A DNA stretch of 47,971 bases from Bacteroidaceae bacterium. GTDB taxonomy: Bacteria > Bacteroidota > Bacteroidia > Bacteroidales > Bacteroidaceae. The notes beneath the pieces are model-generated. The model did no database searches, was not told where the DNA came from, and saw only the letters and a program-made list of their open reading frames with translations. The stretch spans positions 1-47,971 of the forward strand of contig JAFZVN010000032.1 in NCBI GenBank assembly GCA_017617805.1, in the 5' to 3' direction. Of the stretch, positions 1 to 47,971 are shown one piece after another (within the stretch, counting starts at the first letter, position 1; each line of letters opens with the position of its first letter). A program made the position numbers and the translations under genes.

Positions 1-17
1 CGGAGCCTGAAGTTAAA

Positions 18-87
18 AGTGAAAAGTGAAAAATCTATTTTACCTGCCATCCGGATGGTTTGTAACTTAGATTTTTCACTTTTCACT
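18..87. repeat. Palindromic-core repeat element, copy 1
   Basis: Perfect 20-bp inverted repeat (18-37 and 68-87) built from GTGAAAA-type heptads. It encloses the palindrome CCATCCGGATGG at 47-58. Read in reverse complement, the inner 36 bp closely matches the element at 9961-10029, so the two are the same element in opposite orientation. It lies just past the stop of the leftward DUF5107 gene and could form a hairpin ending that transcript. The first 17 bases of the window hold nothing recognisable. Confidence 0.85.
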
Positions 88-108
88 CATAAAAGCCTTC
101 CCTTTTGT

Positions 109-3100
109 TTACATGTCCATGAACGTGCGGAGTTGGGCGGCTCCGAGGTGGTTGATGTCGAGTTTGTTCACTTCGGAGAGATGGTGCTCTGCTTTCGCTC
201 TGTCGCCCATGCCGAGGTAGCCGAGGGCGAGCATGTAGTGGCAGTGGATGCGGTTCTGGAGGTCGAGGTCACCATCCCAAACGAGGAGGTCGGGCAGAGA
301 GACTGCGAAGTAGTCCATGGTGATGTGGTCGAAGAGGTGCTGCTTGCCGTAGTTGAGGAGCTTGTGGAAGAGTCCACGTGCCTTGTCCTCCTGCCCCAAT
401 GCCCGATAGCAGAGACCTGCATAGAAAATCTTGTCGGGCTTGGCATCGTTGTAGTACATGGCGGCAGCGGGTTCGGTAGGCCCTGCAGTCCCTTCCTCAT
501 AACGACCCAAGAAGTAGAGGATGTCGTTGTCTTGAGCACCTTGGAGTTTGCCTTCGCCGAGGGAGTGGGGGAAGGTGAGACACTCTGAGAGGAGGGAGAG
601 AAGACCTTCTCCCCAACCCTCCCCCGTAATGGGGAGGGAGTCCCTCCGGACAGAGAGGGTCTTCATTTTCTTTTTGGCTATTTCCAATCGGCACATCTGG
701 TACTGTCCGCTCACCTTGCCTTCGCCACCTTCCCATGGATGGAAGATGTGGTTGTCGATGATGGCTTTGGCTTCTTCGTGGCGACCGAGCAGGTTGAGCA
801 GGGTGACATGTTCGAGGATGAGGTCATCACGTTGGGCGACGAGGTGTGGCAGTGCCTCGTAGTTCTGCAGACGTTCGGCATGAGGCCGCTGGAGTTTCTT
901 GTAGAGCTGGTCGAGTTCCATGAAGATGCGAGCATCTGACTGGTCGAGGGTGAAGGCCAGTTCCATTTCCTGCAGGGCTTGTTCCTTGCTCCCTGCTCCT
1001 TGCCCTTTGTTATAATAGAGCAAGGCGAGGTTGCGATGGACGGTGGGGAAGGAGGGATCGAGCTGTTCAGACAGTTCCCAATATCGCTTGGCTTCGTCGT
1101 ACTGACGCTTGTCGTAGTAGAGGCATCCGAGGTAGTAAGGTGCTTTGGCTCCTTCGGGATGGAAATGGATGGCGGTTTTCAGTACCACGACATCTTCCAG
1201 ACGGTTGGGGAAGCAGCAGTAACTGTTCGCTTTTTCCGCTTCGGCAAAGCATGCCTTGGCCTCGTCGATAAGTCCTTGTTGAGCCTTGAAATAGCCGATA
1301 TAATAGAGTGTGAGGGGCGAGGTCTGTTGCTGCCTTTCAGCCACGGCAGGAAGGGTCAGCACATCGATGGCCTCTTGCCAGAGTCCAGCCTGGGCATAGT
1401 CGAGTGCTAGTTCGTGATAGTTATAGACGTTGCCATGCATCATCTCCACCATGTGGCTCAACACGGTCTCGTCTTGGGTGAGCAGGTGCTTCTCGAAGAG
1501 GATGCCGTAGTTGAAGTGGTCGAGTGGAAGTGATGCCTCGCACCAAGTGAGTGCTTCGTCGTTTCGCCCTAATTTCCGAAGGAGAGTCGCCTTCAATGCC
1601 CGTGCCTTGTGGTTGCAGGCGTTGAAGATGAGGCAACGGTTCAGTTCATCGAGGGCATCCTCATAGCGTGCTTCTGCCGTGCTGATACACGCGGCTTCGA
1701 AGTAGCCAGCATCTGCCCATGCCTTGTTCCATGTGGATTTCCAGAAGAGTTCATAAGCATCTCGTTGGCGATGTTGATATTTCAGTGTCAACGCCAAATT
1801 GAAGATCGCTTCTCCATCGTAGGGGTTGGGATTGCGTTTCTGCCAAATCTTCACCGCTTTATGTAGATAAGTCTCAGCCTTGTCGAAGCGTCCACGACGT
1901 AGGTACCAGAGTCCAGTCTGATTGAGGCAACGCACATCGTTGGGGTCACGGCGCAGGGCTTCCTCGTAGTAGTCGAGGGCTGACCAAGTAGCATGGCGAT
2001 ATTGCTCCAAGTGGAGGCCTGTGAGGTAGAGTTGGTCGTTGGTCTTGGTGTCCTGTGGCGAGAGAGCTGCTTCGGCAGCATCAGGGATAGGACGGATGTC
2101 ATCAGGTTCTGCCTCCCAAGTTAATAGAGGTGATGGATGAGTGGCGAGAGGTGAGAGGATGGTGAAGGTGAGGTCGGAAAGGGAAACGTTCAAACCCTCG
2201 ACCGAATGGGTGAAGACCTGGTCTGGGGAAAGGGTCACCAATTGGTTGTAATACTCTTTGCCTTGTTGGTCTCGTAGGATGAGACGAACTTCTTGCTTAG
2301 AGGTGGCAAGCACCTTGATGCGTACAGACAAATCTCTTGCTCCTTGCCCCTCGCCCCTCACTTCTTCTATATTCAAGATGAAGTCCTTGGAGGCTTGTTT
2401 CACGATGCCCAATTCGTGGTAGGGCATGAAGTATTGGGTGAACTGCTTTTCCTCGTAGGGCATGAGCCAAGTGAAGTCGGGCTGGTTCTCGGTATAGACG
2501 CCAGCCATGAGTTCGATGTAGGGTCGGAAGCCTGGACGGATGGAGCCCACAGATAAACCATCGGGCACAGGCGTTGGGGAGGAAGAGCCATCGGATGCAT
2601 CATCGGTGAGGTTCCTGTCCCAAGCTCTGCCAAAGTCGCCATTGCCCCATGTCCATTGCTTCTTGCCTGGGGAGAAATGGTGAGATGCCACGTGAAGCAT
2701 GCCGCCTTGGGTGTCGTTCTCGTAGCCACCTTCGAAGTCATATTTGGAGTTGACCGCCATGTAGGAGGTGGGCACAGGAATGTTCTTGTAGTTGGAGATA
2801 TCGACGCCAGCCGAGTAGTCCATCTTGTAGTAGGTGCCTGTGGCGATGGGGAAGGACGATACGGCTCGTTTGCCATGATCGAAGACCGCATTCACATCAG
2901 GTGGGAAGACGCTCTGGTAGGCATCGTTCACCTCGACAGCTGGATTTGCCCACCAGAGGAAGGTCTGAGGCAGAGGAGTGCGGTTTGACACACGTCCCTG
3001 AATCTCTAAATAGGCACAACCAGGACGGAGCGTGAAGCCAGCGGCTCCCTTCTGATGGAACATGCGCTCCATCTCGTTCACCCACACCGTCACGGAACCA

Positions 3101-3513
3101 TCCTTGTTCTCCACGATGGTGGAATCGACGGGCATGAAGGTGGAAGGACGGTGGTGCTGTGGCCAGTTGAACTCGATGCCACCAGAAATCCAAGGACCAG
3201 CCAATCCCACAAGTGCAGGTTTGATGACGTGGTTGTAGTAGATGAAGTGGCGCTGCTTGATTTTGTCATACGCCATCTGAATGCGGCCACCCAATTCGGG
3301 CAGAATCATCACCTTGAGGTACTCGTTTTCCATCCATACGGCATTGTAGGTGTGGTCGGTCTTCTCGTCGCTGATGCTTTCGATGACGGGATAGGGATAA
3401 ACCACGCCGCTGGAGCCTTGATACACACGCTTCTCAAGGAAGATGGGGTTCTTCTCGGGTTGTCCAGGTTCGTAGGTGGGAATGACCACCTGTTCTTTCC
3501 ATGCTTTGACCAT
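109..3513 (-). CDS. DUF5107 domain protein with C-terminal TPR repeats
   Basis: 1134 aa, no signal peptide, probably cytoplasmic. Residues about 35-340 match the DUF5107 domain, which has a mutarotase-like fold (W/P-rich, with GLAGPWISGGIEFNWP). From about residue 480 the protein is TPR-like repeats, and the family signature FHPWEGGEGKVSGQY is present near residue 930. Function is not established; with the sugar porter 22 bp upstream on the same strand it probably takes part in sugar handling. Odd: low-complexity stretches interrupt the normal family sequence. They are encoded by TCCTTGC-type heptads (983-1010, 2334-2361), a GGTGAGA-like run (about 2137-2175) and a palindromic insert (about 593-664, peptides KTLSV and LPITGE). 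All keep the frame. Start is ATG at 3511-3513. Confidence 0.85.
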   Translation of the reverse strand: MVKAWKEQVVIPTYEPGQPEKNPIFLEKRVYQGSSGVVYPYPVIESISDEKTDHTYNAVWMENEYLKVMILPELGGRIQMAYDKIKQRHFIYYNHVIKPALVGLAGPWISGGIEFNWPQHHRPSTFMPVDSTIVENKDGSVTVWVNEMERMFHQKGAAGFTLRPGCAYLEIQGRVSNRTPLPQTFLWWANPAVEVNDAYQSVFPPDVNAVFDHGKRAVSSFPIATGTYYKMDYSAGVDISNYKNIPVPTSYMAVNSKYDFEGGYENDTQGGMLHVASHHFSPGKKQWTWGNGDFGRAWDRNLTDDASDGSSSPTPVPDGLSVGSIRPGFRPYIELMAGVYTENQPDFTWLMPYEEKQFTQYFMPYHELGIVKQASKDFILNIEEVRGEGQGARDLSVRIKVLATSKQEVRLILRDQQGKEYYNQLVTLSPDQVFTHSVEGLNVSLSDLTFTILSPLATHPSPLLTWEAEPDDIRPIPDAAEAALSPQDTKTNDQLYLTGLHLEQYRHATWSALDYYEEALRRDPNDVRCLNQTGLWYLRRGRFDKAETYLHKAVKIWQKRNPNPYDGEAIFNLALTLKYQHRQRDAYELFWKSTWNKAWADAGYFEAACISTAEARYEDALDELNRCLIFNACNHKARALKATLLRKLGRNDEALTWCEASLPLDHFNYGILFEKHLLTQDETVLSHMVEMMHGNVYNYHELALDYAQAGLWQEAIDVLTLPAVAERQQQTSPLTLYYIGYFKAQQGLIDEAKACFAEAEKANSYCCFPNRLEDVVVLKTAIHFHPEGAKAPYYLGCLYYDKRQYDEAKRYWELSEQLDPSFPTVHRNLALLYYNKGQGAGSKEQALQEMELAFTLDQSDARIFMELDQLYKKLQRPHAERLQNYEALPHLVAQRDDLILEHVTLLNLLGRHEEAKAIIDNHIFHPWEGGEGKVSGQYQMCRLEIAKKKMKTLSVRRDSLPITGEGWGEGLLSLLSECLTFPHSLGEGKLQGAQDNDILYFLGRYEEGTAGPTEPAAAMYYNDAKPDKIFYAGLCYRALGQEDKARGLFHKLLNYGKQHLFDHITMDYFAVSLPDLLVWDGDLDLQNRIHCHYMLALGYLGMGDRAKAEHHLSEVNKLDINHLGAAQLRTFMDM
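593..664. repeat. In-frame palindromic insert in the DUF5107 gene
   Basis: The ends are inverted (AAGACCTTCTC / GAGAGGGTCTT, 601-664) around TCCCCCGTAATGGGGA at 620-635. The same 16-mer is in mfd (7385-7400). The end module GACAGAGAGGGTCTTC (649-664) recurs as its complement in mfd (7358-7373) and in the GT2 gene (11919-11934). In the protein it reads KTLSV...LPITGEGWGEG, between a helical repeat and the family-conserved NLGEGK-like segment. No stop or frameshift is introduced. Confidence 0.8.
983..1010. repeat. Heptad repeat inside the DUF5107 gene
   Basis: Four 7-bp units, TCCTTGC TCCCTGC TCCTTGC CCTTTGT, encode KGQGAGSKEQA inside a TPR helix-turn where relatives have a short ordinary loop. 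The TCCTTGC unit recurs at 2341-2347. Confidence 0.7.
2334..2361. repeat. Heptad repeat inside the DUF5107 gene
   Basis: Four degenerate 7-bp units, CTCTTGC TCCTTGC CCCTCGC CCCTCAC, encode GEGQGARD in the linker after the DUF5107 domain. A looser run of similar units (GGCGAGA GGTGAGA) lies at about 2142-2175. Both leave the frame open. Confidence 0.65.
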
Positions 3514-3535
3514 ATTCTTGCTTGTTTTTTTCGTT

Positions 3536-4852
3536 TCAGTTTCCGACTAATTCATGCTCCAGTTCTTCGAGCGATTTTCCTTTGGTTTCAGGACAGCGTC
3601 TCCACAGGAAGATGAACGCACAGAGGCAAATCGTGCTGTAGATCCAGAAGGTGCCATAGGAACCCAGGGCTGCATTCATCGAGGGGAAGGAGAAGGTGAG
3701 TGTGCAACAGCCCACCCACAAGGCGAAGGTGCAGGTCGCCATCGCCACACCACGCACACGGTTGGGGAAGATTTCTGCGAGGAGCGTCCAAGTGACAGGC
3801 CCTAAGGTCATCGCATAGACAGAGATGGCAGCGACCACCAGACAAACCATCAGCACACCCTTCACTTCGAGGTAATAGCAGGTGCCGAGGGTGAGGTAGA
3901 TGAGTCCCAAACCTCCTGCACCAATCAGGATGAGCGTACGACGTCCCCAACGCTCGATGGTGTAGAGTGCCAAGATGGTGAACACCACATTGGCGATGCC
4001 GGTGATGACGATGTTGATGAACATGTCATTGACATCGAAGCCTGCACCCTTGAAGATTTCCTCTGCATAGTTGAAGATGACGTTGGTGCCGCACCACTGC
4101 TGGAAGACAGCAATGACAAGCCCCAAGAGGAGCACTTTGCGTAAGCCCCTTAGCCCCCGAAGGGGGAGAAATGGCAGGGTGCTGAACGATGGAGAGGCAT
4201 CGCGCAAGCCCTCCCCCTTTGGGGGCTGGGGGGCTCTCATGCTCAGATACACAGGACTTTCAGGAATGAAGAAAGCCAACAGCAGGAAGACTGCCGCTGG
4301 AACTGTCTCTGCCCAGAACATCCAACGCCAACCCCATTCGAGGTTCCAAGCCATATTGGTGGCATCGCTGACATCGCGAGCCAGCAGCATATTGACGATT
4401 TGTGCGGCAAGGATGCCCAACACGATGGTCATCTGATTGAGGCTTACCAAACGTCCACGAATATGGGCAGGAGAGACCTCGGCGATGTACATGGGTGAGA
4501 GGGCAGAAGCCACACCGATGCCGATGCCGCCAATGAAGCGGGCGATATTGAACAAGGTAAAGTCGTTGAACAGACCTGTCATGATGGCACTGGCTGTGAA
4601 CAGCACCGCAGCGGTGATCAGCAGTGGTTTGCGGCCATATTTGTCAGCCAATGCACCAGCCACCATCGCACCTATGAGACAGCCAATCAGCGCCGTACTC
4701 ATCGCCACCCCCTGCATCACAGGGTCGTTGGCAATTTGGAAAAACTCTTCGTAGAAAGGTTTTGCTCCGCCGATCACGACCCAATCATAGCCGAACAGGA
4801 GTCCACCCATGGCAGACACGGAGCAAATAAAGTAAAGGAACGATTTCTTCAT
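3536..4852 (-). CDS. MFS sugar:proton symporter, sugar-porter family
   Basis: 438 aa inner-membrane transporter resembling XylE/AraE; substrate unknown. Sugar-porter signatures are present: GALADKYGRK in the loop between helices 2 and 3, RFIGGIGIGVAS, PMYIAEVSPAHIRGR, PESPVYL after helix 6, FQQWCGTN in helix 7 and ETKGKSLEELE at the C-terminus. Shorter than usual for the family (roughly 460-490 aa). The helical cytoplasmic loop normally between PESP and helix 7 is mostly replaced by about 30 low-complexity residues encoded by an inverted-repeat insert (4144-4235). It heads a leftward unit with the DUF5107 gene. A clear -7 element sits at 4877-4885. Start is ATG at 4850-4852. Confidence 0.9.
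   Translation of the reverse strand: MKKSFLYFICSVSAMGGLLFGYDWVVIGGAKPFYEEFFQIANDPVMQGVAMSTALIGCLIGAMVAGALADKYGRKPLLITAAVLFTASAIMTGLFNDFTLFNIARFIGGIGIGVASALSPMYIAEVSPAHIRGRLVSLNQMTIVLGILAAQIVNMLLARDVSDATNMAWNLEWGWRWMFWAETVPAAVFLLLAFFIPESPVYLSMRAPQPPKGEGLRDASPSFSTLPFLPLRGLRGLRKVLLLGLVIAVFQQWCGTNVIFNYAEEIFKGAGFDVNDMFINIVITGIANVVFTILALYTIERWGRRTLILIGAGGLGLIYLTLGTCYYLEVKGVLMVCLVVAAISVYAMTLGPVTWTLLAEIFPNRVRGVAMATCTFALWVGCCTLTFSFPSMNAALGSYGTFWIYSTICLCAFIFLWRRCPETKGKSLEELEHELVGN
4144..4235. repeat. GC-rich inverted-repeat insert in the sugar porter gene
   Basis: Arms 4144-4168 and 4211-4235 (25 bp) are inverted copies with three mismatches, each of the form AGCCCC..AGCCCCC.AAGGGGGAG, separated by 42 bp. 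The arms resemble those of the recG insert (27295-27374). The insert stays in frame and encodes about residues 206-236 of the transporter. Confidence 0.85.
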
Positions 4853-4876
4853 GTTAGTATTGAATTAGTTCTGGGT

Positions 4877-4885
4877 GCAAAGGTA
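4877..4885 (-). promoter_or_regulatory. Bacteroidetes -7 promoter element, sugar porter
   Basis: On the minus strand reads TACCTTTGC, matching TAnnTTTG, 25 bp upstream of the start codon. No convincing TTTG -33 box was found at the right distance. Confidence 0.7.
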
Positions 4886-4956
4886 CGCTTTTCTTGCGAT
4901 ATATCATCCATCTTTTTGAGGCGAAATAGATGGACGATATGACGGAAAGCGAAAAA

Positions 4957-7900
4957 TTACCTTTGTGCCATCGCTTCCAATACACTCAGCGCACCTTCCA
5001 TGGTGTGGATGCCCTTGATGAGGAGCGATTTCCGTTCCCCATCCCGCATGGTGCAACCCCTTCCTTGGGCTGTCACATAACTGAGCACTTTCGAGAAGGC
5101 ACGACTTTGGAAATAAGCATCTTCGAGTGCGAAGTAAAGAATCATGCGTCCCATCTTGAGCACCACCTTCTCAATGCCAAGACGTTGGGCTGACCATTTG
5201 ATGGGCATGACGGTGAGGAGCGATTCGCCCACAGGAGGAATAGGACCAAAGCGGTCGATGAGACGTTTCTTGTAATCCTCTAACTGCTGAGGCGAGGTGA
5301 AGGAATCCAGTTCGCGATAGAGGCTCATGCGTTCGCCGCTGCTGGGCACATACTCCTCTGGCAGGAACGCCTGGATGTCACTCTCGATATTGGTTTCTGT
5401 CACGAAATGCTCGCCGCTGATTTTTCCCTCTTCATCCTTGTCCTCATCGGCAAAAAGGTCGCTGAATTCGTTGTCTTTCAGTTCAGCCACAGCCTCGTTC
5501 AGAATCTTCTGATAGGTCTCATAGCCCAAATCAGTGATGAAGCCACTCTGTTCGGCTCCCAACATATTGCCTGCCCCTCGGATGTCGAGGTCTTGCATGG
5601 CGATGTGGATGCCACTGCCCAAGTCGCTGAAGTTCTCGACAGCTTGCAGACGGCGACGGGTCACATCGTTCAGGGCAGCCAATGGAGGTGCGATGAGGTA
5701 GCAGAAGGCTTTCCGATTGCCACGTCCCACACGTCCTCGCATCTGGTGAATGTCGGAGAGTCCGTAGTTTTGGGCGCTGTTGATGATGATGGTGTTGGCG
5801 TTGGGCACGTCGATGCCGTTCTCCACAATGGTGGTGGAGAGCATCACGTCGTAGTCGTAGTTCATGAAGTCGAGAATCACCTTCTCCAACTCCTGCGGAT
5901 TCATCTGTCCATGTCCTACGCACACGCGTGCATCAGGTACATATTTATGAATCATCTCCTCCAGCTCGTGCAGGTTGCTGATTTTGTTGTTCACGATGAA
6001 CACCTGTCCGTTGCGGCTCATCTCGAAGTTGATGGCCTCAGCGAAGATGTCGGGGGAGAAAGTATGTATCTCTGTCTGAATGGGATAGCGGTTGGGTGGC
6101 GGTGTCTGGATGATGGACAGGTCCCTGGCTCCCAAAAGTGAGAACTGCAAGGTGCGTGGGATGGGTGTGGCAGTCATGGTGAGGGTGTCCACATTCACTT
6201 TCATGCTGCGCAGCTTTTCTTTCGTCGATACACCAAACTTCTGTTCCTCGTCGATGATGAGGAGTCCCAAGTCCTTGAACTTCACCTGTTTGCCAATCAG
6301 CTTGTGGGTGCCGATGATGATGTCCACCTTTCCTTCCTTCAGGTCATCCAACACCTCTTTCGTGTCTTTGGGGGAGCGGGCTCTTGTGAGGTATTCCACT
6401 CTGACGGGAAACTCCTTGAGTCGTGAGGAGAACGTCTGGAAGTGCTGATAGGCCAATACGGTGGTAGGCACCATCACCGCCACTTGTTTGCCATCGGTGG
6501 CAGCCTTGAAAGCGGCACGTATCGCCACTTCGGTTTTGCCGAAGCCCACATCGCCACACACCAGTCTGTCCATCGGACGGGGTTTCTCCATGTCGGCCTT
6601 CACGTCTTGGGTGGCTCGGAGCTGGTCGGGGGTGTCTTCGTAGGTGAAGCTGGCCTCCAGTTCGTGCTGCATGTAGCTGTCCTTCGAATAGGCAAAACCT
6701 TTCTCTTTCAGACGGGCGGCATAGAGCAGGATGAGGTCGCGGGCGATGTCCTTCACCTTCGTCTTCACCTTCTCCTTCATGCGTTCCCACGCACCACCGC
6801 CAATCCTGTTCAACGTGGGTGGTTCACCCTCCTTGCCTTTGTATTTCGACACTTTGTGCAGGGCGTGGATGGAGACATAGACCACATCCTCGTTCTTGTA
6901 GATGATCTTGATCATCTCCTGCATCACATCGCCTTGAGGCACACGCACCAAACCTCCGAATCGTCCCACACCATGATCGATATGCACCACATAGTCGCCA
7001 ATCTCGAACTGCTGAATCTCTTTGAGGGTCAACGCCACCTTTCCTTGTCTGGCTTTGTCGCTCTTCAGATTGTATTTGTGGAAGCGGTCAAAGAGCTGGT
7101 GATCGGTGAAGAAGCACATCTTCAAGGTGTGGTCGATGAACCCTTCGTGGATGGCTTTGTTGACAGGCGTGAAACGGATGATGTCCGTTTCGGTTTTTGC
7201 CATCTCCTCGAAGATATCTTGCAAACGGTTGATTTGCTTCTCGCTGTCGGAGAAGATGCAGATTTGATAGCCCTCGTTGATCAGTCGATGGAACTCCTGA
7301 CTGACCAAGTCAAAGTTCTTGTGGAAGAGGGGTTGAGGAGTGGTGTTGAAGTGGAGAGAAGACCCTCTCTGTCCTTCGGACATCTCCCCCGTAATGGGGA
7401 GACCATCCGGGTTGTTTGTCTTTCCTTGTTTTAACTCCAGATGCTTGAACTCGATGATCTGCTTCTTGAAAGTTTCTTCGTCGATGATGAAGTTCTCTAC
7501 CAATGTCTCTTCATTCGTTTCTGCCTCTTTCTTAGCTTGATTCGAAAAACCTTCCTCATGAATCTGGGCAATCTTGTCGCACACATATGCCAAGCTCTGT
7601 GTCACGACCCATGTGTCTTTGGGTAGAAACTCCAGGAAGGAGATGTATTCAGTCTTGTGCTTGATTTCGGGCACGATGGTCATCCTCTCCATTTTCCCCT
7701 GACTCAACTGGCTCTGCACGTCAAACTGACGGATGCTGTCCACCTCATCGCCAAAAAAGTCGATGCGATAGGGCATATCTGAGGAGAACGAATACACATC
7801 CACGATGCTGCCTCTGACGGCAAATTGTCCTGGCTCATACACATAATCTGTCCGTTCAAATCCCAAGTCGAAAATTTGCTTCTCCAAGTCGTTGATGTCG

Positions 7901-8355
7901 AACAGGTCGCCCACTTTCACACTCAACGTGTTTTCATCCAGTTCCTGCTTCGACACCACACGTTCTGCCAGCGCATCAGGATAAGTGACCACAATCATCC
8001 CCTCGGTGTTGATCTTCGTCAGCACCTCCGTTCGCAGGATCTCATTGCCTGCATCCTTCTGATTGTACTTGATGGCCCTCTTGTAGGAAGAAGGGAAGAA
8101 CAGCACGCGTTCATCGCCCATCATCTGCGTCAGGTCGTGATAGATGTAACCTGCATCGTCCAGATCGTTCATCACCACCAACATGTCAGGGTTATTGTCC
8201 CCTCGATTGGCGATGGCTGCCAACACTAAAGCAGCCGACGAACCGTTGAGTCCGTCAGCTTTAACTTGTTTGGCTTTGCCGTTTCTGATGCGCTTAGCCA
8301 GCTCCTTGACAGCATCCGAGGCCGCCAAGGAAGAAAGAACCGTACTTGTTTGCAA
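4957..8355 (-). CDS. mfd: Transcription-repair coupling factor Mfd
   Basis: 1132 aa, normal length for Mfd. This DNA translocase removes stalled RNA polymerase at lesions and recruits UvrA. The order is typical: UvrB-like N-terminal region, polymerase-interacting region (about 450-520), then the RecG-like motor with Walker A GDVGFGKTEVAIRA, the DEEQ box IIDEEQKFGV, TATPIPRTLQFS and a TRCF C-terminal domain. Start: the only in-frame choice before the first conserved residues is TTG at 8353-8355, as an in-frame TGA lies upstream and no ATG gives a full N-terminus. Residues about 308-334 (GLPITGEMSEGQRGSS) come from a palindromic insert. The next gene downstream on this strand is the sugar porter, which has its own promoter. 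Confidence 0.96.
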   Translation of the reverse strand: MQTSTVLSSLAASDAVKELAKRIRNGKAKQVKADGLNGSSAALVLAAIANRGDNNPDMLVVMNDLDDAGYIYHDLTQMMGDERVLFFPSSYKRAIKYNQKDAGNEILRTEVLTKINTEGMIVVTYPDALAERVVSKQELDENTLSVKVGDLFDINDLEKQIFDLGFERTDYVYEPGQFAVRGSIVDVYSFSSDMPYRIDFFGDEVDSIRQFDVQSQLSQGKMERMTIVPEIKHKTEYISFLEFLPKDTWVVTQSLAYVCDKIAQIHEEGFSNQAKKEAETNEETLVENFIIDEETFKKQIIEFKHLELKQGKTNNPDGLPITGEMSEGQRGSSLHFNTTPQPLFHKNFDLVSQEFHRLINEGYQICIFSDSEKQINRLQDIFEEMAKTETDIIRFTPVNKAIHEGFIDHTLKMCFFTDHQLFDRFHKYNLKSDKARQGKVALTLKEIQQFEIGDYVVHIDHGVGRFGGLVRVPQGDVMQEMIKIIYKNEDVVYVSIHALHKVSKYKGKEGEPPTLNRIGGGAWERMKEKVKTKVKDIARDLILLYAARLKEKGFAYSKDSYMQHELEASFTYEDTPDQLRATQDVKADMEKPRPMDRLVCGDVGFGKTEVAIRAAFKAATDGKQVAVMVPTTVLAYQHFQTFSSRLKEFPVRVEYLTRARSPKDTKEVLDDLKEGKVDIIIGTHKLIGKQVKFKDLGLLIIDEEQKFGVSTKEKLRSMKVNVDTLTMTATPIPRTLQFSLLGARDLSIIQTPPPNRYPIQTEIHTFSPDIFAEAINFEMSRNGQVFIVNNKISNLHELEEMIHKYVPDARVCVGHGQMNPQELEKVILDFMNYDYDVMLSTTIVENGIDVPNANTIIINSAQNYGLSDIHQMRGRVGRGNRKAFCYLIAPPLAALNDVTRRRLQAVENFSDLGSGIHIAMQDLDIRGAGNMLGAEQSGFITDLGYETYQKILNEAVAELKDNEFSDLFADEDKDEEGKISGEHFVTETNIESDIQAFLPEEYVPSSGERMSLYRELDSFTSPQQLEDYKKRLIDRFGPIPPVGESLLTVMPIKWSAQRLGIEKVVLKMGRMILYFALEDAYFQSRAFSKVLSYVTAQGRGCTMRDGERKSLLIKGIHTMEGALSVLEAMAQR
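7353..7420. repeat. In-frame palindromic insert in mfd
   Basis: Carries the 16-mer GAAGACCCTCTCTGTC (7358-7373), the palindrome-like TCCTTCGGA (7372-7380), TCCCCCGTAATGGGGA (7385-7400) and a partial core CCATCCGG (7403-7410). Two of these modules are also in the DUF5107 gene insert, in rearranged orientation. It encodes a low-complexity linker and does not break the frame. Confidence 0.8.
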
Positions 8356-8393
8356 TCTCCAAATGGGTTTTACGCCACGCCCATCACCATTTT

Positions 8394-8460
8394 GGGCTCA
8401 TACATTCTTGCGAATAACTGCAAGAAAAACAGTGTGTCCTTCGAAGGGCGAACCGAGCCC
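8394..8460. other. Structured stretch upstream of mfd
   Basis: GGGCTC at 8394-8399 can pair with GAGCCC at 8455-8460. Inside are CTTGC..GCAAG (8407-8424) and the palindrome CCTTCGAAGG. It lies 39 bp before the mfd start and could fold in the leader of that mRNA. The rest of the gap between mfd and the PrsW gene (8356-8601) is AT-rich, with no gene seen and no good -7 box for mfd. Confidence 0.35.
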
Positions 8461-8601
8461 TTCAGATGAATGAGTTTGGATGTTTTGTTGAGAGGAGTAG
8501 AATTTGTCATAGGCACATTGCTTTTGCTTTACGTTATCTTGTTCTATATCAGTAATAACGAACCAATAACGCGTTTATTATGCAAATGTGCACTTTTATT
8601 T

Positions 8602-9318
8602 TTATACGGCTATTTCCCCTGGCTTGTCCATCTCCAATTGTGCCACGATTTTCTTCTTGCACACCTTGTGCATCTTGATGCAGAAGAAGATGAGCAAACC
8701 GATGATCGGCAGCACGAGATATTCGTTGACACCCACGTTCATCACGATGGCATCGTAAATGCCATGTGCCAGAACGGGCACTCCCAAGATGCTGATCCCA
8801 TTGAGGAACGAACGCTTCACGAAGTGGTAACGGGCATAATAGTAACCCATCAGCACAGCAAAGGCATAATGTCCAGGCACGGAGAAGAGGGCTCGCATGA
8901 TGCCAACAGAAGCCCAATCGCCCTCACCAACCACATAGAAGATATTTTCTACGGTGGCAAATCCTAAGCCTACGCACACCGAATACACGATGCCGTCATA
9001 GTGCTCGTCAAAATAAGGGTTCTTCCTCAACACAAGCCACAGCGCCAACAGCTTGAAGCTCTCTTCAGGGATGGCTGCCACAATGAAGGCATCGGCAATA
9101 TGGCTGATGACAGAAACGGCAGAACCTCCCTCGCCAAAAAGGATGGGGCTGATGATATTCTCCACAATGACGATAGGAATCACAATGGCTACGCCCCATA
9201 GGATTGCCTTCCAAATTTGTTTCGCAGGCTCTGGCTTAGCATCTTTCTTTAAGATGTAAATTAAAAGCAAGATCGAAGGCAAAACTGCGATCACAAACGC
9301 GATAATGATGCTTATCAT
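8602..9318 (-). CDS. PrsW-family intramembrane metalloprotease
   Basis: 238 aa polytopic membrane protein with about seven hydrophobic segments. PrsW-type motifs are all present: EESFK (E85, E86), a glutamate in GFATVEN (E124), H150 in the next segment and HGIYD (H185, D189). PrsW in Bacillus cleaves the anti-sigma factor RsiW; other members are uncharacterised, so the substrate here is unknown. The ATG overlaps the stop of the upstream coiled-coil gene by 4 nt (ATGA), so the two are probably translated together and may work together. The C-terminus is a short basic cytoplasmic tail. Confidence 0.82.
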   Translation of the reverse strand: MISIIIAFVIAVLPSILLLIYILKKDAKPEPAKQIWKAILWGVAIVIPIVIVENIISPILFGEGGSAVSVISHIADAFIVAAIPEESFKLLALWLVLRKNPYFDEHYDGIVYSVCVGLGFATVENIFYVVGEGDWASVGIMRALFSVPGHYAFAVLMGYYYARYHFVKRSFLNGISILGVPVLAHGIYDAIVMNVGVNEYLVLPIIGLLIFFCIKMHKVCKKKIVAQLEMDKPGEIAV

Positions 9319-9911
9319 ATATTTTCAATGATTTCTGCAAGGTCTTTCAACACTTGCGAGGTTTGTCTTTCAATGAGATTCCTGCATTCCCATTCCGTCC
9401 TGCTGATGAGAGCACGACAGAATTCGATCACATCCTTGTCGTTGTTCTGCAAGACGTGCTCCAACACTGTGATTCTCTTCGCCTGCTCATATTTCTCCTT
9501 CAACTCATCCTCCTGGCAAGGGGGCTCTGGGATGAACAGCAGACGGTTGTTGGCATATTGCACAAGGTTGTTCGCCACCCTCATCAGTTCTTTATTGGCG
9601 ACATCCTTGCCCAACTCAATTCTAGCCTTTTCAGCCTTTGTCATCGCATCGTCCATGATCTTTTCAATGGTTTTCGCATCGGCAAGCAGTTGCTTGAACG
9701 CCATCTCCAACTCCTTCACCACCTTTTCCTTCAGCTCCAAGTTCAGTTCCTCTGCCAACACATTTCCCATCTCGATGTTCTCGAAATAGTCCACACCCAC
9801 ACAGCCGACTTTGCCCAACATCTGCTTGTAGGGCGAACCTTCTTTGTTAATCACTTCTGAGATGATTGACTCAATCATTTCTCTTCCAAATGGTTTCTCG
9901 TCTTGTGCCAT
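9315..9911 (-). CDS. Hypothetical helical protein coupled to a PrsW protease
   Basis: 198 aa, soluble, mostly helical and charged, with a likely coiled coil at about 60-120 (LKEKVVKELEMAFKQLL...) and a second helical part to the end. I recognise no domain. A longer reading from TTG at 9932 is excluded because that codon lies in the -7 promoter element (9929-9937); ATG at 9909-9911 gives the N-terminus MAQDEKPFG. The gene overlaps the downstream PrsW-like gene by 4 nt, suggesting a shared task, perhaps as partner or substrate of the protease. Confidence 0.7.
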   Translation of the reverse strand: MAQDEKPFGREMIESIISEVINKEGSPYKQMLGKVGCVGVDYFENIEMGNVLAEELNLELKEKVVKELEMAFKQLLADAKTIEKIMDDAMTKAEKARIELGKDVANKELMRVANNLVQYANNRLLFIPEPPCQEDELKEKYEQAKRITVLEHVLQNNDKDVIEFCRALISRTEWECRNLIERQTSQVLKDLAEIIENI

Positions 9912-9928
9912 AGAATCAAAAATTTTTT

Positions 9929-9937
9929 GCAAAGATA
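9929..9937 (-). promoter_or_regulatory. -7 promoter element, coiled-coil/PrsW pair
   Basis: Reads TATCTTTGC on the minus strand, 18 bp before ATG 9911. It decides the start of that gene by placing transcription initiation downstream of the alternative TTG. Confidence 0.75.
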
Positions 9938-9944
9938 CGAATTT

Positions 9945-10069
9945 TAAGTGAAAATTGAAAAGTGAAAAGTGAAAAATCTAAGTAACTCCCATCCGGATGG
10001 CAGGTAAAACAGATTTTTCACTTTTCACTCTTCACTTTTCACTTGTTATTTTTCACTTTTCACTTGTTT
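9945..10069. repeat. Palindromic-core repeat element, copy 2, with heptad arms
   Basis: Left arm of GTGAAAA-like units (9947-9980), palindrome CCATCCGGATGG (9989-10000), then a right arm from 10011 extended by several TTTTCAC/TTCACTT units to 10069. The centre is the reverse complement of the element at 18-87 with a few changes. It fills the whole space between two divergent promoters (9929-9937 and 10074-10082). Confidence 0.85.
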
Positions 10070-10073
10070 TTCG

Positions 10074-10082
10074 TACCTTTGC
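10074..10082 (+). promoter_or_regulatory. -7 promoter element, mtaB
   Basis: TACCTTTGC 20 bp before the mtaB start. The -33 region falls inside the TTTTCAC repeat arm of the adjacent element, and no canonical TTTG is present there. Confidence 0.75.
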
Positions 10083-10101
10083 ACCCAAACGCAAGATATT
10101 T

Positions 10102-11526
10102 ATGATAGACTCAAGCATATTGCAGGGAAAAAAGGCGGCTTACTTCACGTTGGGATGCAAGCTCAATTTTGCCGAAACCAGTACTGTGGCACAGGAGTTG
10201 ATGCGCTACGGAGTGACGAAAGCGGCGAAAGGTGAAGTGGCTGATTTGGTGGTGGTGAACACATGCAGCGTGACGGAAGTGGCTGACCACAAATGCCGTC
10301 AGGCGATACATCGTCTGGTGAAGCAGCACCCTGGTGCTTTCGTTGTGGTGACAGGTTGCTATGCCCAACTGAAACCACTGGAAATCATTGAGACGGAAGG
10401 CGTTGACCTTGTTGTGGGGAATGAGCAGAAGGGTCATATCATACCGATGATTCTTGAGAGGATGACTCAGACCCTCCCCTCACCCTCCCTGAATGGAGGG
10501 AGTGATATCTCTGCAAATGAGGAAACCGACGAACAAGGAAATTACCCCCTCCATTCAGGGAGGGTGAGGGGAGGGTCTATGCCTTTCTTCGGAGCTTGTT
10601 CTCGTGGGGATAGAACCCGTTATTTTCTCAAGGTGCAGGATGGCTGCAACTACTTCTGCACCTATTGCACCATTCCGATGGCACGTGGAAGGAGCCGCAA
10701 CGGAAGCATTGCCTCGATGGTGGAGCAGGCCAAGCAAGTGGCACAGGAAGGTGGTAAGGAGATTGTGATTACAGGCGTGAATATCGGCGACTTCGGACGT
10801 AGCACTGGGGAAACCTTCTTCGATTTGGTGAAAGCCTTGGATCAGGTGGAGGGAATCGAACGCTATCGCATCTCCAGCATCGAACCCAACCTCCTTACCG
10901 ATGAACTGATTGCCTATTGTGCCCAGTCAAGAGCTTTCATGCCCCACTTCCACATCCCCTTGCAGAGTGGTTCTGATGAGGTGCTGAAGCTCATGCATCG
11001 TAAGTACGACACAGCCCTTTTCCAACATAAGATTGAGACGATTCGTGGTGTCATGCCCGATGCCTTCATTGGGGTGGATGTGATTGTCGGCACACGTGGT
11101 GAGACTGCCGAGTTTTTCCAACAGGCGTACGATTTCATGGAGCGTGTCGATGTGTCGCAGTATCATGTGTTCTCCTACTCCGAACGTCCAGGCACCAAGG
11201 CTTTGGAGATTCCCCATGTGGTGACGCCGCAAGAGAAACATGAGCGCAGTCAGCGTGTCCTTGACCTCTCCGCACAGAAGACCCACGACTTCTATGCACG
11301 GTTCATTGGTACCACACGACCCGTCCTACTCGAACATGCATCTCCTCGCAAACCCTTCATGAATGGCTTCACCGACAACTACATCCGTGTGGAAGTGCCT
11401 AATCAACCCGACCTCGACAATCAGATGGTGCAGGTGAAATTAGGTGGGTTCAACAAAGAAGGCGATGCGTTGATAGGAAGAATTGAAAAATTGAAAGGTC
11501 GAAAAATTGAAAAATTGAAGGGTTGA
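10102..11526 (+). CDS. mtaB: tRNA t6A37 methylthiotransferase MtaB
   Basis: 474 aa radical-SAM enzyme that adds a methylthio group to t6A at tRNA position 37. Three MiaB-type N-terminal cysteines bind one FeS cluster: C19 in LGCKLN, C55 in NTCSVT, C86 in TGCYAQ. CNYFCTYC (C182, C186, C189) binds the radical-SAM cluster. A TRAM-like region closes the protein. ATG 10102 is chosen because upstream in-frame codons lie in the promoter and repeat element. Two oddities: a 110-bp perfect inverted repeat encodes about residues 123-159, just before the radical-SAM domain, and the last 14 residues (IEKLKGRKIEKLKG) are encoded by 8-bp tandem repeats that also supply the stop. The GT2 gene follows after 33 bp. 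Confidence 0.95.
   Translation: MIDSSILQGKKAAYFTLGCKLNFAETSTVAQELMRYGVTKAAKGEVADLVVVNTCSVTEVADHKCRQAIHRLVKQHPGAFVVVTGCYAQLKPLEIIETEGVDLVVGNEQKGHIIPMILERMTQTLPSPSLNGGSDISANEETDEQGNYPLHSGRVRGGSMPFFGACSRGDRTRYFLKVQDGCNYFCTYCTIPMARGRSRNGSIASMVEQAKQVAQEGGKEIVITGVNIGDFGRSTGETFFDLVKALDQVEGIERYRISSIEPNLLTDELIAYCAQSRAFMPHFHIPLQSGSDEVLKLMHRKYDTALFQHKIETIRGVMPDAFIGVDVIVGTRGETAEFFQQAYDFMERVDVSQYHVFSYSERPGTKALEIPHVVTPQEKHERSQRVLDLSAQKTHDFYARFIGTTRPVLLEHASPRKPFMNGFTDNYIRVEVPNQPDLDNQMVQVKLGGFNKEGDALIGRIEKLKGRKIEKLKG
10469..10578. repeat. In-frame perfect 32-bp inverted repeat in mtaB
   Basis: Arms 10469-10500 and 10547-10578 are exact reverse complements (32 of 32) around a 46-bp spacer. The arm starts AGACCCTCCCCTCACC and contains its own small palindrome CCTGAATGGAGG-like turn. 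The open frame continues through both arms and the spacer (TLPSPSLNGG ... PLHSGRVRGG). The arm start AGACCCTC resembles the AAGACCCTC end of the mfd, DUF5107 and GT2 copies. Confidence 0.93.
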
Positions 11527-11544
11527 AGGCTCGAAAAATTGAAG
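11481..11544. repeat. Eight 8-bp tandem units spanning the mtaB stop
   Basis: Eight consecutive octamers: AATTGAAA twice, GGTCGAAA, AATTGAAA, AATTGAAG, GGTTGAAG, GCTCGAAA, AATTGAAG. The first five and part of the sixth encode the C-terminal tail of MtaB and its TGA; the rest form the leader of the GT2 gene. Confidence 0.85.
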
Positions 11545-11559
11545 TTAATTGAAAACTAT

Positions 11560-12633
11560 ATGAAGAAACTAGCAATTGTTATCCTGAACTGGAACGGTGC
11601 CGAGATGATGCGCCAGTATTTGCCCTCTGTGCTACAGAACAGCGTGGGCGAAGTGATTGTGGCAGATAATGCCTCCTCCGACGGCAGCGTGCCCATGTTG
11701 ATGAAGGAGTTTCCTGATGTGCCCCTGATCAAGTTCGACCAGAACTACGGATTTGCTGACGGATACAACAAGGCCTTGTCCCAGCTGTTTGGCTACGAAT
11801 ACTATATCCTGCTCAATTCCGATGTGGAGATCAGACAGAAGGATTGGGATGCGCCGCTCATTCAGTATATGGATACCCATCCTGATTGTGCCGCTTGCCA
11901 ACCCAAACTCTTGGCGTTGAAGACCCTCTCTGTCAACTCTCAACTCTCAACTCTCAACTCTTTCGAGTACGCAGGTGCAGCAGGTGGCTTCCTCGACAAA
12001 TATGGCTATCCTTTCTGTAGAGGTCGTGTGCTGGATACCATCGAGCAGGATGAGGGTCAGTACGATGAGATTGTTCCTCTGATGTGGGCAACGGGAGCTG
12101 CATTGATGATACGTGCCACTGATTGGTTGGCGAGTGGGGGATTGGACGCCCGTTTCTTTGCCCACATGGAAGAGATAGACCTTTGCTGGCGACTTCGCAC
12201 GATGGGCAAGAGCATCGTTTGCGTACCCCAGAGCCAAGCCTATCATCTGGGTGGTGGAAGCCTCAATCAGGGCAATCCCCGCAAGACTTTCCTCAACTTC
12301 CGCAACAACCTCATGATGCTCTACAAAAACCTGCCCGACAACGAACTGAACAGCGTGATGCGTATGCGTTGGTTCCTCGACTATCTGGCAGCCTTCCGAT
12401 TCTTCCTCAGTGGCGATTACCACAATGCCCATGCCACCTACAAGGCTCGTCATGCCTTCAACAAGGTTCGCAAAGACCTTCTTGCCGATCGTGTCCGCAT
12501 TGCCAAACTCCGCAAGGTAGATCGAGTGCCCGAACGCACCAACTTCTCCCTCCTTTGGCAATACTATTTGAAGGGAAAGAAAACCTTCTCAGCCCTTCGC
12601 CCGCTTCTTGACGCTGGGGCAGCCTCTTCTTGA
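11560..12633 (+). CDS. GT2-family glycosyltransferase, rhamnosyltransferase-like
   Basis: 357 aa. The N-terminal GT-A domain has VILNWNGAE, VIVADNASSDGS and a DxD-like LLNSDVEI near residue 90. WATGAALMIRATDW and HMEEIDLCWRLR match GT2 enzymes that add rhamnose or similar sugars to surface glycans. No transmembrane helix is obvious; probably acts at the cytoplasmic membrane face. Acceptor unknown. ATG 11560 is preferred to an upstream TTG at 11539 inside the octamer repeat. A repeat insert encodes KTLSVNSQLSTLNS (about residues 120-134), and the C-terminus (LLDAGAASS) runs into a 22-bp tandem repeat that provides the stop. Likely cotranscribed with mtaB. Confidence 0.85.
   Translation: MKKLAIVILNWNGAEMMRQYLPSVLQNSVGEVIVADNASSDGSVPMLMKEFPDVPLIKFDQNYGFADGYNKALSQLFGYEYYILLNSDVEIRQKDWDAPLIQYMDTHPDCAACQPKLLALKTLSVNSQLSTLNSFEYAGAAGGFLDKYGYPFCRGRVLDTIEQDEGQYDEIVPLMWATGAALMIRATDWLASGGLDARFFAHMEEIDLCWRLRTMGKSIVCVPQSQAYHLGGGSLNQGNPRKTFLNFRNNLMMLYKNLPDNELNSVMRMRWFLDYLAAFRFFLSGDYHNAHATYKARHAFNKVRKDLLADRVRIAKLRKVDRVPERTNFSLLWQYYLKGKKTFSALRPLLDAGAASS
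11919..11960. repeat. Shared 16-mer plus four TCAACTC heptads in the GT2 gene
   Basis: GAAGACCCTCTCTGTC (11919-11934) is identical to parts of the mfd and DUF5107 inserts. It runs into four perfect TCAACTC units (11933-11960). The whole is in frame. Confidence 0.85.
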
Positions 12634-12690
12634 GGCTCGCCTTCCCTCTTCTTGACGCTTAACGGCTTGCTTCTTGCGAACACGAAGAAC
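12604..12690. repeat. 22-bp-period tandem repeat at the GT2 gene end
   Basis: CTTCTTG(A) begins at 12604, 12626, 12648 and 12670, an exact 22-bp period. The GT2 stop TGA (12631-12633) is part of the second unit. The last unit runs into TTCTT..GAAGAA, a weak hairpin that might help stop transcription. Confidence 0.75.
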
Positions 12691-12786
12691 GTGAAAAAAT
12701 GAATGTTTTTTGTGTTTGAGGAGGATTTTTTTCTGTGGAAATGTTTTTTTGTGCGTTTTTGTGTGTTTATTACGTATAAAAAGTTG

Positions 12787-12795
12787 TATATTTGC
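12787..12795 (+). promoter_or_regulatory. -7 promoter element, envelope cassette
   Basis: TATATTTGC 76 bp before the first gene of the three-gene cassette. A TTTG lies at 12758-12761, a little farther than the usual spacing. The remainder of the 12634-12871 gap is T-rich and holds only the end of the 22-bp repeat. Confidence 0.65.
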
Positions 12796-12871
12796 AACAT
12801 CTAACTGAATTATTTTTGGTCTTAGTCTAACTTTTACTATTAACATTATTAAAAATTAAAATACCTTTATT

Positions 12872-14047
12872 ATGAAAAAGAAGACACTTGTTATCGTGAG
12901 CATTATCGTGGGCGTTTGTGCTCTTGGTATTATCAGTTCGTATTTGATTGACTGGCCTGTGGATACCAGTCAGACGAGTGGCGACATCGCAAAGTCTTCA
13001 AAGTTCTCACGCAAGACTGCGGAGGAGGGGCTCAGCAACATGCAGGAATTGATGCAGAATGATGAAGACTATAAGAACAGTATCGTTGTGGCTTACACAG
13101 TGATGCAGACTCGCACCAAACAGTTTGAAGCGCTGGTGGATATGTCGAAGGAAGTGGCAGGCGATATCAGCGTATATGAGCCTGTGCTCAAGGACATGGA
13201 GCAGGCGAAGAAGATTGCTGCCAATGTGCGTGGTCAGATGGAGGCTGCTGCCAAGGATATCGATGCTACGCTTGGTGGTGGAAATCCAGAGGATTTGGCG
13301 CAGAACACCAATAATGCGGCATTGGCATACTCCACGTTGCAGAAGCAGAATGATCTGGCTAACCGATTCATCGAGACGACGGACACATATCTGAAGGACA
13401 ACGCTGGTAGTGATCGCCTTAAGCTGGTGCGCGACCAGTGGGTGGACTATCAGAGGATGACTGCTGCCCTCAATCAGGATGAGAAGGCAAGTGAGGAATT
13501 GGAAAAGAAGGGATATACGCTCTCTTCTGAGAAAATCGCCTCCACGATGAACTCTTTTGACCCGAACAAGCAGATGGCTCTCGTGGGTGGTGCTGTTGTC
13601 AGCCGTTACTGTGGCTACAATTCTCCTCTGAATAATGGGCCAGCGTTAAATCAGACCATTGATATGGTTCTCGAAGCATCTCCTAAACTGAATCAAATTT
13701 TTGGACAAGAGATGCAAAATATGGATGTGAAACTGAAAAATGATGAAAGGTTGCACAACGACGCACAGCTTCAAAATGATGTAAGACTTCAAAACGATGT
13801 AAAGCTTCAAAATGATGCACAACTTCAAAACGATGTAAGACTTCGAAATGATATCACGCTGAAATCTGAAGTGTTTTTGCATGCCACAGATATTATGGTT
13901 TCTAACACTCCGAATTTGGTCCATTCATACGATGTGGCTATCTTCAGTAACCCTGTTTTACGCCAATCGGGAGTGCTCCATCAGGTGAACACACTGATTA
14001 CTGGTATGTCGGAAGGTGTCGCTAACCATGACATTGTATTGAAGTGA
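12872..14047 (+). CDS. Membrane-anchored coiled-coil protein with hexapeptide repeats
   Basis: 391 aa; no family recognised. An N-terminal hydrophobic helix (about 5-26) acts as anchor or uncleaved signal. A long helical, probably coiled-coil part follows to about 230. Residues about 290-330 hold seven tandem hexapeptides of the form L-Q-N-D-V/A-R/K/Q, encoded by 18-bp DNA repeats. The hexad spacing with V/A at the fifth position resembles a left-handed beta-helix coil, but Q replaces the usual small or acidic residue after Leu, so the fold is uncertain. The stop overlaps the GTG start of the next gene, making it the first member of a coupled three-gene unit. Most of the chain is predicted outside the cytoplasm. 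Confidence 0.8.
   Translation: MKKKTLVIVSIIVGVCALGIISSYLIDWPVDTSQTSGDIAKSSKFSRKTAEEGLSNMQELMQNDEDYKNSIVVAYTVMQTRTKQFEALVDMSKEVAGDISVYEPVLKDMEQAKKIAANVRGQMEAAAKDIDATLGGGNPEDLAQNTNNAALAYSTLQKQNDLANRFIETTDTYLKDNAGSDRLKLVRDQWVDYQRMTAALNQDEKASEELEKKGYTLSSEKIASTMNSFDPNKQMALVGGAVVSRYCGYNSPLNNGPALNQTIDMVLEASPKLNQIFGQEMQNMDVKLKNDERLHNDAQLQNDVRLQNDVKLQNDAQLQNDVRLRNDITLKSEVFLHATDIMVSNTPNLVHSYDVAIFSNPVLRQSGVLHQVNTLITGMSEGVANHDIVLK
13765..13854 (+). repeat. 18-bp tandem repeat encoding LQNDV-type hexapeptides
   Basis: Five clear 18-bp units alternate between CTTCAAAATGATG and CTTCAAAACGATG forms, giving a 36-bp higher-order period. More diverged units flank them. Close DNA similarity between units suggests recent expansion or copy-number change. 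Confidence 0.85.
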
Positions 14048-17046
14048 AAAAGTACTGTTACATTTATTTCCTTTCTTTAATTGTTTCGTTGGTTTGTCCT
14101 GTTGCGGTGACAGGACAAACCTACTACCAATATAAGACGGATGAGGCGAGGATGGTGTTCTTTGACAAGAACCTATCACGCTACATTCCTCACATGATTC
14201 GCATGTTCCAAAATGGAAAGGCGCTCCACGAACAAATCTGGACGACGGACTCTGTCTATGTGCCTGAGGCGCCTTTGCTCATGCTCACCGATTGGGAGGA
14301 TGACGGTAATGGTGGTGCTACGCCTCTGCCCAAGTCGCTGATTCAGATTGGCATGGCTCCGTTGTCTATGTCTTATTACGTCAATCCTTCTTCTGAACGA
14401 TACCGCCAGCTCTTTTGCCATGAATACACCCACATCGTGATGGGTGACAAATACAACAGCCGCGACTTGGCTTGGCGCCGTTTCTTTGGTACGAAGGTGG
14501 GTACCGAAAATGCCCATCCCATCTCAGCCCTTTGGAGTTATAAGAGTGTGCCCAGATGGTATGCGCCACGTTGGTATCATGAAGGCATCGCTTGCTTTAT
14601 GGAGACTTGGCTTGGTGGTGGCGTGGGTCGTTCGTTGGGCGGCTACGACGAGATGTATTTCCGCAGCATCATCGATGGTGGCGATGAACTTTTCTCGGTG
14701 GTGGGTCTTGAGACGGAAGGTACTACAATGGACTTTCAGGTGGGTGCCAACGCCTATCTGTATGGCACACGCTTTGTGAATTATCTGGCAGCCACCTATG
14801 GCTATGAAAAACTCATCAGTTTCTATAACCGTACAGCTGACAGCCGCACCTTCTTCGGCAGCCAGTTCAAGAATGTCTATGGACAGTCGCTCAGAAAGGT
14901 GTGGGACGATTGGCGTGTGGCGGAGAAGGCACATCAGGAGGCCAATCTTGCTGCCATCAGACAATATCCCATCACGGAAACCACAAAGCTGACGCAAGAA
15001 CCTTTGGGCTCGTCTTCTCCTTTCGTTTATGACCCTGTCAGCGGCAAAGCATACGCGGCGATGAATGCCCCTGGCGATTTTGCCCATATCACCGAATTGG
15101 ACTTGAAAACCCACGAAATGCGGAAGGTGGTGGATGTGAATGGTGTTCAGCTCTACAACCCTGCCTTTGTGGCTTTGGACACAAAGGGTCAACGACTGAT
15201 ATACACTTCCAATAATTCTAAGATGCGTGCTTTGGAAGTGCTTGACCTGAAGACAAATAAGGTGGTCAAGAAACACAAGTACCAGCGTGTCAACAATATC
15301 GTCTATGACAATGCTTCGGATTGTCTTTATGGTTTGTTCTCCAATGCAGGCTCACAATCCATTATCCGTTATGACCGCGATATAGAGAATGCAGAGGTCA
15401 TCTATGCTTTTCCCTTTGGTGTGAGCGTTTTCGATATGTCTGTGAGTCATGACGGTAAGATGATTTCTGTCACGACACAAGGAGACAACGGTGAACATAC
15501 CTTGCTGCTGTTCCGTACGGAAGATTTGGCTATGGCCATCTTCAAACCTGAGAAACTGATCACTTGGGATGACAGCAACTTGGGTCAGTTCCGCTTCTCG
15601 CTCGATGACCGCTATCTCATCGGAAGTTCTTACTATACAGGTGTGTCTAACCTCTGGCAGATAGAACTGGCGAGCCATAAGATGGAGATGATTTCCAACA
15701 CAGACATTGGTTTGTTCGCTCCATTGGAAATAGCTCCAGACACCTTGATGGCGTTGGAGTTTGAACGTGATGGCTTGCGTCCTGTTTTGCTCAATCGTCA
15801 AGTGGTGAATGATGCCAATGCTGTGGAGCTTTTCGGACAGAAAGCCTATGAAAACAATAAGGAGGCATTGGAGGCGGTAGGTCTGCTCAAGAAGGAGCCT
15901 CGCAAGATAGAGTTTGGCGATGTCTATAACAGCATCATTCCTTATCAGGTGATGAAGGAGATGAAGTTTGCAGGTGCCTATCCCACCATTACGGGCTTTA
16001 CGGATAAGTCGGCTTGGAACAATGTGACCCCTGTACTGGGTTATCAGTTCATCTTCAACGATCCTGTAGGTCTGAGCAGTCTGAAGATGGGATTGGGTGT
16101 GTCACCATGGAGCACGAATGCTTTGAAGAACCAGTTCCATTTCGACCTCCAGTGGAAATACTATTTCTGGACGGTGACTGCTGCTTGGAACCACACCGAC
16201 TTCTACGATTTGGCAGGTCCTATGCGTACCAGCCGTAAGGGATATATGGCGAGTGTGGCATACGACTATTCCAACAGTCTCACGATTCCTTATTCTAAAG
16301 GGTGGGGTGTCTCTGTGGGCGCTTATGGTGACATGGATGCGTTGCCACTGTATCAGGAGATTGATGTGGATGATGGTGTGAAGGCGATGCAGACTATATC
16401 TGCCTACGGCAAGGCCTCGAAGCTGAGAACTACCTTGGGTGGTGTCATGAAGGAACAGGGCTATGCACTTGGATTGAAGGGCTACGGCTATCTGGCTGGT
16501 GGCAGCTTCTATCCATCGGTGGAAGCTACAGCTGACTTCGGTACGTTGGTACCTATTGACCGAAACACCTCGTTCTGGTTACGTACTGCGGCTGGACACT
16601 CTTTCGGCGATGCTGAATCCACGTTTGGCAATTCTTATTTCGGAGGCTTCAGGAATAACCGCTTGGATTACAAAGAGTCTTTCCAGTACAGGCAAGCCGC
16701 TGCGATGCCAGGCGCAAAGATTGATGCGATTCCTGCTCATTCGTTTGCCAAAGCAACAGCGGAACTCAATCTGCGACCCATCCGATTCAATAACGTTGGT
16801 GCGTTATTCTGCTATCCCACTTGGATTCAATGCTCGATGTTCGGCACAGGACTTTCTACCTGGAATCCTGACATCTCCCATAAGATGTACTATAGTGCCG
16901 GTGTCCAGCTGACAACGGAATTGGTTTTCCTCAACTATCTCAAGACGACGCTTTCCATCGGTTACGGACATCTGTTCGCACCGCAGGGTTCTCCTATTGG
17001 CCGTCGTCATGGCAATGAACTGATGATTTCACTTAAATTGTTATGA
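14044..17046 (+). CDS. Secreted zinc peptidase with beta-propeller and outer-membrane barrel
   Basis: 1000 aa. Starts with GTG at 14044 overlapping the previous stop by 4 nt. Signal peptide about 1-25 (cut near VTGQ/TYYQ). Gluzincin-like peptidase domain: HEYTH (H126, E127, H130) and probable third ligand E180 in WYHEGIACFMETW, similar to peptidase MA. Residues about 300-600 read as a TolB/WD40-like propeller (LDLKTHEMRKV, LDLKTNKVVKK). The last 350 residues alternate in barrel fashion with many aromatic strand ends, suggesting outer-membrane anchoring. Substrate unknown. It sits between a membrane-anchored repeat protein and a PrsW-like protease, with 4-nt overlaps on both sides. Confidence 0.8.
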   Translation: MKKYCYIYFLSLIVSLVCPVAVTGQTYYQYKTDEARMVFFDKNLSRYIPHMIRMFQNGKALHEQIWTTDSVYVPEAPLLMLTDWEDDGNGGATPLPKSLIQIGMAPLSMSYYVNPSSERYRQLFCHEYTHIVMGDKYNSRDLAWRRFFGTKVGTENAHPISALWSYKSVPRWYAPRWYHEGIACFMETWLGGGVGRSLGGYDEMYFRSIIDGGDELFSVVGLETEGTTMDFQVGANAYLYGTRFVNYLAATYGYEKLISFYNRTADSRTFFGSQFKNVYGQSLRKVWDDWRVAEKAHQEANLAAIRQYPITETTKLTQEPLGSSSPFVYDPVSGKAYAAMNAPGDFAHITELDLKTHEMRKVVDVNGVQLYNPAFVALDTKGQRLIYTSNNSKMRALEVLDLKTNKVVKKHKYQRVNNIVYDNASDCLYGLFSNAGSQSIIRYDRDIENAEVIYAFPFGVSVFDMSVSHDGKMISVTTQGDNGEHTLLLFRTEDLAMAIFKPEKLITWDDSNLGQFRFSLDDRYLIGSSYYTGVSNLWQIELASHKMEMISNTDIGLFAPLEIAPDTLMALEFERDGLRPVLLNRQVVNDANAVELFGQKAYENNKEALEAVGLLKKEPRKIEFGDVYNSIIPYQVMKEMKFAGAYPTITGFTDKSAWNNVTPVLGYQFIFNDPVGLSSLKMGLGVSPWSTNALKNQFHFDLQWKYYFWTVTAAWNHTDFYDLAGPMRTSRKGYMASVAYDYSNSLTIPYSKGWGVSVGAYGDMDALPLYQEIDVDDGVKAMQTISAYGKASKLRTTLGGVMKEQGYALGLKGYGYLAGGSFYPSVEATADFGTLVPIDRNTSFWLRTAAGHSFGDAESTFGNSYFGGFRNNRLDYKESFQYRQAAAMPGAKIDAIPAHSFAKATAELNLRPIRFNNVGALFCYPTWIQCSMFGTGLSTWNPDISHKMYYSAGVQLTTELVFLNYLKTTLSIGYGHLFAPQGSPIGRRHGNELMISLKLL

Positions 17047-18095
17047 TATCCTTTCTCGCAGCCCTGCTTCCTGTGGCCATCTACATCTTTGTGGTCTATA
17101 AACTGGACAGCTTCTCGCTGATCAGCGTGAGGGGTCTGTTGACTTTGGTGTTTTTGGGTATGTTGGCAGCCCTTGCTTGTTATGGAATCTTCTTACTGAC
17201 AGGGAAATACTTGTCTGAAGACACATCTGACTATGTGAATCCAATTGTGGAGGAGATGGTCAAGGCTATCTCGCTCTTCTGGATGGCTCGTCGCAAGAAG
17301 ATGGTATTCTTCATCGATAGTGTGATTTGTGGTGCTGCAGTCGGAGGTGGGTTCTCCATTTTAGAGAATGTGTTTTATCTCATGCTGGGTGAATCATTGG
17401 GATTTGGCACCGTCTTGTTCCGTGGACTTGAAGTGGCACTTATCCACATGGGCTGCAGTGCCATCTTGGCGGTGGTGCTGATGATGGCTGTCAGATTGGA
17501 GAATCTCCACAGTTTAGGTCAGAAAGTGAAAGCTGGACATGTGCTCATGACCTGCTTGCTGTTCATTACTTCACCTGCTCTACATGTGTTCCATAATAGT
17601 TTCCATGTGAATCCCATCATCCAATTTGTGGTGGTGTTTGGTGTGATGGCATTGCTGATTGTTTGGATTTATCAGTACGACAGCGATATGATTCATCAGT
17701 GGCTTGACACAGGCCTCGACCAACAAGTTGACTTGCTCATCAACATTCGTGAGGGACAGTTGGGCGATACGGCAGCAGGTAAGTTCTTGGTGTCAGTCAA
17801 GGAAAATTTTCCCCCTGTCGTATTCTTCGATGTAATATGTTACGTGCAGTTGTATGTGGAGCTGTCTGTGGCTGCTAAAAGCCGTTTCCTGATGAGGGAG
17901 GCTGGAATAGATACGCCTTTGGAAGATTCTGCCAAAGAATTGTACCTGTCGCAATACGCTGAATTTAAGAGTATCGAGAAACGGATGGGCAGTAGTGCAA
18001 GAATAACGGTTTCCCCCGTCGTCAGAATGAGTCCCGCAGACCGTAAATCATTAGATGACTTATTGAGCGAATGCCGTTCTGTCAGTTCCGTTTAA
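17043..18095 (+). CDS. PrsW-like intramembrane metalloprotease with cytoplasmic tail
   Basis: 350 aa. Six to seven membrane helices in residues 1-215, then a soluble tail of about 135 residues without a recognised domain. Candidate catalytic residues follow the PrsW pattern: EEMVK (E70, E71), FSILENV (E108), H135, and HVFHN (H181, H184). The HxxxD of the 8602-9318 paralogue is absent here. ATG overlaps the upstream peptidase stop (ATGA). Its last 14 bp overlap the convergent comEC gene. A role in cleaving a membrane partner, possibly the first gene of the cassette, is inference only. Confidence 0.75.
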   Translation: MISFLAALLPVAIYIFVVYKLDSFSLISVRGLLTLVFLGMLAALACYGIFLLTGKYLSEDTSDYVNPIVEEMVKAISLFWMARRKKMVFFIDSVICGAAVGGGFSILENVFYLMLGESLGFGTVLFRGLEVALIHMGCSAILAVVLMMAVRLENLHSLGQKVKAGHVLMTCLLFITSPALHVFHNSFHVNPIIQFVVVFGVMALLIVWIYQYDSDMIHQWLDTGLDQQVDLLINIREGQLGDTAAGKFLVSVKENFPPVVFFDVICYVQLYVELSVAAKSRFLMREAGIDTPLEDSAKELYLSQYAEFKSIEKRMGSSARITVSPVVRMSPADRKSLDDLLSECRSVSSV

Positions 18096-19572
18096 TTTGA
18101 AGAAAAAAGTAAGAAAAAATGAGGAGCACTACGTAGCAAAGCAACGTGGTGAGGATGTTTGGGCTCCATTCAATCGTGGCGAAAGGAATGGAGGCGAGAT
18201 GTTCCGTGATGCTACTCATGGTGTTGGCAGTCCAATTGAGCAGGTCAGTCAGCAGATTGTTGATAGAGTCGCACCATAGGAAGAGCCACCATAGGATGCT
18301 GCCTAACATGAGGAGATAGACGAAGGGGAAAATGATAAGGTTGCCAAGGAGGGAGATGAGCGTGAATCTTCCAAAATAGTGAGCTACAAGTGGTGCAGTG
18401 AAGATGGAACTAATAAGCGATACTGCTACGATTGTGATAAGCCAGGCATAGTGTACGAACTTATTGGAACTTTTGTGTAAGTTGAGGAGTCTATTCCCTA
18501 ATAATCCGATACTCCCCACAGCAATAAAAGAAAGTTGGAAGCCAATATCATGTAGGTAAAAAGGATTGATGCACAGCATGATGAGGAATGCGAGTGCGCA
18601 GGAATTGGGAGAAAAGGCATCACGTTGGAGCGATTGGCAGAGCAGAAGAATGGTGAACATCGTGGTGGCACGCACCAATGAGGGGGACAAACCTGTCAGG
18701 AAAGCATATCCCCATAAAGTAGCAATGATAAAAAGATTGCTAACCCATTGCCATCGGATAGGCAGCAAGGTCTTTAGGAAGAACACCTGTATCATCAGGA
18801 CGATAATGCCTACATGAAACCCCGATAAAGCAAGAATATGGCTGATGCCAGCATGGGCAAAGGCGTTGCGTGTGTCTTTCGAAAGGTCTGTCTTCCGTCC
18901 AATCGTCATGGCCTCGATGATGCTGCCGGCTTCATCGCTGATGCCATGTTCTTCGTAAATCTGATGAAGTCGCTCTTGCACGTTTTTAGCAAAAAGGAAA
19001 AAGGAACGTGGTGTTGTGCAAGGTTTCACAACCCACTGGTGATGAGGTGCGTATGCTGTAGCACAGATGCCATGATGAAACAAGTAAGTGTTGTAGGTTT
19101 GAAAGGAGTCATCCTCGCAATGGTTGGTAGGATGGAGGTGGCGGATATTGGCATAGATGGTGTCACCCAAAGAAAGCCCTTCTCTTATTTCTCCTCCTAT
19201 ATATAATATAATGTGTATTCCATTTTCCTGTTTCAGTTCCAGTGCCCATGAATGTGCCTTCTCTTTGGGTGGTTCCACCAATATCCCTTTCACGAAGGTA
19301 GAGTCAACAGGTGTTCCCTTTTCGATGTGATGATATTTGCCAGTATAAAGCGTCATGCCTATCAAACAGAAAAGCACCATTGCCACTAAACCGAACCTTC
19401 CGTCTTTGTATGTTTCCGATGTCTTAAGAAAAAAGAAGGAGAAGGCAAGGACAACGCAGCAGAGGATGAACAGAACGACCCCATTCATGTGTGAAATGAA
19501 AAGATTCGCCCCAATCATGCCCAGTGTGAAGGGAATGATGAGGCGAATCAATGAGTAGTTCTGCCAGGACAT
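18082..19572 (-). CDS. ComEC/Rec2-family DNA-uptake channel protein, short form
   Basis: 496 aa inner-membrane protein. An N-terminal helix pair, a soluble OB-like part (about 85-190) and the ComEC membrane core with the hallmark HILALSGFHVGI (245-256) are present. The C-terminal metallo-beta-lactamase domain of longer ComEC proteins is absent; the chain ends after a last helix at QIKRN. In other bacteria ComEC passes single-stranded DNA across the inner membrane. The start overlaps the rpe stop by one base (TAATG), so it is translated from the rpe mRNA. Its 3' end overlaps the convergent PrsW-like gene by 14 bp. Confidence 0.87.
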   Translation of the reverse strand: MSWQNYSLIRLIIPFTLGMIGANLFISHMNGVVLFILCCVVLAFSFFFLKTSETYKDGRFGLVAMVLFCLIGMTLYTGKYHHIEKGTPVDSTFVKGILVEPPKEKAHSWALELKQENGIHIILYIGGEIREGLSLGDTIYANIRHLHPTNHCEDDSFQTYNTYLFHHGICATAYAPHHQWVVKPCTTPRSFFLFAKNVQERLHQIYEEHGISDEAGSIIEAMTIGRKTDLSKDTRNAFAHAGISHILALSGFHVGIIVLMIQVFFLKTLLPIRWQWVSNLFIIATLWGYAFLTGLSPSLVRATTMFTILLLCQSLQRDAFSPNSCALAFLIMLCINPFYLHDIGFQLSFIAVGSIGLLGNRLLNLHKSSNKFVHYAWLITIVAVSLISSIFTAPLVAHYFGRFTLISLLGNLIIFPFVYLLMLGSILWWLFLWCDSINNLLTDLLNWTANTMSSITEHLASIPFATIEWSPNILTTLLCYVVLLIFSYFFLQIKRN

Positions 19573-20219
19573 TACAGACTCTTCAGTTCCTTGATCCTCT
19601 CTTCGGGTTGTGCGGCACCAAACACATAACTGCCTGCTACCAACACGTCCACTCCTGCTTCGACGAGACGTTTGCCTGTGTCGCCATTCACCCCGCCATC
19701 CACTTCTATGAGGGAATGGCTTCCTGTCTTCTGGATGAGTTCCTTGAGTCGGCGCACCTTATCGATGGAGTGCTCAATGAACTTCTGTCCTCCAAAGCCA
19801 GGATTGACAGTCATCAGGAGAACCATATCGACATCTTGAATGATGTCCTCAAGCACATTGACAGGGGTGTGTGGATTGAGTGTCACACCGGCCTTCATGC
19901 CAGCAGCATGAATCTGCTGGATGGTGCGGTGAAGATGGGGACAAGCCTCGTAATGTACATTCATCATGTAGGCACCAAGGGCTTTTACCTGCTCCGTGAA
20001 CTTACCTGGATCTACAATCATCAGGTGTACGTCGAGCGGCTTCTGACATATCTTCGCTACGGCTTCGAGTACAGGGAAACCAAAACTGATGTTCGGCACG
20101 AAAACGCCATCCATCACATCGAGGTGGAGCCAGTCGGCCTCACTTCTGTTAATCATGTTGATGTCCTTGGTCAGGTTGGCAAAGTCAGCCGCCAAGAGGG
20201 AAGGGGATACTATGGTCAT
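19572..20219 (-). CDS. rpe: Ribulose-phosphate 3-epimerase
   Basis: 215 aa TIM barrel that interconverts ribulose 5-phosphate and xylulose 5-phosphate in the pentose phosphate pathway. Typical motifs: SPSLLAADF at the N-terminus, WLHLDVMDGVFVPN with metal-binding His/Asp, DVHLMIVDP, MTVNPGFGGQKF and EVDGGVN with the second catalytic Asp. Length normal. comEC follows with a one-base overlap; upstream is a membrane coiled-coil gene separated by a heptad repeat. Confidence 0.97.
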   Translation of the reverse strand: MTIVSPSLLAADFANLTKDINMINRSEADWLHLDVMDGVFVPNISFGFPVLEAVAKICQKPLDVHLMIVDPGKFTEQVKALGAYMMNVHYEACPHLHRTIQQIHAAGMKAGVTLNPHTPVNVLEDIIQDVDMVLLMTVNPGFGGQKFIEHSIDKVRRLKELIQKTGSHSLIEVDGGVNGDTGKRLVEAGVDVLVAGSYVFGAAQPEERIKELKSL

Positions 20220-20225
20220 ATTGAG

Positions 20226-20253
20226 TTGACAATTGAAAATTGACAGTTGAAAG
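20226..20253. repeat. Four heptads between rpe and the coiled-coil gene
   Basis: TTGACAA TTGAAAA TTGACAG TTGAAAG fill the short gap exactly up to the stop codon of the upstream gene. The same TTGACAG and TTGACAA units occur inside the LytTR regulator gene (41050-41110). Confidence 0.8.
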
Positions 20254-21177
20254 TTATTTTAATGTGAAACTTGTTTGTCCAATCATTTGGTTATCGCAGA
20301 AGATGAAGAGTTTGTAGGTGCCTGCTTCGAGGAACTCTGTCACATCGCTGTACATCGTCACTTTCTCTTCTTCACCTGTATAGTCGATATATTTCTTTTC
20401 TGTGTATTCCAGTTGTGTGTTCTCATATGAGAACGTGCCTTTCTTACCCATTACCGAGTTGTCTGGTTTGAGGATGCGGGCATAGACGATACGCTGTCCG
20501 TTTTGGGCAGTCACATTCTTCACGATGGTGAATCCGAAGGCAAGCTTCTTCACGTCCTTCACTTTCTTGGCATCTTTGCTCTTCTTGTCTTTGGGCGTCA
20601 CCCAGAAACCAGTGGCATCCAACTGAGCTGCAATATTCACCTTGTCCTTCAGCTCGTTACGCTCAGTGGAGAGGTTCGTGATCTGCGTGTTGGCTTGGGT
20701 GATTTGTTCCTTGATTTGGATGTTTTCCTCATTGAGCGACTGGTTGATGCGGTTGAGTGAATCCACCTGCATGATGTAACTCTTCAACACCTCTCTCAGC
20801 GAGGCAATCTCGGCCTTCAGACGTTTGATTTCTGCGGCATCGGTGGCTTTAGTGCGTTCCAACTCTTCGAGCAGCTGTTGCGTGTGGCGGCGTTCGTTCT
20901 CAATTTGTGCGATGAGGCTGTCATTGCTCAGTTGACTTTGCAACATCTCATATTGCAGGTCGAAATCCCGATACTGGCTTTCCATCTCCTGCTTTTCTAG
21001 TTCTGCAAGTTCTTTCAAGTCTTCATTCTCTTCCAAGAGTGGCTTCGTGTATAATTGATGGTAAATCAACACCGCTGCTGCAATGGCGATAAGTGCCACT
21101 ACAACCCCTAAGATAATCAGTCCGATGCTACCTCTTCTTGGTTGCTCTTGTTCTTGTATATTGTTTTGTTCTTCCAT
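20254..21177 (-). CDS. Hypothetical single-pass membrane coiled-coil protein
   Basis: 307 aa. Short Gln/Glu-rich cytoplasmic N-terminus, one transmembrane helix (about 17-41), a long coiled coil to about 185, then a lysine-rich linker (DKKSKDAKKVKDVKK) and a C-terminal beta-rich domain of about 100 residues (AFGFTIVKNV ... FTLK). I recognise the overall shape from Bacteroidetes proteins but no named family. The C-terminal part is predicted periplasmic. Own promoter at 21198-21206; rpe and comEC follow, probably in the same transcript. Confidence 0.78.
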   Translation of the reverse strand: MEEQNNIQEQEQPRRGSIGLIILGVVVALIAIAAAVLIYHQLYTKPLLEENEDLKELAELEKQEMESQYRDFDLQYEMLQSQLSNDSLIAQIENERRHTQQLLEELERTKATDAAEIKRLKAEIASLREVLKSYIMQVDSLNRINQSLNEENIQIKEQITQANTQITNLSTERNELKDKVNIAAQLDATGFWVTPKDKKSKDAKKVKDVKKLAFGFTIVKNVTAQNGQRIVYARILKPDNSVMGKKGTFSYENTQLEYTEKKYIDYTGEEEKVTMYSDVTEFLEAGTYKLFIFCDNQMIGQTSFTLK

Positions 21178-21197
21178 CTGTTTGTTGTTTTATCATT

Positions 21198-21206
21198 GCA
21201 AAGGTA
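21198..21206 (-). promoter_or_regulatory. -7 promoter element, coiled-coil/rpe/comEC unit
   Basis: Reads TACCTTTGC on the minus strand, 21 bp before the coiled-coil gene start. Confidence 0.72.
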
Positions 21207-21245
21207 ATGAATAATTGGGAATTGGGAATCAGTTTTTAAGAAATT

Positions 21246-21277
21246 TTTGCTGATGTCAGAAAAAGTTTGTACCTTTG
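21246..21277 (+). promoter_or_regulatory. Promoter of the DHH phosphoesterase gene
   Basis: TTTG (21246-21249), a 20-bp spacer and TACCTTTG (21270-21277): a full match to the Bacteroidetes consensus, divergent from the promoter at 21198-21206. Confidence 0.8.
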
Positions 21278-21324
21278 AACCCGAATTACATAATCGGGGC
21301 TTGCGCCCGAATTCAAAATAGTTC

Positions 21325-22413
21325 ATGCTGAAGAGAGTGATAACGCCACAAGAATTGGCGATTGCGAAGAATGACTTTGGGGAATGTCGGAACGTGGTCA
21401 TTGTGTGCCACACGTCTCCAGATGGCGATGCGATTGGTTCGTCATTGGGATTGTATGAGTACCTGAGGCGGAAGGGGAAGCAGGTCACTGTGATTGTGCC
21501 TAATTACTTCCCTGATTTTCTGCATTGGATGAAAGATGCCGAGAAGATTGTACGCTTTGACCGTCAGAAGACAGCCTCCTTTACGGCGTTGAAGATGGCT
21601 GACCTCATTTGTTGCCTTGACTTCAACGATATGCGTCGCATCGATGAACTGGGTACAGCAGTGCTCAGAATGCGGTGTAAGCGTCTGCTCATTGATCATC
21701 ATCTCGATCCAGACCGCCAGCATTTTAGTCACATCATCTCTCACCCAGAACTGAGTAGCACGAGTGAACTCCTTTTCAGATTGCTCGATGCGATGGACGA
21801 GACGAAGAACATCACTTTTGCTGGGTCTGAAGACCTCTATGCTGGGATGGCGACTGACACGGGCTTTTTTTCCTTCAACAGCAATGACCCAGATCTTTTC
21901 GTCATCATCAGCGAACTGCTGAGGAAGGGCATTGACAAAGACCGCATCAATCGTAACATCCAAAACAACTACTCGGCTGACCGCATGAAGTTCATTGGCT
22001 ATGTGCTGTACGAGAAGTTGCAGGTGTTCCCTGACTTGCATGCCTCCCTCTTTGCCATCAAGAAAGAAGAGTTGACGCAGTTCCATTATGTGAAGGGTGA
22101 TATGGAAGGGATTGTGAATATGCCGTTGCAGATTAAGAAGCACAAGTTGAGCATCGCCCTGCGAGAAGATACGGAACGTCCCCTTATCCGTGTGTCCACA
22201 CGTTCAGTGGATGACTTCCCCTGCAATGAGTTTTGTGCGGAATTCTTCAACGGCGGAGGTCACAAGAATGCGGCTGGCGGAACTTTGGAATGTTCCATGG
22301 AAGAGGCTGTGGAATTGACGATGAAGGCATTGGAGGCTTGGAGGGATAGATTGGCGGAAGAGGAACCAGCTCCTTCGACCGATGAAGAGCATGATGCTTG
22401 TCAGAATGATTGA
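21325..22413 (+). CDS. DHH/DHHA1 phosphoesterase, NrnA-like
   Basis: 362 aa cytoplasmic enzyme. NrnA-type proteins degrade short oligoribonucleotides and dephosphorylate pAp. HTSPDGDAIGSS and the DHH motif LLIDHHLDP form the two-metal site in the N-terminal domain; GGGHKNAAGG marks the DHHA1 substrate domain. An acidic tail (EEEPAPSTDEEH) follows. Length is typical. The GH97 gene starts 22 bp downstream and may be read from the same promoter. Confidence 0.92.
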   Translation: MLKRVITPQELAIAKNDFGECRNVVIVCHTSPDGDAIGSSLGLYEYLRRKGKQVTVIVPNYFPDFLHWMKDAEKIVRFDRQKTASFTALKMADLICCLDFNDMRRIDELGTAVLRMRCKRLLIDHHLDPDRQHFSHIISHPELSSTSELLFRLLDAMDETKNITFAGSEDLYAGMATDTGFFSFNSNDPDLFVIISELLRKGIDKDRINRNIQNNYSADRMKFIGYVLYEKLQVFPDLHASLFAIKKEELTQFHYVKGDMEGIVNMPLQIKKHKLSIALREDTERPLIRVSTRSVDDFPCNEFCAEFFNGGGHKNAAGGTLECSMEEAVELTMKALEAWRDRLAEEEPAPSTDEEHDACQND

Positions 22414-22435
22414 AAACCTAAAGAAGAAAACCAAT

Positions 22436-24436
22436 ATGAAGAAAAAACTTTTATTCCTGTCCGCAGTATTGACGGCATTGAGCATGTCAGCACAAGTGGC
22501 CAGTGTAAGCAGCCCTGATGGGAAGTTGAAGGTGAATGTAGATGTGAAGGGCGGCAAGCCTGTTTACGAAGTTCTGTATGATGGCACTCAGGTGCTCGAT
22601 GAGAGTCCTTTGGGCTTTGTAGCCGATCATGGCGACTTCTCTCAGAAGGTCGCTTTCGACAGTAAACGTGAGGCGCACTTAGAGTACAACTACGACCTCT
22701 CTCGTTCTAAGTTCAGCCAAGTGCATGTGGATGCTAATCAGTTGGTGGTGACGCTGAAGAACGATAAGGGAATGCCTTATGATGTCGATTTCCGTGTGTC
22801 GAACAACGATGTGGCATTCCGTTATGCGATTCCCAATCATCCCAGTCGTGCGAACGAGAAGAAATTCTCCGTGCGCATCACGAAAGAAGCCACGGGTTTT
22901 GACTTCCCCAGTCAGACCACCACGTTTCTTACTCCTCAGTCCCATGCCATGATTGGTTGGAAGGGTACGAAGCCCAGTTACGAAGAGGGCTATGGCTATG
23001 ATGAGCCTATGAACAAGAAGAGTGGCTATGGACACGGATACACATTCCCCTGTTTGTTCCATATAGGAAATGCTTGGGCACTTGTTTCTGAGACGGGTGT
23101 CGATTCTCGTTATTGTGCTTCTCGGCTGTCTGATATGACGGGCGATGGATTGTACACCATCGAGTTCCCGATGCCAGAAGAAAATGGTGGTGTCGGTACG
23201 GTGGAACCTGCTTTTGCCTTGCCAGGCGTGACCCCTTGGCGCACCATCACTGTGGGCACTTCGCTGAAGCCGATTGTGGAGACAACAGTTCCATGGGATT
23301 ATGTGACACCTCGTTACGAGACGAAGCATCAGTATCAATTTGGTAAGGGCACTTGGAGCTGGATTGTGTGGCAAGACAATTCCATCAACTACGACGATCA
23401 GGTGAAGTATATCCAGCTCTCGAAAGCGATGGGCTTCTCCTACGTGCTGATTGACAATTGGTGGGACACCTACATCGGCAAGGAGAAGATGGAGCAGTTG
23501 GTGAAATATGCCCAGAGTCAGGGTGTGGATGTGTTTTTGTGGTACAGCTCCAGCGGCTGGTGGAACGACATCGAACAAGGTCCTATCAACATTATGAGCG
23601 ATGCGATTGCTCGTAAGCAGGCGATGCGTTGGATGCAGCAGTTGGGCGTGAAGGGCATCAAAGTCGATTTCTTCGGTGGTGACAAGCAGGAAACGATACG
23701 TCTCTATGAGCAGATCCTTTCCGATGCTGACGATGCAGGCATCATGGTCATCTTCCATGGTTGCACCATCCCTCGTGGTTGGGAACGTATGTATCCTAAC
23801 TATGTGGGTAGCGAGGCTGTGTTGGCTTCAGAGAATATCTACTTCAGTCAGGGTGCTGCTGATAAGGAGGCGAAAGATGCCGCTACACATCCTTTCATTC
23901 GTAATGCCATTGGCTGCATGGAATTTGGTGGCTGCTTTATGAACCGCCACATCAATCGTGGCAACACAGGAGGCAATACACGTCGTACGACTGATTGTCA
24001 CGAACTCGCTACCTGTGTGCTCTTCCAGAACCCCATCCAGAACTTTGCCATTACGCCAGAGAACCTTCCTACAGAAGCGACGAAAGACTTGCAGCCTAAC
24101 GAGAAGGGTGCTCCTGCCCCAGCCATCAGTATGGACTTCTTGCGTGAGGTGCCTACCACTTGGGATGAGACTGTCTTTATCGATGGTTATCCAGGTAAGT
24201 ATTGTGTGTTGGCTCGTCGCCATGCAGGTACTTGGTACATCGCAGGCAATAACGCCACAGGTGCTCCGCTGACCCTGAAACTCAATCTTCCGATGCTTCA
24301 GAAGGGGGACAAAGCCACTCTTTATAGCGACAATCTGAAAGACCGTGAACCTCAGAAATCAGAGTTGAAAGTTAGCAACCCCAAGGCTGTCACCATCTCG
24401 ATGGCTGACCAGGGTGGCTTCGTCATTGTGAAATAG
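22436..24436 (+). CDS. GH97 glycoside hydrolase, probably retaining alpha-galactosidase type
   Basis: 666 aa, secreted to the periplasm (signal peptide MKKKLLFLSAVLTALSMSAQ). The N-terminal beta-sandwich, (beta/alpha)8 catalytic domain and C-terminal beta domain of GH97 can be followed. Asp411 in KGIKVDFF occupies the place of the nucleophile of retaining GH97 enzymes (D415 in the Bacteroides alpha-galactosidase); inverting SusB-type enzymes lack it. Glutamates 460 and 466 in GSEAVLASE are candidates for acid/base and calcium ligand. ATG 22436 is preferred to ATG 22382, which overlaps the previous gene and would precede the signal peptide. The secreted nucleoside-hydrolase-like gene follows after 53 bp. 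Confidence 0.93.
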   Translation: MKKKLLFLSAVLTALSMSAQVASVSSPDGKLKVNVDVKGGKPVYEVLYDGTQVLDESPLGFVADHGDFSQKVAFDSKREAHLEYNYDLSRSKFSQVHVDANQLVVTLKNDKGMPYDVDFRVSNNDVAFRYAIPNHPSRANEKKFSVRITKEATGFDFPSQTTTFLTPQSHAMIGWKGTKPSYEEGYGYDEPMNKKSGYGHGYTFPCLFHIGNAWALVSETGVDSRYCASRLSDMTGDGLYTIEFPMPEENGGVGTVEPAFALPGVTPWRTITVGTSLKPIVETTVPWDYVTPRYETKHQYQFGKGTWSWIVWQDNSINYDDQVKYIQLSKAMGFSYVLIDNWWDTYIGKEKMEQLVKYAQSQGVDVFLWYSSSGWWNDIEQGPINIMSDAIARKQAMRWMQQLGVKGIKVDFFGGDKQETIRLYEQILSDADDAGIMVIFHGCTIPRGWERMYPNYVGSEAVLASENIYFSQGAADKEAKDAATHPFIRNAIGCMEFGGCFMNRHINRGNTGGNTRRTTDCHELATCVLFQNPIQNFAITPENLPTEATKDLQPNEKGAPAPAISMDFLREVPTTWDETVFIDGYPGKYCVLARRHAGTWYIAGNNATGAPLTLKLNLPMLQKGDKATLYSDNLKDREPQKSELKVSNPKAVTISMADQGGFVIVK

Positions 24437-24489
24437 AAAAGCTTTTATTTATTATTTATAACTTCTAAAAAACTTCAAAACTAAGAGAC

Positions 24490-25542
24490 ATGAAAAAGAA
24501 TTTTTTGATGCTTGCAGTGGCACTGATGTGCTTCTTTGCAGATGTGAATGCACAGTGTTGCTGTCGTGGCGGTAATGGTGGTATGAAGCGCCAGCCCGTC
24601 AACATGATTCTTGATGCCGATTTCGGTAGTTCTACTGATGACCTCATCGCCTTGATGATGCTCAATCATTACATTGACCAGGGGCTGGTTGACCTCAAGG
24701 GTGTAGTGGTGGATCGCGAAGGCGAGAACAATGCAGGTGTGGTGGACATCTTCAACACCTACTACGGACACCCATACATCCCAGTAGGTCTGGAGCGTAA
24801 CGGTGTGAAGAACCCACGTGTGTTCATTCCTTACAACGGTATTTGCGACTTGAAGGACGCACAGGGCAATCCTCTCTTCAAGCGTTCCTTCGATGCAAGC
24901 AAGTGCATGGACGGTTGGAAACTCTATCGCAAGATTCTCAGCAAGGCTGAGGACAAGTCTATTGTGATTGTGGCCATTGGTTTTGCTACTTCACTCTCAC
25001 AGCTGATGGAGTCAAAGGCTGACGAATACTCTAAGCTCACAGGTCTTGACCTCTTCGAACAGAAGGTGAAGGCTGTGTACATCCAGTCAGGTCGTTTCGA
25101 GCCAGAGGACAGCACTTGTGGTTACAACATGCGTGCCGCTTCCAAGCAGGCTGCTATCTTCTACGACAAGCTCCCTGAGAGCGTAGAACTCATCATGTCT
25201 CCCAGCTATGTGGGTGAGAGCATGAACTACCTGCCAGAGGACGTGATTGCTGACCTCTCTTGGACAGAAAATAATCCTATCAAGGCTGTTTACACTCACT
25301 ACACTTGCGACACTGGCCAGCGTATGTGGGATGTGAACTGTGTGACTAATGCTATCTTTGGCGACAGCCAGTTCAACATGTCACCCAGAGGTTACGTTAC
25401 TTTCGTTGATAAGGGTGAGGAATCTCTTATGCTCTTCAAGCAAGATCCTTATGGCAATGCTCGCTACCAGCTTCCTTTCGACACATACGGAAGCATGGAG
25501 AAGCTGATGGAAATGCGTCGCCACAACAGAATGCGTAAATAA
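24490..25542 (+). CDS. Secreted nucleoside hydrolase-like protein
   Basis: 350 aa with a signal peptide (cut after VNAQ, about residue 22), followed by a Cys/Gly-rich stretch CCCRGGNGG. The mature part resembles inosine-uridine nucleoside hydrolases: ILDADFGSSTDD (D42, D44, D50, D51) matches the calcium-binding DxDxGxDxDD motif except that Ser48 replaces one Asp. The C-terminal half has the expected MSPSYVGESMNY and DVNCVTNAIF segments. Periplasmic location and the altered motif suggest the substrate may not be an ordinary nucleoside. Probably cotranscribed with GH97; ends at a large hairpin element. Confidence 0.83.
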   Translation: MKKNFLMLAVALMCFFADVNAQCCCRGGNGGMKRQPVNMILDADFGSSTDDLIALMMLNHYIDQGLVDLKGVVVDREGENNAGVVDIFNTYYGHPYIPVGLERNGVKNPRVFIPYNGICDLKDAQGNPLFKRSFDASKCMDGWKLYRKILSKAEDKSIVIVAIGFATSLSQLMESKADEYSKLTGLDLFEQKVKAVYIQSGRFEPEDSTCGYNMRAASKQAAIFYDKLPESVELIMSPSYVGESMNYLPEDVIADLSWTENNPIKAVYTHYTCDTGQRMWDVNCVTNAIFGDSQFNMSPRGYVTFVDKGEESLMLFKQDPYGNARYQLPFDTYGSMEKLMEMRRHNRMRK

Positions 25543-25579
25543 AGGTAAAAGTGAACCTTTAGCTCGACGGAGTCAATGA

Positions 25580-25676
25580 CTAAAAACTAAAAGTTTGCTA
25601 CTGCGAGAGTTGGTCAACAGCTGACTTACAAGTGCGGTAGCAAACTTTTAGTTTTTCACTTTTAGTTTTTAGTTTT
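25580..25676. repeat. Inverted-repeat element between convergent genes, likely terminator
   Basis: Perfect 20-bp arms (25582-25601 and 25637-25656) made of CTAAAAA/CTAAAAG heptads and GTTTGCTAC, with a 35-bp loop. TTTTTAG heptads continue on the right to about 25676. It lies between the convergent nucleoside-hydrolase-like gene and aroB. The A- and T-rich flanks would suit a two-way terminator. Confidence 0.82.
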
Positions 25677-25682
25677 CCCTTC

Positions 25683-26729
25683 TTAACTTTCCCTAAAAAA
25701 GTCCAGTGCTTCGAAGATTTCTTCTTTTGTGGCTGTTTGATTGATGCGGATATCGCCAATATCGCCAAGCAAAGTGAAATTGATGATGCCCGCTGTATTT
25801 TTCTTGTCGTGGGTCATATAGCCATACAGTTCCTCATAGTCATCGCAGGTGATGGATAAGGTGCCATAGTTCTCCTTGATGAAACGAACCGATTGCCGCA
25901 TCTTTTCCGTTGGAAAGCCTGTCTTGATGCAAGAGAGGTACAGTTCGCAGACAAGTCCCCAAGCCACTGCATAGCCATGTAGCACTGGATGTCGGGAGAG
26001 GCACCAGCTCTCGAAAGCATGTCCTGCCGTATGTCCGAGGTTCAATGCCTTGCGGATGCCATGTTCCAAAGGGTCTTCCTCCACGATGCGTTCCTTGATG
26101 GCAACACTCGTGCCAACCATTTGTCCTAAGTGCAGATAATCCACCTCGTTCAGGTCGAAGTTGAGCAGTTCGGCAAAGTTTTTGTTGTTGGAGATGAGAC
26201 CATGCTTCAGCATTTCTGCATACCCCGAACAAATATTCTCTTGGTCGAGCGTCTTCAGAAACTCTGTGTCGATAATCACCGTCTCAGGAGCGTTGAACAC
26301 ACCAATCTCGTTCTTCAGACCATTGAAGTTGATACCTGTCTTTCCACCTACGCTAGCATCCACCATGCTCAGCAGTGTTGTGGGTACATTGATGTATTTG
26401 ATGCCTCGCTTGAATGTGCTGGCAGCAAAGCCTCCGAGGTCAGTCACCATGCCACCTCCGAGGTTCACCATGAGGGAATGACGTGTGCCACCTCCATTGC
26501 CCAATTCCGTCCACACCTTTGCCAAGGTCTCTAAGGTCTTGTGTGTGTCTGTCGCACCAATGGTGATGGGTATTGCTTCACCCAGACATGGAATGTCCTT
26601 CACTACAGGAAAGCACAACTCCTGCGTTATCTCATCCATCAGCAGGAATAACCTGTCGTGCTTCACCTCTTCCACTGCTTCTGTCAGTGTTTGCGCTATA
26701 TTTGTCGAAATAACTACCTTGTTTGCCAT
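25683..26729 (-). CDS. aroB: 3-dehydroquinate synthase
   Basis: 348 aa NAD- and zinc-dependent enzyme making 3-dehydroquinate from DAHP, step two of the shikimate pathway. LGGGMVTDLGGFAA and PTTLLSMVDASVGGKTG are the NAD and substrate sites; GYAEMLKHG carries the metal-binding Glu, and NLGHTAGHAFE the zinc His residues. Length normal. Single gene between a convergent hairpin element and its own promoter (26747-26755). Confidence 0.97.
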   Translation of the reverse strand: MANKVVISTNIAQTLTEAVEEVKHDRLFLLMDEITQELCFPVVKDIPCLGEAIPITIGATDTHKTLETLAKVWTELGNGGGTRHSLMVNLGGGMVTDLGGFAASTFKRGIKYINVPTTLLSMVDASVGGKTGINFNGLKNEIGVFNAPETVIIDTEFLKTLDQENICSGYAEMLKHGLISNNKNFAELLNFDLNEVDYLHLGQMVGTSVAIKERIVEEDPLEHGIRKALNLGHTAGHAFESWCLSRHPVLHGYAVAWGLVCELYLSCIKTGFPTEKMRQSVRFIKENYGTLSITCDDYEELYGYMTHDKKNTAGIINFTLLGDIGDIRINQTATKEEIFEALDFFRES

Positions 26730-26746
26730 AATTTTTCAATTTGGGT

Positions 26747-26755
26747 GCAAAGGTA
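26747..26755 (-). promoter_or_regulatory. -7 promoter element, aroB
   Basis: TACCTTTGC on the minus strand, 18 bp before the aroB start, in the same GGGTGCAAAGGTA context as the sugar porter promoter at 4873-4885. Confidence 0.72.
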
Positions 26756-26841
26756 ATGAAAGCCGAACACAAATCAAGGCGTTCGTTGCATAAATTTGGC
26801 GAAAACTATGCAATCTTCTTGGTTTGTTGACAGAAAGTTTA

Positions 26842-26849
26842 TAAATTTG
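26842..26849 (+). promoter_or_regulatory. Possible -7 promoter element, recG
   Basis: TAAATTTG 39 bp before the recG GTG start. The nearest TTTG (26823-26826) is closer than the usual spacing, so the match is partial. Confidence 0.45.
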
Positions 26850-26887
26850 TGCCGAAAAGCAAACGACAAAGCTGACAGACAAGGATA

Positions 26888-29038
26888 GTGAACATACTGA
26901 GCCAAGACATCAAGTATCTGCAAGGAGTGGGACCTAATCGTGCGCTTCTGCTTGCCAACGAACTCGGCATCAAGACCGTGGGCGACCTGCTTGCGTACTA
27001 TCCTTATAAATATGTGGATCGTAGCCGCATCTATCAGATTCGGGAGATTGATGGGACGATGCCCTACGTGCAGCTGTGTGGCCAAATCTTTTCGTTCGAC
27101 ACCATAGGTGAGGGACGCAACAAACGGCTTATCGCCCATTTCACGGATGGCACGGGAAGCATCGACCTCGTCTGGTTTCAAGGAATCAAATACGCCGCCA
27201 AGAACTACGACTGCCGTAAGGACTATATCGTCTTTGGCAAACCCACCGTGTTCAATGGCAAGATTCAAATTGCACATCCTGAGATTGAGACACAAGCCCC
27301 CCTCCTGTCCCCCCAGGGGGGGATGAACCATCCGGATGGGACTCCTCCCCCTTGGGGGAGGTTGGGAGGGGGCTCTTCTTTCCGCCCTTCCTACAACACC
27401 TCTGAAAAGATGAAGCGGAGTGGACTCAATTCTGGCGCTATTGCCAAGTTGACGGCCAACATGTTCAAGCTCCTCAAAGAGCCTTTGCCAGAGACACTTC
27501 CTCCCTACATCGTGCAGCAGCATCACCTGATGGCCTACGACGATGCTGTGCGCAATATCCACTATCCTACGTCACCCGATGCTTTGCGTCATGCGCAACT
27601 GCGGTTGAAGTTTGAGGAACTCTTCTACGTGCAGCTCAACATCCTCCGCTATGTGAAAGACCGCCAGCTGCGCTACAAAGGCATCGTGTTCAATACTATT
27701 GGCGAATACTTCAACGGCTTCTTCTACCATCATCTGCCTTTCCAACTGACAGAGGCGCAGAAGCGTGTCATCCGCGAAATCCGAGCCGACATGAAGTCGG
27801 GCAAGCAGATGAACCGTCTGCTCCAAGGTGATGTGGGCAGTGGCAAGACCCTTGTAGCGCTGATGGTGGCGCTCATTGCCATCGACAACGGCTGTCAGGC
27901 TTGCATCATGGCGCCTACTGAAATTCTTGCTGAACAGCATCTTGCCACCCTCCGAGACTTGTTGGGCGATCTGCCTGTGCGGGTCGAACTGCTCACAGGA
28001 ACGATAAAAGGTAAGAAACGTACGGCTATATTCGAGGGGCTTGTGACAGGCGACATCCACATCCTTGTGGGCACCCATGCTGTGATTGAAGACAATGTGC
28101 TCTTCGACAAGTTGGGATTGGTCATCATCGATGAGCAGCACCGTTTCGGTGTGGCGCAAAGAGCTAAGCTGTGGATGAAGAATGCTGTGCCTCCTCATGT
28201 GCTCGTGATGACAGCAACGCCCATTCCTCGCACTTTGGCCATGACCCTCTATGGCGACCTCGATGTGTCCATCATCGACGAACTGCCACCAGGCCGCAAA
28301 CCAATCCGCACAGTCCACATGTTCGATGCTCATCGCCAGCGCATCTACCAGTTGATGAACAGAGAGCTCGACCTCGGCCGTCAGATTTATATCGTCTATC
28401 CACTCATCAAGGAAACGGAAAAACTCGACCTCAAGGATTTGGAGGCAGGGTTTGAGGAGATCCAACGTGCCTTCCCCAACCACAAGGTGGGTAAGGTGCA
28501 TGGCAAGATGAAACCAGCCGACAAGGATGCGGAGATGCAGCGATTTGCCAACCACGAGACCCACATCCTCGTCTCCACCACTGTCATCGAAGTGGGTGTG
28601 AATGTGCCCAATGCCTCCGTCATGATCATCGAGAATGCTGAACGCTTCGGACTCAGCCAGTTGCATCAGTTGCGGGGCAGGGTAGGGCGTGGTGCCGACC
28701 AGAGCTATTGTGTGCTCGTCACCAAGTTTGAGATTGGCGAGACCACCCGCAAGCGCATTCAGGTGATGGTCGATACTACCGATGGTTTTGAGATAGCAGA
28801 GCAAGACCTCAAGCTTCGTGGCCCTGGCGACCTCGAAGGCACCCAGCAGTCAGGCATGGCCTTCGACCTCAAGATTGCCAACCTTGCCCGTGATGGTCAA
28901 ATCCTCAACATCGCACGAGAGGCAGCCCAAGATGTCATCACCTCCGACCCAGAAGAGCGCAATCCCCAGAATGACATCCTCTGGCGTCGCCTTCGTGAAC
29001 TTCGCAAGAGCAACATCAACTGGGGGGCCATCAGTTGA
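26888..29038 (+). CDS. recG: ATP-dependent DNA helicase RecG
   Basis: 716 aa. RecG drives fork regression and branch migration during recombination and repair. The wedge/OB domain spans about 1-250. The motor has Walker A GDVGSGKTLVAL (314-325), IIDEQHRFGV, TATPIPRTLAMT, STTVIEVGVNVPNA and QLRGRVGRG. GTG at 26888 is taken as start because it gives the standard N-terminus (LSQDIKYLQGVGP) and no ATG fits. Residues about 136-163 (APLLSPQGGMNHPDGTPPPWGRLGGG) are a repeat-encoded insert between the OB fold strands and the segment RPSYNTSEKMK that relatives also have. Divergent from aroB. Confidence 0.96.
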   Translation: MNILSQDIKYLQGVGPNRALLLANELGIKTVGDLLAYYPYKYVDRSRIYQIREIDGTMPYVQLCGQIFSFDTIGEGRNKRLIAHFTDGTGSIDLVWFQGIKYAAKNYDCRKDYIVFGKPTVFNGKIQIAHPEIETQAPLLSPQGGMNHPDGTPPPWGRLGGGSSFRPSYNTSEKMKRSGLNSGAIAKLTANMFKLLKEPLPETLPPYIVQQHHLMAYDDAVRNIHYPTSPDALRHAQLRLKFEELFYVQLNILRYVKDRQLRYKGIVFNTIGEYFNGFFYHHLPFQLTEAQKRVIREIRADMKSGKQMNRLLQGDVGSGKTLVALMVALIAIDNGCQACIMAPTEILAEQHLATLRDLLGDLPVRVELLTGTIKGKKRTAIFEGLVTGDIHILVGTHAVIEDNVLFDKLGLVIIDEQHRFGVAQRAKLWMKNAVPPHVLVMTATPIPRTLAMTLYGDLDVSIIDELPPGRKPIRTVHMFDAHRQRIYQLMNRELDLGRQIYIVYPLIKETEKLDLKDLEAGFEEIQRAFPNHKVGKVHGKMKPADKDAEMQRFANHETHILVSTTVIEVGVNVPNASVMIIENAERFGLSQLHQLRGRVGRGADQSYCVLVTKFEIGETTRKRIQVMVDTTDGFEIAEQDLKLRGPGDLEGTQQSGMAFDLKIANLARDGQILNIAREAAQDVITSDPEERNPQNDILWRRLRELRKSNINWGAIS
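27295..27374. repeat. In-frame insert with CCATCCGGATGG core in recG
   Basis: Imperfect GC-rich inverted arms (27295-27322 and 27344-27374, each beginning or ending AGCCCCC) enclose the palindrome CCATCCGGATGG at 27328-27339, the same core as at 47-58 and 9989-10000. The arms resemble those of the sugar porter insert. Frame stays open. Confidence 0.87.
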
Positions 29039-29074
29039 ACTGAGAAGCACGATATGACTGCTTCCCGTTCTTCC

Positions 29075-29746
29075 TCACTCTGGTTTTGGGGCTCTTTCTT
29101 CCTCCTCACTCTTGATAAGCTGGACGTTAGTCTGCTCGATGATGTCCAATTTGATGGTACTGTTGTCATCGACAGGCTTGTACCAACCTACTTCGCTGAA
29201 ATAATCCTGCAAATCCTTCGACTGGAAGCGATAGCCGTGATAAGCCAGAATCTTATTGCGCAGCAGGCGTAACTCAGCTTTGGTTGCCACGTTGCTATGC
29301 AAGTAAGCTCTGTTCAACAATATACTGTTCACGGCGTTCCAAGGTTCCTCCTGCCCCATCATCTGCTGCAGATACTCACATTCTTTTTCGTTGTTGTTGG
29401 TCTGATTCAGTACCCACATGATGTCACCGTTAGGCTTGCGGATAGCCAGAAATTTCTGACCCTCCTGAATGATATGCTGCACCTTCCAGCCGAACTGGGC
29501 ACCAAAGGGACACTCTTCTGCCTGCCGGCTGGGAATGAGCTTATACTCACCCTGTTTGCCCTCCACCTTCTCCAAGGTCAGCTCATTGCCCTGGCTGTTG
29601 GTCATATAGAAATACTTCCCCATCCGTATCTCCTTCACCGTGTAATAGTTATCACCATCCCAGAAATGTTGATTAAGGTGAATGGTCTGCGCCAGTGCCG
29701 ACATCCCGACACATAGTATCATCAGCGCAAAAAATAATCTCTTCAT
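29075..29746 (-). CDS. Secreted YARHG-domain protein
   Basis: 223 aa, signal peptide MKRLFFALMILCVGMSALAQ. The C-terminal part (about 165-205), RNKILAYHGYRF and LQDYFSEVGWYKP, is a YARHG domain, an extracellular domain of unknown role. The residues before it are beta-rich without a known family. The tail is acidic (EEEERAPKPE). Convergent with recG, 36 bp apart. A candidate promoter lies 150 bp upstream, leaving a long leader. Confidence 0.8.
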   Translation of the reverse strand: MKRLFFALMILCVGMSALAQTIHLNQHFWDGDNYYTVKEIRMGKYFYMTNSQGNELTLEKVEGKQGEYKLIPSRQAEECPFGAQFGWKVQHIIQEGQKFLAIRKPNGDIMWVLNQTNNNEKECEYLQQMMGQEEPWNAVNSILLNRAYLHSNVATKAELRLLRNKILAYHGYRFQSKDLQDYFSEVGWYKPVDDNSTIKLDIIEQTNVQLIKSEEEERAPKPE

Positions 29747-29897
29747 ATAGATGCTGTTTATCTCATTTCCGCAGCACTTTAGTTTGACTATCTTTATAAA
29801 TTTCTGAGCAACGCCACGTTGTCATGGATTTTGCCATGTCTGATTTTCACCTACCTTAGTGCTGCAATTCAAGACAAGCGAAATCATCAATGACATG

Positions 29898-29906
29898 GCA
29901 AAGGTA
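29898..29906 (-). promoter_or_regulatory. -7 promoter element, YARHG gene
   Basis: TACCTTTGC on the minus strand, 152 bp upstream of the YARHG start. The long distance makes the link less certain. Confidence 0.5.
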
Positions 29907-30125
29907 AGCATAAAATCTGATACAATCACTTCTTTGTGAGGAATATTTCACACAAGAGAGCTTTTCCCCGTTTGGTAGGTTCATTAATCGACAAAGTTCT
30001 GGCTATTCGATGTACCTTTTCAAATCAATCATTGTTTCATAATTAAATGCTTATGCCTATGGGATTAGAAAGATATGATTAAGGAGATAAGGATTTTTGC
30101 AAAAGAACAAATAAGTGATGTGCGT

Positions 30126-30161
30126 TTTGGCATTTATTTCAAAATTAAAGCGTATCTTTGC
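30126..30161 (+). promoter_or_regulatory. Promoter of the GH51 gene
   Basis: TTTG at 30126-30129 and TATCTTTGC at 30153-30161, with a 23-bp spacer, slightly long. Start codon 23 bp downstream. Confidence 0.68.
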
Positions 30162-30184
30162 ACCAAATTCACCAATAACACCCT

Positions 30185-31786
30185 ATGGCTAATATGAAGA
30201 AAACTATTTTGATTGCAGCCATCTCATTGGCTGTCACTGCTACTGCGTCAGCAGCAGATGTGGTAAAGGCAACGGTTCACGCTGACCAGGCGGGAGCAAA
30301 GATTAATCGTGAGATTTACGGACAGTTCTCAGAACACCTCGGCACCTGTATCTATGGCGGCCTCTGGGTGGGCGAGGACTCGAAGATTCCTAACATCATG
30401 GGCTATCGCAAGGACGTGTTTGAGGCGCTGAAGGCTTTGAAGGTGCCTGTGCTGCGTTGGCCGGGTGGCTGCTTTGCCGATGATTACCACTGGATGGATG
30501 GTATCGGTCCGAAGGATCAGCGTCCGTCGCTGCGCAACAACAACTGGGGTGGCACTATCGAGGACAACTCGTTTGGCACGCACGAGTTCTTGAACCTCTG
30601 CGAGATGCTTGATTGTGAGCCTTATATCAGTGGCAATGTGGGCTCTGGCACCGTGAAGGAGATGGCTCAGTGGGTGGAATACATGACCAGCGATGGCGAC
30701 ACGCCGATGGCTCGTCTGCGCCGTCAGAACGGACGCGAGAAGGCTTGGCACGTGAAGTATTTCGGCATTGGCAATGAGGCTTGGGGCTGTGGCGGTAACA
30801 TGACGCCTGAATATTATTCAGATGAGTTCCGCAAGTTCAATACCTACCTGCGTGACTACACGGGCAATCAGCTTTATCGTATTGGTAGTGGTGCCTCTGA
30901 CTATGACTATAAGTGGACGGAGGTGTTGATGGACAAGATTGGCAACCGAATGCAGGGCGTCTCCCTCCATTATTACACCTGCTCGGGTTGGGACGGGCCG
31001 AAGGGTTCTGCCACGAAGTTCGACAACGACCAGTATTATTGGGCATTGGGAAAATGCTTGGAGATTGAGGAGGTTATCAAGAAGCACAAGGCTATCATGG
31101 ACGAGAAAGATCCTCAGGGAAAGGTCGGCCTGCTCGTTGATGAGTGGGGCACTTGGTGGGATGAGGAGCCTGGCACTGTCAGTGGTCACCTGTTTCAGCA
31201 GAATGCCCTGCGCGATGCTTTCGTGGCTTCGTTGTCGCTGAATGTTTTCCATAAGTACACCGACCGTGTGAAGATGGCGAATATAGCTCAGGTTGTCAAC
31301 GTGCTGCAGGCAATGATTCTCACCGATCAGAAGGGGACGGGTCACATGGTGTTGACGCCCACCTATCATGTGTTCAAGATGTACACTCCGTTCCAAGAGG
31401 CCACATTCCTGCCTGTTGACCTGCCCACAGAGACCATGCAGGTGAGCAAAGCTTACTTCAAAGAGAAGGAAGGAGCCAAGGATGCTGGCTATCGTCCTTG
31501 TCCTATGCTCTCTGCATCGGCAGCGAAGACTACAGACGACGGTCTGGTACTGGCCATCACCAACGTGAGTCTCGATAAGGATCAGACCATCGACTTCCAG
31601 TTGGCTGGCTATCAGGCCAAGACCGTGAGCGGTGAGATTCTCACCTCGAAGAAGGTGGATGACTACAATGACTTCCAGCACCCTGAGACGGTTGTTCCCA
31701 AGGCCTTCAAAGACGCCAAACTGAAGCAGAATGTCGTCTCCGTGAAGGTGCCTGCCAAGTCCATTGTTGTGCTGAATATCAGATAA
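30185..31786 (+). CDS. GH51 alpha-L-arabinofuranosidase
   Basis: 533 aa, exported (signal peptide [20 protein letters not shown], from the second Met at 30194 or the first at 30185). Removes terminal alpha-L-arabinofuranose from arabinan or arabinoxylan side chains by a retaining mechanism. E198 in [11 protein letters not shown] is the acid/base and E320 in [10 protein letters not shown] the nucleophile. The N-terminal GQFSEHLG and [14 protein letters not shown] and the C-terminal beta-sandwich are complete. Has its own promoter and ends at a strong hairpin shared with the convergent carboxylesterase gene. Confidence 0.95.
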
Positions 31787-31829
31787 ATCAAATTGACTTT
31801 TCGGAGTTGCCGGTTCGTTCAGAAGAATG

Positions 31830-31867
31830 AAGAAGGGAAGGTTGCGATGTTGCAGCCTTCCCTTCTT
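31830..31867. terminator. Bidirectional terminator hairpin
   Basis: AAGAAGGGAAGGTTGC (31830-31845) pairs with GCAGCCTTCCCTTCTT (31852-31867), one wobble position, loop of 6. It lies between the convergent GH51 and carboxylesterase genes; no long T tract follows on the plus side. Confidence 0.82.
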
Positions 31868-31903
31868 GTGTTGGGGTGTGTAGTATTTCTTTGAAAAGGA
31901 TGA

Positions 31904-33445
31904 TTATCGGCTACCGCCTGGTGCGCCAAATCCTCCGCCGAAACCGAAGCCTTGGGTCTGTGGAGCTATCTCTGGATCGCCAAATACGGATGCCTCTGCG
32001 TCTTGGCCGTTGAGCTTGAAGACCATGAACTTAGGATTCTTCTCGGTACAGGGAGCCCATGCGCCACCCTTAGGGCCGTTGGGGTCGCTGTACTTGGCAA
32101 AGTTTGTCCATGCGGTGAGCATCTTCTCGGAGAGATCCCAGTCGCCCTTCGTCCAAGGACGCCAGCAATGCTTCAGGCTCTTGAACACGAACCAAAGGTC
32201 GGAGGAGTGGAATGCACCCTTCAGACGCTGAGTCACCTCGGGATGAGAACCGTCATCTGGCAATGGACGGGCAAACTCGTATGCCCAAGCCTTGCCTCCC
32301 TTTTCTGCACGAACCTTGCAGAACTCGGCGATATTGGGTGCCATATTGCCCATGTCGTTGAGGGTGAAGCCAATCATATAAGGAACATCTGCCAAAGTAC
32401 CTTCGCGAGTGGCATCATCGAAACTCTTCACGCTGACATAGCCATCAATCATCGGCATGAAGCCCATGCCCATACGCATCATGCCCATGCCGCCACCTTG
32501 TGGAGCGGGATTGTTAACTTGCTGATAGATGGTAGGCAACGCAAAGACGGTTTCCGTGCTGGCCTGACGCATCTTCTGCAAATCAGTCATGCCTGCCCAG
32601 TCGAACATCTTCTTGGCGTTGTTGGCAGCAACTTCGATGGAACCGCCGCTATAACGACCACCCATCATGCCACCTCCGTTAGGATTCGGGATGCTGAGAC
32701 CTTGCGCACTCATGATGACGGCCTTGTGGAACAGACCACGAGCCAAAGGACTCTCGCAGAGGGTACGCACGCTGCCACCACCAGCACTCTGTCCGAAGAT
32801 GGTCACGTTGTCGGGGTCGCCACCAAACTGGGCGATGTTCTTTTTGATCCACTTCAAGGCCTCAATCTGGTCGAGAATACCATAGTTGCCTGATACTTTA
32901 TTCGGACTTTCCTCGGCAAGGGCAGGGTGGCAGAGGAATCCGAAGATGCCGAGACGGTAGTTGATGGAGACGAGCACCACATCCTTGGCACCCCATTCTT
33001 GTCCATCGAACTCTGGCTCAGAACCGAAGCCTTCACGATAGCCGCCACCATGAATCCACAGCGCCACAGGCAGTTTCTTGTTCACCTGACCAGGGGCTTT
33101 TGTCCATACGTTCAGATAAAGACAGTCCTCGCTGAAGGCAGCCTCTTTGCCGTAACCCCATTCGGTGTAGTAGCCACCAGTATATTGGATGGCCTGATAG
33201 CTTGGGCGACCGAAAGTGTCGCAAATCTTCACACCCTTCCATGGCACAACGGGCTGTGGAGCCTTCCAACGGTTCTCTTTGATAGGAGGTGCAGCGTAAG
33301 GAATGCCACGATAAACGAACACGTCGGGATGGTCATCGGCCTTGACGCCTTGAACCTGACCTCCCTCGATTGTTAACACTGGATTGTTCTGCGCATGCGC
33401 AGACACTGCCGCCATCAGCAGCAGAGGCAAGAGTAGTTTTTTCAT
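31904..33445 (-). CDS. Type-B carboxylesterase, secreted
   Basis: 513 aa, signal peptide MKKLLLPLLLMAAVSAHA. Alpha/beta-hydrolase of the carboxylesterase type-B family: FRGIPYA-like FVYRGIPYAAPP, EDCLYLNVW, the oxyanion motif WIHGGGYREG, nucleophile Ser220 in GQSAGGGS, and AFHSSDLWFVF holding the catalytic His. Ends in a Gly/Phe-rich tail (FGFGGGFGAPGG). May remove acetyl or feruloyl groups from xylan, given the nearby GH51, but this is inferred. ATG 33445 (or 33454) is chosen because the longer frame from 33517 starts upstream of the -7 element at 33507-33514. Confidence 0.9.
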   Translation of the reverse strand: MKKLLLPLLLMAAVSAHAQNNPVLTIEGGQVQGVKADDHPDVFVYRGIPYAAPPIKENRWKAPQPVVPWKGVKICDTFGRPSYQAIQYTGGYYTEWGYGKEAAFSEDCLYLNVWTKAPGQVNKKLPVALWIHGGGYREGFGSEPEFDGQEWGAKDVVLVSINYRLGIFGFLCHPALAEESPNKVSGNYGILDQIEALKWIKKNIAQFGGDPDNVTIFGQSAGGGSVRTLCESPLARGLFHKAVIMSAQGLSIPNPNGGGMMGGRYSGGSIEVAANNAKKMFDWAGMTDLQKMRQASTETVFALPTIYQQVNNPAPQGGGMGMMRMGMGFMPMIDGYVSVKSFDDATREGTLADVPYMIGFTLNDMGNMAPNIAEFCKVRAEKGGKAWAYEFARPLPDDGSHPEVTQRLKGAFHSSDLWFVFKSLKHCWRPWTKGDWDLSEKMLTAWTNFAKYSDPNGPKGGAWAPCTEKNPKFMVFKLNGQDAEASVFGDPEIAPQTQGFGFGGGFGAPGGSR

Positions 33446-33506
33446 GCTCATCATTGTTGGTAATAGTTTTGTTTGATTAGAAAATAAGTTGATTGTATTC
33501 AGGCCA

Positions 33507-33514
33507 CAAAGGTA
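33507..33514 (-). promoter_or_regulatory. -7 promoter element, carboxylesterase gene
   Basis: TACCTTTG on the minus strand about 60 bp before the start. It excludes the longer reading frame. Confidence 0.7.
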
Positions 33515-33552
33515 CAACTTTTCTAAGAATTACAAGAAGAATCTTGAATAAA

Positions 33553-33587
33553 TTTGTTGTTGATTCCCAAATAAATCGTATCTTTGC
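33553..33587 (+). promoter_or_regulatory. Promoter of the C10 protease gene
   Basis: TTTG at 33553-33556, a 22-bp spacer, TATCTTTGC at 33579-33587; start codon 31 bp downstream. Divergent from the carboxylesterase promoter. Confidence 0.72.
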
Positions 33588-33618
33588 AGCATATATCACA
33601 ACGAGAAGTATAACCATC

Positions 33619-35718
33619 ATGAAAAGAACAGGCATCATCTTTGCCCTGATGTGGCTGACAATCGGCACGTGGGCGCAGCAGTTGACGGAACAGCAGGCGC
33701 TGGATCGCGCCCTGCAGTATTTGAACGGCACGACCATCAAGGCTCGATACAAAGTCGAAAACGGTGGCAGGAAGATGACGGCTGCCAAAGTGGACGCCAA
33801 GAAGATCTATGCCTTCAACCGCGAGGGTGGGGGCTTTGTGATTGCCTCGGCCGACGAGCGCACCTTGCCTGTGCTGGGCTATTCGGACAGCGGCAGCATC
33901 GACTGGGAACGGATGCCTGAAAACATGCGAGCGTGGCTGGTGCAGTACGACGAAGCCATCGCCACTTTGGGTGACCGCACCTGCTTTAAGGACGGCAACC
34001 TTTTGGATGTTGAGGGTAAAGCGATGGCAAGTATTCGCATGTCGCATCCAGCCATAGAGCCACTCATCAAAACGCGCTGGGCTCAGGAAATGTCCCCATA
34101 CTATGACATGTGCCCCCTCTACGCCGGCCATAATCCCGATTGGCAGGGCCAGCGGTGCTATGCCGGCTGCACTGCGGCGGCCCTGGCGCAGGTGCTTAAC
34201 TACTGGCAGTGGCCGAAGGCGCTGCCCGATGGCCTGCCAGCCTACGAGTCGATAGACGACATGTATGACGAGAATCTTAGTTGGCACATCGATGCCTTGC
34301 CACCCGTCACTTTCGACTGGGAGAACATGCTCGACGAATATATAAACCCAGATAATCCGAAAGAAATCTATGGCACCGAGGAGGAGCAGCAGGCGGTGGC
34401 CACCCTGATGCGCTACTGCGGCCAGGCTATAAAGTCTGATTATTCTCCCAAAGGAACTGGAAACTACATCTCCCCATGCCGTGATGTACTCGTCAACCAC
34501 TTCGGCTATGCCGCTGCCACTTATTTGTCTGACCGCAGAGAGTTTGGCATCGACGAGTGGGAGGAAATGGTCTATACCGAACTGGCAGCAGGGCGTCCAG
34601 TCATCTATGGAGGGGTATCACCTACTTATGGCGGTCATGCCTTCGTTTGCGACGGCTACGACGGCGACGGTCTGTTCCATACCTGCATGGGTGCGCAAGG
34701 ACTGTATGACGGCTACTATTCGCTCTCCGTACTCAACCCCTTTGTCAGCACAAATCCCAACAAAGGCAGCATAGGCCTCGGCCTCACCCAATGGCAAGAC
34801 ATGATCATCGGCCTGGATCCTTCCCTGAAAGAAATGAAGATTCCGCATAGCGAGATACCAGAACTTTTGCAATACCAGAGGATGGGTGTTCTTTCAGAAG
34901 ATTCCGTCATCCTTTATTTCCAATATAATCATGATGACGCAGGAACGGCCACAGCCGACTATGCCCTTGGCACCATCGAAGTCGATGGCACATTGACCCC
35001 GCGATTCTTTGGCGACGCTAACGATAGCATCATTAACTACTTGAACGAAAAGGTTGTAGAAATAGACTCTACGGCCTTCCAACCAGGAGAGACGCTCAAG
35101 CTCTATCCTATGCTCCGCTTCCGCCATCTGCCAGACGCCGAATGGCAGCTCATCCCTCCACTTACGAGGTATGCTGATGCCGGACGAACGGAAGAGGGGA
35201 GTTTCTTCATCACCATTTATCCTTACATGTTAGAATATGTGGATGCCACTATCACCGCTGGTCTGGGTCAAATCGGTGCCAGTAGTGACCTGACTGTCAC
35301 CTTGCGCAACCCCAACGATCAAGATTATGTGGGATTGGTGATGCTTGAGTCACAATATTATGGATACATCAATGCAGAAGACATAACAGAAGACACACCT
35401 TATACCGAAGGGGATATACAGTGGATTGTTGCTTATCTCCGCGCTGGGCAGGAGGGCGAGGTCATGTTCCAGATAAACCCAATGCAAGGAGGGCTGATAA
35501 GGTTTGTGTTGAAACATGAAAATGGTAAGAGTGATCAAATATATCTTTTATACGAATTCGACTCGTTTACGATGGTGTTCGATCCCACCGCCATCAAGGG
35601 AGTGGGCGATATGAAATCTGCGAATGACGATGCCATCTACGACCTCCAGGGCCGCCGCGTAAGTGCCAAGGAAAAAGGCCTTTATATTCGCCAAGGAAAG
35701 AAATATATGAAACGATGA
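33619..35718 (+). CDS. C10-family (streptopain-like) cysteine protease
   Basis: 699 aa, secreted (signal peptide about 1-20, ending GTWAQ). The propeptide-like region (about 21-130) resembles the inhibitory part of streptopain. Catalytic Cys184 is in CYAGCTAAALAQVLNYWQWP and His340 in YGGHAFVCDGYD. The usual Trp-containing segment after the His (FHxNWGWGG) is changed to FHTCMGAQGLYDGYY, which could alter activity. Beta-rich C-terminal regions follow, ending in YDLQGRRVSAKEKGLYI..GKKYMKR, a tail common on secreted Prevotella-type proteins. ATG 33619 gives the signal peptide; upstream in-frame starts precede the promoter. Overlaps the glycerate kinase gene by 4 nt. Confidence 0.88.
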   Translation: MKRTGIIFALMWLTIGTWAQQLTEQQALDRALQYLNGTTIKARYKVENGGRKMTAAKVDAKKIYAFNREGGGFVIASADERTLPVLGYSDSGSIDWERMPENMRAWLVQYDEAIATLGDRTCFKDGNLLDVEGKAMASIRMSHPAIEPLIKTRWAQEMSPYYDMCPLYAGHNPDWQGQRCYAGCTAAALAQVLNYWQWPKALPDGLPAYESIDDMYDENLSWHIDALPPVTFDWENMLDEYINPDNPKEIYGTEEEQQAVATLMRYCGQAIKSDYSPKGTGNYISPCRDVLVNHFGYAAATYLSDRREFGIDEWEEMVYTELAAGRPVIYGGVSPTYGGHAFVCDGYDGDGLFHTCMGAQGLYDGYYSLSVLNPFVSTNPNKGSIGLGLTQWQDMIIGLDPSLKEMKIPHSEIPELLQYQRMGVLSEDSVILYFQYNHDDAGTATADYALGTIEVDGTLTPRFFGDANDSIINYLNEKVVEIDSTAFQPGETLKLYPMLRFRHLPDAEWQLIPPLTRYADAGRTEEGSFFITIYPYMLEYVDATITAGLGQIGASSDLTVTLRNPNDQDYVGLVMLESQYYGYINAEDITEDTPYTEGDIQWIVAYLRAGQEGEVMFQINPMQGGLIRFVLKHENGKSDQIYLLYEFDSFTMVFDPTAIKGVGDMKSANDDAIYDLQGRRVSAKEKGLYIRQGKKYMKR

Positions 35719-36770
35719 TGGTAGTTGTTGCGATAGATTCTTTCAAAGGTTGTCTGACCTCTCAAGAGGCTAATCAGGCAGCGGCGGAGGGGATCAGAAG
35801 GGTTCGTTCTGATGCGGAGGTGGTGCAGATACCTGTCAGCGATGGTGGCGAGGGTTTCCTGGAGGCATTCCATGCAGCCATCGGAGGTGAGAGGGTGGAA
35901 GTGGAAGTTTGCGACCCATTGATGCGACCTGTCAAGGCAAGGTATCTGCTTCAGGGCAAAAGGGCTGTCATAGAGATGGCACAAGCTAGCGGTCTCACCT
36001 TGCTCTCGGCAGCGGAACGGAATCCGATGTTGGCAACGAGCTATGGCACGGGACAACTGGTGGCAGATGCTGTCAGAAGAGGGGCAAGCCATATCATCGT
36101 GGGACTTGGTGGAAGCGCGACCAGCGATGCGGGTGTGGGGATGCTTCATGCCCTTGTGGACAGCTTCGCCAAGAACGGAATCTGGGAGGATATGGAAGAA
36201 CTGAAGAATGTGCGCTTCACCATCGCCTCAGATGTCAAAAATCCTCTTTGTGGCATGCAGGGTGCCGCCTATGTTTTCGCTCCACAAAAAGGAGCTACCC
36301 CTGAGATGGTTCGGCAATTGGACGAGCGGGCAAGACAGTTTGCAGAGGAGTCAGCCAAGCGTTTTGGCTATGACCGTCAAGAGATGCCTGGTGCAGGAGC
36401 GGCTGGAGGTTTGGGCTATGCCTTTCTGCAATATCTGAATGCTGAGTGTCGCTCTGGCATCGACTTGTTGCTTGAGACCATCGACTATGAGAAGCTGGTC
36501 AAGGATGCCGATCTTGTCGTCACTGGCGAAGGTTCTGCCGACCGCCAGACGCTGATGGGCAAACTTCCGATGGGCATCCTCCAACATTCGGGCGACACGC
36601 CAGTGTGTCTGATAGCAGGTCGGATCGGCGACAAGGATGAATTGTTGAATGCAGGCTTTGCCCGTCTGGAATGCATCAACCCTGACGGCATCTCTCTCTC
36701 CGAAGCCATGCGGAAAGAGGTGGCAACACAAAACATCATCGAGACCGTCGGCCGTCTGGTGAAAGAATAA
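35715..36770 (+). CDS. Glycerate kinase, GarK/GlxK family
   Basis: 351 aa cytoplasmic enzyme phosphorylating glycerate to phosphoglycerate. IDSFKGCLTS, PVSDGGEGF, VGLGGSATSDAGVGML, GAGAAGGLGYAF and TGEGSADRQTLMGKLP match the type-1 family. Slightly shorter than the usual 370-380 aa. ATG overlaps the stop of the secreted protease gene (ATGA), an odd pairing for a metabolic kinase, so coupling may be a matter of shared promoter only. Confidence 0.94.
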   Translation: MMVVVAIDSFKGCLTSQEANQAAAEGIRRVRSDAEVVQIPVSDGGEGFLEAFHAAIGGERVEVEVCDPLMRPVKARYLLQGKRAVIEMAQASGLTLLSAAERNPMLATSYGTGQLVADAVRRGASHIIVGLGGSATSDAGVGMLHALVDSFAKNGIWEDMEELKNVRFTIASDVKNPLCGMQGAAYVFAPQKGATPEMVRQLDERARQFAEESAKRFGYDRQEMPGAGAAGGLGYAFLQYLNAECRSGIDLLLETIDYEKLVKDADLVVTGEGSADRQTLMGKLPMGILQHSGDTPVCLIAGRIGDKDELLNAGFARLECINPDGISLSEAMRKEVATQNIIETVGRLVKE

Positions 36771-36797
36771 TAATGGAATAAATAATACAGGTAGAAC

Positions 36798-38813
36798 ATG
36801 AAGAAACTATTTTCGATTTTATCCGTTGTGATGCTGCTTGTTTTGTGCGGATGCAGCAACGACGGAATGAATGACACCTATTGGCGCAACGACAAAACGG
36901 GCGAATGGCTGATTGGTTTTGTGGAGAACAAGGTGGTTTACGACTGCCAATACTGGAACATTACCTCGCAGACGGAGGAGGAGGATGCCTACACCATCGA
37001 GGCTGAGAACGGAAAGGAGAAGCTTGTGGTGAACATCGGCAAGGAGGAAAATGACTTGCGCACCATCACCATCAACGGTAAGGAGGCCACGTGCAGTTAC
37101 ATCAACAGCAATTACCTGCCAGACTATCCAGAGAAAGACACTACCTCCGTTGCCGACAACAACTATCAAGAGGGCGATAGCGTGACCATTATGGGTTGGA
37201 TAAGGCCGCTTCCCTCTGCCGTCCAATGGCTGCAAGAGAAAATCTACGGTGAGGAGAAGATGAACGAGGTGTCCGTAAATGCCACCAATATCTACACCAA
37301 TCAGGAGGAGTCTTTCACGGCACGGCTGGATTCCCTCGGCCGCTTCACTTTACGGATGCCGATTGCAAACACCACTGCTCTTTGGTTTGATTATGACGGT
37401 GGATTGCTGACGATTGTGGCTGAACCCAACGAGACTTACTTCCTGATGATAGACCCCATCGAGGAAAAGAAGCTCTTCATGGGCAAGAACGCTCGATTGC
37501 AGAACGAAATCATGGCGCATCACATAGAGGTGTCAATATGTGGAACTGATAGCTTGGGGCGGATGGGTGGCAGCATGAATATCCTCGCCAATATCGAAAG
37601 CAAGACGAAGGAGGATCTACAGAAGCTCAACGAGATGTGCAAGGAACATCCGACCCTGTCAGAGAAGTATAAGACCTTCTATCAGGATGAAATCTTGTCA
37701 AAGAATGCCAACATGCTGATGCAGGGGATGTATCTCGTGCCTGACTACGAGTTGCCAGAACCCTACATGGAGGCTGTCAATGAAAACTATCTGGCCAAGA
37801 TGCTGGAACCCTACACCCTCGGAGGTGAACACTTCCAACGATTCTTCAAGGACTATGGCCAATACTACGAGATGGCGGCTAACAACAAGCATGACGCTCC
37901 GCTCCAGTGGATTATGGACAAGGCGGAACGGGATGGCATCATCCGTCTCTCGGCTCAGGACAAGGAGGCCATCAAACAATGCGATGCCGCTTACCCTGCG
38001 CACAGGGAGATGGTGAAGAATACTCCAGACAGTTTGCGTCAAGCACTTTACGATGAGTTCGACAAGAACGAATTCATGGTTGCCATCAACGAAATCACTA
38101 GTCGGGAGGGGTACGAAGAATACGCACGTCAGCAATTCACCCTACGAGACATGAAGTGGTATCTGGAGGAAATGGAAGTTTTGGGCTGGAGCCAGCCCGT
38201 TCGTGACCTTGCGCTCAGCAACTATCTCTGCAAAACCATCAACTGGACACGCATACCGTTGAGCCAAGAAATCCTTGACCTAGCTGATGCCAACATCCAG
38301 TTGGAAGGAGCCAAAGCTGCCTTCCATGCGCTGAACGACAAGTATGAGCAGATAGGCCAGCGTCTCCTCAACGAGGACATCCTCAAGTCGAACGATGCCG
38401 TGAGGGACATGAGCGATGGCGAGAAGATCCTGAGAAAACTCATCGAACCGTACAAAGGGAAGATAATCCTCATCGACGTGTGGGGCACTTGGTGTGGGCC
38501 TTGCAAAATGCGTCTCTCCCATTCGCAGGAAGAGTACGAGCGTCTGAAGTCCTACGACATCGTGTATATGTATTTCGCCAACAGTTCTGAGGACAAAAGC
38601 TGGAAGAATGTCATCAAGGAGTACAACGTGGTGGGCGACAATGTGGTGCACTATAACCTGCCTGATGACCAGCAGAAAGCCCTTGAGAAATTCATTGGTG
38701 TGCAAGGCTATCCCACCTACAAGCTCATCGACCAAAACGGAAATCTTCTCGATGTCAATGCCGACCCCATCGACCTTGATGCACTTGCAGGCCTATTGGA
38801 ACGGATGAAATGA
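36798..38813 (+). CDS. TlpA-like thioredoxin-fold lipoprotein
   Basis: 671 aa. Lipoprotein signal (LLVLCGCSND; Cys about 17) places it on the envelope. A large N-terminal part (20-530) includes a beta-rich segment with the features of the DUF4369-type domain common in these proteins and a helical region. The C-terminal thioredoxin domain (about 540-671) has WCGPC (C566, C569) and the cis-Pro segment GYPTY. Such proteins exchange disulfides or reduce cytochrome/haem partners in the periplasm. It follows glycerate kinase by 27 bp with no clear promoter between. Confidence 0.88.
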   Translation: MKKLFSILSVVMLLVLCGCSNDGMNDTYWRNDKTGEWLIGFVENKVVYDCQYWNITSQTEEEDAYTIEAENGKEKLVVNIGKEENDLRTITINGKEATCSYINSNYLPDYPEKDTTSVADNNYQEGDSVTIMGWIRPLPSAVQWLQEKIYGEEKMNEVSVNATNIYTNQEESFTARLDSLGRFTLRMPIANTTALWFDYDGGLLTIVAEPNETYFLMIDPIEEKKLFMGKNARLQNEIMAHHIEVSICGTDSLGRMGGSMNILANIESKTKEDLQKLNEMCKEHPTLSEKYKTFYQDEILSKNANMLMQGMYLVPDYELPEPYMEAVNENYLAKMLEPYTLGGEHFQRFFKDYGQYYEMAANNKHDAPLQWIMDKAERDGIIRLSAQDKEAIKQCDAAYPAHREMVKNTPDSLRQALYDEFDKNEFMVAINEITSREGYEEYARQQFTLRDMKWYLEEMEVLGWSQPVRDLALSNYLCKTINWTRIPLSQEILDLADANIQLEGAKAAFHALNDKYEQIGQRLLNEDILKSNDAVRDMSDGEKILRKLIEPYKGKIILIDVWGTWCGPCKMRLSHSQEEYERLKSYDIVYMYFANSSEDKSWKNVIKEYNVVGDNVVHYNLPDDQQKALEKFIGVQGYPTYKLIDQNGNLLDVNADPIDLDALAGLLERMK

Positions 38814-38849
38814 CCATTCGTCACAGAATCGTGCAGAATATCCCAAAAG

Positions 38850-38882
38850 TTTGGTGGAATGGGATGAAGAACGTACCTTTGC
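38850..38882 (+). promoter_or_regulatory. Promoter of the alpha/beta hydrolase operon
   Basis: TTTG at 38850-38853, exactly 20 bp, TACCTTTGC at 38874-38882. A textbook match for the phylum; start 38 bp downstream. Confidence 0.82.
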
Positions 38883-38920
38883 AAACGAAAATTGAATTCA
38901 TATAAATTTGGACTGTCAAT

Positions 38921-39799
38921 ATGAAAAGAACTGTATTATATGTGTTATTCGTGCTGTTGCTGGCAGGCTGTGGCAGCCAGCCGCAGACGCTTAGTGAATT
39001 GAAGTCTGAATACATCACTATCGACGATAGTATTCGCGTACATTATAAGATATGGAATGGCCTTGCAAATGCCAAGACCATTTGTTTCGTTCACGGCTTT
39101 GGCTGTGACATGAACACCTGGGAGAAGCAGTTCGAGGCTTTCCGTGATGAGAAAGACCTGCGACTTGTATTCATCGATCTGCCTGGCTACGGGCAGAGTG
39201 ACAAACCCCACGTGGATTATACGCTCGACTTCTTTGCCCATGCCATTGATGAAGTGTTGAAGGCAAACAGAATCCAAGATGCCATCTTTGTAGGTCATAG
39301 CCTTGGCACGCCCGTATGTCGTCAGACGCTGATGGCAACTGATCACAAAGGTGCTTTGGTGGATGTCGATGGAGTGTATTGTTTCTACGATGGCACAGAG
39401 ACGCCAGAGTACGTTGAAGCTGTCAATCAGTTCGGCCACGCCTTCGACGGTCCAGAATGCCGTGAGGTTATCGCGGGTTTCGTATCGTCATTGGCTGGTA
39501 AGGAGACACCTCAGGAGATCAACGACTATGCCATGTCTGTGATGCCCGAGACGCCTCAGTATGTAGCATCGAGCACGATGCAACACCTTGTGGAGAGGAA
39601 ATGGTGGTCGAATCACCAGATTTCTCTGCCAGTAATGGTCATCTGCACACAGAACAGTGGACTCGATCCAGACAACAAGCAGAAGATGGAGCGTCTGTAC
39701 CCCAACCTCGACTATACGGAACTGACCACTTGCGGACACTTCATTCACATGGAGCAACCAGAGAAGTTCAACGACAAACTGAAGAATTTTATCAAATGA
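38921..39799 (+). CDS. Alpha/beta hydrolase lipoprotein
   Basis: 292 aa with lipobox LLLAGCGS (Cys about 17). Alpha/beta-hydrolase fold: oxyanion region CFVHGFGCDMNTW, nucleophile elbow VGHSLGTP, acid in a late strand near LDPDN, and His in CGHFIHMEQPEKF. Resembles general esterases or peroxidase-like hydrolases; substrate unknown. It overlaps the following flavoprotein gene by 4 nt (ATGA). Confidence 0.88.
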   Translation: MKRTVLYVLFVLLLAGCGSQPQTLSELKSEYITIDDSIRVHYKIWNGLANAKTICFVHGFGCDMNTWEKQFEAFRDEKDLRLVFIDLPGYGQSDKPHVDYTLDFFAHAIDEVLKANRIQDAIFVGHSLGTPVCRQTLMATDHKGALVDVDGVYCFYDGTETPEYVEAVNQFGHAFDGPECREVIAGFVSSLAGKETPQEINDYAMSVMPETPQYVASSTMQHLVERKWWSNHQISLPVMVICTQNSGLDPDNKQKMERLYPNLDYTELTTCGHFIHMEQPEKFNDKLKNFIK

Positions 39800-40368
39800 A
39801 CATACTGATTATAAATGGAAGCCCACGGAAGAAAGGCCTGATTTCGCAGATGCTTGGCATCATGCAGGAAGAAGTAAAGAATAGAGGCGACAAGGTGCAG
39901 ATGGTTTTTACCAATGACCTCAACATTAAACCTTGTATCGCTTGTATGGTCTGCAGGACTAAAAGCAAGTGTGTGTTGGACGAAGATGACTCTCAGCGGG
40001 TGTTGAAGATGATGCAAGAGGCAGATGCCATCATCATGGGTGCTCCCTGTTATTGGGGCAATATTCCAGGACAAATGAAACTGTTGTTCGACCGCATTGT
40101 TTATGGCATGATGCGCGACACACCCCGTTTTCCTGAGCCACTGATGAAAGGCAAGAAGTGCATTCTCGTGAGCACCTGCACCACACCTTGGCCTTGGAAC
40201 GTCTGGTTCAACCAATCACATGGTGCCATCCGTGCCCTTCGAGAGATTTGCCGTTATTCCGGTTTCAAGATTGTTGCCACCATCGAACGGGGCGGTACTG
40301 TAATGCACCCAGAACTATCAGAGAAAGATAAGAATAAATGCCGCAAGGCAATCAAAAAAATCGCATAA
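39796..40368 (+). CDS. Iron-sulfur flavoprotein-type NADPH-dependent FMN reductase
   Basis: 190 aa flavodoxin-like fold. GSPRKKGLI binds FMN phosphate; CIACMVCRTKSKC is a Cx2Cx2Cx5C motif seen in iron-sulfur flavoproteins. GAPCYWGNIPGQMKLLFDR is the second flavin loop. ATG 39796 overlaps the hydrolase stop; a longer frame from 39601 lies inside that gene and is out of register with it. A relative is at 46434-46964. The zinc-ribbon gene starts 3 bp later. Confidence 0.9.
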   Translation: MNILIINGSPRKKGLISQMLGIMQEEVKNRGDKVQMVFTNDLNIKPCIACMVCRTKSKCVLDEDDSQRVLKMMQEADAIIMGAPCYWGNIPGQMKLLFDRIVYGMMRDTPRFPEPLMKGKKCILVSTCTTPWPWNVWFNQSHGAIRALREICRYSGFKIVATIERGGTVMHPELSEKDKNKCRKAIKKIA

Positions 40369-40371
40369 AAG

Positions 40372-40647
40372 ATGGAACAAACAATCAAATTCTGTCAGAG
40401 TTGCGGAATGCCGCTCACAGAGAATGTCCAAGGTACCAATGCCGACGGAAGCAAGAGTGAAGAGTATTGCAACTACTGCTACCAAGATGGCAAGTTCACC
40501 ACCGAATGTACGATGGAGGAGATGGCAGGGTTCTGCTCACAGTTTGTGGATGAATACAACAAGCACACAGGACAGAACCTGAGTCGTGAGGAGTATAGGA
40601 AAGTGCTTCTCCAGTTCTATCCCTCTTTGAAGCGTTGGGATAAGTAG
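40372..40647 (+). CDS. Small putative zinc-ribbon protein
   Basis: 91 aa. FCQSCGMPL and YCNYCYQDGKF supply two CxxC pairs, matching the putative zinc-ribbon family found near enzymes and regulators in many bacteria. Likely cytoplasmic. Last gene of the operon with the hydrolase and flavoprotein; its stop is 7 bp from the end of the convergent LytTR regulator gene. Confidence 0.87.
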   Translation: MEQTIKFCQSCGMPLTENVQGTNADGSKSEEYCNYCYQDGKFTTECTMEEMAGFCSQFVDEYNKHTGQNLSREEYRKVLLQFYPSLKRWDK

Positions 40648-40654
40648 TGGTGGT

Positions 40655-41455
40655 TTACGAATCCAACCAGCGTTTGACAGTGGCGACTTTGTCTTTGCTG
40701 ACGATGATTTCCTCGTCGGGGGCGGCAGTCATGTGGATGCGCATCTTGCCAAGGAAATAGGTGGAGAGTTTCTGCACAGCGACGGCGCTGATGATAAATT
40801 GACGGTTCACACGCATAAACCGCTGCGGATCGAGTTGGCTCTCCACTTCTTCGAGCGTCATATTCAGGGTGTGGTATTTGCCCTGAAGGGTGCAGAGGCG
40901 TACCACACCGTCGCGGATGGTGATGTGGCTCACTTCGTTAACGGGGATAATCAAGTATTCATCACTACGATGGGGGATGAGGAAACGCTCACGATAGCGG
41001 ATGGACTGGCTTTTGACTGATTCAAGCAACTGGGCGATGGCATCGGTAGTTGACAATTGATTCATCGTATCTTTAGCACGCTTGGCTTGCCAAGAATTGA
41101 CAGTTGACAGTTTCTGAACTTTTGCAAGTGCGGCATGAAGCTCGTCGCTGTCGATGGGTTTCAGCAGATAGTCAAGGCTGTTGAAGTGGAAGGCTTGCAC
41201 AGCGTATTGGTCATAGGCGGTAGTGAAGATGACGGGAATGGTCTCTGGCACTGTTCGCAACGATTCGAAGCTGAGTCCGTCGCCCAACTGGATGTCGCTC
41301 AGTATCAGGTCAACATCGTTGTGTGCGCCATCAGCAAAGAACGCCTTCACCTCGGCATTGCTGGCACATACGCCAACAATCTCATGCTCGCCTTCAAGCA
41401 TTCTCTTCAGGCGGTCGGCGTTGCTTTGTTCGTCTTCTATAATCAGTATGTTCAT
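40655..41455 (-). CDS. LytTR-family response regulator
   Basis: 266 aa. Receiver domain (1-113) with acidic EDE, phospho-acceptor Asp54 in ILSDIQLGDG, TTAYDQYA and the LKPI lysine. LytTR DNA-binding domain from about 165 (FLIPHRSDEYLIIPVNEVSHI ... FMRVNRQFIIS). The linker has KLSTVNSWQAKRAKDTMNQLSTT, encoded by TTGACAG-type heptads and a CTTGG..CCAAG hairpin, probably a repeat insertion. ATG 41455 is preferred to GTG 41458. Follows the histidine kinase gene by 12 bp; the two form a pair. Confidence 0.94.
   Translation of the reverse strand: MNILIIEDEQSNADRLKRMLEGEHEIVGVCASNAEVKAFFADGAHNDVDLILSDIQLGDGLSFESLRTVPETIPVIFTTAYDQYAVQAFHFNSLDYLLKPIDSDELHAALAKVQKLSTVNSWQAKRAKDTMNQLSTTDAIAQLLESVKSQSIRYRERFLIPHRSDEYLIIPVNEVSHITIRDGVVRLCTLQGKYHTLNMTLEEVESQLDPQRFMRVNRQFIISAVAVQKLSTYFLGKMRIHMTAAPDEEIIVSKDKVATVKRWLDS
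41050..41110. repeat. Heptads and hairpin in the linker of the LytTR regulator gene
   Basis: TTGACAA (41050-41056), then hairpin CTTGGCTTGCCAAG (41081-41094), then TTGACAG twice (41097-41110). The same heptads form the spacer at 20226-20253. Confidence 0.68.
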
Positions 41456-41467
41456 CACTCTTAACTC

Positions 41468-42256
41468 TTAATTCAACAGCGGAATGGTTACACAATACCT
41501 GTTTGGGGTGTCGTTGATGACTACCTTCTGTGACGTCAGCAGACGGTAGCGCTCTGTTATGTTGTGCTGGCCCACCTGGGTGGATTCAGCTGTTGTGATG
41601 GGTTGCTTGGGATTGCTCACGCTGATGCGCTGCCCGTCGCTCGTCACATCAATGATGAGTGGACGTTCCTTGGTGTGCTCGTTGTGCTTGATGGCATTCT
41701 CTATCAGCATTTGCAAGGCGGCTGGTGGCAACTTCCCTTGCAACTTAGCCACATCGGGTGCAATCCTCACTTGGATGCCTTCTCCGAATCGTTGTTGCAG
41801 CAAATCGAGATAGCGTTCGAGAAACGCCAATTCTTCTTGCAGCGTCACCTTATCGTGGTCGAGGTGCGAGAGTGTGTAGCGATATACCTTCGAGAGGTTC
41901 ATGAGGTATGTTGATGCCCTCTTCGGATCTACCTCTATCAGGTCGGCTAAGATGCTGAAGTTGTTGAACACAAAGTGCGGACTCAACTGGTTCTCCAGCG
42001 CCTGCAGACGGAACTTGTCACGCTCCCTCTCGGCCTTCTCTCGCGACCGCCAGTAATAGAGCGTCACCAAGGTTGTCACCAGACAGGTGGCGGTATAGTC
42101 CATCAGCATCATCCATGAAGTCCAGGGCCATCCGTATTGCCACATTTCCCTGAAATCTTCATCAAGAAGCAGCCACACAGCGTAGTAGAACAGCAGTCCT
42201 ATTACTGACAGCCCCAACACCAGGAGCACTCCATGTATAATCTTTTTTATTTTCAT
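41468..42256 (-). CDS. LytS-type sensor histidine kinase
   Basis: 262 aa. Two transmembrane helices (about 8-32 and 46-68) with a short external loop, then the His_kinase domain: ENQLSPHFVFNN with phospho-acceptor His94, and N-box LIENAIKHN; ATPase part to the end. Short loop suggests it senses through the membrane or through a partner. The stop and the gap to the regulator contain two ACTCTTA heptads. Own promoter at 42264-42272. It lies beside the barrel protein gene, which it may help regulate. Confidence 0.93.
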   Translation of the reverse strand: MKIKKIIHGVLLVLGLSVIGLLFYYAVWLLLDEDFREMWQYGWPWTSWMMLMDYTATCLVTTLVTLYYWRSREKAERERDKFRLQALENQLSPHFVFNNFSILADLIEVDPKRASTYLMNLSKVYRYTLSHLDHDKVTLQEELAFLERYLDLLQQRFGEGIQVRIAPDVAKLQGKLPPAALQMLIENAIKHNEHTKERPLIIDVTSDGQRISVSNPKQPITTAESTQVGQHNITERYRLLTSQKVVINDTPNRYCVTIPLLN

Positions 42257-42263
42257 TCCGATT

Positions 42264-42272
42264 GCAAAGTTA
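42264..42272 (-). promoter_or_regulatory. -7 promoter element, histidine kinase/regulator pair
   Basis: TAACTTTGC on the minus strand, 8 bp before the kinase ATG, implying a very short leader. Confidence 0.6.
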
Positions 42273-42359
42273 GTGCAAATCGAGCGAAATACAAAATAAA
42301 TGGATTTATTTTTATTTCCGAGATGCAGCCTAAGTTCGGCGTAGCCAACATATAAAAAG

Positions 42360-42387
42360 TTTAGAGTTTAGAGTTTAGAGTTGAGAG
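42360..42387. repeat. Four TTTAGAG heptads upstream of the histidine kinase
   Basis: TTTAGAG at 42360, 42367 and 42374 plus TTGAGAG at 42381, exactly periodic. It lies between the barrel protein stop and the kinase promoter (gap 42257-42413). Confidence 0.82.
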
Positions 42388-42413
42388 AATTTCGAAAAAA
42401 CTGCACTTCTTTA

Positions 42414-45320
42414 TCACCAATCGCCATGCCAATCACCATATTCGCCTTCCCATTCTTCATCTCGTTTCTTTTCTTTGAGAACGTTTTTTCCGCCCAAGAT
42501 ATTGAATCTGTAGATGAGGCGGAGCATGCCGTACTGATAGATGGCGTTATGGCGCGAGTCGGTGCGCATGAGGGCTGAGATGTTGCGGCTGATGTTGGTT
42601 TGCTGACCCAGGATGTCGTTCATCTCGAACATGACAGTCAAAGCACGACCCTTGAGAAAGGAATGAGCCACCTGCGCATTCCACAACAGTTCGTTGGTGT
42701 TCATCTCGCGTGCAGAATAACCCCGACGGCTGCTCATGCCGATGTCGGTTGACAGGGTTGTGCCCCAGGGAGCAGTCCATTCAAATTCCGCGCCGTAGGA
42801 GAAATCGTAGGTATTCATGTTTCCCATCGGGTTGAGGTCGTTCTTGGCGTGTGAATAATTGAGGAGTCCATTGAGCGAGGCGCTGATCTTATCTGTACGG
42901 TATGAAAATTCGAGTCCAGTATCGAGGCTGATGTTTTTCGTGACGGATTTGATGTCAGCAGTATTGTCATCGCCCGTTGCATTGTTATAGAAACCTACAT
43001 TGTGCGAGTAGTCACCTCCAAAATCCACATCAAGGTTAAAAGCTTTCTCTTTTCCCAGACCTGTGTTGAATCCCACGCCACCTCCACCGTTCCAGTTACC
43101 GTTGATGTTCATCGGCATCGTGGTGCGCACACCCGTTGTATTGTCGTAGGTGGTCTTGTTGTCGATGCTGTTGCGTGTGGCATCAAACCAGAACCATGAG
43201 AAGATGCCTCGTTGCTTTTCAGCATTATAAGTGTCGAAGTCGGCAAAGATGTTGTGCGAGAAGGAGGGTTTCAGTTCTGGATTACCCTTGGTGATGACAA
43301 GCGGGTTGGAGTCATCCTTGATGTCGAGCAGGTTGGTCATGCTGGGCTGGCGTGTCCGTCCGTTATAAAACACATGGAGGTTGGTCTGCTTGTCGAAATG
43401 ATAACGGAGATTGATGCGTGGTGCGATGTTGAACACGCTGCGTGTGATCTCAGGATACGAGTACCCCATGTACTTGTAGTTGAGCGTGGTGCGTTGAGGG
43501 AGAAAGTCAAGTCCGATGCTGAAGTTGTACTTCTCGCGCACCCTGCGGAAACTCAGGTTGATGGCCTGGTTGTAGTTGCGGTATTCAGAGAATTGGCTCA
43601 GACGATTGGCAATGGAATCTGTGCCATTGAGCACATGATTCATTTCGTCCATAAAGTGCAGCACAGCATTGATGTTGTATCTGTTGTTCGCCATGCTTTG
43701 CGACAAAGTCTTAAAAGCATCGCTATCGTAGATATAGGCGCGACGATCGTTCTTGCTGTAGCTGTAGTTGTAGCTGTAGCTCATTTGCAGGTAGGTCCTG
43801 TCGGCAATCGGTTCGCTGTAGGTCATCTGCCCCTGTACTCCGTAGTTCTTGGTTGGGGTGTTGTAGTATCGGTTGTTCTGTTGGTCAGAGCCCAATGTAT
43901 TGTAGGTGATGTTGGCAGCAGACAACTGCTCGCTCTTGCCGTCGCTATAGTTTCCGCTGACACGCAGGGTGAGGTTACGCCCTTTGCTGTTCAGCTTGCG
44001 ATTGGCCTGCAGTTCTCCGCTGAAGTCTCCATTGGTGCTATTGCTTATGTTGCGATTGGTGTTGGTATTGACCACGATGTCCGCCAGCTTATGGAGGAGG
44101 GTGTCGTTAGGGTCTTCGCTATAGGAGCCTGATGCGCTGTACCCCCTTCCCCTGTTGCGCGAATAGGTGAAGTTGGGACGGAAGATGATGTTGGTCATCG
44201 TGTCGGGCTTCCATTCCAGACGGAAATTGCTGGACACACGCTGGTTCGACGTGAAGTTCTTACTGTAATCATTGTTGAATTTGGCTAATGGAGCATTGAA
44301 GTATTCAGTAGAGGAGGTGTTCTCGTTGTCGCTGCCATCATAGCGATAGCGCACGCTACCCCCTGTCTCCAACTTGGGCTTGGCTGTGGCGAAGTTGCCA
44401 CCCACTTCCTTGCTGCTGCGCAGACCCTGTTCGCCCCAGCTGCCCCAGCGACCGCCTCCACCTCCGAAGCCCATATCTGACACGTTGTTGGCACTACCCA
44501 ACACGGTGGCTTGGAAGTCATCGTTGAAATGGTTCACATTGAAGCGCTCAGCATATCGCTTCTCCGTTCCTGCACCCAGGTTCACGTTGCCGACCCATCC
44601 ATTCTTCATTCCTTCTTTCACCGTCAGGTCGAGCACCGTCTCCTCCTCACCATCGTCAATGCCTGTCACACGCGAGAGGTCGCTCTTCCTGTTGTAGGTC
44701 TTCAGCTTGTCTATCATCTCCGTGGGGATGTTCTTCATCGCCACCTCCTTGTCGTTCAGGAAGAACTCCTTGCCATCAACCAGTATTTTGTTGACCGTCT
44801 TTCCGTTAATCTTGATGTTACCCTCCTTATCCACCTTTGCACCAGGCAACTGCTTCACCAGTGCCTCCAGTGTCGATCCTTCGGGCACACGATAGGCGGC
44901 TGCATTATACACCAGCGAGTCGCCTGATACCGACACCTTGGCGGCATTAGCGGTCACTTGGGCTGCATTCAGCAGAATGGCATCTGACGCCATCGTGATG
45001 TACCCCAGATTCACATTCCCCTTCTTCTGGGTGTTCAGATTCACATCGACATACTTCGTGACATAGCCGACGAACGAAATCTTCAAGGTGTACTCTCCCT
45101 TCTTCACATTCTTGAAGGTGAACTCACCTTGAGTTCCAGTTGTTGTGCCCTCCACGAACGAACTGTCAGGCAGGGCAAGCAACTGCATGGTGGCAGCCAC
45201 GACAGCTTCACCCGTTTCTTTCTCAATCACAGAACCGTTCACCTGAAACGTCTTCTGTGCCATCATGCCGACACATGACAACAGCGTCATGGCGACCATC
45301 AAAAAGATTTTCTTCTTCAT
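42414..45320 (-). CDS. Outer-membrane beta-barrel protein, TonB-receptor-like
   Basis: 968 aa. Signal peptide about 1-21 (VGMMAQ). Carboxypeptidase-regulatory-like beta-sandwich at 25-110 (VNGSVIEKETGEAVVAATMQL ... GEYTLKISFVGY); plug-like part 115-230 (LVKQLPGAKVDKEGNIKINGKTV, KILVDGKEFF); then a large barrel of the OMP_b-brl_3 kind. A Gly-rich loop (GFGGGGGRWGSWGEQG) sits near residue 290. The C-terminus is unusually acidic/aromatic (EEWEGEYGDWHGDW). Ligand unknown; no SusD-like partner is nearby. Promoter at 45339-45347; LytTR kinase and regulator follow on the same strand. Confidence 0.9.
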   Translation of the reverse strand: MKKKIFLMVAMTLLSCVGMMAQKTFQVNGSVIEKETGEAVVAATMQLLALPDSSFVEGTTTGTQGEFTFKNVKKGEYTLKISFVGYVTKYVDVNLNTQKKGNVNLGYITMASDAILLNAAQVTANAAKVSVSGDSLVYNAAAYRVPEGSTLEALVKQLPGAKVDKEGNIKINGKTVNKILVDGKEFFLNDKEVAMKNIPTEMIDKLKTYNRKSDLSRVTGIDDGEEETVLDLTVKEGMKNGWVGNVNLGAGTEKRYAERFNVNHFNDDFQATVLGSANNVSDMGFGGGGGRWGSWGEQGLRSSKEVGGNFATAKPKLETGGSVRYRYDGSDNENTSSTEYFNAPLAKFNNDYSKNFTSNQRVSSNFRLEWKPDTMTNIIFRPNFTYSRNRGRGYSASGSYSEDPNDTLLHKLADIVVNTNTNRNISNSTNGDFSGELQANRKLNSKGRNLTLRVSGNYSDGKSEQLSAANITYNTLGSDQQNNRYYNTPTKNYGVQGQMTYSEPIADRTYLQMSYSYNYSYSKNDRRAYIYDSDAFKTLSQSMANNRYNINAVLHFMDEMNHVLNGTDSIANRLSQFSEYRNYNQAINLSFRRVREKYNFSIGLDFLPQRTTLNYKYMGYSYPEITRSVFNIAPRINLRYHFDKQTNLHVFYNGRTRQPSMTNLLDIKDDSNPLVITKGNPELKPSFSHNIFADFDTYNAEKQRGIFSWFWFDATRNSIDNKTTYDNTTGVRTTMPMNINGNWNGGGGVGFNTGLGKEKAFNLDVDFGGDYSHNVGFYNNATGDDNTADIKSVTKNISLDTGLEFSYRTDKISASLNGLLNYSHAKNDLNPMGNMNTYDFSYGAEFEWTAPWGTTLSTDIGMSSRRGYSAREMNTNELLWNAQVAHSFLKGRALTVMFEMNDILGQQTNISRNISALMRTDSRHNAIYQYGMLRLIYRFNILGGKNVLKEKKRDEEWEGEYGDWHGDW

Positions 45321-45338
45321 ATCTTCGCGTTTTTGGCT

Positions 45339-45347
45339 GCAAAATTA
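45339..45347 (-). promoter_or_regulatory. -7 promoter element, outer-membrane barrel gene
   Basis: TAATTTTGC on the minus strand, 19 bp upstream of the start. Confidence 0.6.
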
Positions 45348-45454
45348 CCACCTTGTCGTGCGAAATAAAAGAAGGAAATAGGTGAAACGGGAAAAAACGG
45401 CGGTGAACTTAACGTGGGCTACCGTTGATAATCAATATGTTTATTGGAGAAGGC

Positions 45455-45883
45455 TTACAGCTCAATGTATTCCTTGGGCTTGAAATTGTCCTCCATGCAC
45501 CACACATGAGCCTTGCCATGCTGCATGCGGAACACCTGTAGGAATCCGAAGAATGCCTCGTCGCCTTGCTGCTCTCTCCAAGGTTGCAGGAACTTGCGTG
45601 AGGGATGATTGACGATTTCCTCCTTCAGCGCCATGTCCTCCACAAGTTCAAACTTTCCCTCCACTCTCACCTGATACTTGCCACAGGCGAAGCACACCTC
45701 AGAGCGAGGGTCTGCCACCAGCTGACGATACAGGTCTTTGGTTACGCCAGTATGGAACACAATGCCGTCGGCATCAGCCTTAAACATCAGGATAGCTCGT
45801 ACATGTGGCTGTCCATTCGCATTCGTTGCAACGTACATCACAGGATGTTCGTTCATCATCTTGAAAAGTTCTTCTTTTGTCAT
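45455..45883 (-). CDS. Pyridoxamine 5'-phosphate oxidase-like FMN-binding protein
   Basis: 142 aa split-barrel protein. MYVATNANGQPHVRAILMFKADADGIVFHTG and RSEVCFACGKYQVRVEG match the PNPOx-like family, which binds FMN or F420-like cofactors; exact reaction unknown. ATG 45883 is preferred because the -7 element at 45909-45917 lies between it and the more upstream codon at 45940. Single gene. Confidence 0.87.
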   Translation of the reverse strand: MTKEELFKMMNEHPVMYVATNANGQPHVRAILMFKADADGIVFHTGVTKDLYRQLVADPRSEVCFACGKYQVRVEGKFELVEDMALKEEIVNHPSRKFLQPWREQQGDEAFFGFLQVFRMQHGKAHVWCMEDNFKPKEYIEL

Positions 45884-45908
45884 ATTCTTTTTGTTTTCAA
45901 ATTCGTTT

Positions 45909-45917
45909 GCAAAATTA
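45909..45917 (-). promoter_or_regulatory. -7 promoter element, PNPOx-like gene
   Basis: TAATTTTGC on the minus strand, 26 bp before ATG 45883. It decides the start. Confidence 0.62.
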
Positions 45918-45990
45918 CAACTTATCTTGCTTTTCTGCAAATATCTGGGATAATCTGCATGGTTTTGTGACGAATGGATTGGCCGTTATT

Positions 45991-46437
45991 TCATTTTTCC
46001 ATATAAACCCAAGTCAATCCTGGTCCGATAACCTCACTCTTGTAGGGTTTGAACCCTTCACGCAGATAGAATTCGTATGGAGGTCTTACTTGCTGACAAG
46101 TACAGAGCCAGGCTCGGTTATGCGGAAGACGTGATTGAATCTCTCGGAACAGTTGTTTGCCGATGCCTTTTTGTTGATACTCAGGCAACACCATCAGGCG
46201 GCCTATGTATAGGGAGCCATCTGTCACGTTTCCATTAACGGAACCAATGATAACCCCCTCTTGGTTTTGCACTTTTAACGTAGTACACCCTTCAAATTCT
46301 TCGTAAGCATGTTCCAATGATTCAGTCAAGACTGGAGCATCTTTCCAATCCAGTTCCTCGCACAGAGGACCAAAAGCCTTGCGCTGCAAGTCGAGCAGAG
46401 CAGGAACATCCTGTTTTGTTGCAAGTTCTATTTTCAT
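45991..46437 (-). CDS. GNAT-family N-acetyltransferase
   Basis: 148 aa. Acetyl-CoA site IGRLMVLPEYQQKGIGKQLF (motif A) and the C-terminal FYLREGFKPYKSE strand pair identify the fold; acceptor unknown. ATG overlaps the stop of the upstream flavoprotein gene by 4 nt, and it is the last gene of a leftward operon. Confidence 0.92.
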   Translation of the reverse strand: MKIELATKQDVPALLDLQRKAFGPLCEELDWKDAPVLTESLEHAYEEFEGCTTLKVQNQEGVIIGSVNGNVTDGSLYIGRLMVLPEYQQKGIGKQLFREIQSRLPHNRAWLCTCQQVRPPYEFYLREGFKPYKSEVIGPGLTWVYMEK

Positions 46438-46964
46438 ATTGAACTACCAAATTTGTATGCTTCATCCAACGCATTGGTGCCTTTAATATCGCCCTTGTCT
46501 TTGACACCTCTGACAAGCACCTTGCCAGCATCATCAATATCAAAGAACTTCAAGCAGAGATTGTATTCCGTCAGAATGGCATCAAACAATTCTGGCAGCG
46601 AAGCGGCACCAACGAGTAGTAATGCCATCTTTTTGATGTGGAACGAGTCGCGAATGGGATTATGGAATCTGTCGATAACGGCTTTCAACTGTGCGCTGAT
46701 GCTGTAGAAATACACGGGCGAGGCAATGACAAGCATATCTGCCTGATGCATCTTTTCATAGATCATAGGCATATCGTCTTTCTGAGCACAGACACCATTA
46801 CTCTTAAAGCATGCGTTGCATCCCAAACACGGATTCACTATATAATCACGTACAGATACAATCTCCACATGATTATTCGCTGAAGCTCCTTTGGCAAAAG
46901 CTTCAGCCAATAATTCTGTATTGCCACCCTTACGTGGGCTTCCGGATAAAATCAGTATGTTCAT
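46434..46964 (-). CDS. NADPH-dependent FMN reductase / iron-sulfur flavoprotein
   Basis: 176 aa flavodoxin-like protein: GSPRKGGNTELL phosphate loop, CLGCNACFKSNGVC (Cx2Cx2Cx6C), ASPVYFYSISAQLKAVIDR. Distant relative of the protein at 39796-40368. It overlaps the CDP-alcohol transferase gene upstream and the GNAT gene downstream by 4 nt each. Confidence 0.91.
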   Translation of the reverse strand: MNILILSGSPRKGGNTELLAEAFAKGASANNHVEIVSVRDYIVNPCLGCNACFKSNGVCAQKDDMPMIYEKMHQADMLVIASPVYFYSISAQLKAVIDRFHNPIRDSFHIKKMALLLVGAASLPELFDAILTEYNLCLKFFDIDDAGKVLVRGVKDKGDIKGTNALDEAYKFGSSI

Positions 46965-47467
46965 AATCTATTTCTTGATTTGCTACGAATAAAATGCCCT
47001 TCTTGTATGGCAGCGAAGAGAGCGATGCAAGCAACGCCCCATGCAACAGGGATGAAGTATGACTGTCCGAGTGTCATCATGCCGATAAAGAGCAGAAAGC
47101 CTGTCAATTTGTTGGCCTTGGTGTGTAGGAATACAATCTTGTGTTTTACCACATACGAACTGATGGTATTAACGATTTTCATCAGTGCGATAAGTCCTAT
47201 CATCACCCACAGCGCAACAGGTAGCTTCAACCACGGAAACAACTTATATCCTACTGCTAAGACAAACACGAAATCAGCCAAGCTATCCAATCTGGCTCCG
47301 AATTTACTCTCCACACCCCATCGCCTTGCCAGAAAACCGTCGAGCATATCAGTCGTACCAGCTATCACGTAGAGCACCCAGAAGGGCACAGTCATGGCAT
47401 CCACCAAAAGTAGAGGCAGACATAATATAATTCTCGACACAGACAGGAGATCAGGGACTTGCTTCAT
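46961..47467 (-). CDS. CDP-alcohol phosphatidyltransferase family protein
   Basis: 168 aa, five to six membrane helices. The family motif DGx2ARx8Gx3Dx3D is complete in DGFLARRWGVESKFGARLDSLAD. Such enzymes join a CDP-linked lipid or alcohol to an acceptor at the inner membrane; which phospholipid is made is not clear. 4-nt overlaps with both neighbours. Confidence 0.9.
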   Translation of the reverse strand: MKQVPDLLSVSRIILCLPLLLVDAMTVPFWVLYVIAGTTDMLDGFLARRWGVESKFGARLDSLADFVFVLAVGYKLFPWLKLPVALWVMIGLIALMKIVNTISSYVVKHKIVFLHTKANKLTGFLLFIGMMTLGQSYFIPVAWGVACIALFAAIQEGHFIRSKSRNRL

Positions 47468-47856
47468 CTTTTAAGGCCGGGATAATAGCACCATGCGATA
47501 AAGGCAGGAATGACGGATGAGATACATTGAAGCCAGTTGAAATCCACTACACAAGCCCAGCCTCCTGCCAATGCTCGAAGGCTGTAGAGTACGATGATAA
47601 CGAGAATAGCCGTGCGAGTCAATGGAAGCCTTCGGATATCGCCTGTAGCTGAGAGGGCATAGAGTCCTGCTAAGGCGAAGGCAAAGGCGAGGGCGATTGT
47701 CAGAGCATAAAGCATCCAGACATGACCAAACACCATTTTATGCATCACGTCTTTGATACCGTAAGCGTCAAATGCCTCATCTAAAGCAAAGAGACAGCCG
47801 ATATGGCCTATGGCTATGATAAAGTGGAGAATAGCTCCGAGTCGTAATCTTTTCAT
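47464..47856 (-). CDS. Small four-helix membrane protein of unknown function
   Basis: 130 aa with four predicted transmembrane helices (about 8-26, 42-66, 80-98, 105-125). No family recognised. Starts with ATG at 47854-47856, 6 bp after the VOC gene stop, and overlaps the CDP-alcohol transferase gene by 4 nt. Confidence 0.8.
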   Translation of the reverse strand: MKRLRLGAILHFIIAIGHIGCLFALDEAFDAYGIKDVMHKMVFGHVWMLYALTIALAFAFALAGLYALSATGDIRRLPLTRTAILVIIVLYSLRALAGGWACVVDFNWLQCISSVIPAFIAWCYYPGLKR

Positions 47857-47862
47857 TGTTTA

Positions 47863-47971
47863 TTATTCATTAAACGATCCTATTTCTATGAGGTTTCCGT
47901 CAGGGTCGGCCACATAGCAAGTGCGCTGTCCCCAAGGTTCTGTAGTTGGAGGAAGGACCGACTTTGCGCCA
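47863..47971 (-). CDS. VOC (glyoxalase/bleomycin-resistance) family protein, C-terminal part
   Basis: Partial; the start lies beyond the window end. The visible 35 residues end in EPWGQRTCYVADPDGNLIEIGSFNE, the typical last strand pair of VOC domains, with a metal-binding Glu in LIEIG. First visible gene of the leftward operon. Confidence 0.87.
   Translation of the reverse strand, partial: GAKSVLPPTTEPWGQRTCYVADPDGNLIEIGSFNE

Follow-up and report, generated by a model that had tools for sequence, protein, structure and literature searches.

Comparison with known palindromic repeats

Most protein-coding palindromes in the available parts of the published descriptions are those of Rickettsiales, and other bacteria have yielded scattered cases of intragenic REPs (PMC10969869, PMC3767692, PMC3733652). 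The Rickettsia palindromic elements (RPEs) and their Wolbachia counterparts (WPEs) are palindromic repeats of about 100 to 150 bp that form several families, and many lie in frame in unrelated genes, including repair genes, where they encode a conserved peptide, as far as the accessible text of these sources goes (PMC10969869, PMC3767692, PMC3733652). A WPE and RPE-4 are reported from the same region of one gene (PMC3767692), and nearly half of the 44 RPEs of R. conorii were located in open reading frames (ORFs) (PMC10969869). The GTAG- and CGTC-tagged REPs, as outlined in the available part of their description, are short hairpins of 20 to 40 bp, also present as inverted dimers, that are mostly intergenic but also occur within uvrA, uvrB, and other repair genes, and CGTC repeats are distributed over five phyla, including Bacteroidetes, without a dedicated transposase (PMC3733652).

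The window analyzed here is the whole 47,971-nucleotide stretch and is part of a 2.145-Mb genome in 92 contigs, the nearest relatives of which are mostly uncultured rumen Prevotellaceae, Bacteroidaceae, and Bacteroidales records. A preliminary description of the window had reported in-frame insertions, encoded by inverted or tandem repeats, in seven conserved genes: mfd, recG, mtaB, and those of a sugar porter, a DUF5107 protein, a GT2 protein, and a LytTR regulator. A repeat-encoded in-frame segment is indeed present in all seven, the reading frame is open in every one of them, and some orthologues lack the segment or have another filling. Inverted and tandem repeats both occur, but they form two distinct classes rather than one, namely, C/G-rich palindromic elements of about 65 to 125 nt (in mtaB, recG, mfd, the porter gene, and the DUF5107 gene) and tandem heptamers (in the GT2 and LytTR genes). 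The segments of the first class are copies of small palindromic families, designated A, R, B, and P, with C-rich ends such as CAGACCCTCCCC..GGGGAGGGTCTG or AAGCCCCCC..GGGGGCTT. The preliminary description overlooked that the elements are dispersed, are multicopy, and replace the native linker and that different families occupy common sites.

From the sequence comparisons presented below, families A, R, B, and P are likely to be nonautonomous mobile palindromes that resemble RPEs in behavior, reside in another phylum, and exchange at permissive linkers. The likeness to RPEs, with different repeat units, that had been proposed earlier stands: the elements are dispersed palindromic repeats lying in frame in unrelated genes, although R and B (about 65 to 85 nt) are shorter than the RPE range. 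They differ from RPEs in that the host phylum is not that of Rickettsiales, the relatives being mostly Prevotellaceae, Bacteroidaceae, and Bacteroidales, and in that unrelated families and remnants share the same linkers. Their ends are AGACCC/GGGTCT or AAGCCC/GGGCTT, and the A and R consensus sequences carry no CGTC tag there. The ORF share among sampled copies is 36/37 for R and 39/43 for A, in contrast to the nearly half reported for R. conorii (PMC10969869). Unlike REPs, the A and R consensus sequences have neither GTAG nor CGTC at their ends, GTAG being confined to the interior of the A hairpin, and unlike a REP/REPIN and RAYT system, no A or R palindrome lies beside RAYT-like genes in the loci scanned. 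The elements share with MITEs the terminal inverted repeats and a length too short to encode a transposase. No Rfam family matched within the window at gathering scores. Among the literature matches listed, which covered mostly papers outside subscription journals, none dealt with A-, R-, B-, or P-type families in Bacteroidetes, as judged by title and the start of the abstract.

Repeat segments in the seven genes

The family A element of mtaB (10469..10578, forward strand; QTLPSPSLNGGSDISANEETDEQGNYPLHSGRVRGGS) has arms of 32 nt that are complementary at all 32 positions in this copy. Seven of 14 relatives (L018, L019, and L021 to L025) have the plain linker MTGAHTVKTADIK and variants of it in place of the 37 residues that the element encodes in the window; the same element is present in L016, and L017, L020, and L026 to L029 have other, variable sequence. 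MtaB probably starts at 10102, where 13 of the 14 relatives also have a methionine, which would leave the TTTTCAC array at 10015-10084 outside the gene, in a probably intergenic position; another array (11477-11543) touches only the 3' end of the gene. In recG, which was compared with 29 other genomes, a family R element (27293..27380, forward strand; QAPLLSPQGGMNHPDGTPPPWGRLGGGSSF) is centered on CCATCCGGATGG. Family B is found on the reverse strand in mfd (7357..7420; TNNPDGLPITGEMSEGQRGSS; 12 relatives) and in the DUF5107/TPR gene (599..664; KTLSVRRDSLPITGEGWGEGLL), where the B copy of G012 is longer and the site in G010 is uninterrupted. The DUF5107 comparison comprised 14 loci, of which L403 gave an unrelated ORF, leaving 13 usable relatives. 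This gene has two further variable linkers on the reverse strand, a low-complexity one at 2328..2367 (EEVRGEGQGARDL), which is much shorter in most of the 13, and one at 2125..2154 encoding SPLATHPSPL, at which G035 (L399) has the similar segment SPLSPCSSPL. The family P element of the sugar porter gene (4143..4237, reverse strand; 19 loci, of which L376 gave a neighboring gene) falls in the segment that serves as the central cytoplasmic loop in Sugar_tr members.

The second class is represented by a TCAACTC heptamer array in the GT2 gene (11933..11961, forward strand), which encodes VNSQLSTLNS, and by CTGTCAA heptamer remnants in the linker of the LytTR regulator (41048..41110, reverse strand; CTGTCAACTGTCAATTC ... 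TCAATTGTCAACT). In correction of the preliminary description, most close relatives likewise have some repeat-like segment, of other length or sequence, at these two sites, namely, 8/8 at the GT2 site (L016 to L023; 20 relatives compared) and 7/8 at the LytTR site (L351 to L358; 12 compared). At the GT2 hinge, the fillings include element A in L016, heptamer-like repeats in L017 to L019, and other C-rich segments in L020 to L022.

The segments had been placed in linkers and loops, and according to Pfam, they do lie between domains in MtaB (UPF0004, 12-106; insert, about 123-159; Radical_SAM, 177-345), RecG (wedge to 136; insert, about 136-165; DEAD from 288), Mfd (UvrB_inter to 230; insert, about 312-333; RID from 450), and the LytTR regulator (receiver to 111; insert, about 117-137; LytTR from 167). 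Because the frames are open in housekeeping genes, the host proteins appear to tolerate these segments. No distant orthologue with the same segment in a conserved, nonrepetitive form was seen among the relatives compared.

Dispersal of the palindromic families

Matches to family A were found in 22 of 45 same-genus genomes and matches to family R in 31 of 45, and copies in unrelated genes share about 77 to 100% DNA identity within the genus. Genome G030 alone yielded 39 family A matches, with both strands of the palindrome counted. Within 21 kb, L016 carries four A copies (two in mfd, one in mtaB, and one in the GT2 gene), all in one common frame and orientation, and one of its copies is identical to one in G030. 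Family R occurs in at least 25 of 301 genomes and at least 5 of 30 genera of the family, with no more than three candidates scored per genome. By eye, about 26 distinct A sites could be counted. Many copies are shared by sister species as orthologues and therefore do not represent independent events.

The sequence CCATCCGGATGG occurs 15 times in the 2.145-Mb genome, compared with 0 occurrences of a reversed-pattern control. A 353,763-base sample of the host genome contained 34 inverted-arm structures with at least 14 paired bases, versus 0 in one first-order Markov control, several of the 34 being ordinary terminator-like hairpins. In the same sample, 90.6% of which is covered by ORFs of at least 150 amino acids, 14 of 18 A-, R-, B-, or P-like places lay inside such ORFs, some of the matches being just 29 to 44 nt long; the figure for heptamer-period arrays was 9 of 43, one of which is the doubtful array upstream of mtaB. 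The mtaB loci of distant relatives (66 loci, L030 to L095; 1,194,268 bases) contained 11 inverted structures within ORFs; by eye, just one of them, in mtaB of L043, is C-rich and composite like the elements described here, the others being mostly terminator-like hairpins in doubtful ORFs.

Residence in reading frames

By script and inspection, 39 of the 43 sampled A copies lie in reading frames. The script had assigned 38 of 44 to ORFs; the copy of L199, in frame in murF-alr, was added, and a doubtful hit in L209 (74% identity) was dropped. The remaining A copies are intergenic (L198, L260, and L261) or lie at the 3' end of a gene (L267). One frame and one orientation are used by 37 of the 38 script-assigned in-ORF copies. 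For family R, 36 of 37 copies are in reading frames; the script count of 33 was raised because three copies lie in a short DUF59-like gene, and the remaining copy (L237) is wholly intergenic. The reading of family R varies in both orientation and frame, each of its six frames being free of stops in 29 to 34 of the 37 copies; for at least one copy (L277:1856), orthologues indicate that the script placed the host ORF on the wrong strand. Our own count for single genomes gave 16 of 19 A copies in ORFs in G030, where a further copy (C55:57830) was left unseparated by the script. In G043, 18 of 20 R insertions lie in ORFs, one being uncertain and one intergenic, among the matches listed (21 of 29). 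Four weaker A matches of G043 are in an ORF in the opposite orientation (L308), in an ORF (L311), intergenic (L309), and unclear (L310). The intergenic A copies, including the weaker L309, and the intergenic R copy indicate that genes are not the sole home of the elements.

Of 20 host ORFs scanned, 19 matched a protein family and one (L227) matched none; L220 (MFS) was below the Pfam cutoff, and several others were below NCBIfam equivalog cutoffs. The hosts include RsgA, UvrA, MutS2, CTP synthase, RNase H1, arginyl-tRNA synthetase (ArgRS), SpoU, UbiE, RlmN, TrpA, TruA, and MurF-Alr. Under a model of random insertion with the coding density of the window (93.7%) and one usable frame of six, 71% of the surviving A copies would lie in genes with all protein positions tolerant and 20% with one position in ten tolerant. 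The observed 39/43 has a probability of 0.002 under the former assumption and 3e-23 under the latter. The corresponding values are 0.16 and 3e-9 for A in G030 alone (16/19). For R, with its largely stop-free six frames, the 18/20 of G043 would be unremarkable under the former assumption (0.33) but not under the latter (2e-7). Either insertion favors existing, licensed sites, or else intergenic copies are lost.

In 35 in-ORF A copies, synonymous changes (115 versus 99.8 expected) and nonsynonymous changes (210 versus 216.9 expected) were close to chance, but stop-creating changes were rare (1 versus 9.2 expected). It is thus mainly stop codons that are avoided in A, which points to a survival filter and not a peptide function. 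The inner part of A is mildly constrained (117 nonsynonymous changes versus 139.3 expected). A sequence with both sides changed was seen for 3 of the 29 base pairs of A and for 2 of the 20 of R; since the stems are nearly invariant, covariation gives little support for the structure, and compensatory pairing was rejected as proof of it for want of double changes.

Replacement and exchange at linker sites

The segments had been regarded as insertions, and they are in frame, but they mostly stand in place of the native linker, so the net length change relative to a native orthologue differs from the length of the element. At the anchors listed for mtaB, recG, and MurF-Alr, this change ranges from -30 to +96 nt, and every value is a multiple of three. 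At least 18 of the 29 recG relatives share a native linker type (..ENAPEHLKAQARTTGNLFEE..PTVFKGLCPSYN), which has given way to R in the window and to A in G040, a close relative with 93% identity. Part of the recG linker consists of heptamer-like repeats in L098, L103, and L123, and other C-rich segments are found there in L110, L124, and L125. One MurF-Alr site has 42 to 63 nt and no element in 13 extracted loci, R in five, A in two genomes, and a P-like element in G040; the pattern left 10 of the 30 loci unextracted. The same site of CTP synthase contains A in G030 and R in G043, and by eye, A and R occupy one site of a glycosyltransferase in different species.

Some junctions retain remnants of another family. 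The A copy of L199 is preceded by GGAAGCCCCC, which by eye matches the left end of R at the MurF-Alr site, and that of L262 is followed by GGGTTGGGGAGAGGGTC, which matches the right end of B. A scan for 11-mer element ends within 60 nt gave a match beside 8 of 71 in-ORF copies and 33 of 1,337 control positions (Fisher p 7e-4), with ends picked after inspection of the data; some of the 8 are ends of the same family near a second copy, for which tandem duplication instead of replacement is possible. In the DUF5107 gene, the filled site of G012 and the empty site of G010 are flanked by 86.7% identity on the left and 99.4% on the right, which places a recombination breakpoint at the element, and native bases were lost from the filled site. 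No target duplication was noticed at the sites compared, native sequence having been lost instead; the junctions come from different species, and among them there was no strain-level pair of empty and filled sites with a target duplication.

Possible routes of mobility

The comparisons show dispersed copies in unrelated genes, mobility over evolutionary time, residence in frame, the loss of native linkers relative to orthologues, and the reuse of sites by unrelated families, with some remnants. The palindromes encode no enzyme. After landing in a gene, a copy would persist if the frame used is stop free, if the length change is a multiple of three, and if the site is a permissive interdomain linker or loop, the native linker being lost during or after landing. 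An occupied linker may then serve as a site for the landing or recombination of later elements, with unrelated families replacing one another there, and heptamer arrays may grow within these linkers, probably through slippage. We infer a route by transposition or copy-paste recombination, which may involve hairpin intermediates and a mobilizing enzyme, and a putative order of replacement.

One rather unlikely candidate for this route is that the palindromes are REP/REPIN-like elements moved by diverged HUH (Y1) RAYT-like transposases, such as the 351-amino-acid protein encoded at G000:C52:12045-13097. This protein matches NCBIfam REP_Tyr_transpos (E 1.1e-10) and, weakly, Pfam Y1_Tnp; relatives are found in 38 of 45 genomes, and A or R is present in 30 of the 38 genomes having such a protein versus 1 of the 7 without (Fisher p 0.002). 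However, the NCBIfam match (41.6 bits) is below the cutoff of 80, a genome that gave no RAYT-like match, G019, has both A and R matches, and the association is confounded by kinship and completeness, the element copy number having the same weak correlation (Spearman 0.29) with completeness as with the RAYT score. An arm scan of RAYT-like loci showed no A- or R-type palindrome flanking the gene; B-type palindromes lie at least 700 nt away in L177 and L185 and an H element more than 1 kb away in L181. The diverged protein is therefore a weak candidate for the mobilizer. Ectopic homologous recombination or gene conversion between copies, with new copies arising mainly at occupied, licensed linkers, is also possible, and we hold it with similar reserve. 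It would account for the common sites and remnants, for the breakpoint at the DUF5107 element, and for the excess of A in ORFs, which is significant even with every position tolerant although usually one frame is usable. On the other hand, the distinct A sites require new landings too, the breakpoint is a single case that may reflect a tract ending at heterology, and the excess in G030 alone is not significant if every position is tolerant. A further reading, which we offer only tentatively and consider doubtful, is a mobile system specialized for coding sequences, in which palindromes spread mainly by exchange with any element resident in a permissive linker, interdomain linkers of essential enzymes serve as shared docking sites, and turnover rather than protein selection sets the linker sequence.

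Another possibility involves no mobile DNA: the segments would be native linkers of low complexity whose evolution is driven by slippage and compositional bias. This fits the heptamer arrays, which differ in length among species in the GT2 and LytTR genes and in some RecG linkers, and slippage is the better account for heptamers. As a general explanation it is very improbable, since slippage cannot yield 80 to 125 nt that are about 77 to 100% identical in unrelated genes of several genomes, and it was rejected for A and R on the basis of these dispersed copies. Selection of the encoded peptides for a function in the host protein, as a tag or regulated linker, could explain the uniform frame and orientation of A and the mild constraint on its inner part. 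We nevertheless think it hardly credible, as nonsynonymous changes over the whole element are at chance, copies of R differ in orientation and frame of reading, and hosts and segments vary between sister species. The interpretation of A, R, B, and P as nonautonomous mobile palindromes places coding palindromes in a gut lineage outside the phylum of Rickettsia, where many housekeeping enzymes carry them and dozens of related species are available for comparison. The survival of selfish DNA inside genes, and whether such DNA supplies new protein linkers, thus become testable. For annotators and modelers, it is a warning that element-coded residues stem from recent DNA elements and are not features of the protein family.

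Intergenic repeats

Small dispersed repeats of cyanobacteria (SDR/STRR) have a short palindromic core within tandem heptamers. A mainly intergenic class in the genome studied here, H, is built similarly, with inverted GTGAAAA heptamer arms around CCATCCGGATGG; unlike in SDR/STRR, the same core is also central in the C-rich R element of coding sequences. One H element with these arms and this core lies upstream of mtaB (9946..10065) and is probably intergenic, and another with the same core and arms is located in the intergenic region downstream of the DUF5107 gene (13..92). An intergenic palindrome with another core (TTTGCTAC..GTAGCAAA) is present at 25582..25656, and similar copies were found in L149 (11272-11384) and L162 (8365-8477).

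Element junctions and the DUF5107 breakpoint

The DUF5107 genes of two relatives, G012 (locus L392), which carries the element, and G010 (locus L396), which is uninterrupted, share about 87% identity on the left side of the element and 99.4% on its right side, an abrupt change that marks a recombination breakpoint between two species. By eye, the left element ends (GAGA and GAAG) match the same bases of the native orthologues at the junctions compared (recG, MurF-Alr, mfd, and DUF5107). This coincidence might reflect microhomology and is taken only as a lead, since the junctions were compared across differing species and the mtaB junction is a misfit.

Other repeats and palindromes

The sugar porter loop that carries an element in the window contains, in another species (L383, in relative G014), a collagen-like GIPGIPGISGISGKPG repeat. 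In other genomes, RAYT-like genes carry palindromic segments of their own, of the GCTGCAAC..GTTGCAGC type, within the matched region (L173, 1913-1983; L185, 2102-2182; L186, 1415-1491). An additional, intergenic palindrome family with the core TTTGCTACCGC..GCGGTAGCAAA was found in the window (25582-25656) and in two other loci (L149, 11272-11384; L162, 8365-8477). Within the host-genome sample (L146-L165, L139, and the window), GTGTGTCCGGCTCATC and the adjoining 12-mers occur 7 to 9 times each and possibly represent another dispersed repeat. An ORF of 391 aa (window 12872-14047) holds an 18-nt tandem repeat (13724-13852) coding for (LQNDVK)n-like residues.
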